Positions 1 to 64,000 of a stretch of DNA of 64,000 nucleotides are shown one piece after another. Position 1 is the first letter of the stretch, and each line of letters opens with the position of its first letter. This DNA comes from Micromonospora carbonacea (GTDB lineage: Bacteria > Actinomycetota > Actinomycetes > Mycobacteriales > Micromonosporaceae). The stretch is from assembly GCF_014205165.1 (NCBI RefSeq), contig NZ_JACHMZ010000001.1, positions 4,508,501-4,572,500 of the forward strand, read 5' to 3'. The notes beneath the pieces are model-generated. The model worked only from the letters and a program-made list of their open reading frames with translations, was not told where the DNA came from and ran no database searches. A program made the translations under genes and the position numbers.

Positions 1-34
1 CCGGCGCGGCGGGGCCCGGCCCTAGGGTGTTCGG

Positions 35-550
35 GTGGTCGCCGCGCTGGAGCTGTATCTCGACACCGACGCGACCCGGCGGATCCGGGTCCTGTGGGAC
101 GCGTTGGAGTCCGAGGGCGTGCAGAGCATGCGCAGCCTGCTGGAGCGGCGGCACCGCCCGCACGTGTCGCTCGCGGTGGCCCCGCGGCTGGACCCGGACC
201 GGGTGGCCGACGCCCTGGCCGGCACGACGGTGGCGGCCCCGCTGCGGCTGTCGTTCCGGCACGCCGGGCAGTTCGTCGGCCGGGTGCTCTGGCTGGGCCC
301 GTCGCCCACGGCCGGCCTGCTGGCCCACCAGGCGCTCGTGCACGACCGGCTGGCCGCCGCCGGGATCGCGGTGGCCGAGCACTACCGGCCGGGGCGCTGG
401 GTGCCGCACTGCACGCTGTCGATGCGCGTGCCCAACGCGCTGATGGCGGCCGCGGTGCGGCGCTGCCTGGAGGTGCTGCCGCTGGAGGCGACGGTGGTCG
501 GCGCGGCGGTGACCGACCACGCCCGGGACATCTGCCGGCCGCTGCCCTGA
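35..550 (+). CDS. 2'-5' RNA ligase / 2H phosphoesterase family protein
   Basis: A 171-residue protein with a GTG start. Two H-x-T/S motifs are visible, HVS at residues 43-45 and HCT at 125-127. These are the paired catalytic signatures of the 2H phosphoesterase superfamily (2'-5' RNA ligase, LigT and cyclic phosphodiesterase relatives). The length fits a single 2H domain. Members act on 2',3'-cyclic or 2'-5' phosphodiester bonds in the cytoplasm; the actual substrate here cannot be told. The window begins only 34 bases upstream, so operon context to the left is unknown. It is followed by about 230 bases of more AT-rich non-coding DNA before the glycosyltransferase gene. Nothing links it to the polyketide cluster, and it is probably ordinary chromosomal content. 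Confidence 0.8.
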   Translation: MVAALELYLDTDATRRIRVLWDALESEGVQSMRSLLERRHRPHVSLAVAPRLDPDRVADALAGTTVAAPLRLSFRHAGQFVGRVLWLGPSPTAGLLAHQALVHDRLAAAGIAVAEHYRPGRWVPHCTLSMRVPNALMAAAVRRCLEVLPLEATVVGAAVTDHARDICRPLP

Positions 551-777
551 TCCGTCGGGACAACGACGCCGAGCTATGCGAGGAATCCTCACGGACCGTA
601 CGCGGCCGGCCGAGTCCAGCACTTAAGGATGATTCAGGGGTCAATTCTGGGGTCGATTGATCCCACCTCGCACGCGACTCAGATTACGGGTTACCGAATG
701 CGCGATCTCCTTGCCGAAAACGAATTCCGTACTTACATTTCACGGAGTTTACGCTCAGCCTGTGCGGAGGAGAGCAC

Positions 778-1608
778 GTGGAACTCACATTGACCTTCGA
801 CGCCGCGTATGCGGCCCACGCGGCGGTCGTCATGTCGACCGTCGCCGAGTCGAACCCGGGCCAGGCGGTCCGCTACTGGCTCATCGCGGCCGACGACGTC
901 AGCCCCTCGGCCCGCGCCGCCCTCGGCCGGGCGGCCGGGCCCGACGCCACCGTGGAGTACCTGCGGGTGGACACGTCCGTGGTGAACCTGCCGAAGGGCA
1001 GCGACCCCGTGATGGCCTACCTGTCCCCGGCGATGTACCTGCGCCTGCTGGTCCCGGCCGCGCTTCCCGACGAGGTGCGGCGGGTCCTCTACCTCGACTG
1101 CGACACGATGTGCACGAACAGCCTGGCCCCGCTGTTCGACGTGGACCTGGGCGGCGTCCCGCTGGGCGCGGTCCGGGACCCGTTCAACCGGCGGCTGCTC
1201 GACATGGGCGGAATCCCCGGCCTCGCCGATTACCGCGACCTGGACCCGTGGGCCTCCTACTTCAACTCGGGGGTGCTGCTGATCGACGTGCACCGGTGGC
1301 GGGAGTGCGAGGTCACCGAGAAGGCGCTGGCGTACCTCACCCGGCACGCCCACGAGTCGCGGTATCCGGACCAGGACGCCCTCAACTACGCCGTGTACGA
1401 CAACTGGCTGCGGCTGCCCCGGCAGTGGAACGACCTGATGGCCTGGCGGCTGGAGCCCGAGTTCGGCGGGAAGCTCTCCGACTCGGCGGTGCTCCACCCG
1501 GCCGGACCGATCAAGCCGTGGCAGCCCGGCTTCCCGAAGGGGGCCCGGCGCGACCTGTACTGGCGGCACCGCCGCCGCAACGGCGGGCTGGTCGCCGCCC
1601 GCCGCTGA
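778..1608 (+). CDS. glycosyltransferase family 8 protein
   Basis: A 276-residue protein starting at GTG 778, with a strong GGAGGAG ribosome site 5 bases upstream (766-772). It shows the GT8 pattern: an early strand followed by a nucleotide-sugar region, a D-x-D metal motif (DCD, residues 107-109) in the context LYLDCDT, the segment YFNSGVLLIDV, PDQDALNYA, and HPAGPIKPW near residue 240. These are the features of retaining, metal-dependent LgtC/glycogenin-like transferases using UDP-sugars. The acceptor is unknown. The gene is monocistronic, with about 170 bases to the next gene. It lies well outside the compact cluster core, so a role in cell-surface or general glycan synthesis is more likely than macrolide decoration, though this is not provable from sequence. 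Confidence 0.85.
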   Translation: MELTLTFDAAYAAHAAVVMSTVAESNPGQAVRYWLIAADDVSPSARAALGRAAGPDATVEYLRVDTSVVNLPKGSDPVMAYLSPAMYLRLLVPAALPDEVRRVLYLDCDTMCTNSLAPLFDVDLGGVPLGAVRDPFNRRLLDMGGIPGLADYRDLDPWASYFNSGVLLIDVHRWRECEVTEKALAYLTRHAHESRYPDQDALNYAVYDNWLRLPRQWNDLMAWRLEPEFGGKLSDSAVLHPAGPIKPWQPGFPKGARRDLYWRHRRRNGGLVAARR

Positions 1609-1775
1609 CCCGGCGCACCCGGCCGCCGGGCCGCCGACCGGGCGCACTCCCGCCGCCGCGCCGCCGACTCCGCCCGGGCCGCCGCGCCGCCGGCACCGGG
1701 GCCCGACCGCCGGACCGGACCGCAACCCGGACCGGCGGGACGGGTCACGGCGGGCGTTCTGCCATCATCGTCACG

Positions 1776-4052
1776 ATGTCCGCCACCCCACCCGCGCCGG
1801 CCGCCGCCCGCGCCGCCGCGCCCCCGGCCGGCCCCGCCACCCCCGCACGCGGCGCCGTGCTCGAAGCGGTGCTGGAACGCGTCACGTACGTCAACGAGGA
1901 GACCGGGTACACCATCGCCCGGGTCGCCACCGACCGCTCCGGCGACGACCTGCTCACCGTGGTCGGCGCCCTGCCCGGCGCGCAGCCCGGCGAACGGCTG
2001 CGGCTGGTCGGCCGGTGGGGCTCGCACCCGAAGTACGGGCGGCAGTTCGAGGTGCACCAGTGCACCACCGTCCTGCCGGCGACCGTGCAGGGCATCGAGC
2101 GCTACCTGGGGTCGGGCCTGATCAAGGGCATCGGCCCGAAGATGGCGGCCCGGATCGTGGCCGCCTTCGGCGTGGACACGCTGCGCGTCATCGAGGAGGA
2201 GCCCGGCCGGCTGATCGAGGTCCACGGCCTCGGCCGCAAGCGCACCGCCGCAATCGGCGCGGCCTGGCAGGAGCAGAAGGCCATCAAGGAGGTCATGGTC
2301 TTCCTCCAGGGCGTCGGCGTCTCCACCTCGCACGCCGTGCGCATCTTCAAGCAGTACGGCGACGAGTCCATCGCCGTGGTGCGCGACGACCCCTACCGGC
2401 TCGCCGCCGACGTGTGGGGCATCGGGTTCCGCACCGCCGACAACATCGCCAAGGCGGTGGGCATCCCCCACGACAGCCCCCAGCGGGTCCGCGCCGGCAT
2501 CCGGTACACGCTCTCCGAGGCCGCCGACGGCGGGCACTGCTACCTGCCCGAGCCGAACCTGGTCGCCGACGCCGCGGCGATCCTGGAGGTCCCGGCGGAC
2601 CTGGTCGCCGCCGGCCTGGCCGACCTCGTGGCGACCGAGGACGGCGTGGTCGGCGAGGCGGTGCCGAACCCGAGCAGCGAGGGCGCGGTCATCCCGGCCG
2701 TCTACCTGGTGCCGTTCCACCGGGCCGAGTCGGCCCTCGCGGCGAGCCTGGTCCGGCTGCTGACCGACCGGGCGGACCGGATGCCGGCCTTCGCGGGCGT
2801 GGACTGGGGCCGGGCCCTGGCCTGGCTCAAGGCCCGCACCGGGGCAGAGCTGGCCCCCGAGCAGGAGCAGGCCGTACGGCTGGCGCTGACCTCGAAGGTC
2901 GCCGTGCTGACCGGCGGCCCCGGCTGCGGCAAGTCGTTCACCGTCCGGTCGATCATCGAGCTGGCGGCGGCGAAGAAGGCGAAGATCGTGCTGGCCGCGC
3001 CGACCGGCCGGGCGGCGAAGCGGCTCACCGAGCTGACCGGCCACCCGGCGACCACCGTGCACCGGCTGCTCCAGTTGCGCCCCGGCGGAGACGCCACCTT
3101 CGACCGGGACAACCCGGTCGACGCCGACCTGATGGTGGTCGACGAGGCGTCCATGCTCGACCTGATCCTCGCCAACAAGCTGGTCAAGGCGGTGCCGCCC
3201 GGCGCACACCTGCTGCTGGTCGGCGACGTCGACCAGTTGCCGTCGGTCGGCGCGGGTGAGGTGCTGCGCGACGTGCTCGCCGCCGGGACGGTGCCCCGGG
3301 TGCGGCTGACCCGCATCTTCCGGCAGGCCCAGGAGTCGGGCGTGGTGGTCAACGCCCACCGGATCAACGCCGGTCAGGCCCCGGTGTTCGGCGAGCACCC
3401 CGACTTCTTCCTCTTCCCCAGCGACGAGCCGGAGGTCACCGCCGAGCAGGTGGTCGACATCGTGACCCGACGGATCCCGCGCCGGTTCGGGCTGCGCCCC
3501 CGCGACGTGCAGGTGCTCACCCCGATGCTGCGCGGGCCGGCCGGCGCCGGGAACCTGAACACCCTGCTCCAGCAGGCGATCGCCCCGCACCGCGAGGACG
3601 CGCCGGAGCGGCGGCACGGCGGGCGGGTCTTCCGGGTCGGCGACAAGGTCATCCAGGTCCGCAACAACTACGACAAGGGCGCGGCCGGGGTGTTCAACGG
3701 CACCGTCGGCGTGGTCACGGCCCTGGACCCCGACGAGCAGACCCTGACCGTGCGCACCGACGAGGACGAGGACATCGGGTACGAGTTCCACGAGCTCGAC
3801 GAGCTCCAGCACGCGTACGCGATCACGGTGCACCGGTCGCAGGGCAGCGAGTATCCGGCGGTGGTGGTGCCGGTGACCATGGGGGCGTACACGATGTTGC
3901 AGCGCAACCTGCTCTACACCGCCGTCACCCGGGCCCGGAAGCTGGTGGTGCTGGCCGGTTCGCGCAGGGCGCTGGCCATCGCGGTGCGGACGGCCGGCAC
4001 CGGTCGCCGGCACACGGCGCTGACCCACCGGCTCGCGCCCGACCGGCCCTGA
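1776..4052 (+). CDS. recD2: RecD2-type ATP-dependent DNA helicase
   Basis: A 758-residue SF1B helicase of the stand-alone RecD2 (RecD/TraA) kind, a 5'-3' DNA unwinding enzyme found without RecBC. The N-terminal OB-like and helix-hairpin-helix region (about residues 25-300) precedes the motor. Walker A is GGPGCGKS with Lys386, Walker B is VVDEAS with Asp456-Glu457, motif V is HRSQGSEYPAVV and motif VI is LYTAVTRAR, which holds the arginine finger. The open frame extends upstream to 657, but that part is an out-of-phase shadow of the glycosyltransferase gene. I chose ATG 1776 because family-like sequence begins about 25 residues after it, following a short Ala/Pro-rich leader. The gene is a housekeeping DNA-repair function and probably marks DNA outside the biosynthetic cluster. 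Confidence 0.88.
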   Translation: MSATPPAPAAARAAAPPAGPATPARGAVLEAVLERVTYVNEETGYTIARVATDRSGDDLLTVVGALPGAQPGERLRLVGRWGSHPKYGRQFEVHQCTTVLPATVQGIERYLGSGLIKGIGPKMAARIVAAFGVDTLRVIEEEPGRLIEVHGLGRKRTAAIGAAWQEQKAIKEVMVFLQGVGVSTSHAVRIFKQYGDESIAVVRDDPYRLAADVWGIGFRTADNIAKAVGIPHDSPQRVRAGIRYTLSEAADGGHCYLPEPNLVADAAAILEVPADLVAAGLADLVATEDGVVGEAVPNPSSEGAVIPAVYLVPFHRAESALAASLVRLLTDRADRMPAFAGVDWGRALAWLKARTGAELAPEQEQAVRLALTSKVAVLTGGPGCGKSFTVRSIIELAAAKKAKIVLAAPTGRAAKRLTELTGHPATTVHRLLQLRPGGDATFDRDNPVDADLMVVDEASMLDLILANKLVKAVPPGAHLLLVGDVDQLPSVGAGEVLRDVLAAGTVPRVRLTRIFRQAQESGVVVNAHRINAGQAPVFGEHPDFFLFPSDEPEVTAEQVVDIVTRRIPRRFGLRPRDVQVLTPMLRGPAGAGNLNTLLQQAIAPHREDAPERRHGGRVFRVGDKVIQVRNNYDKGAAGVFNGTVGVVTALDPDEQTLTVRTDEDEDIGYEFHELDELQHAYAITVHRSQGSEYPAVVVPVTMGAYTMLQRNLLYTAVTRARKLVVLAGSRRALAIAVRTAGTGRRHTALTHRLAPDRP

Positions 4053-4090
4053 GCCGCCGGTGCTCTCCCCCGACGGCCCTGAGCCGCCGG
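4045..4090. repeat. 16-bp direct repeat overlapping the helicase stop codon
   Basis: GGCCCTGAGCCGCCGG occurs at 4045-4060 and again at 4075-4090, offset by 30 bases. The first copy contains the stop codon of the helicase gene. It looks like a small tandem duplication in the 3' untranslated region, just before a terminator hairpin. Confidence 0.7.
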
Positions 4091-4095
4091 CGGTC

Positions 4096-4120
4096 GGCGC
4101 GGCCCGCCGCGGGCCGCGCC
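4096..4120. terminator. bidirectional intrinsic terminator between convergent genes
   Basis: A perfect 10-bp stem, GGCGCGGCCC at 4096-4105 and GGGCCGCGCC at 4111-4120, encloses a 5-base loop. It lies between the helicase stop (4052) and the converging DUF5988-like gene (ends at 4142). There is no T-run, which is usual for actinomycete hairpin terminators. Confidence 0.7.
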
Positions 4121-4141
4121 GGCCGCGGGGCGCTGCCTCGC

Positions 4142-4447
4142 CTACTCGGCGATCCGGGTGCGGCCGGTCCAGCGGAAGACGACCGGCGCCTCGCCGCCAC
4201 CGGAGTCCCGCTCGAAGTGCTCGTAGCCCCCGTAGTGGCGTACCTTGATCTTGTGTTCCACCGGGGAGACCCGGTGGCTGCGCAGCTCGGTCGGCAGGTT
4301 GGCGGGCCCGCCCTCGAGCACGACGTCGATGATGCCGGCAGCCTCGCCGCTGAGGGTCATGGCCGGCACCGACCAGGCGATCCGGTCGTCATCGTTGACG
4401 ATGGGGTTCGCCGTCCGGACAGTGGGGGCGGATTCGGAAACTGTCAT
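4142..4447 (-). CDS. DUF5988-like small conserved protein
   Basis: A 101-residue acidic protein. The pattern VVLEGGPANLP, KIKVRHYGGYEHFE and a C-terminal VFRWTGRTRIAE resembles a small actinomycete protein family I recall as DUF5988; the name is from memory. No catalytic motif, signal peptide or membrane segment is visible. Its function is unknown. The C-terminal half, with conserved aromatic and charged residues ending in RTRIAE, looks like a compact beta fold. It reads away from a 280-base control region that contains two copies of the CCCCTAnCGG-like motif, so it may be under the same control as cluster genes. Such small proteins are often found beside natural product genes, but no role is established here. 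Confidence 0.65.
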   Translation of the reverse strand: MTVSESAPTVRTANPIVNDDDRIAWSVPAMTLSGEAAGIIDVVLEGGPANLPTELRSHRVSPVEHKIKVRHYGGYEHFERDSGGGEAPVVFRWTGRTRIAE

Positions 4448-4631
4448 CGCACGACCTCCGTCGCTCGTCGCTCCGCCTCGGACGCGCCGGTCGCTGCGCG
4501 GAGCGGATCACCGAACGGGGGGCGACACCCCGTTCCGCGGCAGGCGGAACGGGCGGCGGGAGAAACGCCCTCCCGACGGTCGGCGACGACCCCCGTCCGC
4601 CTCGAACGTAATCCAGATCACACTCACCGAA

Positions 4632-4654
4632 CACCCTTAGCGACCCCCTAGCGG
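4632..4654. promoter_or_regulatory. paired CCCCTAnCGG-like motif upstream of DUF5988-like gene
   Basis: CACCCTTAGCG (4632-4642) and CCCCCTAGCGG (4644-4654) form a direct repeat with a 12-base period, about 190 bases upstream of the start at 4447. The motif recurs in several control regions of the cluster. Operator function is an inference. Confidence 0.4.
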
Positions 4655-4680
4655 GCCGGGTGCCGCGTAGGCCGCTGGTG

Positions 4681-4726
4681 AGAAGGGAACCCGTCTCTAC
4701 CGGAGGCGTTAAGAGGGGGCCCTTCC
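4681..4726. terminator. terminator-like inverted repeat after ABC exporter operon
   Basis: AGAAGGG (4681-4687) pairs with CCCTTCC/T (4720-4726) across a spacer that itself contains G- and C-runs. It lies directly beyond the stop of the ABC permease (4729, minus strand). The arrangement resembles extended hairpin terminators I associate with Micromonosporaceae, which is from memory. The stem is short, so confidence is moderate. Confidence 0.5.
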
Positions 4727-4728
4727 TT

Positions 4729-5466
4729 TCACTCCCAGCGGAAGAAGCGGGTGGCCAGGACACTGCCGACGACGGCGGTGACCGCCAGGGCGAGCAGCTG
4801 CGGCCACGCCGGGCTGTCGCCGGCCCAGGCCGCCGCGAGCGTGTCCACGGTGGCCCCGAGCGGCGAGTAGTCGCCGATGCGGGCCAGCACCGCCGGCATC
4901 TGGTCGCGCGGCAGCCAGGCGCCGGCGAGGAAGAGCAGCGGGAAGAACAGCGCCGGCCCGATCGACTGGGCCGCCCGCGCCGACGGGGCGAGCGCCGCGA
5001 TGAGCAGGCCCACGGCGAAGAGGCAGGCCACGCCGAGCAGGAACGCCAACACGAAGGCGGGCACGTTGGCCGGCGCCGGCTGGTCCAGCAGGAAGCGTAC
5101 GCCGACCGCGGTGACCACCGCGCCGGCCACACCCATCACCAGGTTGACCACCACCTGCGCCACGAGCAGCAGGGCCGGGTTGACCGGGGTGGTGGCCAGG
5201 CGGCGCAGCACCCGCCGCTCCCGGTAGATGCCCAGCGCCATCGGCAGGGTGAACAGGGCGAGCATGCCGATGGTAAGGGCCAGCGCGAGGGCCGGCAGGA
5301 AGGTCAGCTCGCCGTGCTGCCCGGCGTCCCCGCCGGAGGCCCCGCGCTGCGGCAGCCCGAAGACCAGCATGAGGCCGAGCGGCAGGGCGAAGACGAAGAA
5401 CAGCGACACCGGCTCGCGCAGGAACAGCTTCGCCTCGACGGCGATGAGCTTGGACAGGGCGTTCAC
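4729..5466 (-). CDS. ABC-2 type transporter permease
   Basis: A 245-residue integral membrane protein with about six hydrophobic segments. These start with a cytoplasmic amphipathic leader and the segment SLFFVFALPLGLMLVFGL, and end with TAVVGSVLATRFF. The topology and the ERRVLRRL-x-TTPV loop are typical of ABC-2 (DrrB-like) exporter subunits. The GTG start at 5466 overlaps the stop of the upstream ATPase gene by four bases (GTGA), so the two are translationally coupled and form one exporter. A longer reading frame continues upstream but only shadows the ATPase. The cargo may be a drug or lipid-like molecule. Whether this pair serves the polyketide, or the second pair at 21-22.9 kb does, cannot be decided from sequence. 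Confidence 0.87.
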   Translation of the reverse strand: MNALSKLIAVEAKLFLREPVSLFFVFALPLGLMLVFGLPQRGASGGDAGQHGELTFLPALALALTIGMLALFTLPMALGIYRERRVLRRLATTPVNPALLLVAQVVVNLVMGVAGAVVTAVGVRFLLDQPAPANVPAFVLAFLLGVACLFAVGLLIAALAPSARAAQSIGPALFFPLLFLAGAWLPRDQMPAVLARIGDYSPLGATVDTLAAAWAGDSPAWPQLLALAVTAVVGSVLATRFFRWE

Positions 5467-6404
5467 GAGGACCTCTCGTCGGTCGACGGCGGGGTGGTGG
5501 CCCGGGCGGCGCGGCCGGTCAGCGAGACGAAGGCGTCGTCCAGGGTGGGCTGCTCGACGCGCAGGCCGGCGTAGCGGACCTGCCGCTCGGCCAGGGCCGA
5601 CAGCACCGTCTGGAGGACCTGCTCCGGGCCGGTGACGGTGACCTCGTCGCCGGTGCGGCGCACCCCGGTCACCTCGGGCAGCGCGGCGAGCAGGGCGTCG
5701 TCCACCGGGTCGAGCGGGCGGAAGTGCACCCGGTGCTCGGTGCCCACCCGGGAGAGCAGGCCGGCGGGGGTGTCGATCGCCACGACCCGGCCGGTGTCGA
5801 TGATGGCCAGCCGGTCGCAGAGCCGCTCGGCCTCCTCCATGAAGTGCGTGACCAGCACGACCGTCACGCCCCGGTCGCGGATGCGCTCGACCAGGTCCCA
5901 GGTGTCCCGCCGGCCCTGCGGGTCGAGCCCGGTGGTCAGCTCGTCGAGGATGGCGATCTCGGGGCGGCCGACCAGCGCGAGGGCCACCGACAGCCGCTGC
6001 TTCTGCCCGCCGGACAGCTTGTGGAAGGCGGTGTCGCGCTGGGCGGCCAGGCCGAGGTCGTCGAGCAGCCCGTCGATGTCGGCCCGGTTGCGGTAGAAGG
6101 ACCGGTAGAGGTCGAGCGCCTCGCGTACGCGCAGCTTGTCGGGCAGCTGGCTCTCCTGCAACTGGGCGCCGACGCGCTGGCGCACCTCGGTGCGGTCGCG
6201 GACCGGGTCGAGCCCGAGGACGCGGACGGTGCCGCCGTCGGCGCGGCGCAGCCCCTGCACGCACTCGACCGTGGTGGTCTTGCCCGCCCCGTTGGGGCCG
6301 AGCACGCCGAAGATCTCGCCCTGGTCGACGGTGAAGGAGACGTCGTCGACGGCGATCTTGTCGCCGTACCGCTTGTGCAGGTGCTCGACCTCGATGACCG
6401 GCAT
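5463..6404 (-). CDS. ABC transporter ATP-binding protein (DrrA-like)
   Basis: A 313-residue nucleotide-binding subunit. Walker A is GPNGAGKT (residues 36-43), the signature is LSGGQ (130-134), and Walker B reads ILDELTTGLDP, with Leu where most relatives have Pro. The H-loop is VTHFMEEAERLCDR. A C-terminal DrrA-type extension ends in LDDAFVSLTGR. I chose ATG 6404 because ACGGAGGACC lies just upstream and the family start MPVIEVEHLHKRYG follows. The open frame extends about 60 residues further upstream, but that stretch is low-complexity Pro/Arg and not family-like. The gene is coupled by a 4-base overlap to the permease downstream. About 290 bases of non-coding DNA separate it from the HAD gene stop. 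Confidence 0.88.
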   Translation of the reverse strand: MPVIEVEHLHKRYGDKIAVDDVSFTVDQGEIFGVLGPNGAGKTTTVECVQGLRRADGGTVRVLGLDPVRDRTEVRQRVGAQLQESQLPDKLRVREALDLYRSFYRNRADIDGLLDDLGLAAQRDTAFHKLSGGQKQRLSVALALVGRPEIAILDELTTGLDPQGRRDTWDLVERIRDRGVTVVLVTHFMEEAERLCDRLAIIDTGRVVAIDTPAGLLSRVGTEHRVHFRPLDPVDDALLAALPEVTGVRRTGDEVTVTGPEQVLQTVLSALAERQVRYAGLRVEQPTLDDAFVSLTGRAARATTPPSTDERSS

Positions 6405-6692
6405 GGGCGTGGTCCTCCGTCGCGTGCGGATCGCCGGCCGGCGAGGGCGGGCCCTCGGGGAATCGCGGCGTCTGGGTGCTGGGTGGTGTCGCGGGCTGGG
6501 GATGGGGTGGCGGGGTGCTGGGGACGTGGGTGCGGGGCCACGGTGCGGTCGTGGCCACGGGTCGGACGACGACCGGCGCACGGGCGGTCGACGCCGGATA
6601 TCATCCGGCCAACCGAGGCCCGAATCAACTCATCGGCTGACGGATCGGGGTGCCGACCGGGATCGGGACCGGTCGGCAGGGGTGCCGGGCGG

Positions 6693-7454
6693 TCACCCGG
6701 CGTGTCCGTCGACCCCGCCCGGTCCGACGCCCGGGGCCGCGAGCCCGTCGCCGCCGGTCGCCGGCCGGGCGGCCGGCGACGCGTCGGGGGCGGGGCGCGG
6801 GTCGCAGAGCGGCAGCAGCTCCCCCAGCCCGGCCAGGACGACGTCCGGGCCGGCGGCGAGCAGGGTCGCCGGGTCGGACTCCCCCCACAGCGCCGCGACG
6901 GCGCGGACCCCCGCCGCGCGGGCGCTGGCCAGGTCGCTGGGCGCGTCGCCGACCATCAGCGCGTCGGCGGGCGCGACACCGAGCAGCTCCAGCGCCCGGC
7001 GCACGATGTCCGGCGCCGGCTTCGGGCGGGCCACCTCGTCGGAGCCGACGACGTGGTCGACCAGGCGCAGCAGGTCCAGCCGGCCCAGCAGGTCGCGGGC
7101 ACGCACCCCGCTGCGGCCGGTCGCCACGGCCAGCCCGATCCCGCGCCCGCGCAGCGCGCCGAGCACCCCGGCCGCCCCGTCCACCGGCGTGACGAGGTGG
7201 GCCAGCCGGTTGCTCTCCCGCACGAACGGGTCGGCCATCGCCGCCGGCAGGCCCATCAGCCGCAGCACGTCGGGCAGGTAGCGGCCCGGGTGGCGGCAGT
7301 ATTCGTCGACGGGCGCGACGCCGCCGCCGACCACCTCGGCGTACGCGAGGGCGAACGCCTCGCGGGCCACGGCCAGGCTGTCGGCCAGCACGCCGTCGAG
7401 GTCCAGGACCACCGCCCGGACTCCCCCGGGCCCGCGCTCCGCCGCACCCGCCAC
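6693..7454 (-). CDS. HAD-family phosphatase, RifM-like (AHBA-associated type)
   Basis: A haloacid dehalogenase-fold hydrolase of about 253 residues. The motifs are DLDGVLADS (nucleophile and acid Asp), VATGRSG (motif II), a Lys in RPKPAPDI (motif III) and MVGDAPSDL (motif IV). The segments CRHPGRYLPDVLRLMGLP, FVRESNRLAH and GSDEVARPKPAPDIV resemble the phosphatases of ansamycin clusters (RifM type, linked to 3-amino-5-hydroxybenzoate supply). This likeness is from memory. No AHBA synthase lies in the window, so the true substrate is open. The frame is open to GTG 7490, but GGGGAGG sits 8 bases before GTG 7454, so I prefer 7454. The C-terminus carries a Pro/Ala/Gly-rich tail. The gene is divergent from the MatB gene across a shared control region. 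Confidence 0.78.
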   Translation of the reverse strand: MAGAAERGPGGVRAVVLDLDGVLADSLAVAREAFALAYAEVVGGGVAPVDEYCRHPGRYLPDVLRLMGLPAAMADPFVRESNRLAHLVTPVDGAAGVLGALRGRGIGLAVATGRSGVRARDLLGRLDLLRLVDHVVGSDEVARPKPAPDIVRRALELLGVAPADALMVGDAPSDLASARAAGVRAVAALWGESDPATLLAAGPDVVLAGLGELLPLCDPRPAPDASPAARPATGGDGLAAPGVGPGGVDGHAG

Positions 7455-7500
7455 CGGCGTCACCTCCCCGCACACGCACGCACCCGACACGCCGGCACAG

Positions 7501-7613
7501 GCCGTAGGGGTGGCCCGCCGACGACCGCCCCGGCTAGCGTCGGGTCGCCGGGACCCGCCGGGCCGGGTCCGCCGCGACGGCCCGACCGGCCGGCGTCCCC
7601 GCGAACCCTACCG
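7501..7613. promoter_or_regulatory. divergent control region with CCCCTAnCGG-like motifs
   Basis: Between the HAD gene (minus) and matB (plus). GCCGTAGGGGTGG at 7501-7513 reads as CCACCCCTACGGC on the minus strand, and GAACCCTACCGG at 7602-7613 lies about 20 bases before the matB start. Both resemble the motif seen in other control regions of the window. Binding is inferred, not shown. Confidence 0.4.
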
Positions 7614-7631
7614 GTGGAGAGGTGCGTCCAC

Positions 7632-9041
7632 ATGCCGCTGCTGAGCTGGCTGTCCGAGTCGGCCGACGACCGTCCGGGCGCGGTCCGGGTCGACGACCGG
7701 GCCGTGTCCTGGGTGGAGCTGCGCCGGCTCGCCACGGCGGTCGCCGACGACCTGGGCGGGGTGGACCGGGTGGCCGTCGAGGCGACGCCCACCCTGGAGA
7801 CGGTGGTCGGGGTGGTCGGCGCGCTGCTGGCCGGCGCGGCGGTCGTGCCGGTGCCGCCGGACGCCGGGCCGCTGGAGCGGGACCACATCCTGCGCGACTC
7901 CGGCGCGACGGCGCTGCTCGCCCCGGCCGGCGGCGACCGGCCGGCCGGCGACGGGGGCCCGCCGGTGATCCCCGTCGACCTGGCGCGGCGGTCGGACACC
8001 GTCCACCCCGAGCCGGACCCGGCCGCCACCGCGCTGATCCTCTACACCAGCGGCACGACCGGTGCGCCGAAGGGCGCGGTGATCGGCCGGCGGGCGGTCG
8101 CCGCCTGCCTGGACGGGCTCGCCGACGCCTGGGCGTGGACGCCCGAGGACCTGCTGGTGCACGGGCTGCCGCTGTTCCACGTGCACGGCCTCGTGCTGGG
8201 GGTGCTGGGGCCGCTGCGGCTGGGCAGCCGGCTGCACCACGTGGGCCGGCCGCGCCCCGAGCGGTACGCGGCGGCCGGCGGCACGGTCTACTTCGGCGTA
8301 CCCACGGTGTGGTCCCGGATCGCGGCGGACCCGGACTCGGCGCGGGCGCTGCGCCCGGCGCGGCTGCTCGTCTCGGGCAGCGCGGCCCTGCCGGCGGCGG
8401 TCTTCGCGGACCTGGCCGCGCTCACCGGCCACGAGACCGTCGAGCGGTACGGGATGACCGAGACCCTGATCACGGTGAGCGCGCGGGCGGACGGGCCGCG
8501 CCGGCCGGGGACGGTCGGCGTGCCGCTGCCCGGGGTGCGGACCCGGCTGGCCGACGAGCACGGCGCGGCGCTGCCCGCCGACGGCGAGGCGATGGGCGAG
8601 CTCCAGGTCGCCGGCCCGACCCTCTTCGACGGCTACCTCGGCCGGCCGGACGCCGACGCGGCGACCCGCACCCCGGACGGCTGGTTCCGCACCGGCGACG
8701 TCGCCACGATCGGCCCCGACGGGTGGCACCGGATCGTCGGCCGCGCCGCCACGGATCTGATCAAGAGCGGCGGGTACCGGATCGGGGCCGGCGAGGTGGA
8801 GGACGCCCTGCTGGCCCACCCGGGCGTCCGGGAGGCCGCCGTGGTCGGCACCCCGCACCCGGACCTCGGCCAGCAGGTCACCGCGTACGTGGTGGGCGAC
8901 GGGGTGGACGGCCCGGAGCTGATCGACTTCGTGGCCCGCCAGTTGTCGGCGCACAAGCGGCCCCGCGAGGTGCGGCTGGTCGACGCGCTGCCCCGCAACG
9001 CCCTGGGCAAGGTGCAGAAGACCAGGCTGGCGGCGGACTGA
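7632..9041 (+). CDS. matB: malonyl/methylmalonyl-CoA synthetase (MatB-type)
   Basis: A 469-residue member of the acyl-adenylate-forming family, closely resembling Streptomyces MatB, which converts malonate or methylmalonate plus CoA and ATP into the extender CoA thioester. The P-loop is YTSGTTGAPKG (residues 138-148). PLFHVHGLVLG is at 180-190, RYGMTETL at 272-279, RTGD at 353-356, the hinge ATDLIKSGGYRIGAGE at 373-388, and the catalytic Lys460 in RNALGK. All key residues are intact. GGAGAGG lies about 9 bases before ATG 7632. The gene plausibly feeds the malonyl- and methylmalonyl-specific AT domains of the PKS. It is divergent from the HAD gene and convergent with the PPTase gene. Confidence 0.88.
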   Translation: MPLLSWLSESADDRPGAVRVDDRAVSWVELRRLATAVADDLGGVDRVAVEATPTLETVVGVVGALLAGAAVVPVPPDAGPLERDHILRDSGATALLAPAGGDRPAGDGGPPVIPVDLARRSDTVHPEPDPAATALILYTSGTTGAPKGAVIGRRAVAACLDGLADAWAWTPEDLLVHGLPLFHVHGLVLGVLGPLRLGSRLHHVGRPRPERYAAAGGTVYFGVPTVWSRIAADPDSARALRPARLLVSGSAALPAAVFADLAALTGHETVERYGMTETLITVSARADGPRRPGTVGVPLPGVRTRLADEHGAALPADGEAMGELQVAGPTLFDGYLGRPDADAATRTPDGWFRTGDVATIGPDGWHRIVGRAATDLIKSGGYRIGAGEVEDALLAHPGVREAAVVGTPHPDLGQQVTAYVVGDGVDGPELIDFVARQLSAHKRPREVRLVDALPRNALGKVQKTRLAAD

Positions 9042-9047
9042 GCGGGA

Positions 9048-9065
9048 GGCGGCGCCGACGCCGCC
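9048..9065. terminator. short hairpin between convergent matB and PPTase genes
   Basis: GGCGGCG (9048-9054), loop CCGA, CGCCGCC (9059-9065). It is a 7-bp perfect stem in the 36-base gap between two convergent stop codons. Its position supports a bidirectional terminator, but the stem is short. Confidence 0.5.
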
Positions 9066-9077
9066 CGACGGCGGGGC

Positions 9078-9740
9078 TCAGCCGGCGGCCGCGGGGATGC
9101 CGATGGCGGTGAGCACCAGGCCCCGCTCGACCAGGAACCGGCCATGGAAGGCGGTCGCCGGGACGCCGCCGAGGACCGGGCCGGGCACCAGCAGGCGCGC
9201 GACGAACGTCCCGCCGGCGTCGACGGCGATGTCCGCCTCGGCGAAGTCCAGCCACCGGCCGGTCAGCGGGAACCACGCCTTGTAGACCGACTCCTTGGCG
9301 CTGAACAGCAGGCGGTCCCAGCAGACCGTGGGGTGGGCGGCGGCCAGCGCGGCGGTGCGGGCCCGCTCGGCCGGCAGCGCGATCGCGTCGAGCACCCCCT
9401 CGGGCAGCGGCGCGTGCGGCTCGGCGTCGACACCGAGGGTGGCCAGCGCCGTGGCCCGGCCGACGACGGCCGCCCGGTAGCCCTCGCAGTGCGTCATGCT
9501 GCCGACCACCCCGGCGGGCCAGACGGGGGCGCCGCGCGCGCCGGAGACGATCGGCGTCTCGGCGATGCCCAGCTCGCCCAGCGCGCGGCGGGCGCAGTGC
9601 CGCACGGTGGTGAACTCCCGGCGGCGCTTGTCGACGGCGTTGGCGACGAGCCGCTCCTCCTCGGGGAACAGGGTCAGGCCGGCGGGGTCGGTGAAGGCCT
9701 CGGCCACCACCGCGGCCGCAGGCAGGATCTGCTCGATCAC
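9078..9740 (-). CDS. 4'-phosphopantetheinyl transferase (Sfp/EntD type)
   Basis: A 220-residue enzyme that transfers phosphopantetheine from CoA to the conserved serine of carrier domains, here presumably the PKS ACPs. Visible signatures are RREFTTVRHCARRAL (residues 40-54), VVGSMTHCEGY (78-88), GVDAEPH (103-109; Asp105 and Glu107 bind Mg2+) and WDRLLFSAKESVYKAWFP (141-158; Glu150 and Lys154). I chose GTG 9740 (VIEQILP) because related proteins begin with this sequence. The open frame continues to 9845, but that part is not family-like and no clear ribosome site supports either start. The gene reads away from a 160-base region shared with the cold-shock gene, which contains a CCCCTATCGG motif 60 bases upstream. 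Confidence 0.87.
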   Translation of the reverse strand: MIEQILPAAAVVAEAFTDPAGLTLFPEEERLVANAVDKRRREFTTVRHCARRALGELGIAETPIVSGARGAPVWPAGVVGSMTHCEGYRAAVVGRATALATLGVDAEPHAPLPEGVLDAIALPAERARTAALAAAHPTVCWDRLLFSAKESVYKAWFPLTGRWLDFAEADIAVDAGGTFVARLLVPGPVLGGVPATAFHGRFLVERGLVLTAIGIPAAAG

Positions 9741-9799
9741 AGCCGCCGATGCTAGGCCGCTGCGGCGGCCCGCGCCGTCCCTCGATCGGGCGCGACTCG

Positions 9800-9811
9800 C
9801 CGATAGGGGTG
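9800..9811. promoter_or_regulatory. CCCCTATCGG motif upstream of PPTase gene
   Basis: CCGATAGGGGTG on the plus strand, i.e. CACCCCTATCGG on the strand of the PPTase gene, about 60 bases before its start. It matches the motif ahead of the ABC exporter at 22.92 kb (CCCCCTATCGG). Regulator binding is inferred. Confidence 0.4.
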
Positions 9812-9909
9812 GGTACGGGTGGAGGGCGGCGGGGGCGGATGTCACCCTGAGGGGTGCCCCGGCCCGGTTGGCCGGGGGTGTGTAGTGGTCTTTGGTCTGA
9901 GGAATGCGG

Positions 9910-10368
9910 GTGGCGATGCTGACTGGCAGGGTGGTCCGGTTCGACGAGGTGCGGGGTTACGGCTTCATCGCTCCGGACGGCGGCGGGGACGACGTGTTCG
10001 TGCACGCCAACACGGTCGACGGCGACAAGTGGGCGCTGGGGCCCGGCGTCCCGGTGGAATACGAGGCGGTGGAGAACGAGCGCGGCCCGAAGGCGCTGAC
10101 GGTGCGCGTGCTCGGGCCCGCCGTGGCCGGCGAGCGCGCCGCGCCGCTGCGGACGGTCGCGCCGTCGACGGGGCGCGGCCACGAGTCGGGCGAGGGCGGG
10201 ATCGAGGACGAGGAGGGGCTCTGCGACGTGCTCTCCGAGCGGTCCTTCGTCACCGAGACCACCGAGGCGCTGCTGGTCTCCGTGCCGGACCTGACCGGGG
10301 CGCAGATCGTGGCGGTGCGCGCCCGGATGCTGGCGCTGGCGCGGCGGCACGGCTGGGTCGAGGGCTGA
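9910..10368 (+). CDS. cold-shock-domain protein with C-terminal extension
   Basis: A protein of about 152 residues. The N-terminal 70 residues form a cold-shock (OB) domain with RNP1-like YGFIAPDGGGDDVFVH, a nucleic-acid-binding surface. Residues after about 70 form an acidic extension without known motifs. This arrangement is common in actinomycete proteins that begin TGKVVRFDEFRGYGF. Start choice is uncertain: ATG 9904 is directly adjacent to GAGGA (no spacing), GTG 9910 has GAGGA six bases upstream, and ATG 9916 is also possible. I chose 9910 for the spacing. It is probably an RNA chaperone or transcription antitermination factor in the cytoplasm. A link to polyketide synthesis is only positional. 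Confidence 0.78.
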   Translation: MAMLTGRVVRFDEVRGYGFIAPDGGGDDVFVHANTVDGDKWALGPGVPVEYEAVENERGPKALTVRVLGPAVAGERAAPLRTVAPSTGRGHESGEGGIEDEEGLCDVLSERSFVTETTEALLVSVPDLTGAQIVAVRARMLALARRHGWVEG

Positions 10369-10400
10369 CGCCGCCGCCCGTGCCGTAGGGGCGTCGCGGG

Positions 10401-11804
10401 TCAGCCGGCCGCGATCAGCAGCGACTTCCTGATCCGGCCCTGCGCGCTGCGCGGCAGCTCGTCGACGAAGTGCACCCGACGGGGCCGCTGCCCGGCCGAC
10501 AGGTGGCGGCCCACGTGGTCGATGAGCGCCTGGGCGGTGAGCCCCTCGGCGGCGACCACGTACGCGGTGACCTGCTCGCCCTGCGCCGCGTGCGGGGTGC
10601 CGACCACGGCGGCGTCCCGGACCCCGGGATAGCTGAGGAGCACCTCCTCGACCTGCCCGGCGTGGACCCGCCGGGCGCGCCCGTGCACCACGTCCGTCCG
10701 TCGCCGCCCGAGGATCCGGTGCGAGCCGTCGGCCGCGACGGTGGCGAGGTCGCCGGTGGCGTGCCAGCCGGCCGGGTCGGCGCACCGCCCGCGCCCGTCC
10801 ACGTAGCCGCTGGACAGCGTCGGGCCCCGGATGCTCAGCTCGCCGACGGACTCGCCGTCGGCCGGCACCGGCCGGTCGTCGCGGTCGAGGACGCGGGTCT
10901 GCACGCCGGGCAGGGGCGTCCCGGCGACGTCGGCGGGGCAGGGCGCGTCGGCCCGCCCGGTCACCGCGATCAGGGTCTCGGTGGTGCCGTACCCCTGGAT
11001 GAGGGAGTGCGAGGTGAGCAGGCGGAGCCGTTCGGTCACGGCGGGGGCCAGCGGGGCGTCGGCGGAGACCAGGATCCGCGCCCCGGACAGCGACCGGGCC
11101 CAGGGGCGGTCCCGCGAGATGCGCGCCCACTGGCAGGGGACGGCCAGGTACATGGTGCCGACCGGGCCGGCGGCGGCGTCCCGGTCGAGGTGGACGAAGC
11201 GGCTGCCCACGCGCAGCGCGCCGAGCAGGCCCACCACCAGTCCGTACGCCCGGAACAGCGGGGCGCCCTGGACGAGGACGTCCTCGCCGCTCCACCGCCA
11301 CGCGTCGGCCAGCAGGTCCAGGTCCGCCGCGATGGCCCGGCGGGAGACCCGGACGCCCCGCGGTGGCCCGCTCGCGCCGCCGGTGTAGAGGATCACCGCG
11401 TCGGCGTCGGGGGGCGGCTCCGGCTGGGGGGCCGAGGAGCGTCCGCTCAGGTCGACGGGGACGGTGGCCAGCCCGGCGCCGACGGCCCGGGTGGGGGCGT
11501 CGGACGGGTCGCCGCCAAGGAGCACGGTCGCGCCGGACTCCCGCAGGATGCGGCCGCGCTCCCGACCGTCGGCCCGGGGCGGCAGGGGCACCAGCGGCAC
11601 GCCGGCCTGGACCGCGCCGACCATGGCGACGACCGTCTCCAGGCTGGGGGTGGCGTCGACCGCGACGGCGGCGGCGCCCCGGATCCGGTCGGCGACCGCG
11701 TCGACACAGCCGAGCAGGGCTTCGCTGGAGAGCGTCCGCCCGGCCACCCGGACGGCGTCGGGGCGGTCCGCGCCGGAGGCGCGTAACGCCGGCAGCAGTG
11801 TCAT
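10401..11804 (-). CDS. degenerate MatB-like adenylate-forming protein
   Basis: A 467-residue paralogue of the intact MatB at 7.6 kb, alignable end to end, but with several catalytic motifs altered. The P-loop reads YTGGASGPPRG (residues 140-150), so the expected Lys is Arg149 and the TSGTT core is lost. PLFHVHG became PLFRAYG (182-188). The hinge ATDLIKSGGY became RTDVVHGRARRV (369-380). The C-terminal catalytic Lys is Arg457 (AQGRIRK). YGTTETL (272-278) and ATGD (349-352) persist. The reading frame is intact with no stop, so it is not a simple pseudogene. It may have weak or altered chemistry, a binding or regulatory role, or be decaying. It converges with the cold-shock gene and faces the 1.5-kb control region. 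Confidence 0.8.
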   Translation of the reverse strand: MTLLPALRASGADRPDAVRVAGRTLSSEALLGCVDAVADRIRGAAAVAVDATPSLETVVAMVGAVQAGVPLVPLPPRADGRERGRILRESGATVLLGGDPSDAPTRAVGAGLATVPVDLSGRSSAPQPEPPPDADAVILYTGGASGPPRGVRVSRRAIAADLDLLADAWRWSGEDVLVQGAPLFRAYGLVVGLLGALRVGSRFVHLDRDAAAGPVGTMYLAVPCQWARISRDRPWARSLSGARILVSADAPLAPAVTERLRLLTSHSLIQGYGTTETLIAVTGRADAPCPADVAGTPLPGVQTRVLDRDDRPVPADGESVGELSIRGPTLSSGYVDGRGRCADPAGWHATGDLATVAADGSHRILGRRRTDVVHGRARRVHAGQVEEVLLSYPGVRDAAVVGTPHAAQGEQVTAYVVAAEGLTAQALIDHVGRHLSAGQRPRRVHFVDELPRSAQGRIRKSLLIAAG

Positions 11805-13315
11805 CCGCCCTAACCTCTGTCGAGGGCGCCGACGAGGCTCGGCGGTGGCAGGGACATCGCGGCCACAGAACCCTTCGCGTCATGGGTGCGGGTAGCCCCA
11901 TATCCGGCCATCCCCGCGTGCTGCGGGTGCCCCGAAATTAGGCTGCGCCTATCGCCCGGCACAACCCCTAGCCGTGGCGCGCGACGCCCACCGCGACCCG
12001 GGTTCCGCCGCACCGGCGGGCAGGCGGGCCAGGCAGGACCCGCGCCGGGGCGGGGCCGGACGCCTCGGGCGGGGCGCGGCTATTCCGCGAGCCGGCGGGC
12101 GGTCGCCGGGCCGCCGGGGCCCGGGCGGAATTGGAATTGCGGCACGGACCGTGCGGATTGGGCGACCCCGCCGAAACAGCATCCCTATACATCGATGCCG
12201 ACCACGCTTTTTGATTCGGGCCCGATTCACTTCAGCCACTGCCGGGCCCACGCTCCGCCGCCGGCCGGTCGCGTGGAGCCCACCTTTAACGGCAAAGACC
12301 TCCTTTGTTTTTGAAGCGTCCCGAATCGGGCAAGAACGCGTCGATGCCATCGAAGGGGACGCGGCCTTCCCAGGACCCCGCCGAACCGCCGACCGGCTCC
12401 ACCCTGGACGGACGCCCCGCCCCGGCCCGAAATGCCGGGGCCATCGATCCCCGCCGCTCGCGCGCGGCCGGCCGGCGAGCCGGCCACCGTCCGCCGGCAC
12501 CACCGGGCCCTCACGCAGCGAGATCCTCCCGCCCTGCGGGACGCCGCCGGACAGCCGGCTCCGGGCCGCCGGGCGCGGCGGCCCGCCCGCCGCCGACGTC
12601 CCCACCCCGGGGCACCCGCCAGGGCGTGAACTGCCCGTTCCGCCCCGGAACCGCAGCGTCACGAAGCCGGCCGTCGAGAGGGGCGGGGCGGCCGGACGCC
12701 GACGCCGGACGCCCGCCCGGCCAGCACGCAGCGCCACCACCACCGGGACCGGACGCGGGGCGACGCCCGCCACAGGGCGGGAACCGCCGATTCCCCGCGT
12801 AGCGTCGCGGGGAGCGCTCCCTCCCGGTCAACGGGGGTGGCACAACGCTTTCCACCCAATTGTCGGCAAGCCCCGAAAACGGCATCAACCGACCAGAGAA
12901 AGGCTCACGTATCACTTTGTGAATTCACCCGGCGACCGTCCGCTGTCAGTTCCACCGACGTGGCCTGCGGCGGCGGAAGGCACCAAACCGATGTTTGCCT
13001 ATCCTTTACAACCTTCGGCTTGCCGCCCAATTGCCGGACTGCCATACTCCCACCATGCACGGCGGTCGATAGCGGGGGGATGCGTCCGGACGGGCCCTAG
13101 AATTGTCGAAGGTGCTGGTAGTGCCCTGGTCCGGGAGCATCAGCCAGTCAAGCTAATCGATGGCCCGCCGCGAACGCGTGACGGCCGTCTATATTCGCCA
13201 ATACGGGAATGGGTCGAAAATTGCCGGTCTCCGATTTCGTCAGGCTCGATGGCAGACCAGGGAAGGTGGCGGGCCCCGTGACGACTGGCCTCGCGCGCCC
13301 TCCGAGGCCACGCCC
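11805..13315. other. 1.5-kb non-coding region between divergent genes
   Basis: No convincing coding sequence: open frames here have no family-like sequence and no good ribosome site. GC content drops around 12170-12330 and 12840-13260, as in promoter DNA. Visible structure includes CGCCTATCGCC (11946-11956) and AACCCCTAGCCG (11963-11974), both like the cluster motif. There is a dyad GCACGGACCGTGC (12142-12154), a palindrome TCGGGCCCGA (12216-12225) and CCCGAATCGGG (12320-12330). Four copies of AATTGYCGR occur at 12858, 13029, 13101 and 13219. It presumably holds the promoters of the degenerate MatB gene (minus) and the first LAL regulator (plus). No tRNA or other RNA gene is recognisable. Confidence 0.6.
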
Positions 13316-16156
13316 ATGGAGTTGAGCGAACGGTCCCACCAGCTCGACCTCCTGGCCCGCCGGCTCGGCGACCTGCGCCGACCCGCCGGTCAGGCCGTCG
13401 ACGCCCGGCCGGTGATCGCGCTGACCGGCCCCGTCGGCGCCGGCAAGACCACCCTCCTCCAGGCCCTCGCCCGGCGGGCCACCGACGCCGGCGTCCGCTT
13501 CCTGGGGGCGAGCGCCTCGCGGGCCGAGCGCGCGGTCCCGCTGGAGGTCGTCCGCCAACTCGTCCGGGCCACGCCGCCGGACGACGCCCGCGCCCGCCTC
13601 GAACGGCTGCTCGACCAGGGCGTCCTCACCTGGTCCGACCTCGACGACGGCCAGGAGGGGCCGGCCCGGACCATCGCGGCGATCGGCGGCGCCCTGCTGG
13701 AGCTGGCCGCCCGGGGCCCCCTGGTGATCGGGATCGACGACGTCCACCACGCCGACGTGCCGTCGCTGCGCTGCCTGGACTACGTGGCCCGACGCATCCC
13801 CGGCCTGCCCGTGCTGATCGTGCTGACCGAGGCCCCCCGGACCCGCCCCTGGCACCCCGAGGTCTATGCCGAGCTGCTGCAACCGGCCCGGCTGCACCGG
13901 ATCCGGGTCCCCCTGCTCACCCTGGACGGCACGCACCGGGCCCTGGCCGACCGGCTCGGCGCGCCGACGGCGCGGAGCATCGCCGAGGAGACGCACCGGA
14001 TCAGCGGCGGCAACCCCCTGCTGGTGCAGGCGCTCGCCGACGACCACCTGGCCGCCGTGCCGCGCGGCGCCGCCCGGCCCGAGTCGGGCGAGGCGTTCCG
14101 GGAGGCCGTGCTGAGCTGCCTCTACCGCTGCGAGCACCTGGTGCTCAAGGCAGCCCGGGCGCTCGCGGTGACCGACGAGCCGCTGCACGGCGCGCTGCTC
14201 CCGCAGCTCGTCGACGTGCGCGCGGAGTCCGCCCTGCTCGCGATCGACGAGGCCACCAGCGCCGGCCTGATCACCGAGGGCGGGCTGCGGCACCCCGCCG
14301 TCGGCCGGGCCGTGCTCGACGGCACGACCGCCGAGGAACGCGCCCGGCTGCACCGGCTGGCCGCCTGCCTCCTGCACGAGGACGGCGAGTCGCCGGTCCT
14401 GGTCGCCCGGCACCTGCTGCGTACCGACTCGCTGGCCGAGCCCTGGATGGCCCGGACCCTGCTCGACGCCGGCGAGCAGGCCCTGCTCGACGGCGAGGTG
14501 GACGCGGCCCTGCGGTTCCTGCGCCGCGCCCACCGGGACGGCACCGACGAGTGCCTGCGGGCGCGCGCCCGCTCCGCCCTCGCCCGCGCCGAATGGCGGC
14601 TCGACCCGCAGGGCGCGATGCCCCACCTACAGGGGGTGGCCAGCGCCGTCCGGGCCGGGCACCTGGGCAGCACGCAGGCCGCCGGGCCGATCCAGTACCT
14701 GCTCTGGCACGGCCAGATCGACAAGGCCGTCGAGCTGGTCCGGCACCTGGGCGACCGCGCCGACAGCAGCGACCCGCGCTCCGCGGCCGAGCTGCTGGTC
14801 ACCAAGGGCTGGATGGCCACCCTCTACCCCGGGGTGACGATCGACCACCAGGCCCCCGTCCCGGCCCGGCGCGACCCGCTGACCATCGCGAAGGTGAAGC
14901 AGCGGCTCCAGGGCGTGACCATGCTGGCCTCCGTGCTGGAGCGGGGCGACGGCGGCGCCGTCGAGGAGGCCGAGCGGGTGCTGTCCACCATCGGGCTGGA
15001 CGACGAGCGGGACATGTGGACCGCCATCTGCGCCCTGATCACCATGATCTACGCCGACCGGCTGGACCTCGCCGGCGAATGGTGCGGCCGGCTGGGCCGC
15101 AGCGCCACCGTCAGCCGGCATCCCACCCCGGCGGCGATGCTGGCCGCCCTCGACGCGGCGATCGCCGGCCGGCGCGGCGACCTGACCCGGGCGCAGGAAC
15201 TGGCCGACACCGCGCTGAACCAGCTCTCCCCGAAGGGCTGGGGCGTGGTGATCGGGATACCGCTCGCCATCCGGCTGCGGGCCCTGACGTTCCTGGGTGA
15301 GCTCGACGCGGCGGCGGCCTGCCTCCAGGTGCCCGTGCCCCAGGTGCTCTTCGAGACCCCGTTCGGGCTGCACTACCTGCACGCCCGGGGGCTGCACGCG
15401 CTGGCCACGGGCAGCCCGGAGAGCGCCCTGGCCGACTTCCAGCTCTGCGGGCAGCTCATGGCGGCCTGGCGGCTGGACCTTCCGGCGCTCATCCCGTGGC
15501 GCACCGAGTCGGCCCGGGCCCTGCTGCAACTCGGCCGCCGGCCGCAGGCCGAGAAGCTGGTCCGGGAGGAGCTGGGGCGGTTGCGGCCCGGTCACGTGCG
15601 CTACCGGGCCGCGGCGCTACGGGTGCTCGCGGCGGCGGAGGACGGCCGGGACCCGATCCCGCACCTGCGCGGCTCCGTGCGGCTGCTGCGCCAGTGCGGC
15701 GACCGGATGGAACTCGCACACAGCCTCACCGACCTGGGCCACGCCTACCAGCAGGCGGGCGACCTGCGGCAGGCCCGCAAGGCGACCCGGGCCGCCCGGA
15801 CGCTGGCCCAGGAGTGCGGCCTCCCGCTGCTGCGGCCGGCCGCCGCCCCGGGCCGCGGCGGACCGGCCGGGGCAGATCCCGACGTCGCGGTGCTGGTGGA
15901 GGGGCTCAGCGACACCGAGTCGCGGGTGGCCACCCTGGCCGCGCAGGGCCACACCAACCGGGAGATCGCCGAGAAGCTCTTCCTGACGGTCAGCGCGATC
16001 GAGCAGCGGCTGACCCGCATCTACCGCAAGCTCGACGTCGACTCGCGCCGGCAGTTGGCCGTGCGGTTGCGGCTCGACCGGCCCGGCGCGATGCCGGCGG
16101 AACGCCTGGGCGCGCCCCGCAAGCCCCCCGGCCGCGACGGCGACGCCCGGCGCTGA
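13316..16156 (+). CDS. LAL-family (large LuxR) transcriptional regulator 1
   Basis: A 946-residue regulator of the LAL type (large ATP-binding LuxR). Walker A is GPVGAGKT (residues 38-45) and Walker B is VIGIDDVHHAD (near 142). There is a long central region of helical repeats with TPR-like character. The C-terminal LuxR helix-turn-helix (about 864-920) contains LAAQGHTNREIAEKLFLTVSAIEQRLTRIYRKLDV. Such proteins are usually pathway-specific activators of macrolide and polyene clusters. The frame is open from 13160, but I chose ATG 13316: GAGG lies 8 bases upstream and Walker A then falls at the normal distance from the N-terminus. A second LAL gene of nearly equal size follows in the same direction. 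Confidence 0.88.
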   Translation: MELSERSHQLDLLARRLGDLRRPAGQAVDARPVIALTGPVGAGKTTLLQALARRATDAGVRFLGASASRAERAVPLEVVRQLVRATPPDDARARLERLLDQGVLTWSDLDDGQEGPARTIAAIGGALLELAARGPLVIGIDDVHHADVPSLRCLDYVARRIPGLPVLIVLTEAPRTRPWHPEVYAELLQPARLHRIRVPLLTLDGTHRALADRLGAPTARSIAEETHRISGGNPLLVQALADDHLAAVPRGAARPESGEAFREAVLSCLYRCEHLVLKAARALAVTDEPLHGALLPQLVDVRAESALLAIDEATSAGLITEGGLRHPAVGRAVLDGTTAEERARLHRLAACLLHEDGESPVLVARHLLRTDSLAEPWMARTLLDAGEQALLDGEVDAALRFLRRAHRDGTDECLRARARSALARAEWRLDPQGAMPHLQGVASAVRAGHLGSTQAAGPIQYLLWHGQIDKAVELVRHLGDRADSSDPRSAAELLVTKGWMATLYPGVTIDHQAPVPARRDPLTIAKVKQRLQGVTMLASVLERGDGGAVEEAERVLSTIGLDDERDMWTAICALITMIYADRLDLAGEWCGRLGRSATVSRHPTPAAMLAALDAAIAGRRGDLTRAQELADTALNQLSPKGWGVVIGIPLAIRLRALTFLGELDAAAACLQVPVPQVLFETPFGLHYLHARGLHALATGSPESALADFQLCGQLMAAWRLDLPALIPWRTESARALLQLGRRPQAEKLVREELGRLRPGHVRYRAAALRVLAAAEDGRDPIPHLRGSVRLLRQCGDRMELAHSLTDLGHAYQQAGDLRQARKATRAARTLAQECGLPLLRPAAAPGRGGPAGADPDVAVLVEGLSDTESRVATLAAQGHTNREIAEKLFLTVSAIEQRLTRIYRKLDVDSRRQLAVRLRLDRPGAMPAERLGAPRKPPGRDGDARR

Positions 16157-16331
16157 CCCGCGCCGCACCGCCCGCCCGGCGCACCCGAACGCCCACGTCC
16201 GGCCGCCGGACGGCCCCCTGCCCTGCCCGGGCGGAGGTGCGCCGCGACCCGACCATGTGACACCATCACCCCGCCCCGCCGCCACCTGCTGTACGTCCCG
16301 TCGACACGCGCCGCCACCCGGCCGTTCCCGA

Positions 16332-16367
16332 CCCCCCTTACGGCGTCGCTGGCAACCCCTAACGGCC
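16332..16367. promoter_or_regulatory. direct repeat of CCCCTAACGGC-type motif upstream of LAL 2
   Basis: CCCCCCTTACGGC (16332-16344) and AACCCCTAACGGCC (16354-16367) form a direct repeat with a 22-base period, two helical turns. They lie in the 500-base non-coding gap (16157-16653) between the two LAL genes, about 290 bases before the second start. No coding sequence is seen in that gap. A LAL dimer site, possibly autoregulatory, is an inference. Confidence 0.45.
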
Positions 16368-16653
16368 ACCCGGGACCGCAGGTTTACGCGCGAAACGATG
16401 GGGTCTCGCTCCCGTTGTCGCACAACCGGCCCGGTGCCAGACTCGCCTGGACATCCGGATCGCTCGCTGGGGAGCGCGGTCCGGCCAGGGACAGTTCAAG
16501 ATCCACCCGGCATGGCGGCCCGGTGCGCTCCACCCCTACCCGGGCAACGGGTGGGTGTGGTGGAGGGGCGGCTGTCCGGCTTGGGGGGGGCGGTGTCCGA
16601 TCAGCGCCGGTGGTCCCGGCCCGGCACCGCGGACGAGAAGGGCTGGCTTACGA

Positions 16654-19488
16654 GTGGTGCTGGTGCAGCGGGAGGAACAACTGGATCGGCTCCGCAGGGC
16701 GTTCGACGCCTGCGCGGAACACCAACGCGGACACGTCGCGCTCGTGACGGGCGCGGTGGGCAGCGGCAAGACGAGTCTGTTGGAGACGTTCAGCGAGTGG
16801 GCCGGGGCCGCCGGGGGGCGGGTGCTCGGCGCGGCCGGGTCGCGAGCCGAACGCGGACTCCACCTGGGGGTCCTGGGGCAGCTGCTCCACAGTGCCCGGC
16901 TCGACCAGGAGGCGGCGGCCCGGATCGAGAACCTGATGCGGGACGCCGCCTTCGCCGGGCCCCTGCCGGAGCCCGGCGGGGACGCGGCCGACGGGGCGGC
17001 CGCCGGCGACCGGGTCTGGGCGCCCCTGTTGCACGGCCTGTTCACGGCGCTGCTCGACCTCGCCGACGCCGGGCCGCTGGTCCTCGCCGTCGACGACGTG
17101 CACCACGCCGACCCGGCGTCGCTGCACTGCCTGCTCTACGTCACCCGGCGGCTGCGGCACGCCCGGATCATGGTGGTGCTCACCGAGGCGTCGACGCTGC
17201 GCCCGCCGCACCCGCTGTTCCGCGCCGAGCTGCTCAGCCAGCCGTACTTCTCGCGGATCAGCCTGCCGCCGCTGACCGTCGACGGGATCGCCCGGCTGGT
17301 CGACGCCGACGGCGGGGCTGCCGCCGTCCGGGAGGCGGCCGAACGCTGCCTGAGCATGACCGGCGGCAACCCGCTGCTCACCCGCGCCCTCATCGACGAG
17401 CGGGCCCCCGGCGGCGCGGGCGACGAGCGCGGCGCGGACCCGACCGGCGGCGACCCGTTCGACCAGGCCGTCCTCGGCTGCCTCTACCGGCACGAGCCGG
17501 GGGTGCGGCGCGTCGCGCAGGCCCTCGCCGTGCTGAACCGCCCCGTGCCGACCGAACTGCTCGGCCACGTCCTCGATGTGGTGCCCGAGTCGGCCGCCCC
17601 GGCGGTGCGGGTGCTGCGCACCGCCGGGCTGATGGAGGCCGACCAGCTTCGGCACCCGCGCATCCTGCGGTCCATCCTCACCGACATGTCGCCCGAGGAG
17701 CGCCGCGGCCTGCACCAGCGGGTCGCCGAGGTGCTGCACGAGCACGGCGCGGAGCCGGGCGCGGTGGCCGAGCACCTGGTCGCCGCCGCGTGGGCCGACG
17801 CCCCCTGGGTGGTGCCCGTGCTCTCCGACGCCGCCGCGCAGGCCCTGGCGTCGGGCCGGCCCGACGTGGCGGCGGCGTGCCTGCGCCTGGTCGCCCGCGC
17901 CGACGTCGACGAGCGGCAGCGCACCGCTGCCACCGCCATGCTGGTCAACGCCCGGTGGCAGGTCAACCCGCTCGCCGCCAACGGGCACCTCAGCGAGCTG
18001 GTGGAGTCGGCGCGGGCGGCCGGCTGGTCCACCGGGGCCGCCCTGGCCACCGTGCCGTTCCTGCTCTGGCAGGGGCGGGTGGAGGAGGCCACCGAGGCCG
18101 TCAGCGGCTTCTCCGCCGACGACGACCACGGCCCCGCCGGCCGGCTGCGGGCCATGCAGCTCCTGGTCTCCCTCTCCCACCCCGACCAGCTCGCCTCCGT
18201 CCGCGAGACGCCGAGCACGTGGAGCCGGGCGGCGACCGCGCCGACGTCGGTCAGCCCCCAGTTGCAGGCGGTCACGGTGCTCGGCACGGCGCTGCTGCCG
18301 AACGCCGACACCGACACCGTGGCCACCGCCGAGCAGCTGCTGCAACGGCACCACACCGACGACGGCGCGGTGGGGCTGCTCACCGCCCCGCTGCTCGCGC
18401 TGCTCTGGTCGGGCCGCTGCGACCGGGTCGTGGCCTGGGCGGACATCCTGCTCAACCGGCCCGCGGTCCGGCACGCCCCGGTGTGGCGGGCCGTCGTGCG
18501 GGCGGTGCGCGCCGAGGCCGCGCTGCGGCTGGGCGACCTGCCGGGCGCGGAGCACCACGCCCGCGCGGCGCTGGAGGACATCCCCGCCCCGGCCTGGGGG
18601 GTGGCCATCGCCGGGCCGCTGGCCACGCTGATCGCCTGCGCGACCGAGGCGGGCCGGTTCACCGAGGCCGACCGCTGGCTGGCCCACCCCGTCCCGGCCG
18701 GCATGTTCCGCACCCCGCTGGGCGTGCACTACCTGGCCGCCCGGGGCCGGCACCACCTGGCCATGGGGCGGCCGCACGCGGCGACCGCCGACCTGCGCCG
18801 CTGCGGTGAGCTGATGCGCGGGTGGGGCATCGACGTGGCCGGGCTGGTGCCGTGGCGGCTGGAGCTGGCCCGGGTGCAGCTCAGCGTCGGCAACAAGACC
18901 CACGCCACCCAGCTGTTGCAGGAGCAGCTGCGCGTCGCGCACGGGGTCGACGACCGGACCCGGGGCCGGTCGCTGCGGCTGCTCGCCACCACCGCCGCCC
19001 AGGACCACCGGCGCAAGCTGCTCGGCGAGGCCGTCAACCTGCTCCAGGGCTGCGGCGACCGGCTGGAGCTGGTGCGGGCCCTCGGCGACACCGGCCAGAG
19101 CCTGCAACGGGCCGGCGACTCGGCGCGCGCCCGGCTGCTGGTGCGCCGCGCCTACCAGCTGGCCCAGGACTGTGGCGCGTCCGTGCTGGCCCAGCGGCTG
19201 ATCCGGCGGGACGCGGGCGGCGCGCTGCCCGCGTACCCGGCCGGGGCGGAGGCGCACGAGCCGGACGACGGGCTCAGCGAGGCCGAGCGCCGGGTCGCCG
19301 CGCTGGCCGCCCAGGGGCACACCAACCGGCAGATCTCCAGCAAGCTGTTCATCACCGTCAGCACGGTGGAGCAGCACCTCACCCGGGTCTACCGGAAGCT
19401 GGACGTCAAGCGGCGCACCGACCTGCCGGCCCGGCTCGTCGCCTACGCGGAGCCGCTGGTCGAGGAGCCCCAGGGCGCGGCGTCCTGA
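16654..19488 (+). CDS. LAL-family (large LuxR) transcriptional regulator 2
   Basis: A 944-residue protein of the same architecture as its upstream neighbour. Walker A is GAVGSGKT (residues 33-40) and Walker B is LVLAVDDVHHAD. A long helical middle follows, then a C-terminal LuxR helix-turn-helix (LAAQGHTNRQISSKLFITVSTVEQHLTRVYRKLDV). The start is chosen at GTG 16654; GTG 16657 and GTG 16663 are also possible, and the upstream GAGAAGG is somewhat distant. The open frame reaches back to 16555 without family-like sequence. The two LALs are clear paralogues, but their helix-turn-helix recognition parts differ. The gene ends in a strong terminator and is convergent with the glycosyltransferase operon. 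Confidence 0.88.
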   Translation: MVLVQREEQLDRLRRAFDACAEHQRGHVALVTGAVGSGKTSLLETFSEWAGAAGGRVLGAAGSRAERGLHLGVLGQLLHSARLDQEAAARIENLMRDAAFAGPLPEPGGDAADGAAAGDRVWAPLLHGLFTALLDLADAGPLVLAVDDVHHADPASLHCLLYVTRRLRHARIMVVLTEASTLRPPHPLFRAELLSQPYFSRISLPPLTVDGIARLVDADGGAAAVREAAERCLSMTGGNPLLTRALIDERAPGGAGDERGADPTGGDPFDQAVLGCLYRHEPGVRRVAQALAVLNRPVPTELLGHVLDVVPESAAPAVRVLRTAGLMEADQLRHPRILRSILTDMSPEERRGLHQRVAEVLHEHGAEPGAVAEHLVAAAWADAPWVVPVLSDAAAQALASGRPDVAAACLRLVARADVDERQRTAATAMLVNARWQVNPLAANGHLSELVESARAAGWSTGAALATVPFLLWQGRVEEATEAVSGFSADDDHGPAGRLRAMQLLVSLSHPDQLASVRETPSTWSRAATAPTSVSPQLQAVTVLGTALLPNADTDTVATAEQLLQRHHTDDGAVGLLTAPLLALLWSGRCDRVVAWADILLNRPAVRHAPVWRAVVRAVRAEAALRLGDLPGAEHHARAALEDIPAPAWGVAIAGPLATLIACATEAGRFTEADRWLAHPVPAGMFRTPLGVHYLAARGRHHLAMGRPHAATADLRRCGELMRGWGIDVAGLVPWRLELARVQLSVGNKTHATQLLQEQLRVAHGVDDRTRGRSLRLLATTAAQDHRRKLLGEAVNLLQGCGDRLELVRALGDTGQSLQRAGDSARARLLVRRAYQLAQDCGASVLAQRLIRRDAGGALPAYPAGAEAHEPDDGLSEAERRVAALAAQGHTNRQISSKLFITVSTVEQHLTRVYRKLDVKRRTDLPARLVAYAEPLVEEPQGAAS

Positions 19489-19499
19489 CCGACGACGCA

Positions 19500-19535
19500 G
19501 GGGCCGGCGCGGTGGGTGACCACCGCGCCGGCCCC
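19500..19535. terminator. strong bidirectional intrinsic terminator
   Basis: A perfect 16-bp stem, GGGGCCGGCGCGGTGG (19500-19515), loop GTGA and CCACCGCGCCGGCCCC (19520-19535), followed by TTCTC. It lies between the LAL 2 stop (19488) and the convergent glycosyltransferase stop (19559), and would serve both strands. Confidence 0.85.
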
Positions 19536-19558
19536 TTCTCGCGTACGGAGGAAGCGGC

Positions 19559-20986
19559 TCAGCCGGCGACGGGCGCGACGGCGCGACGGGCCGCCACCGC
19601 CTCGTCGCGGTGGCGCAGCACCAGCTCGGCGGCGGCGGTGACCCCGCCGGCCTGGCGCAGCCGCCGGCTCCACAGCGCCGCCCGGTCCCGGAAGGCCCGC
19701 TCGGTCAGCAGCCGGCGCAGCTTCGCCACGATGTCGTCGACGTCGAGGGCGTCGTCGTGCTCGACGGCCAGGGCGACGCCCGCGTCGACGACCCGGACCG
19801 CGCCGTCGTGGCAGTCGAACCAGAACGGCAGCACGAGCTGCGGCACGCCGAACCAGGCCGCCTCGTGGATCGCGTTGGCGGCGGCGTGGTTGAAGAAGAC
19901 CCGCACGTGCGGGTGGGCCAGCACCTCCACCTGCGACGGCAGCCACGACTCGACGCGCAGGTTCGCCGGCAGCTCGCCGGCCGGCGGCAGGTGCCGCTGC
20001 CGGTCGGCGGGGAGCTTCCACAGCACGTGGTGCTCGGGGCCGAGCCGGGCGGCGACGTCGACGAGCGCGGCCACCTGGGCGGCGGTGGGGCGCATGATGG
20101 TGCCGAACCCGACGTAGACCACCGACTCGTGGGCGTCGAGCCAGGCGCGCAGCTCCGCGCCGTCGGGGCTCGGCACGATCTCGGTGGGCACCATCGAGCC
20201 GACCGTGCGCAGCGTCGCGGGCGCGGTGGCGAAGGGATACTCCAGGCCGAAGACCGTGTACGCCAGCAGCGCCCGCGCCGCCTGCGCGTACAGCGCGGGC
20301 CGCAGCTCCACGTTGGGGATCCCGGCGGCCCGGCGGCGCTCGGCGGCGGCGGTGTTACGGGCCAGCCGCTGCGGCTCCATCAGGGTCTTCAGCAGCGCCT
20401 CGCGGTGGCGGCCGTTGGCGGCCTGCTGGCTCGGGCTCATGTGCAGCGGCAGCCCCGACAGCGGCACCGGGTACGTCGGCGGCAGGCTGTCCTGGAGGAA
20501 GTTCGACGGCGGCACCGACACGCTGATCACGAACGGCACGCCCCGGACGGTCATCGCGTCCATCCCGAACGAGGCGAACGAGTCGACCACCGCCAGCGCC
20601 GGGGCCACCTCGTCGACCAGGGTCAGGCAGCGCTCGTACAGCTCGTGCAGGTAGTCGTAGTCGACGGAGGTGTCGACGTACGTCGCGAAGTTCTCCACCC
20701 GGCTGCCGGCGGACATCCGCCGGTGGGTCTCGTCGTCCCAGTGCTCGGGGCGCACCGCCAGGCGGGCCGGCCCCAGCGACAGGAAACGCAGCTCCCCGCC
20801 GCCGGGCAGGCCCTCGACGTCGGCCCGCCGCTCGTCGGTGCAGGCGAAGAACACCCGGCGCGTCCCCCGCCGCTTCAGCTCGCCGGCCAGGGTGAGCAGC
20901 GGGTTGAACAGCCCGGAGCTGCCCGAGGTGACGATCAGCAGCGGGCCCTCGTCGGCCGTCGCCGCGCCGGCCGCCTGAGTCGTCAT
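19559..20986 (-). CDS. GT1-family macrolide/MGT-type glycosyltransferase
   Basis: A 475-residue GT-B fold enzyme of family 1 (UDP-glycosyltransferase and macrolide glycosyltransferase type). The N-terminal acceptor domain begins with LLIVTSGSSGLFNPLLTLA. The C-terminal donor domain shows VVYVGFGTIMRP, VESWLPSQVEVLAHPHV and FFNHAAANAIHEAAWFGVP; the last is the region where HCG-x-x-S is common, with His present. It probably transfers a nucleotide-activated sugar to a hydroxyl of the polyketide. No deoxysugar biosynthesis genes lie in the window. ATG 20986 lies 13 bases after the ABC permease stop, so the gene is the third in an operon ATPase-permease-glycosyltransferase. A self-resistance role by glycosylation is an alternative. 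Confidence 0.86.
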   Translation of the reverse strand: MTTQAAGAATADEGPLLIVTSGSSGLFNPLLTLAGELKRRGTRRVFFACTDERRADVEGLPGGGELRFLSLGPARLAVRPEHWDDETHRRMSAGSRVENFATYVDTSVDYDYLHELYERCLTLVDEVAPALAVVDSFASFGMDAMTVRGVPFVISVSVPPSNFLQDSLPPTYPVPLSGLPLHMSPSQQAANGRHREALLKTLMEPQRLARNTAAAERRRAAGIPNVELRPALYAQAARALLAYTVFGLEYPFATAPATLRTVGSMVPTEIVPSPDGAELRAWLDAHESVVYVGFGTIMRPTAAQVAALVDVAARLGPEHHVLWKLPADRQRHLPPAGELPANLRVESWLPSQVEVLAHPHVRVFFNHAAANAIHEAAWFGVPQLVLPFWFDCHDGAVRVVDAGVALAVEHDDALDVDDIVAKLRRLLTERAFRDRAALWSRRLRQAGGVTAAAELVLRHRDEAVAARRAVAPVAG

Positions 20987-21005
20987 CGCGCCGGCCGCCT
21001 CAGTC
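20964..21005. repeat. 18-bp near-identical direct repeat around glycosyltransferase start
   Basis: GCGCCGGCCGCCTGAGTC (20964-20981) and GCGCCGGCCGCCTCAGTC (20988-21005) match at 17 of 18 positions with a 24-base offset. One copy spans the permease stop and the intergenic gap, the other encodes the N-terminus of the glycosyltransferase. Confidence 0.7.
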
Positions 21006-21833
21006 CATCGCCCGGCGCATGAAGCCGCGGATGCCGACGGCGCTGAACAGCACGAACACCCCGGCCAGCACGATCAGGTCCAGCCACAGCGGCACCGACT
21101 GCACCCCGGGCGGGGCGACCAGCGACCGGGTGGCCTCGCTGACGTAGGTGAGCGGGTTGAGCGCGCAGATCACCTGGAACCAGGGGAGCTGGTCCAGGGC
21201 GCGCAGCGGGAACTGGGTCGCGCCGGTGAACATCAGCGGGGTCATGGTCACGGTGAACATGATCTGGATGCGGTGCGGCGGGACGAGCGTGCCGAACGTC
21301 AGCCCCATGGCCGCGCCGACCATCGCCCCGGCGGTGAGCACCCCGAGCACCGGCAGCAGGGTCGACAGCGGCCAGCTCACGCCGAGCATCAGCATGCCGA
21401 TGGGGATCAGCACCACCCCGGCGATGACCCCCCGGATCGCCCCGAAGACGATCTTCTCGAACGCGACGAGCGGGATCGCCATCGGCGACAGCAGCCGGTC
21501 CTCGATCTCGCGGGTGAAGGAGAAGTCCATCACCATCGGCAGGGCGGTGTTCTCCAGGCCGATGAGGAACGCGTTGAGCGCGATGACGCCGGGCAGCAGC
21601 ACGTTGGCGAAGTCGTTGCTGGCGTAGCCGAGGCTGGTGAGGACCTTGCCGAAGATCAGCAGCATGAACAGCGGCTGGAGGAACACCTGGGCGAAGAACG
21701 CGCCCAGCTCCCGGCTGGTGACGAACATGTCGCGCCAGAGCACCGCCCGGAAGGTGGCGAGCTGGTCCAGCCCGCGCACCGGCGCGGCCGGCGCCACGGC
21801 GGTCGACGGGGTGGCGGGTGCGGTGACGCTCAC
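21000..21833 (-). CDS. ABC-2 type transporter permease of cluster exporter
   Basis: A 277-residue membrane protein with about six transmembrane segments. These include FLQPLFMLLIFGKVL, VLLPGVIALNAFLIGLEN, GVIAGVVLIPIGMLMLGV and LIVLAGVFVLFSAVGI. The central ABC-2 loop contains SFTREIEDRLLSPM, typical of DrrB-like permeases that export antibiotics. The GTG start at 21833 overlaps the ATPase stop by four bases (GTGA), giving translational coupling. Located between the ATPase and the glycosyltransferase and directly after the last PKS gene, it is the best candidate for the product exporter and for self-resistance. The frame is open much further upstream, but that is the shadow of the ATPase gene. 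Confidence 0.88.
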   Translation of the reverse strand: MSVTAPATPSTAVAPAAPVRGLDQLATFRAVLWRDMFVTSRELGAFFAQVFLQPLFMLLIFGKVLTSLGYASNDFANVLLPGVIALNAFLIGLENTALPMVMDFSFTREIEDRLLSPMAIPLVAFEKIVFGAIRGVIAGVVLIPIGMLMLGVSWPLSTLLPVLGVLTAGAMVGAAMGLTFGTLVPPHRIQIMFTVTMTPLMFTGATQFPLRALDQLPWFQVICALNPLTYVSEATRSLVAPPGVQSVPLWLDLIVLAGVFVLFSAVGIRGFMRRAMD

Positions 21834-22867
21834 CGAAGTTCCCTTCCGGTCAGGTGGATGAAGACGTCTTCGAGGCTCGGCTGGCCGATGCTGAGGTCGC
21901 GGACCTCGCACCGCAGGTCGGTGAGGATCTTCAGCGCCATCGGCACGGCGTTGGCCGGCGCGGTGCCGGTGTAGAGCCGGAACGACAGCGTGGCGTCCGG
22001 GTCGGCGGGGGCGTCCGGCACCGGCATCGGCGGCATCCCGGGGAACATCGGCATCCCGCCGGGCGGGCCGCCGGCGCGCAGCCGCTCGACGCGCTCCACG
22101 TCGGCGACGTTGCCCAGCGCCGCCTGCACGTCCTCGGCGGGGGCGCCGGCCGACACCACCAGGGTCAGCGTGCTGCTGCCCGGCAGGGTGCGGGTGAGCG
22201 CCGCCGGGGTGTCCAGGGTGAGCAGCTTGCCGTGGTCGACGATGCCGACGCGGTCGCAGAGCTTCTCCGCCTCGTCCATGTCGTGGGTGGTCACCACGAC
22301 GGTGACGCCGGCCTGCTTCAGCTCGGCGATCCGGTCGTGCACGAACAGCCGCGACTGCGGGTCGAGGCCGCCGGAGGGCTCGTCGAGGAACAGCACCTTC
22401 GGCGCGTGCATCAGCGCCCGCGCGATCATCGTGCGCTGCGCCAGGCCGCCGGAGAGGAAGTCCGTGCGGGCGTTGGCGAAGTCCTTCAGGCCCATCTGCT
22501 CCAGCAGCTCGTCGGCCCGCTTCGTGCGCACCGACCGGGACACCCGGTGGTAGGCCGAGTGGAACAGCAGGTTCTGCCGGACGGTCAGCGCCCGGTCCAG
22601 GTTCACCCGCTGGGGAACCACCGCCAGCAACCGCCGGGCCGCGGCCGGCGAGCGGACGACGTCCGCCCCGCACACGACCGCGCGTCCCGAGGTGGCCCGC
22701 ACCCGGGTCGTCAGCACCCCGATCGTCGTGGTCTTGCCCGCGCCGTTCGGCCCGAGCAGACCGAAGACCTCACCGGCGGCGACGGAGAAGCTCAGTCCGT
22801 CCACCGCCGGCGGCATGTTGGGCTGGTACCGCTTGACCAGCTCCTCGACCACCACTGCCTCGTCCAC
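21830..22867 (-). CDS. ABC exporter ATP-binding protein (DrrA-like)
   Basis: A 345-residue nucleotide-binding subunit. Walker A is GPNGAGKT (residues 39-46), the signature is LSGGLAQR (138-145), Walker B is VLFLDEPSGGLDP and the H-loop is TTHDMDEAEKLCDR. An unusual Met/Pro/Gly-rich segment, GGPPGGMPMFPGMPPMPVPD, occupies about residues 267-285 of the C-terminal domain and is absent from the other exporter ATPase in this window. The GTG start at 22867 has GGGAG 9 bases upstream. It follows the last PKS gene in the same direction after 84 bases that include paired CCCCTA-type motifs, so it may have its own promoter. It powers the adjacent permease, probably for macrolide efflux. Confidence 0.88.
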   Translation of the reverse strand: MDEAVVVEELVKRYQPNMPPAVDGLSFSVAAGEVFGLLGPNGAGKTTTIGVLTTRVRATSGRAVVCGADVVRSPAAARRLLAVVPQRVNLDRALTVRQNLLFHSAYHRVSRSVRTKRADELLEQMGLKDFANARTDFLSGGLAQRTMIARALMHAPKVLFLDEPSGGLDPQSRLFVHDRIAELKQAGVTVVVTTHDMDEAEKLCDRVGIVDHGKLLTLDTPAALTRTLPGSSTLTLVVSAGAPAEDVQAALGNVADVERVERLRAGGPPGGMPMFPGMPPMPVPDAPADPDATLSFRLYTGTAPANAVPMALKILTDLRCEVRDLSIGQPSLEDVFIHLTGRELR

Positions 22868-22915
22868 GTCGCCATGCTCCCGTCCTGGTCCCGGCTGGGA
22901 CAGTCGTCAATCGCT

Positions 22916-22938
22916 CCGATAGGGGGTGCTAGGGGCAG
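22916..22938. promoter_or_regulatory. paired CCCCTA-type motif ahead of exporter operon
   Basis: CCGATAGGGGG (22916-22926) and GCTAGGGGC (22928-22936), with a 10-base period. On the gene strand they read CCCCTAGC then CCCCCTATCGG. They lie in the 84-base gap between the last PKS gene and the exporter ATPase. Operator function is inferred from recurrence elsewhere in the window. Confidence 0.45.
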
Positions 22939-22951
22939 GCCAGGGGCGGCG

Positions 22952-25900
22952 TCACAGGCCCCTGGCGGCCAGCCACCGCTGCACGGTGGCGGCCAGGTCG
23001 GGCCCCCGCTCGCCGACCATGGTGAAGTGGTCGCCGTCGGCGTCCACCGCCTCGTGCGGGTACGGCCACCGCGACCGCCACCCGTCGGGTTCGCCGTGCC
23101 ACTGCCCCAGCGGCCGGGTGGCCCGCACCAGCAGCGTCGCCGACTCCATCGGGGCGGGCTGCCAGGTGAGGAACAGCGGCAGGTAGCCGGCCCACGCGGT
23201 GGTGCGGTAGTCGTCCATCGGCGTGTACGCGCTGTCCCGCTCGACCATCCCGTCGAGCAGCTGCCCCGTCCAGCCGCCGAGCACCTCGCTGTCGGCCGGG
23301 TAGGTGTCCATCAGCACCACCGCGGCGGGCGGGCGGCCCTGCCGCTCCAGCTCCCGGGCGAGCACGTTGGCGACCATCGCGCCGCCGGAGTGTCCGGCGA
23401 GGACGAACGGGCCGCCGCCGACCGTCCGCAGCACCGTGTCGGCGTGCACCCGCAGCAGCGCGTCCAGGTCGGCGGGGAGCTCCTCGCCGACGGCGAAGCC
23501 GGGGTTGGGCAGCGCCCACACGTCGCGGTGGCCCCGGAAGCCGGCGGCGACGCGGGCGTACTCGTGGGGGCCGGAGAGCAGCGACATGGTGCAGCAGAAC
23601 ACGATCGGGGTCGCGCCGGTGCCGCCCTCGGCGAGTCGCAGGATCGCCGCCGGGCGGCTGAGCTGGCCGGGCTCGGTGAAGCTGGGGCGGAACTGGGCGA
23701 GCTTCACCAGCAGCTCCGCGTAGCCGGCGGCGTCCTCGCGGGCTTTGGGCTCGCGGAACAGGCCGCCGAGGAGGCCGCCGGCCCCCTCCGGCGTGCCGGT
23801 GGCGGCTCCCGCGTCGCCGGCCGCGTCCGCGCCGAACAGCAGGCCGAGCAGGTGCCGGGCCAGCGCCGTCGGGGTGGGGTGGTCGAACAGCAGGGTGGCC
23901 GACAGCTCCGCCCCGGTCTCCTGGCGCAGCCCGTCGCGCAGCTCCAGCGCGGTCAGCGAGTCGAAGCCCAGCTCCAGGAAGTCCCGGTCGGCCTCGATCG
24001 CCCCGGGCGAGGCGTGCCCGAGCACGGTCGCCACCTGCGCCCGGACCAGGTCGAGCAGGATCCGGTGCCGGTCGCCGGCCGCGCTGGCGACGAGCCGGTC
24101 CCGCAGCACCCGCGCGGGGTCGACCACCGGCTCGTCGGCCGGCGCCTCCTCGGCGGCGTCGGACTCCGGTCGGGGCGCGAGGTGCAGCACCGGCGGCTCC
24201 GGCCAGTACCGCTCGTGGTGGAACGCGTAGGTGGGCAGGTCCACCCGGGCGGCGTCGGTGCCGGCGAAGGGCGCGGCCCAGTCGACGCCCGCCCCGCGCA
24301 GGTCGACGGCGGCGAGCGCGGCGAGCAGGGTGGCCGCCTCCGGCTGGTCCCGGCGGCCGACCGTGACGAACGCCGCCGCGTCGGCGTCGGGCAGGCACTC
24401 CCGGCCCAGGGCGGTGAGCGCGCCGTCGGGGCCCAGCTCCAGGAAGGTGCCGACCCCGGCGGCGGCGAGGGTGGCCAGGCCGGCGTGGAAGCGGACGGTG
24501 TCCCGGACGTGGTCGACCCAGTAGCCGGGGTCGGTGGCCTCGGCGGCGCTCAGCGGGGCCCCGGTGCGGTCGGACACCAGCGGCACGGCCGGCGGATGCC
24601 AGGTGACCTTCTCGGCGACCACCCGGAAGTCGGCCAGCATCGCGTCCATCCGGGCGGAGTGGAAGGCGTGGCTGACCCGCAGCGGGCGGGTCCGGTGCCC
24701 CTGCGCGGCGAGCCGTTCGCCGGCCGCCGCCACGGCGTCGGCGTCGCCGGAGAGCACCACCGACGCGGGGCCGTTGACGGCGGCCAGGGCGACCCGACCG
24801 TCGAGCAGCGGGGCCACCTGCGCCTCGGACGCCCGCACCGCCAGCATCGCCCCGCCGGCGGGCAGGGCCTGCATGAGCCGGCCCCGGGCGGCCACCAGCG
24901 CGGCGGCGTCGGCCAGCGACAGCACCCCGGCGACGTGCGCGGCGGCCAGCTCGCCGACGGAGTGCCCGAGGAGCTGCTGCGGGCGCACCCCCCACGCGGT
25001 GACCAGCCGGTACGCGGCCACCTCGTACGCGAACAGCGCCGGCTGGGTGAACTCGGTGCGGTCCAGCAGGGCCGCCTCGGGGGTGCCCGGCGCGGCGAAG
25101 ACCACCTCGCGCAGCGGGCGGGTCAGGTGCCGGTCGAGCTCGGCGGCCACCTCGTCGAACGCGGCGGCGAAGACGGGGAACCGGCGGTGCAGCTCCGCGC
25201 CCATGCCGGGGCGCTGCGCGCCCTGCCCGGTGAACAGGAACGCGAGCCTGCCGGCGGGGCGGGCCACGCCGCGTACGACGTGGGGGGCCGGCCGGTCCTC
25301 GGCGACGGCGCGCAGGCCGGCGCGCAGCGCGTCGGCGTCGTCGCCGGTGACGGCGGCCCGGTGCGGCAGGGCGGCCCGGGTGGTGGCCAGCGAGTACGCC
25401 ACGTCGGCCGGGGCCAGGTCGGGGTGGGCGGCGAGGTGGTCGAGCAGGCGGCGGGCCTGCCCGGCGAGGGCCGGGGCGGAGCGGGCGGAGACGATCCACG
25501 GCACCGGCGGGGCGGGCGTCCCGGCCGGCCGGGTGCGCTCGGCGTCGGCGGGGTCGGCCTGCTCGACGATGGTGTGCGCGTTGGTGCCGCTGACCCCGAA
25601 CGCGGACACCCCGGCGCGGCGGGGCCGGCCGGTGTCCGGCCACGGGGTCGTCTCGGTCAGCAGGGTCACCGCCCCGGCGGACCAGTCGACGTGCGGGGTG
25701 GGCTCGTCGACGTGCAGGGTGGGCGGCAGCACCCCGTGCCGCATCGCCAGCACCATCTTGATCACCCCGGCGACCCCGGCGGCGGCCTGGGTGTGGCCGA
25801 TGTTCGACTTGACCGAGCCGAGCAGCAGCGGCGCGGCGTCGCCCCGGCCCTGTCCGTACGTGGCGAGCAGCGCCTGCGCCTCGATCGGGTCGCCGAGGGT

Positions 25901-26941
25901 GGTGCCGGTGCCGTGCGCCTCGACGACGTCGACGTCGGCGGCGGTGAGGCCGGCGTTGGCGAGGGCCTGCCGGATGACCCGGCGCTGGGAGGGGCCGTTG
26001 GGGGCGGTGAGCCCGCTGCTGGCCCCGTCCTGGTTGACGGCGCTGCCCCGGATCACGGCGAGGACCCGGTGGCCGTTGCGGCGGGCGTCGGAGAGCCGCT
26101 CGACGAGCAGCATGCCGACGCCCTCGGACCAGCCGGTGCCGTCGGCGGCGGCGGCGAACGACTTGCACCGCCCGTCGGTGGACAGGCCCCGCTGGCGGGA
26201 GAACTCGACGAAGACCGTCGGGGTGGCCATCACCGACACCCCGCCGGCCAGGGCGAGGGTGCACTCGCCGAGCCGCAGCGCCTGGCAGGCCAGGTGCAGC
26301 GCCACCAGCGACGACGAGCAGGCCGTGTCGACGGTGACGGCCGGGCCCTCCAGGCCGAGGGCGTACGAGATGCGGCCGCTGGCCACGGCGGCGGCGCTGC
26401 CGGTGCCGAGGTAGCCCTCGACGCCGCCGCCGACCCCGGACAGCAGGGCCGCATAGTCGCCCTGGCTGCTGGTGGCCGCGTACACGCCGGTGGGCGCGCC
26501 GCGCAGCGTCGTCGGGTCGATCCCGGCCCGCTCGAACGCCTCCCAGGCGGCCTCCAGCAGCAGCCGCTGCTGCGGGTCCATGGCGAGGGCCTCGCGGGGG
26601 CTGATGCCGAAGAACGCGGCGTCGAAGTCCCCGGCGTCGTAGAGGAACCCGCCGTCGCGCACGTACGAGGTGCCCCGGCTGGCCGGGTCGGCGTCGTAGA
26701 GCGCGTCCATGTTCCAGCCCCGGTCGCCGGGGAACGGGGCCATGGCGTCGCCGCCGGCGGCGACGAGGTCCCACAGCCGCTCCGGCGAGTCGACCCCGCC
26801 GGGGAACCGGCAGCTCATCCCGATGATCGCCACCGGTTCGCCGAGCGTGGCGGCGAGCTGCTGGTTCTGCTGGCGCAGCTTCTGGTTGTCGAGCAGGGAC
26901 GCGCGCAGCGCGCTGACGACCTCGTCCAGCGAGACGCTCAT
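22952..26941 (-). CDS. type I PKS-E: KS-AT(malonyl)-ACP-TE terminal module
   Basis: A 1329-residue terminating subunit. The N-terminal docking helix (residues 1-33, [18 protein letters not shown]) is of a different class from those of the other PKS subunits. KS has Cys208 in VDTACSSS, followed by the HGTGT and NIGH histidine motifs. AT has GHSVGE with Ser661 and HAFH near 756, both signs of malonyl-CoA. ACP has Ser995 in LGFDSL. There is no KR, DH or ER, so the last beta-keto group is left unreduced. TE has AGHSGG with Ser1185, MDTYPAD (acid) and DGDHF (His), a macrolide-type thioesterase that releases and probably cyclises the chain. ATG 26941 has AAGGAG 7 bases upstream; the open frame further upstream belongs to another phase of PKS-D. 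It is the last gene of the PKS operon. Confidence 0.92.
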
Positions 26942-26966
26942 TCGGGGCTCCTTGGGGCGGGCCGGG

Positions 26967-29900
26967 TCACGAGTCGGTGCCTTCCAGGGCCATCCGGACC
27001 AGGCCGGCGAGGTCGAGCTCGCGGATCTCCGCCTCCGGGGCGGCCGGGGCGGCCGGCGTGGCCGGGCCGGTGACGGTGTGCGCGAGCTGGAGGAGCTGGT
27101 CGAGCAGGCCGGCCTGGCGGAGCTGGTCGAGCGGGATCGCGGCGAGGACCCGCCGCACCTGCTCCTCGTCGCCGGGGCCGCCCACCGCCGGGCCGCCCGC
27201 ACCGGGGCCGACGTCCGGGCCGGCCACGCCGCCGAACAGCTCCTCGTGCAGGTGGTCGGCGAGCCCGGCCGGGGTCGGGTAGTCGAACACGACAGTGGTG
27301 GGCAGGTCGTGCCCGGTCGCGGCGGTGAGCAGGTTGCGCAGCTCCACGGCGGTCAGCGAGTCGAAGCCGAGGTCGAGGAAGCCCCGGTCGGTCTCGATCG
27401 CGTCGGCGGAGGAGTGGCCGAGGACCTTCGCCGCGTCGACCCGCACCATCTCCAGCAGCGCGGCCCGCCGCTCCTGGCCGGGCAGCGACCGCAGCCCGGC
27501 GAGCAGGTCCCGGCCGGGCGCGGCCGGGTCCGGCGCGGCGGCCGGGGCGGCGGTCAGCGCGTGCACGGCCGGCAGGCCGGCCAGCAGCGGGCTGGGCCGC
27601 AGCGCCGTGAACAGCGGGTGGAAGGTGGCCCAGTCGACGTCGGCGACGGTGACGCAGGTGTCCCCGGCGGCGAGGGCGTGCCGCAGCCCGGCCAGCGCCA
27701 CGCCCGGCGGCATGACCCGCAGGCCGCGGCGGCGCAGCTGCTCCGGCGCGCCGTCGGAGAACATGCCCGACTCGGTCCACGGCCCCCACGCCACGGACGT
27801 GGCGGGCAGGCCCCGGCCCCGGCGGGCCTCGGCGAGCGCGTCGAGGTGGGCGTTGCCGGCGGCGTACGCGCCCTGCCCGCCGCTGCCCCACACCGCCGCG
27901 ATCGACGAGAACAGCACGAACGCGTCCAGCTCGACGCCGTCGAGCAGCTCGTCGAGCAGCTCCGCGCCGACCAGCTTCGGGGCGATGACGTAGGCGAGGT
28001 CCTCCAGCGTCGTGTCGGTCAGCGGCACCACCTCGCTGACCCCGGCGGCGTGCACCACGGCGCGCAGCGGCGGCCCGTCGCGGCGCAGGTCGGCGATCAG
28101 GTCGGTCATGCCGGCCCGGTCGGCGGCGTCGCACCGGGCGACCCGGCAGTCGACGCCGAGGGCGGTCAGCTCGGCCAGCAGCTCCGTCGCGCCGGGGGTG
28201 TCGGTGCCGCGCCGGCTGGTCAGCACCACCCGCTGCGCGCCGGCGGCGGCCACCCAGCGGGCCACGTGCCCGCCGAGCGCGCCGGTGCCGCCGGTGATCA
28301 GCACGGTGCCCCGGGGCTGCCACGGCTCCGGTTCCCCGGCGGTGCCGGCCGGGACGAGGCGGCGGACCAGCACCTCGGACTCGCGGACGGCGAGCTGGTC
28401 CTCGGCGACGCCGCCGGTGAGCACGTTGCCGAGCCGCATCGCGGCCCAGCTGTCGATCGTGGCCGGCAGGTCGACCAGGCCCGCCCAGCGGGCCGGCTGC
28501 TCCAGCGCCGCCACCCGGCCCAGCCCCCACAGCGTCGCCTGCCGGGGGTTGGCCGGCGCGTCGCCGGCGCCGGTGCCGACCGCGCCCTGGGTGACGCACC
28601 ACAGCCGGGCCGCCGCGTCGCGGTCGGCGAGCTCCTGGAGCAGCTGGACGGTCGCGGCGAGGCCGCGCGGCAGCGCCGGGTGCTCGGCGTGCGGGGCGTC
28701 GTCCAGGCCGAGGAAGGACAGCACCGACAGGGTCCCGGCGGCGGCGTCGAGGGCCTCGCCGAGCACGTCGGCGAGCTGCCCGCCCAGCTCGTCGGGGTCG
28801 GCGGCGAGGTCGACGCCGACGGTGGTCACGTCGGTGCCGAGGGTCCAGGTGCACGAGTCCAGGACGGGGTCGTCGACCCGGTCGGCGGGCAGCAGCACCA
28901 GCCAGTGGCCGGGCTCCTGCGGCTCCGGGGTGGCGGCGAGGGGCTCCCACACCGCCCGGTAGCGGGCGGCGTCCACGAGGGACCGTTCCCGGCCGCGCCG
29001 CCGCCACGCCGACAGGGCGGGCAGCACCGCGCCGAACGGCTGGTCGCGGTCGACGTCCAGCTCGCGGGCCAGGGAGTCGAGGTCCTCGGCGTCGACGGCC
29101 GCCCAGAACCGGCGCTCGACCTCGGTGTCGTCGGCCGCGCCGTCGCCGGAGTCGGGGGCGGCGGTGGCCCACGGCGGCGGCTCCGGCCAGTACCGCTGCC
29201 GGTCGAACACGTACGTGGGCAGGTCGACGCGCTGCGCGCCGGTGCCGGCGTACAGGGCGGGCCAGTCGGGGCTGACGCCGTGGGCGTGGAGGGCGGCGAC
29301 GGCCCGCAGCAGGGCGGCCGGCTCGGGGCGGTCCCGGCGCAGGGTCGGCGCGACCAGCGGGGCCCGCCCGCCGGCCGGGGCGCCCTCGGCGAGGACGGCC
29401 TGGGCGAGCGCGGTGAGCACCCCGTCGGGGCCGATCTCGACGTACGCGGTGGTGCCCTGCTCGCGCAGGGCCGCGACGGCGTCGGCGAAGCGTACGGCGT
29501 CGCGGGCGTGCCGCGCCCAGTACGCCGGGTCGGCCAGCTCGTCCGCGCCGACGGGCGCGCCGGTGACCGTGGAGACCATCGGCACGGCCGGGGCCCGCCA
29601 GGCCAGCCGCCCGGCGACGGCGGCGAGGTCGGCGAGCACCGGGTCCATCAGCGGGCTGTGGAAGGCGTGGCTGACGGTGAGCCGCCGCACCCGGACGCCC
29701 CGGGCGGCCCACTCGGCGGCCAGCTCCTCGACGGCGTCGCCGGCCCCGGAGAGCACCACGGCGGCGGGGCCGTTGACGGCGGCGACGGAGACCCGGTCGG
29801 CGCGGTCGCCGAGCGAGGCGAGCACGTCGGCCTCGGCCGCGGCGACGGCGAGCATCGCCCCGCCGTCGGGCAGGGCCTGCATGAGCCGGCCCCGGGCGGC

Positions 29901-32900
29901 GACCAGCGCGGCGGCGTCGGCCAGCGACAGCACCCCGGCGGCGTGGGCGGCGGCGAACTCGCCGATCGAGTGCCCGGCGACCACGTCGGGCCGCAGCCCC
30001 CACGCGTCGAGGAGCCGGAACAGCGCCACCTCGACGGCGAACAGCGCGGGCTGGGTGTACTCGGTGCGGTCGAGCAGCGCCGCGTCGGCGGTGCCGGGCT
30101 CGGCGAACAGCACCGGCCGCAGCGGCCCGGGCAGGTGCGGGTCGCAGGCGGCGCAGACCTCGTCGAGGGCGGCGGCGAAGACGGGGAACGCCGCGGCCAG
30201 CTCGCGGCCCATCCCGGCCCGCTGCGCGCCCTGCCCGGAGAACAGGTACGCCACCTTCGGGCGGGGCGCGACGGCCCCGGTGACCAGCAGCGGCGAGTCG
30301 TCGCCGGTGGCGAGGGCGCGCAGCCCGGTGCGCAGGGCGATCCGGTCGGCGGCCAGGACGACGGCCCGGTGGTCCAGGTCGGCCCGGGTCACCGCCGACG
30401 ACCAGCCGACGTCGACCATCGGCGGGGCCTCCGGCCCGGTGAGCTGGTCGGCCCACGGCCCGGCCTGGGCTGCGAGGGCCGCCGGGGTACGCGCCGACAG
30501 CAGCACCGGCACCACCGGCAGCCGGCCCGGGTCGCCGGCCGGCGTGACCGGGGCGGGCTCGTCGGGGGCCTGCTCCAGGATGGTGTGCGCGTTGGTGCCG
30601 CTGATGCCGAAGGAGGAGACGGCGGCCCGGCGCGGGTGGCCGGTGACCGGCCAGGGCCGGCCCTCGGTGAGCAGCTCGACCGCGCCGACGCTCCAGTCCA
30701 CCTGGTCGGTGGGCTCGTCGACGTGCAGGGTCGCCGGCAGGAACCCGTAGCGCAGCGCGAGGACCATCTTGATGATGCCGGCGACCCCGGCGGCGGCCTG
30801 GGTGTGGCCGATGTTCGACTTGATCGAGCCGAGCCACAGCGGCTGGTCGGCGGGCCGCTCCCGCCCGTAGGTGGCGAGCAGCGCCTGCGCCTCGATCGGG
30901 TCGCCCAGCTTCGTGCCGGTGCCGTGGGCCTCGACGGCGTCCACGTCGGCGGCGGTGAGCCCGGCGTTGGCCAGGGCCTGCCGGATGACCCGCTGCTGTG
31001 ACGGCCCGTTCGGGGCGGTCAGCCCGTTGGACGCGCCGTCCTGGTTGACGGCGGAGCCCCGGATCACCGCGAGCACGGGGTGGCCGTTGCGGCGGGCGTT
31101 GGACAGCCGCTCCACCAGCAGCACGCCCAGCCCCTCGCCCCAGCTCGTGCCGTCGGCGGCCGACGCGAACGCCTTGACCCGGCTGTCCGGGGCCAGGCCC
31201 CGCTGCCGGCTGAAGCCGACGAACACGCCGGGGGTGGACATGACGGTGACGCCGCCGACGAGGGCCATCGAGCACTCCGCCTGGCGCAGCGCCTGGCAGG
31301 CCCAGTGCAGGGCGACCAGCGACGACGAGCAGGCCGTGTCGACCGACACGGCGGGCCCCTCCAACCCGAGGGTGTACGACACCCGGCCGGAGAGCACGCT
31401 GCCGGCGTTGCCGGTCATCAGGTGCCCCTCGGCGCCCTCGGCGCTGAACATGAGGTTGCGGTAGTCCTGGTAGTTGGTGCCGACGAACACGCCGGTGGGG
31501 GTGCCCCGCAGGGCCTGCGGGTCGATGCCGGCCCGCTCGATGGCCTCCCAGGACGCCTCCAGCAGCAGCCGCTGCTGCGGGTCCATGGCGAGGGCCTCGC
31601 GGGGGCTGATGCCGAAGAAGACGGGGTCGAAGTCGGCGACGCCGGTGACGAAGCCGCCCTCCCGGGCGTAGCTGGTGCCCTCGTTCTCCGGGTCGGAGTC
31701 GAACAGCCGGTCGAGGTCCCAGCCCCGGTCGGTGGGGAACTCGCCGATCGCGTCGCCGCCGGCGGCGAGGAGCTGCCACAGCTGCTCCGGGTTGTCCGCG
31801 CCGCCGGGCAGCCGGCAGCTCATGGCGACGATCGCGATGGGCTCGTCGTCCACGGGCGCGGCGGCCGGCGCGGGGGCCGCCGGCTCGGGGTCGACCCCGG
31901 TGAGCAGCTCCGCCAGGTGCGCGGCGAGCGCCGTCGGGTTCGGGTAGTCGAACGCGAGCGTGGCGGGCAGCCGCAGGTCGGTGGCGGTGGCCAGGAAGTT
32001 GCGCATGTCCACGGCGGTCAGCGAGTCCAGCCCCAGGTCCCGGAACGGGCGGGTGGCCGGCACGTCGTCGGCCGAGCCGTAGCCCAGCGCGGTCGCCGCG
32101 CACTGGCGGACCAGCTCCAGCAGCGCCTCGTCGCGGTCGGCCCGGGACAACCCGGCGAGCCGGCGGGCGAGCGCGCCCGACGGCGCGTCCGCCTCCTCCT
32201 CGGCATCCGGCGCGGCGGCGGCCCTGCCCGCCTCGGCCACCTCGGGCAGGTCGCCGATCAGCGGGCTGGGCCGGACCAGGGTGAACGCGGGCGCGAACCG
32301 GGCCCAGTCGATGTCGGCGATCAGCGTCGTCGTCTCGCCCCGGCGCAGCGCGCGGGCGAGGGCCTCGACGGCGAGGTCAGGGTCCATGCCGACCATGCCG
32401 CCCCGGCGCAGCCGCTGCTGGGCGCGCTCGTTGTCGGCGGGCAGGCCGGCCCCACTCCACGCCCCCCACGCCACGGACAGGGCGGGCCGGCCCTGCGCGC
32501 GTCGCCGCTCGGCGAGGGCGTCGAGGTAGGCGTTCGCCGCACCGTACGCGCCCTGGCCGGCGTTGCCGGTGGTGCCGGCGACGGAGGAGAACAGCACGAA
32601 CGCGTCGAGGTCGAGGTCGCGGGTCAGCTCGTCGAGGTGGTCGGCGGCGACGCACTTGGGCGCGGCGACGGTGTGCAGGCGCAGCGGGGTGGCCGTGTCG
32701 ACGATGCCGTCGTCGAGGACGGCGGCGGTGTGCAGCACGGCGCTCAGCGGCGCGTCGGCCGGTGCGGCGGCGAGGAGGGTGGCGAGCTGGGCGCGGTCGG
32801 TGACGTCGCAGGCGGCGACGGTGACCCGTACGCCGAGGTCGGTCAGCTCGGCCTCCAGCTCCGCCGCGCCCGGGGCGTCGGGGCCGCGCCGGCTGGCCAG

Positions 32901-35900
32901 CAGCAGGTGCGCCGCGCCGTGGCGGGCGGCCCAGCGGGCGAGGTGCCCGCCGAGACCACCGGTGCCGCCGGTGATCAGCACGGTGCCGCGCATCCGCCAG
33001 CCGCCGCCGGCCGACTCGTCGGTGGCGTGCGGGGCCGGGTCGGCGGAGCCAGCCGCCTCGGAAGAGGCCGGGTCGCCGGGGGTGGTCGGCTCGGGGTCGG
33101 TGATCCGAGTGAGCCGGCGGGCGTACACCCCGGAGTCGCGGACGGCGAGCTGGTCCTCGCCGCCGGTGTCGCCGAGCGCCGCGCAGAGCAGGGCGCCGGC
33201 GTGCGCGTCGAGGCTGTCGGGCAGGTCGATCAGCCCGCCCCAGCGGCCGGGGTGTTCCAGGGCGACGGCACGGCCGAGGCCCCAGACGGCGGCGGCCGTG
33301 GGGTGCGGCGGCTGGGCGTCGGCGACGACGGCGACCGCCCCGCGGGTCGCGCACCACAGCGGGGCCTCGACGCCGAGCGTCCCGAGCGCCTGCACCAGCG
33401 CGACCGTCCCGGTGACGCCGAGGGTGGTCGCCGGGTGGTCGGGGTGCGCCCGCCCGTCGAGGCCGAGCAGGGACAGCACGGCCGCCGGCCCGTCCGCCGG
33501 CAGCGCGGCGCGCAGCCCGTCGGCGAGGGTCGCGGCGTCGCCGGTGGCGTCCACCTCGACGGGTACGACGTCCGCGCCGAAGTTGCCGAGCGCGCCGAGC
33601 ACCCCGGCGACCAGCGGGTCGTCGGCCGTGCCGGCGGGCAACGGGACCAGCCAGGTCCCGGCGAGCCAGGTCAGCGGCAGGTCGGGCAGGGCGGGCCAGG
33701 TGATCCGGTACCGCCACCGGTCGATGTCGGGCGCGGCCTCGCCCTGGGTGAGGAACAGCGGCGGGGCGGGCCAGTACCGGTGGTGGTCGAACGCGTAGGT
33801 GGGCAGCGGCACGGTACCGGCTGCGGCGAGGACCTTCGTCAGGTCGACGGGCAGGCCGATCGCGTGCGCGGTGGCCAGGTTGGTCAGCAGCCGGGTCGGG
33901 TCGTCGTCACCCCGCCGCAGGCTACCGATCGTGTGGCCGGTGACCCCGGCGTCGTCGAGGATCGCCGTCACCGGCATCGTCAACACCGGATGCGGGCTGA
34001 TCTCCACGAACGTGGTGTGCCCGGCGGCGATGGCGACCCGCACGGCGGCGTCGAACTGCACGGTCTGCCGCAGGTTGTCGTACCAGTAGTCGGCGGTCAT
34101 GCTCGCCGGGTCGGCCCAGTCGCCGGTGAGCGTCGACACGAGCCGGACCCGGCCCGGCTGCGGGGTGACGTCGGCCAGGTCCGCGCGGAGGCGTTCGGCG
34201 ACGTCCTGCACGGACGGGGAGTGCGAGGCGTAGTCCACCGGGATCAGGCGGGCCCGGATCCCGTCGGCCTGGCAGGCGTCGACCAGGTCCGCGACGGGCT
34301 GCGGCGGACCCGAGACGACCACCGTGGCAGGACCGTTCACGGCGGCGACGCCCACGCCCGGGAACTGCGCGAGCCGTTCGGTCACCGCGTCGGCGGACAG
34401 GTCAACCGACGCCATCGCACCAGTCCCCCGCAACACCGCCAAGGCCCGCGACCGAAGGGCGACCGTCTTCGCCGCGTCGTCGAGGGACAGGATCCCCGCG
34501 ACGCAGGCGGCACCGATCTCACCCTGCGAGTGGCCGACCACCGCCTGCGGGGACACGCCCGCGTGCTCCCACACCGCCGCGAGGGCGACGCCGACGGCCC
34601 ACAGGACCGGCTGCACCACCTCGACCCGCTCCAGCCACGACTCGTCGTCGCCGGTCAACACGGAGACAAGGTCGACGTCGAGGAACGGAGCCAGGGCCCG
34701 CTGACACTCCGCCAGCCGCGCGTCGAACACCGGAGCGCGACCCACCAGACCGGCCGCCATCCCTGCCGACTGCGCACCCTGACCCGGAAACACGAACACC
34801 GGACCCACACCGTGACCCGAGGCGACACCGGACACCACGTTGCCCGCCGGTACGCCGGCTGACAGGGCGTCCAGTCCGGACAGCAGCTCCTCCAGGCTCG
34901 ACCCGACGACCGACGCCCGCTGGTCGAACGTCGACCGGGTCGTCGCCAGCGACCAGCCGACCGCCGTCGGGTCCACGTCGCCGTGCTCCCGCACGTGGGC
35001 GGCCAGCCGTTCGGCCTGACCAGCCAGGGCCGCCCGCGACCGCGCCGACACCGGCCACACCGTGACGTCGGCGTCGACCAGGCCCGGCGAGCGGACCCCG
35101 GCCGGCGCGTCGGCGGGCTCGTCGGGCTGTTCGAGGATGACGTGGGCGTTGGTGCCGGAGATCCCGAACGACGACACCGCCGACCGCCGGACACGACCCG
35201 TCCCCGGCCACGGCGTCGCCTCGGTGGCCAACTCCACCGCACCCGCCGACCAGTCGATGTGCGGCGACGGGGCATCCACGTGCAGCGTCGCCGGGACGAC
35301 ACCCTCCCGCATGGCGAGGACCATCTTGATCACGCCGGCCACGCCGGCCGCCGCCTGGGCGTGCCCGATGTTGGACTTCACCGAGCCGAGCAGCAGCGGC
35401 GCGGCGTCGCCCCGGTCCTGCCCGTACGTGGCCAGGAGCGCCTGCGCCTCGATCGGGTCGCCGAGCGTGGTGCCGGTGCCGTGCGCCTCCACCACGTCCA
35501 CGTCCGCCGTGGACAACCGCGCGTTGGCGAGGGCCTGGCTGATCACCCGCTGCTGGGCGGGCCCGTTCGGGGCGGTGAGCCCGTTGGACGCGCCGTCCTG
35601 GTTGACGGCGGAGCCGCGTACCACGGCGAGGACGGGGTGGCCGTTGCGGCGGGCGTCCGACAGCCGCTCGACCAGCAGCCAGCCGACGCCCTCGGAGAAA
35701 CCGGCGCCGTCGGCGGCGGCGGCGAACGACTTGCACCGCCCGTCGGGGGAGAGGGCGCGTTGCCGGCTGGACCCGATGTAGAGGCCGGGGGTGGCCATGA
35801 CGGTCACGCCGCCGGCCAGGGCGAGGTCGCACTCCCCCGCCCGCAGCGCCTGCACGGCGAGGTGCAGCGCGACCAGCGACGACGAGCAGGCCGTGTCGAT

Positions 35901-36503
35901 GGAGACGGCCGGCCCCTCCAGGCCCAGGGTGTACGACACCCGGCCGGACGCGACGGCCGCCGCGCCACCGGTCATCGAGTGGCCCTCATCGCCGTCGGGC
36001 GACATCATCAGCAGGGTCCCGTAGTCCTGCCCGTTGGTGCCGACGAACACCCCGGTGCGGCTGCCGCGCAGCGAGGCGGGGTCGATGCCGGCGGCCTCGA
36101 CGGCCTCCCAGGACGTCTCCAGCAGCAGCCGCTGCTGCGGGTCCATGGTCAGCGCCTCGCGGGGCGAGATCCCGAAGAACGCCGAGTCGAAGTCGCCGGC
36201 GGAGTCGAGGAACCCGCCCTCGCGGGCGTACGAGGTGCCCGGGTGGTCGGGGTCGGGGTGGTAGAGCCGTTCGACGTCCCAGCCCCGGTCGGCGGGGAAC
36301 GGGGCGACGGCGTCCCGGCCCTGGCTCAGCAGCTCCCACAGGTCGTCGGGGTTGCGCACCCCGCCGGGCAGGCGGCAGCTCATCGCCACGATCGCGACCG
36401 GCTCCAGTTCCTGGGACTGCGCCTCACTGAGCCGACGACGGGTGTCGTGGAGATCAGCCATGACCCGCTTGAGGTAGTCGCGGAGCTTGTCTTCATTGGC
36501 CAT
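26967..36503 (-). CDS. type I PKS-D: two modules, KS-ATmm-KR-ACP-KS-ATm-KR-ACP
   Basis: A 3178-residue bimodular subunit. The N-terminal coiled-coil docking region is [20 protein letters not shown]. Module 1: KS Cys206; AT GHSQGE Ser659 with YASH near 756 (methylmalonyl); KR NADPH motif TGGTGGLGG near 1175, LDD motif (B type), Tyr1320; ACP Ser1494. Module 2: KS Cys1725; AT GHSIGE Ser2179 with HAFH (malonyl); [11 protein letters not shown] near 2735 with no LDD and with Trp 8 residues before Tyr2880 (A type); ACP Ser3049. The C-terminal tail, ending [19 protein letters not shown], matches the special docking class of PKS-E rather than the DEIFDFI type of the other subunits. The two KRs thus predict hydroxyls of opposite configuration. 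The gene starts at ATG 36503, 45 bases after PKS-C. Confidence 0.92.
33790..34850 (-). repeat. near-identical AT cassette, copy in PKS-D module 1
   Basis: About 1 kb covering the methylmalonyl AT and post-AT linker, almost identical in nucleotide sequence to segments in PKS-C, PKS-B module 2 and PKS-A last module. For example, the stretch beginning GGCTACCGATCGTGTGGCC is shared. Boundaries are approximate. Confidence 0.7.
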
Positions 36504-36548
36504 CGGGATGCCGCTTCCTCGCAGGGGACGGGGGTGAGCCGGGGCGGG

Positions 36549-39500
36549 TCAGGAGATGCCGAGGTCCTTGTCCACCATCGCGAACAGTTCGTCGTCGGTG
36601 GCGTCGTCGAGGTGCCGGCCGATGTCGGCGCCGCCGCTGGCCTGGCCGAGACGGGAGAGCATCGCCTGGAGGCGTACGGTGGCCCGCACCCGGGCCGCCT
36701 CGTCGCGCGCCACGACGTCGAGGCTGTCGGCGATCCGGTCGAGGTCGTCGAGGAGGACCGTCGGGGTGACCACGTCGTCGTGGGCGACCTCGGCGAAGAG
36801 GTACTCCGCCAGCGTCGTCGGCGTCGGGTAGTCGAAGACGAGGGTGACGGGCAGGGCGACGCCGGTGGCGGAGCCGAGCCGGTTGCGCAGCTCGACGGCG
36901 GTGACGGAGTCGAAGCCCAGCTCGCGGAACGCCCGGTGCTCGTCGACCGACTCGGCGGACGGGTAGTTGAGCACGGCGGCGACCTGGCCGCGGACGAGGC
37001 CGAGCAGGACGGCGAGCCGGTCGGCGGCGGGCAGCCCGGCGAGCCGCTCCTGGAGCGTGTCGGGGCCGTCGCCGGTCTCCACGGTGGCGATCCGCTCGGT
37101 CGCCTGGAGCCGCCGCACGTCCGGCAGGTCGCTGATCAGCGGGCCGGGCCGGGTGGCGGTGAAGGCGACGGAGAACCGCTCCCAGGCGATGTCGGCGATG
37201 GTGAGGAACGCCTCGCCGTGGTCGACGGCCTGGTGCAGGGCGGCGATGGCCGCGTCGGGGGCCATCTCGGGTACGCCGTGGCGGTGCAGCAGCTCGCCGA
37301 GCGGCCCGTCGGCCATGCCGCCGCCGGCCCACGCGCCCCAGGCGATGGAGGTGGCGGGCAGGCCGAGGCCCCGCCGGTGCTGGGCGAGGGCGTCGAGGAA
37401 CGCGTTGCTGGGCGCGTAGTTGCCGACGCCGGAGCTGGCGACGCTGCCGGCGAAGGAGGAGAACATGACGAACGCGGACAGGTCCAGGTCGAGGGTCAGC
37501 TCGTGCAGGTGGTACGCGACGTCGACCTTGGCCTGGAGCACCCGTTCGATCTGGTCCAGCCGGATGTCGTTGATCATCGCGTCGTCGAGGACGGCGGAGG
37601 CGTGCACGACGGTGGTGAGGGGGTGTTCGGCGGGGATCGACTCGATCAGCGCGGCGAGGGCGTCGCGGTCGGCGGCGTCGCACTCGACCACGCTGGCCTG
37701 CGCGCCCAGCGCGGTGAGGTCGTCGACGAGCTGCTGCGCGCCGGGCGCGTTCATGCCCCGGCGGCTGGCGACGACGATGTTCTGCACGCCGCTGCGGGCC
37801 AGCCAGCGGGCGGCGTGCCCGCCGAGTGCGCCGGTGCCGCCGGTGACGAGCGCCGTGCCGTAGGGCTCCCACGGGTTGGCGGGCTGGCTGTCGCCCAGCG
37901 GAACACGGGTGAGCCGGCGGGCGAGGAGACCGCCGGGGCGTACCGCGAGCTGGTCCTCGTCTCCGGCGGCGGTGAGGGCCGCGACCAGCAGGCCGGCGCA
38001 GCGCTCGTCGACGGCCTCGGGCAGGTCGACGAGGCCGCCCCACCGCTCGGGGTGCTCCAGGGCGGCGACCCGGCCGAAACCCCAGACGAGGGCCTGCACC
38101 GGGGAGCGCAGCAGGTCGGCGCGGCCGACGGAGGCGGCGCCGGAGGTGACGGCCCACATGGGGGCACGCAGGCCGACGTCGCCGAGGGCCTGGAACAGCG
38201 CGACGGTGGCGGCGAAGCCGCCGGGCACGGACGGGTGCAGCGGGTGGACCAGCTCGTCGAACGCGAGCAACGACACCACGCCGGCCACGTCGGCGGGCTC
38301 GTCGGTGCCGCCGTCGGCGGCGACGAGGGCCTCGCGCAGCAGCTTGCCGAGCAGGTCGCGGTCGGCGTCGGTGGTGGAGACGGGCACGGCGACGACGGTC
38401 GCGCCGGCCGCCGTGACGGCCTCGACGCAGGCGTCCTGCCAGGGCTCGACGATGTCGCCGGTGGGCAGGACCACGACCCAGGTGCCGCTCATGCCCCGGT
38501 TGGCGATGCCGGTCAGCGGCTTCCAGGTGTCCTGGTAGCGCCAGCTGTCGATGTCGGACTGCCGGCGGCGCTTGCGCCGCCAGGAGGTGAGCAGCGGCAG
38601 GGCGGGGCCGAGCGCGTCGACTGCCTCGTAGGCGGGGATGTCGTCGGTGGCGACGGCCTCGGCGAGGGCGGTGAGGTCGCCGCGTTCCACGGCGGCCCAG
38701 AAGCCGGCATCGTCGGGGTTGGCCGCGCCCTGGAGCAGCGTCTCCAGGTCGACGCCGCCGCTGCCGTCGAGCCAGAACCGCTGGTGGTCGAACGCGTACG
38801 TGGGCAGCGGCACGGTGCCGGCTGCGGCGAGGACCTTCGTCAGGTCGACGGGCAGGCCGATCGCGTGCGCGGTAGCCAGGTTGGTCAGCAGCCGGGTCGG
38901 GTCGTCGTCACCCCGGCGCAGGCTACCGATCGTGTGGCCGGTGACCCCGGCGTCGTCGAGGATCGCCGTCACCGGCATCGTCAACACCGGATGCGGGCTG
39001 ATCTCCACGAACGTCGTGTGCCCGGCCACCACGGCCACCCGCACCGCCGCGTCGAACTGCACCGTCTGCCGCAGGTTGTCATACCAGTAATCCGCCGTCA
39101 TCGACGCCGGGTCGACCCAGTCACCCGTCAGCGTCGAGACCAGGCGGGTATGGCCCGGCTGCGGGGCGACGTCGGCCAGGTCCGCCCGGAGCCGCTCGGC
39201 CACCTCCTGCACGGCGGCGGAGTGCGACGCGTAGTCCACCGGGATCAGGCGGGCCCGGATCCCGTCGGCCTGGCAGGCGTCGACCAGGTCCGCGACCGGC
39301 TGCGGCGGACCCGACACCACCACCGTGGCGGGACCGTTCACCGCCGCCACACCCACACCGGGGAAAGCGTGGAGCCGCTCAGTCACCGCGTCGGCGGACA
39401 GGTCCACCGACGCCATGGTGCCGGTGCCCCGCAGCACGGCCAGGGCCCGCGACCGCAGCGCGACCGTCTTCGCCGCGTCGTCGAGGGACAGGATCCCCGC

Positions 39501-41561
39501 CACACACGCCGCACCGATCTCACCCTGCGAGTGGCCGACCACCGCGTCCGGGACGACACCGGCCGCCCGCCACACGGCGGCGAGGGCGACGCCGACGGCC
39601 CACAGGACCGGCTGCACGACCTCGACCCGCTCCAGCCACGACTCGTCGTCGCCGGTCAGCACGGAGACCAGGTCGACGTCGAGGTGGGGGGCGAGGGCCC
39701 GCTGACACTCCGCCAGCTTCGCGTCGAACACCGGCGTACGGCCGACCAGGCCGGCGGCCATCCGCGCCGACTGCGCGCCCTGACCGGGGAAGACGAAGAC
39801 GGGGCCGGGGCCGGAGCCGACGACCGTGCCGGTGACCAGGTTGCTGGCCGGCTGGCCGACGGCCAGGGCGTCGAGCCCGGCCAGCAGCTCACCGGCGTCC
39901 GCGCCGACGACGGCGGCGCGGTGGTCGAACGTGGACCGGGTCGTCGCGAGGGACCAGCCGACCGCCGCCGGGGCGAGGTCGCCGTGCTCCCGCACGTGGG
40001 CGGCGAGCCGGGCGGCCTGGCCGGCGAGCGCGGCCTTCGACCGGGCGGACACGGGCCACACCGTCACGTCCGAGTCGACGAGCGCGGCGGCGGCAGTCTC
40101 CGCCTCGGAAGCCCCCGCGTGGACGGCCTCGGCGGCCTCCGCGTCGACGGCCTCGGCGTCGTCCGGGGCGACGGCCTGCGGCCGGTACTCCTCCAGGATC
40201 ACGTGGGCGTTGGTGCCGCTGACGCCGAACGAGGAGACGCCGCCGCGCCGGGGGCGGCCCAGCTCGGGCCACGGCTTACGCTCGGTGAGCAGGGACACCG
40301 CCCCGGCGGTCCAGTCGACGTGCTTCGACGGCTCGTCGATGTGCAGCGTCTCCGGCATGACGCCGTTGCGCAGCGCCATCACCATCTTGACCAGGCCGGC
40401 GACCCCGGCGGCGCTCTGCGTGTGGCCGATGTTGGACTTCACCGAGCCCAGCCAGAGCGGCCGGTCGGCGGGGCGGTCCTGCCCGTACGTGGCGATGAGC
40501 GCCTGCGCCTCGATCGGGTCGCCGAGGGTGGTGCCAGTGCCGTGCGCCTCCACCACGTCGACGTCGGCGGTGCCGAGCCGGGCGTTGGCGAGGGCGGCCC
40601 GGATGACCCGCTGCTGGGAGGGGCCGTTGGGGGCGGTGAGGCCGTTGGACGCGCCGTCCTGGTTGAGGGCGCTGCCCCGGATCACGGCGAGGACGGGGTG
40701 GCCGTTGCGCTCGGCGTCGGCGAGCCGCTCGACGACGAGCACGCCGCCGCCCTCGCCCCAGCCGGTGCCGTCCGCCCCCTCCGCGAACGCCTTGCACCGG
40801 CCATCGACGGACATGCCGCGCTGCCGGGAGAAGACGACGAAGACGCCCGGGGTGGCCATGACGGTGACGCCACCGGCGATGGCGAGGTCGCACTCGCCCC
40901 GCCGCAGCGCGTTCACGGCGAGGTGCAGGGCGACCAGCGACGAGGAGCAGGCGGTGTCGACGGTGACGGCCGGGCCGTTGAGGCCGAGGGTGAACGAGAT
41001 GCGGCCGGACGCGACGCTTGTGGTGTTGCCGGTGCCGAGGTACATGTCGACGCCCTCGGGGACGTTCGGCAGGCCCATGCCGTAGTTGGAGGTGCTCACG
41101 CCGACGAAGACGCCGGTGGAGCTGCCCCGCAGCGACAGCGGGTCGATGCCGGCCCGCTCGACGGCCTCCCACGACGTCTCCAGCAGCAGCCGCTGCTGCG
41201 GGTCCATGGCGAGGGCCTCGCGCGGCGAGATGCCGAACAGGGTCGGGTCGAACGCCCCGGCGTCGTCGAGGAACCCGCCGACGCGCGTGTAGCTCTTGCC
41301 CGGCTTGTTCGGGTCCGGGTCGTAGAGGGCCTCCAGGTCCCAGCCCCGGTCGGCCGGGAACTCGGTGAGGGCGTCCCGGCCGTCGGCGACGATCTCCCAC
41401 AGGTCCTCGGGCGACCGGACGCCGCCGGGGAAGCGGCAGCTCATCGAGACGATGGCGAGGGGCTCGCTGTCACGGGCCTCGACGCTCTGGAGCTTGCGCT
41501 TCGTGTCGTGCAGGTCGGCGGTCACCCGCTTGAGGAAGTACCGCAGCTTGTCGTCGCTCAT
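36549..41561 (-). CDS. type I PKS-C: single module KS-AT(methylmalonyl)-KR-ACP
   Basis: A 1670-residue single-module subunit. The N-terminal docking region is [22 protein letters not shown] has Cys205 in VDTACSSS. The KS-AT linker carries an Ala/Glu/Asp-rich stretch. AT has GHSQGE Ser678 and YASH (methylmalonyl). KR has TGGTGALGG near 1237, LDD (B type) and Tyr1382 in GNYAPSN, with the catalytic Ser present 13 residues before it. ACP has Ser1552 (GFDSV). The C-terminal docking helices end in [14 protein letters not shown]. No DH or ER, so it leaves a methyl-branched beta-hydroxyl. ATG 41561 is supported by an upstream GAGGCAGG. The gap to PKS-B is only 36 bases, consistent with one transcript. 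Confidence 0.92.
38790..39800 (-). repeat. near-identical AT cassette, copy in PKS-C
   Basis: The methylmalonyl AT and its downstream linker, almost the same as the segments in PKS-D, PKS-B and PKS-A. Similarity fades near 39795 toward the KS-AT linker. Boundaries are approximate. Confidence 0.7.
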
Positions 41562-41597
41562 CGGGTCGCACCTGCCTCGATCCGGAAGTCGGTCATC

Positions 41598-52535
<10,938 letters not shown>

Positions 52536-52551
52536 GGACCGCCCACTCCTT

Positions 52552-52605
52552 GTGTTGACCCGTCGACCCGTGTTGGCCCATCGACCCGTGTTGGTCCGTC
52601 GCCCC
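52552..52605. repeat. three tandem 18-bp repeats between PKS-A and PKS-B
   Basis: GTGTTGACCCGTCGACCC (52552-52569), GTGTTGGCCCATCGACCC (52570-52587) and GTGTTGGTCCGTCGCCCC (52588-52605), head to tail. They fill most of the 83-base gap between the PKS-A stop and the PKS-B start, just upstream of the PKS-B ribosome site. Confidence 0.85.
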
Positions 52606-52618
52606 GGCAGCGTTCACG

Positions 52619-55600
52619 TCAGGACACCCCCAGCTCCCGGTCGATGAAGTCGAAGACCTCGTCGGGGGTGGCGTCCTGGAGCTTCTCGGCGACGGTGTCC
52701 CCGCCCGCGCCCGCCGGGGCGTCGTCGGCGTTGAGGGACGCCAGCAGCGCCCGCAGCCGCTCGGTGATCCGGATCCGGGCGCTGCGGTCCGGGGCGGAGC
52801 CGGTGAGCGCCGCCTCCAGCCTGTCCAGCTCCCCGAAGACCGGCGCGACGGCGACCACCCCGCCGTCGACGACCGCCGCCCGCACGTATTCGGCGAGGCC
52901 GGCGGCGGTCGGGTAGTCGAAGACGACAGTGGCGGGCAGCCGGACGCCGGTCGCCGCGGTGAGCCGGTTGCGCAGCTCCACGGCGGTCAGCGAGTCGAAG
53001 CCGAGTTCCCGGAACGCCCGGTCGGGTTCGACCGCGTCCATCGAGGCGTGCCCGAGCACGGCGGCGGCCTGGCCGCGTACCAGGTCGAGGAGGGTCTTGC
53101 GCCGTTCGGCGTCGGTCTGCCCGGCGAGCAGGGCGGCGAGGGACTCGGCGGTCGGTCCGGCGTCGTCGGCCCGCGCGGCGGCGGCCTGCTGCGCCTCGGC
53201 GATGCCGGCGAGCAACGGGCTGGGCCGGACGGCGACGAACCCGGGCACGTACCGCGCCCAGTCGATGCCGGCCACCAGCGTCGCCGGTTCCCGCCGGGCC
53301 ACGCAGGCCGCGAGCGCGGCGAGCGCGGGGGCGGTGTCGAGGCGGGCGACGCCGGTGCGGCGGCGGCGCTCCTCCACGGCCGGGTCGGCGGCGGCCATCC
53401 CGCCGGCCGCCCACGGTCCCCAGGCGATCGACGTGGCCGGCAGCCCCTGCCGGTGCCGCTGCTCGGCCAGCGCGTCGAGGTACGCGTTGGCGGCGGCGTA
53501 GCTGCCCTGCCCGGCCGCGCCGAGCTGCCCGGCCATGGCGGAGAACAGCACGAACGCGCGCAGCTCCCGGCCGACGGTCAGCTCGTGCAGGTGCAGCGCG
53601 CCGAGCACCTTGGGCCGCAGCACGGTGGCGATCCGGTCGGCGGTAAGCCCGTCGAGGACCCCGTCGTCGAGGACGCCCGCCGCGTGCACGACGGCGGTCA
53701 GCGGCGCGTCGGCGGGCACCTCGGCGAGCAGCTTCGCCAGGGCGGCCCGGTCGGCGACGTCGCAGGCGGCGACGGTGACCCGCGTGCCCGCCCCGGTCAG
53801 CTCCCGGACCAGGTCGGCGGTGCCCGGGGCGTCGACGCCCCGGCGGCTCACCAGCAGCAGGTGCTCGGCGCCCCGGGCGGCCAGCCAGCGGGCCACCTCC
53901 GCGCCGAGCGCACCGGTGCCGCCGGTGACGAGGGTGGTGCCCCGGTGGTCGGGCTCGTCGGCGGCGGGGGTCCCGCCGGGGGCCCGGACCAGCCGGCGGA
54001 CGAGGATCGTGGCCCCGTCGACGGCGACCTGGTCCTCGCCGTCGAGGCCGGCGAGGGCGGCGCAGAGCAGGTCCCAGCCGTGGTCGTCGAGGGTGGCCGG
54101 CACGTCGACCAGCCCGCCCCACCGCTCGGGGTGTTCCAGGGCGACGACCCGGCCGAGGCCCCACAGCAGCGACTGCTCCGGCCGGTCCACCGTCCCGCCC
54201 CGGGTGGTGCCGGCCGCGCCCCGGGTGACGCACCACAGCGGCGCGGCCACGTCGAGGTCGCCGAGGGCCTGGACCAGGGCGAGGGAGCGGGCGAGGAAGG
54301 GCGGCACCGGCTGGGTGTCGTCGACCGCGCCGTCGGCGAGGGCCAGCAGCGACAGCACCCCGTCGGCGGGGGCCCGCCCGCCGTCGCCGTCGCCGGTCGC
54401 GGCGGCCAGGTGGGCGGCGACGGCGGCCCGGTCGGTCAGGTCCTCGGGCAACAGCACCAGCCGCACGTCGGCGCCCCGGCGGGTCAGCTCGGCGACGGCC
54501 GCCTCGCCCTCCCCCGCGCGGCGCTCGTCGGCGACGACCCACCAGTCGCCGGAGAGGAAGCTGACGGGCGTGCCGGTGTACGGCTGCCAGACCGCGCGGT
54601 AGCGCAGGTCGTCCAGGGTGGAGCGCTCGCGTTGCTGTCGCCGCCAGGAGGCGAGCACCGGCAGGGCCGCGCCGAGCCGTTCGAGGGAGTCGGCGGCGTC
54701 CTGCGCGGTGAGTTCCGCGAGCGCGGCCAGGTCCTCCCGCTCGACGGCGGCCCAGAACGCGGAGTCGACGCCGCTCGGGGCCTCCTCCGCGCCGGCCAGC
54801 TCGGCCTTGGTGGGCCAGAACCGATCCCGGTCGAACGCGTACGTGGGCAGCGGCACGGTGCCGGCCTCGGCGAGGACCTTCGTCAGGTCGACGGGCAGGC
54901 CGATCGCGTGCGCGGCGGCCAGGTTGGTCAGCAGCCGCGTCGGGTCGTCGTCACCGCGGCGCAGGCTACCGATCGTGTGGCCGGTGACCCCGGCGTCGTC
55001 GAGGATCGCCGTCACCGGCATCGTCAACACCGGATGCGGGCTGATCTCCACGAACGTCGTGTGCCCGACCGCCACGGCCACCCGCACGGCCGCGTCGAAC
55101 TGCACCGTCTGCCGCAGGTTGTCATACCAGTAGTCCGCCGTCATGCTCCCCGGGTCCACCCAGTCACCCGTCAACGTCGACACGAGCCGAACCCGACCCG
55201 GCTGCGGGGTCACGTCGGCCAGGTCCGCGCGGAGGCGTTCGGCGACGTCCTGCACCGACGGGGAGTGCGAGGCGTAGTCCACCGGAATCAGGCGGGCCCG
55301 GACCCCGTCGGCCTGGCAGGCGTCCACCAGGTCCGCGACCGGCTGCGGCGGACCCGACACCACCACCGTCGCCGGACCGTTCACCGCCGCCACACCCACA
55401 CCCGGGAACTGCGCGAGCCGTGCGGTCACCGCGACGGCGGACAGGTCAACCGACGCCATCGCACCAGTCCCCCGCAACACCGCCAAGGCCCGCGACCGCA
55501 GCGCGACCGTCTTCGCCGCATCGTCGAGGGACAGGATCCCCGCCACACACGCCGCACCGATCTCGCCCTGCGAATGACCGACCACCGCCTGCGGGGACAC

Positions 55601-58600
55601 GCCCGCGTGTTCCCACACCGCCGCGAGGGCGACGCCGACGGCCCACAGGACCGGCTGCACCACCTCGACCCGCTCCAACCACGACTCGTCATCCCCGGTC
55701 AACACGGAGACAAGGTCGACGTCCAGGAACGGAGCCAGGGCCCGCTGACACTCCGCCAACTGCGCGTCGAACACCGGAGTGCGACCCACCAGACCGGCCG
55801 CCATGCGCGCCGACTGCGCACCCTGCCCCGGGAACACGAACACCGGACCCACACCGTGACCAGAGGCGACACCGGACACCACGTTGCCCGCCGGCAGACC
55901 GGACGCCAGAGCATCCAGCCCCGACAGCAACTCGGGCAGGCCCGAACCGACCACAGCGGCCCGCTGGTCGAACGTCGACCGCGTCGTCGCCAGCGACCAA
56001 CCGACCACCGCCGGCTCCACGCCACCGTGCTCCCGCAGGTGCCGGGCCAGCCGGGCCGCCTGACCAGCCAGGGCCGCCTTCGACCGCGCCGACACCGGCC
56101 ACACCGTCACCCCGGCGGCGATCAGGCCCGGACCGCCCGCGTCGTCGGTGTCGGGGGCCTCGGCGGCGGGCAGGTCTTCGGGCAGTTCGAGGATGACGTG
56201 CGCGTTGGTGCCGGAGATGCCGAACGACGACACCGCCGACCGCCGGACACGACCCGTCCCCGGCCACGGCGTCGCCTCGGTGGCCAACTCCACCGCACCC
56301 GCCGACCAGTCGATGTGCGGCGACGGGGCATCCACGTGCAGCGTCGCCGGGACGACACCCTCCCGCATGGCGAGGACCATCTTGATGATCCCGGCGACGC
56401 CGGCGGCGGCCTGCGTGTGCCCGATGTTGGACTTGACCGAGCCGAGCAGCAGCGGCGCGGCGTCGCCCCGGTCCTGCCCGTACGTGGCCAGGAGCGCCTG
56501 CGCCTCGATCGGGTCACCCAGCGTCGTGCCCGTGCCGTGCGCCTCCACCACGTCCACATCCGCAGCCGACAACCCCGCCGACGCAAGAGCCTGCCGGATC
56601 ACCCGCTGCTGCGACGGACCATTCGGCGCAGTCAACCCGTTCGACGCCCCATCCTGATTCACCGCAGAACCCCGCACCACCGCAAGCACCCGATGCCCGT
56701 TACGCCGCGCGTCCGACAACCGCTCCACCAGGAGCACCCCGACACCCTCACCCCAACCGGTGCCATCCGCGCCGGCCGCGAACGCCTTGCACCGGCCGTC
56801 GGCGGCCAGGCCGCGCTGCCGGGAGAACTCCACGAACAGCCCCGGCGTCGCCATCACGGTGACGCCACCGGCCAGCGCGAGATCGCACTCGCCGCGCCGC
56901 AGCGCCTGCACCGCCAGGTGCAACGCCACCAGCGACGACGAACACGCCGTGTCCACCGACACCGCCGGCCCCTCCAACCCCAACGCGTACGCCACCCGAC
57001 CCGACACCACACTCGCCGCGTTCCCCGTGCCCGCGAAGCCCTCCACGTCGTCCACGGCCACCATGAGCAGGGCCCCATAGTCCTGGCCATTCGTGCCGAC
57101 GAACACCCCTGTTCGCGAACCCCGCAACCCCGCCGGATCAACCCCTGCCCGCTCCACCGCCTCCCACGACGCCTCCAGCAACAACCGCTGCTGCGGATCC
57201 ATCGCAAGGGCCTCACGGGGCGAAATGCCGAAGAAAGCCGCATCGAAGTCGGCCGCCTCGTAGAGGAAGGCGCCGCTGCGGACGTAGGAGGTGCCGGAGG
57301 AATAGGGGTCGGGGTCGTACAGCCGGTCGATGTCCCAGCCCCGGTCGCCGGGCAGGTCGGACACGGCGTCGCGGCCGGCGTGCAGCATCTGCCAGAACCG
57401 TTCGGGGTCGACGGCCCCGCCGGGGAACCGGCAGGACATGGCGACGATGGCGACGGGCTCGTCGTCGGCGAGCGGCACGGACGCGTTCTGGGTGACGGTT
57501 TCGGCCCCGCCGCCGAGTTCCTCGTGCAGGTGCCGGGCGAGGACGGTGGGGGTGGGGTAGTCGAAGACGAGGGTCACCGGCAGGCGCAGCCCGGTGGCGG
57601 TGGCGAGCCGGTTGCGCAGCTCCACGGCGGTCACCGAGTCGAAGCCGAGGTCCCGGAACGCGTGGTGCGGGTCGACGGCGTCGCCGCCGGCGTACTTGAG
57701 GACGGTGGCCGCCTGGCCGCGGACCAGGTCGAGCAGCGCGGCGCGGCGCTCGTCGGCGCTCATCCGGCCGAACGCGGCGGCGGGGCCGGCGTCGTCGGTC
57801 TCCGTCGCCTCGGCGACGCCCTTGCTGGCGGCGAGCTGCTGCGCCTCGGGGATCTCGGCGATCAGCGGGCCGGGCCGGGTGGCGGTGAACGCGACGTAGA
57901 ACCGGTCCCAGGCGATGTGGGAGATGGTCAGGTACGTCTCGTCGTGCTCGACGGCCTGGTGCAGCGCGGCGACGGCGAGCCGGGGGTGCATCTCGGGCGC
58001 GCCGTGGCGGTGCAGCATCCGGCCGAAGTCGCCCTCGGCCATGCCGCCGCCGCCCCAGGCGCCCCAGCCGATGGAGGTGGCGGGGAGACCGAGGCCGCGG
58101 CGGTGCTCGGCGAGGGCGTTGAGGAACGCGTTGCCGGGGGCGTAGTTGCCGACGCCGGAGCTGCCGACGGTGCCGGCCATGGAGGAGAACAGGACGAACG
58201 CGTCGAGGTCGTGGTCGCGGGTCAGCTCGTGCAGGTTGAGCGCGGCGGTGACCTTGGCGCTGAGCGCGTAGTCGACCTGGTCGAGGGTGAGCGCGCTGAC
58301 GACCGAGTCGTCGAGGACGGCGGCGGTGTGCACCACGGCGGTGAGCGGGTGCTCGGTGGGCAGGTCGGCGAGGACGGCGGCGAGGGCGTCGCGGTCGGCG
58401 GCGTCGCAGGCGGCCACGGTGACCCGCGCGCCGAGCCCAGTCAGCTCGGCCTCCAGCTCGGCGATGCCGTCGGCCTGCCGGCCGCGCCGGCTGAGCAGCA
58501 CCAGGTGGGACGCGCCGTTGGCGGCGAGCCAGCGGGCCATGTGCCCGCCGAGGGCGCCGGTGCCGCCGGTGACGAGGGCGGTGCCGGAGGGCCGCCAGGC

Positions 58601-61600
58601 GCGGGTGGCGGGGGCGTCGCCGAGCGGGGCACGCAGCAGCCGCCGGCCGAACGCGCCGGCCCGGCGCAGGGCCACCTGGTCCTCCCCGTCCGCGCCGGCG
58701 AGGACGCGGGCGAGGCGGCGGGCGGTGGTGTCGTCGGGGTCGGCGGGCAGGTCGACGAGTCCGCCCCAGCGGTCGGGGTGTTCGAGGGCGGCGACCCGGC
58801 CGAAGCCCCAGGCGAGCTGCTGCCCGGGGTGCGGCAGCGGGTCGGCGGGGTCGGTGGAGACCGCGCCGCGGGTCAGCGCCCACAGGGGGGCGCGGACGCC
58901 CGCGTCGCCGAGGGCCTGGGTGAGGGTGACGGTGCCGGCGAAGCCGACGGGCACGTGGCGGTGGGTGGGCGTGGGCGTCTCGTCGAGGGCGAGCAGGGAG
59001 ACGATCCCGGCGGCGGGGTGGGCGGCGGCGAGGTCGCGCAGCCGGGCCGCGAGGGCGTCGCGGTCGGTCCGCTCGCCGGCCAGGGCCACGGGTACGACGG
59101 TCGCGCCGTGCCGGGCGAGGGCGTCGCGGGTGAACGCGGCCAGCGCGGCATCGGCCTGCTGCGGTCCGGCGGCGCTGCCGTCGGTGCCGGTGTCGGCGGC
59201 GGTGTCGTCCGGGCCGGTGACCAGCCACCAGGTGCCGGCGAGGGCGGGCTCGTCGCCGCCGTCCGCGCCGACGGGCAGCCACGCGTCGCGGTACCGCCAC
59301 GAGTCGATGGTGGCCTGGTCGCGGTGCCGGCGTCGCCAGGCGGTGAGGGCGGGCAGCACGTCGGCGAACGCCGCCTCGGGCACGGTGCCGCCGTCGGTGG
59401 CGGCGGCGAGTTCGGCGGTGAGCGCGGCCAGGTCGCCGTCCTCGACGGCGGCCCAGAACCGGGCGTCGGACTCGTCCGCCGGGCCGGCGGGGACCGCGGC
59501 CGGGGCGGTGGTGGCGGTGGCGGGCCGAGGCCAGTAGAGCTGCCGCTGGAACGGGTACGTGGGCAGGTCGCGGCGGCGCGCGGGCAGCCCGGCGTACGCG
59601 GGTCGCCAGTCGACGGGCGTACCCCCGGTGAAGACCTCGGCGGCGGCCCGGTGGAACCGGCCGAGGTCGCCCTCGTTGCGCCGCAGGGTGCCGGTGACGG
59701 TGACCGCGCCCGGGTCGGCGGCGGCCAGCTCGACGCTCTCCTGCACGGCCATGGTGAGCACCGGGTGGGCGCTGACCTCGACGAACGTCTGGTAGCCGGC
59801 GGCGACGAGGCTGCGCACCGCCTCGTCGAAGCGGACGGTCCGCCGCAGGTTGCGGTACCAGTAGTCGGCGTCGAGGGCGGCGGTGTCGAGCCAGTCGCCC
59901 TCGACGGTGGACCGGAACCGGATCTCGCCGGTGCGGGGGGTCAGCCCGGCGAGCAGGGCGAGGAGCTGCTCGCGCAGCGGCTCGACGTGCGCCGAGTGGG
60001 AGGCGTAGTCGACGGGCACCCGGCGGACCCGGGTGTCCCGGGCCTCGTAGTGGGCGACGAGTTCGTCGAGGGCGGCGGAGTCGCCGGAGACGACGACGGA
60101 GGTGGGGCCGTTGACGGCGGCGAGCGCGACGCGGCCGTCCCAGCGGGCGATGGTGGCGGTGGCCTCGTCGGCGGTGGTGGCGACGGAGACCATGCCGCCG
60201 TCCCCGGCGATGCCGGCGATGATCCGGCTGCGCAGGGCGACCACGGCCGCCGCGTCGTCGAGGGTGAGGGCCCCGGCGACGTACGCGGCGGCGATCTCGC
60301 CCTGCGAGTGGCCGACGACGGCGGCGGGGCGGACCCCGTACGACTGCCAGAGGGCGGCGAGGGAGACGCCGACGGCGAACAGGGTGGGCTGGACGACGTC
60401 GACGCGTTCCAGGGACGGCGCGTCGGGCGCGCCGCGCACCACGTCGACGGGCGACCAGTCGACGTGCGGGCGCAGGGCCTCGGCGCAGGCGGCGAACGTG
60501 TCGGCGAAGACGGGGGCGGTGTCGAGGAGTTCGGCGGCCATGCCGACCCACTGGGAGCCCTGGCCGGGGAAGACGAAGGCCACCTCGCCGGGCGTGCCGG
60601 TGCCGGTGACGGTGTCCGGGGCGGGCCGGCCGGCGGCGAGCTCGCCCAGCGCGGCGGTCAGGCCGGCGCGGTCGGCGGCGAGGACGACGGCCCGGTGGTC
60701 GTGGGCGGCGCGGGTGTCCACGAGGGACCAGCCGACGTCGGCGAGCGCGTCGTCGGCGACGGTGTCGAGGTGGGCGGCGAGGTCGCGGGCGCGGGCGGCG
60801 AGGGCGTCGGCGGTGCGCCCGGACAGCACCCAGGGCAGCTCCCGGGCCGGCCCGGCGGCCTGCTCCTGCGCGGCCTCCTCCTGCGCGGCCTCCTCCTGCG
60901 CGGGCTCCTCCTGCGCGGCCTGCTCCTGCGCGGGTTCCTCCTCGGGGGCCTGTTCGAGGATGGTGTGCACGTTGGTGCCGCTGATGCCGAACGAGGAGAC
61001 GCCGGCGCGGCGGACGCCGTCGGCGGGCTCCCACGGGCGGGCCTCGGTGAGCAGCGCGACGTGCCCGGCGGACCAGTCGACGTGCGGGGTGGGCTCGTCG
61101 ACGTGCAGGGTGGGCGGCAGCACCCCGTGCCGCATCGCCAGCACCATCTTGATCACCCCGGCGACGCCGGCGGCGGCCTGGGTGTGGCCGACGTTCGACT
61201 TGATGGAGCCGAGCCACAGCGGCCGGTCGGCGGGGCGGTCCTGCCCGTAGGTGGCCAGCAGCGCCTGGGCCTCGATCGGGTCGCCGAGGGTGGTGCCGGT
61301 GCCGTGCGCCTCGACGGCGTCGACCTGGTCGGCGGTGAGCCCGGCGTTGGCCAGGGCCTGCCGGATGACCCGCTGCTGGGCGGGCCCGTTGGGGGCGGTC
61401 AGCCCGTTGGACGCGCCGTCCTGGTTGACGGCGCTGCCCCGCACCACGGCGAGGACGGGGTTGCCGTCGCGGCGGGCGTCGGAGAGCCGCTGGAGCACCA
61501 GCAGGCCGACGCCCTCGCCCCAGCCGGTGCCGTCGGCGGCCCCGGCGAACGGCTTGCACCGGCCGTCGGCGGCCAGCCCGCGCTGGCGGGAGAAGCCGAC

Positions 61601-64000
61601 GAAGATGCCGGGGGTGGCCATGACGGTGGCGCCGCCGGCGAGGGCGAGGTCGCACTCCCCCGCCTGGAGGGCCTGCGCGGCGAGGTGCAGGGCGACCAGC
61701 GACGACGAGCAGGCCGTGTCGACGGTGACGGCGGGGCCGTGCAGCCCGAAGGTGTACGACAGCCGACCCGAGATGACGCTCGCGGAGGTGCCGGTGGCGA
61801 GGTAGTTCTCGTCGACGTCCCCGGCGGCCATCAGCAGCGAGCCGTAGTCCTGGCCGTTGGTGCCGACGTACACGCCGGTGCGGCTGCCGCGCAGCGCGGT
61901 CGGGTCGATCCGGGCCCGCTCGAACGCCTCCCAGGTGGCCTCCAGCAGCAGCCGCTGCTGCGGGTCCATGGCGAGGGCCTCGCGGGGGCTGATGCCGAAG
62001 AAGGCGGGGTCGAACTCGCCGGCCCCGGCGACGAAGCCGCCCTCCCGCACGTAGCTGGTGCCGAGGTGCTCGGGGTCGGGGTGGTACAGCTCGGCGATGT
62101 TCCAGCCGCGCTCGCCGGGCATCAGGGTCATCGCGTCGGTGCCGGTGGCGAGGAGGTCCCAGAGCTGCTCCGGTGAGCTGACCCCGCCGGGGAACCGGCA
62201 GCTCATCGCGACGATGGCGACGGGCTCGCGGTGGGTGTCGGTGCCGGCGGCGACGACGTCGCCGGGGGTGTCGCCGGGTAGCCGGTTGGTCAGCCCGTGC
62301 AGGTGGGCGGCCAGCTCGGCGACGGTGGGGTGGTCGAACACGAGGGTGGCGGGCAGGGTCGTGCCCGTCTCGGCGGTGAGCCGGTTGCGCAGCTCGACGG
62401 CGGTGAGCGAGTCGAAGCCGAGGTCGCGGAAGGCGCGGTCGGGCAGCGGCCGCCCGGCCGGGTAGCCGAGCACCGCGGCGGCCTGGGTGCGCACCAGCTC
62501 GGTGAGCTGCGCCAGGGACCGGCCGACGACGACGGCCCGGACGGGGCCGCTCGCCACGGCGGGCACCCCGGGCAGGGCAGAGATCAGCGGGTTCGGCCGC
62601 CCCCAGGACGCGGCGAGGCGTCCCCAGTCGACGTCGGCGACGGTGACGGCCGGCCCGGCGGCGTTGACGACCCGGCCGAGGGCGGTGACGGCCTCGGCGG
62701 CGGGCAGCGGGTTGATGCCGCCCCGGGTGAGCCGGGCGGTGAGCGCGGCGGTGGTGGCGGCCATCCCGTCGGCGGCCCACGCGCCCCAGGCGACGGCGGT
62801 GGCGGGCAGCCCCTGGGCGTGCCGCCACGCGGCGAACGCGTCGAGGTAGGCGTTGGCCGCCGCGTAGTTGCCCTGCCCGGCGCTGCCGACGACCCCGGCG
62901 AGGGAGGAGAACAGCACGAACGCGTCGAGGTCCCGGCCGGCGGTGGCGTCGTGCAGCACCCGGGCGGCGGTGGCCTTGCCGGCGAGGACGGCCTGCATCC
63001 GGTCGAGGTCGAGGCCGTCGAGGACGCCGTCGTCGACGATCCCGGCGGTGTGCACGACTGCGGTGAGCGCGGGCAGCCCGGCGACGAGCGCGGCGACCGC
63101 CTCGCGGTCGGTGACGTCGCAGGCGACGACCCGCACCGCCCCGGCCCCGCCCAGCTCCTCGACCAGCCCGTCGGCACCGGGAGCGTCCGGGCCACGCCGG
63201 GAGGCCAGCACCACCTCGGCCGCCCCGTTGGCCAGCAACCAGCGGGCGGTGTGCCGACCCAACGCGCCCGTGCCACCGGTGACCAGCACCGTCCCCGACG
63301 GCCGCCACCCCGAACCGACCGGCGCGGCGGCCGGCACCAGCCGTCGGCCGAGGACGCCCTGCGGGCGGATCGCCACCTGGTCGTGGCCGGCGTCGGCGAG
63401 GACGGCGAGCAGGGCGTCCCCGCTCGCCCGGTCGAGCCGGTCGTCGCCGCTGTCGCTGCCGCTGCCGGGCAGGTCGACGCCGCTGCCAGTGGCGGGCAGG
63501 TCGACGAGGCCGCCCCAGCGGTCGGGCTGTTCGAGGGCGATCACCCGCCCGAGGCCCCAGGCGGCCGCGGCCGACGGGTCGGCGACGCGCTCGCCGCCGC
63601 CGACGGAGACCGCCCCCCGGGTGAGGCACCACAGCCGGCCGGGCAGTCCGGTGTCGGCGAGCGCCTGGGCGAGGGTGAGCAGGAGCGCGGTGCCGGTGGG
63701 CACGGCGGGGGCGTCCGGCAGCGGCACGTCCCGCTCGGGCAGCAGGCAGACCACCCCGGCCCACCCCGTCTCCCCGCCCGCGCTGCCCGGCTCCCCGAGC
63801 CGCCGCAGCGCGTCCCCCAGCTCGCCCCGCCCGACCCCACCGCCGACGCCGAGCACCTCGACCCGCGCCCCACCCCGGCGCAGCGCCGCCACCACCCCGC
63901 GATCTTGCAGTTCCAGCCCCGACAAAAGCCTCGTTCCGCCCGTTTCGGGGGCCGCAAGTGCAAGATCGGCGGGGTGGATGGGGGTGACGACCAGCCAGCG
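52619..64000 (-). CDS. type I PKS-A (5'-truncated by window): [..KR-ACP] + two KS-ATmm-KR-ACP modules
   Basis: The frame runs without a stop to the right edge, entering inside a KR structural subdomain, so the gene starts outside the window; 3793 residues are visible (numbered from the edge). First partial module: [10 protein letters not shown] near 237, VDD, Tyr379; ACP Ser531. Second: KS Cys764; AT GHSQGE Ser1232, YASH (methylmalonyl); KR near 1810, LDD, Tyr1953; ACP Ser2122. Third: KS Cys2353; AT Ser2810, YASH (methylmalonyl); KR near 3357, LDD, Tyr3501, but Ala3488 replaces the catalytic Ser; ACP Ser3670. C-terminal docking ends [18 protein letters not shown] at 63925 is not a credible start. 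A palindromic 69-bp element sits in frame near the edge, and a Glu/Gln/Ala pentapeptide repeat lies in the second module's KS-AT linker. Confidence 0.92.
54830..55890 (-). repeat. near-identical AT cassette, copy in PKS-A last module
   Basis: The methylmalonyl AT and post-AT linker shared with PKS-B, PKS-C and PKS-D. The methylmalonyl AT of the preceding PKS-A module (about 59.6-60.6 kb) is clearly different and does not belong to this set. Boundaries are approximate. Confidence 0.7.
60857..60931 (-). repeat. 15-bp minisatellite encoding AQE-rich pentapeptides
   Basis: Five head-to-tail copies of a 15-base unit like GGCCTCCTCCTGCGC (plus strand) encode (E/Q)(P/A)AQE repeats, with a degenerate copy on the left. 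They lie in the linker between KS and AT of the second PKS-A module. The period is a multiple of three, so copy-number changes would stay in frame. Confidence 0.85.
63900..63968. repeat. palindromic mini-element (MITE/REP-like) inserted in frame in PKS-A
   Basis: CGATCTTGCA (63900-63909) and TGCAAGATCG (63959-63968) are perfect 10-bp terminal inverted repeats. The similarity continues inward imperfectly for about 24 bases (CTTGCAGTTCCAGCCCC against CTTGCACTTGCGGCCCC). The whole element is 69 bp, exactly 23 codons, and keeps the PKS frame open. It falls in the KR structural subdomain of the partial module. It resembles palindromic repeats I associate with Micromonosporaceae, which is unverified. 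Confidence 0.7.

Follow-up and report, generated by a model that had tools for sequence, protein, structure and literature searches.

A TAGGGG element as the probable recognition site of two LAL-type regulators in a quinolidomicin-type cluster of Micromonospora carbonacea

The question that this locus raises is whether a short motif recurring between its genes is the operator of the two large regulators encoded among them, as the initial annotation had proposed from the letters alone. The window, by which we mean the whole stretch of DNA analysed, comprises 64,000 nt of Micromonospora carbonacea (GCF_014205165.1, contig NZ_JACHMZ010000001.1, forward-strand positions 4,508,501-4,572,500). The two regulators are the following:

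13316..16156, + strand, LAL1, 946 aa, with AAA_16 and a C-terminal GerE (LuxR) HTH, both above cut-off
16654..19488, + strand, LAL2, 944 aa, with AAA_16 and GerE HTH, both above cut-off, and the usual LAL recognition helix

LALs are described, in the available portion of the source, as proteins of about 870-1160 aa with an N-terminal ATP-binding domain and a C-terminal LuxR HTH (PMC6022917), and LAL1 and LAL2 agree with this description in length and in both domains. Based on the evidence below, we believe, with a probability of roughly 0.8, that the cluster's LAL regulators recognise TAGGGG (about GNTAGGGGTKG) and use it as a MalT-like operator for activation.

A short core crowded into intergenic DNA

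The motif was first described as CCCCTAnCGG, and it or a near-copy is indeed present at every place initially listed, but the conserved part is only the CCCCTA/TAGGGG core, the nCGG tail being soft. Among those sites the strict form occurs only at 4645, 9800, 16356 and 22916, while the copies at 7501 and 10382 read CCCCTACGG, that at 7605 reads ACCCTACCGG and that at 11946 reads CGCCTATCG; two further strict matches within the window, at 2390 and 44112, are both coding. The full form CCGNTAGGGG matches 6 of the 20 sites used for our consensus, which are the 22 sites of the cluster minus 105085 (probably coding) and 10386 (not conserved). In these 20, the flanking position with the strongest preference lies two bases ahead of TAGGGG and holds a G in 15/20; next comes a T after the core (12/20).

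Without mismatch, 6 of the 40 matches to the 10-mer in the 7.53 Mb genome fall in the 64-kb window (Poisson P about 7e-7). Read backwards, the pattern finds 162 matches in the genome; the genome total is thus not high, and only the local crowding is unusual. Similarly, same-strand pairs of the form CCCCTA-N3-18-CCCCTA number 8 in the genome (backward control 12), and 5 of these 8 lie within 195 kb, at genome positions 4531420-4726856. The 10-mer with one mismatch was rejected as a definition of the motif, as it is not enriched in the window (35 matches; shuffled sequences have 27.5 +/- 5.2, and at least 35 in 10 of 100 cases). This result and the commoner backward-read patterns, along with the finding that CCCCTA is rarer in coding DNA everywhere (2 in 96.2 kb, or 0.021/kb, in window 4.0-105.2 kb, and 61 in 951 kb, or 0.064/kb, in the control), are what could be said for chance or composition, that is, for a C-rich hexamer that is simply common in non-coding DNA. 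Comparing intergenic with intergenic DNA, however, gives about an 18-fold local density: 13 matches in 5.0 kb (2.61/kb) in window 4.0-105.2 kb, 10386 and 105085 (which has an upstream ATG) still being included, against 31 in 213 kb (0.15/kb) in 60 stretches spaced along the genome, which cover 1.2 of its 7.5 Mb. The control count depends on trimming of the stretch ends (32 in 232.6 kb if untrimmed), and the intergenic lengths are approximate, as a simple codon-usage caller was used to set the gene borders. An equal density in random intergenic DNA, the outcome that the initial annotation had named as fatal to its proposal, was therefore not what the 60 stretches gave. Among hexamers, the core takes first place of 1313 in 4.0-105.2 kb and fourth of 1631 in 4.0-222 kb; for 23-222 kb it is absent from the best 14, and hexamers of a CRISPR-type array lead there.

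In 20 of the 24 orthologous regions that carry LAL1 (20 kb each, related to one another, so that counts are not independent), the core occurs 155 times in 72.9 kb of intergenic DNA (2.13/kb) and 20 times in 327 kb of coding DNA, and CCCCTA heads the enrichment of 2004 hexamers (155 copies where 11 are expected, measured against the control from M. carbonacea itself). Matches return at the same promoters, though not at every promoter in every genome. This conserved placement already contradicts chance, as do the conserved phasing and -10 distance described below, and we regard an origin by chance or composition as extremely improbable.

Sites, phasing and distance to the -10 box

The intergenic sites, with the genes that they face, are given here in order of position:

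4605..4650, - strand, candidate DUF5988 operator, facing the DUF5988 gene 4142-4447; TAGGGG 4645-4650, TAAGGG 4634-4639, -10 TACGTT 4605-4610 (23 nt)
7505..7540, + strand, candidate second-ligase operator, facing the acyl-CoA synthetase gene 7632-9041; TAGGGG 7505-7510, 24 nt, TAGCGT 7535-7540
7605..7614, + strand, weak copy without full core
9804..9809, - strand, CCCCTA reading toward the PPTase gene 9078-9740 (PPTase by Pfam), in reverse orientation
10386..10391, - strand, CCCCTA in the gap between two convergent genes, unlikely to be an operator
11935..11970, - strand, candidate ligase operator, facing the acyl-CoA ligase gene 10401-11804 (Pfam); TAGGGG 11965-11970, 24 nt, -10 TAATTT 11935-11940
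16334..16384, + strand, pair upstream of LAL2, CCCCTTACGG and CCCCTAACGG, 22 bp step, reverse orientation, CAGGTT 16379-16384 (17 nt)
16533..16538, + strand, third copy upstream of LAL2, within sequence that looks hairpin-like by eye; pattern in 15/21 regions, that of M. carbonacea included
22920..22935, - strand, pair of CCCCTA with a 10 bp step, reading in reverse orientation toward genes for an ABC transporter/glycosyltransferase (19559-22867, ABC2)
+115363, +172509, +173590/173610, +193282, +193306, +212078, +218340/218351, further intergenic sites beyond the window

The initial coordinates thus span 18 kb of a site-bearing stretch of ~214 kb. The doubt initially raised over the copy at 10382 was justified, because no copy is seen at that place in any of the 20 orthologous regions. 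As for the others, and with the region of M. carbonacea included in the count, TAGGGG-N23/24-TAATTT is found at the ligase promoter in 21/21 regions, TAAGGG-N23/24-TANNNT at the DUF5988 promoter in 19/21, and the N23/24 spacing at 7505, a site that also lies upstream of the divergent HAD phosphatase gene 6693-7412, in 16/21. Two rows were left out of the promoter-by-promoter comparison of the regions, namely the PPTase-group row of M. carbonacea (the 10386 site) and a DUF5988-group row of one other genome (probably another site). The reverse-oriented sites at LAL2, ABC2 and the PPTase gene do not follow the 23-24 nt rule: upstream of LAL2, CAGGTT or TAGGTT stands at N17 in 18/21 regions, a TAGCAT-like box lies 48-50 nt downstream of the PPTase site in 11/21, and the ABC2 site keeps its 10-bp pair in each of the 20 orthologous regions. 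Nor does the rule hold at +212078, where the site precedes the first PKS gene.

Core copies follow one another at intervals of 10-12 or about 20-22 bp. Spacings of 10, 12 or 22 had been read initially; measured start to start, those in the window are 11 (4634/4645), 19 (11946/11965), 22 (16334/16356) and 10 (22920/22930). The tandem step at the DUF5988 promoter is 11 in 17/21 regions and 10 in 2/21. At the promoters of the AHBA genes, which lie in the right part of the cluster, exactly 24 nt separate TAGGGG from TANNNT in 25/25 genomes, with 2-4 full copies within 400 bp at steps of 10 (32 steps) or 11 (2) and one gap of 62; no TAGGGG is present in the 1.5 kb upstream of five AHBA-synthase paralogues (71-73%), of which one has CCCCTA at -42.

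Within the cluster, 8 of the 22 intergenic sites (105085 and 10386 again counted) have a -10 box at N23-24, while none of the 32 control sites does; some of the 14 sites that lack one are distal tandem copies. Since this distance was first noticed in the cluster itself, other LAL families offer a fairer test, and beside 12 of these a -10 box at N23-25 accompanies 9 of 45 sites; these nine come from 6 families, one of which contributes 4. With TANNNT at a frequency of 0.0019 per control intergenic position, the binomial probabilities, sites being taken as independent, are about 1e-14 for 8/22 and 4e-12 for 9/45.

One cluster, two LALs and other candidate regulators

LAL1 homologues of 66-93% identity were found in 24 of 150 other Micromonospora genomes, the closest named one in M. 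haikouensis (93%), and M. okii TP-A0468, which is reported to hold a quinolidomicin-type cluster (PMC8698034, PMC9054317, as far as their accessible text goes), has one of 77%. All 25 LAL1-bearing genomes, that of M. carbonacea included, carry an AHBA synthase at 88-100% identity, while the same search found one in 2 of 17 other genomes, at 72-73%. The name AHBA synthase is given here on the strength of DegT family membership and context, and NCBIfam gives the protein no name above cut-off. The AHBA-type genes on the right side of the cluster encode a DegT-family aminotransferase, an oxidoreductase, a phosphatase, a 3-dehydroquinate synthase, a type II dehydroquinase and a ROK protein; within the window, TIGR01454 (AHBA synthesis associated protein) matches the product of 6693-7412 above its cut-off.

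A PKS operon starts at window +103772, directly downstream of a triple CCCCTA with 11 and 12 bp steps, and the window end falls inside this operon. The first PKS has the domain order AMP-binding, KR (weak), PP-binding and then ketoacyl-synthase, that is, a CoL(/KR)/ACP start before the first KS as expected of the quinolidomicin type. LAL1 and AHBA synthase lie 187-213 kb apart in 16/16 genomes that have both on one contig (the 9 of 25 with the two on different contigs were left out of this count), which agrees with an AHBA linkage over about 200 kb. The sites extend as far as ~+218 kb and span a single quinolidomicin-type cluster. We rejected two adjoining clusters under cross-control on account of this linkage, and because the literature, in its accessible parts, describes one quinolidomicin cluster (PMC8698034, PMC9054317). 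That cluster, qnm, is described there as over 200 kb long, with type I PKS, CoL(/KR)/ACP loading and an amino-quinone product, and as widespread in Micromonospora. Clusters of the quinolidomicin type have 33-34 PKS modules in a published order. The cluster analysed here fits that type, sharing its size of over 200 kb, its type I PKS and its loading start; unlike qnm it carries a CRISPR-type array, and its genome has a transketolase/glycosyltransferase cassette that was not found, at the cut-off used, in 23 of 24 other genomes of the group.

If TAGGGG is read by LALs in general, it should also gather beside LAL genes elsewhere. Twenty regions around LALs of 37-45% identity were grouped into 12 families through shared 20-mers, with one region per family counted, and hold 45 core matches in 71.3 kb (0.63/kb), against 0.14/kb in the control from M. 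carbonacea and, at SARP genes, 0.09/kb over eight stretches (1 match in 10.7 kb); Fisher P is 5e-11 against the former and 0.013 against the latter. Steps of 10-12 and 20 bp are also seen there. The cluster's spacing from the -10 box returns in 6 of the 12 families; few or no matches (0-2) are found in six of the 12. At nine Streptomyces/Sinosporangium LAL loci, 4 of 12 intergenic TAGGGG have a -10 at 22-26 nt (control 0/32), and intergenic TAGGGG is absent from 4 of the 9. The initial reading of the motif as a LAL operator is therefore supported, by enrichment at the LAL1-LAL2 pair in 20 orthologous regions, by weaker enrichment beside 12 other families, and by shared steps and -10 distance.

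Another protein might nevertheless bind the repeats and make the association with LALs a coincidence, and an XRE-type gene at +113493 to 114653, inside the cluster and beside the CCCCTA site +115363, would be the obvious candidate. A protein of at least 76% identity to its product is, however, present in only 4 of the 25 quinolidomicin-type genomes, the best match in the other 21 reaching at most 66%, whereas the AHBA operator is found in all 25, and the motif also adjoins other LAL families. The XRE-type gene is, judging from these genomes, too patchy to account for the sites, and even if a distant member of this paralogue-rich family could act, we consider such an explanation quite unlikely.

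The acting regulators would then be LAL2 and probably LAL1. The LAL2 recognition helix TVSTVEQHLTRVYRKL is nearly constant over the LALs compared, and LAL1 has TVSAIEQRLTRIYRKL, a close variant (EQRL for EQHL). This difference at LAL1 and the usual helix of LAL2 could mean that only one LAL binds, most likely LAL2, with LAL1 acting upstream or on other sites and the pair forming a cascade. Such an arrangement would agree with the sites upstream of LAL2, and with a LAL1 upstream region that holds no full core here (one stands about 245 bp upstream in 5 of the 20 orthologous regions). The two helices are nonetheless very similar and the LAL1-LAL2 pair stays together in the orthologous regions examined, which argues against a single binder, and we hold this only as a tentative alternative. 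The two proteins are about 40% identical, all other matches to LAL1 in the genome being at E 3e-9 or worse. A cascade or self-amplification is possible, as LAL2 has upstream sites.

Known operators and implications

In E. coli, the LAL-type protein MalT controls the maltose genes through boxes arranged as direct repeats, with the consensus GGGGA(T/G)GAGG and the proximal box near -35. The sites studied here likewise combine a LAL-type protein, G-rich direct repeats and a proximal copy near -35, although their core differs from the MalT consensus and MalT serves maltose genes. Tandem copies that are 10-12 bp, or at times some two turns, apart would lie on one helix face, and at many promoters the proximal copy would occupy about -42 to -37, if the -10 hexamer is taken as -12 to -7. 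A LAL oligomer could thus extend along the phased repeats, its final unit lying beside the -35 position, where it would touch RNA polymerase and recruit it in a MalT-like way. This would switch on jointly acyl-CoA supply, AHBA starter synthesis and the PKS operons of one quinolidomicin-type cluster. Binding, activation, ATP dependence, the direction of control and the identity of the acting LAL are what we infer here from sequence.

The patent literature on FK506/rapamycin-type LALs reportedly gives CTAGGGGGTTGC as a LAL binding site; at 11965, 16356 and +103952 the sites here similarly read TAGGGG followed by TTG, the patent site having one G more than most copies here. We know of no phasing or -10 rule attached to it. 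A LAL locus of Streptomyces iranensis carries TAGGGGGTTGC.

The operator of PimM and other PAS-LuxR regulators, as presented in the accessible part of its source, is a 16-nt dyad, CTVGGGAWWTCCCBAG (PMC6448028), whose half-site CTVGGG resembles CTAGGG and is likewise read by a LuxR-type HTH. That site is, however, a dyad with GGGA, while those described here are direct repeats with GGGG, and 0 of the 22 sites of the cluster continue after TAG as GGGA-WW-TCCC, all being TAGGGG by construction of the list. The putative FkbN site, two 7-nt inverted repeats like PimM's in the available part of a review (PMC6022917), also differs from the direct repeats here and counts against our preferred reading, even though a PPTase gene is among the putative FkbN targets there, as here. 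RifZ was considered as a published match and set aside, as no RifZ site sequence was found in the accessible part of the related literature; nor was a matching LAL operator found in what was accessible of the literature on lasalocid, SCO0877/SCO7173, FK506 and regulatory cascades. As our search recognised no publication giving such an operator, the wider operator grammar may be new.

TAGGGG most likely marks many operons of the 200-kb macrolide cluster as a docking site of its two LAL-type activators. Core, phasing and -10 distance together form a checkable rule for the regulon of this cluster, which would indicate the promoters worth watching under LAL overexpression. Whether actinobacterial LAL activators in general share one grammar, with phased TAGGGG repeats of which the nearest to the TANNNT -10 box stands 23-25 nt away from it, is in our opinion an evenly balanced matter. 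Many large polyketide clusters, often silent ones, contain LAL genes; if the grammar is indeed shared, the regulon and the borders of silent LAL-controlled clusters would be readable from sequence alone.

DNA upstream of LAL1 and the cold-shock-domain gene

9904-10368, gene with the PPTase gene on one side and the ligase gene on the other, encoding a cold-shock domain followed by a C-terminal extension

Upstream of the regulator gene LAL1, no gene was called over approximately 1.3 kb (window 11971-13315), and a candidate promoter, TTGCCG-N17-CATACT, was spotted by eye near 13022-13050, its form being retained in several orthologues. Many, though not all, of the orthologous regions (20 kb around LAL1 homologues in other Micromonospora genomes) have a called gene at the position of the cold-shock-domain gene.

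Transketolase/glycosyltransferase cassette and CRISPR-type array

window +105142 to 113403 (neighbouring DNA, L012:13642 to L013:1903), cassette
window +115874 to 117670 (L013:4374-6170), outside the window, CRISPR-type array

The cassette carries a split transketolase, a glycosyltransferase, an MFS transporter, a HAD hydrolase and an aldo/keto reductase. At a cut-off of E 1e-60, the first transketolase half found no match in 23 of the 24 other quinolidomicin-type genomes, the single match, in genome G137, lying elsewhere on the contig. The CRISPR-type array, which is enclosed by the polyketide cluster, is built on a repeat near GGATCACCCCCGCGTGCGCGGGGAACAG with a period of 61 bp.

Palindrome beyond the cluster

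window +241851 to 241860, palindrome CCCCTAGGGG in the DNA past both the window and the cluster

This palindrome is flanked by two divergent genes, both with rhodanese domains.
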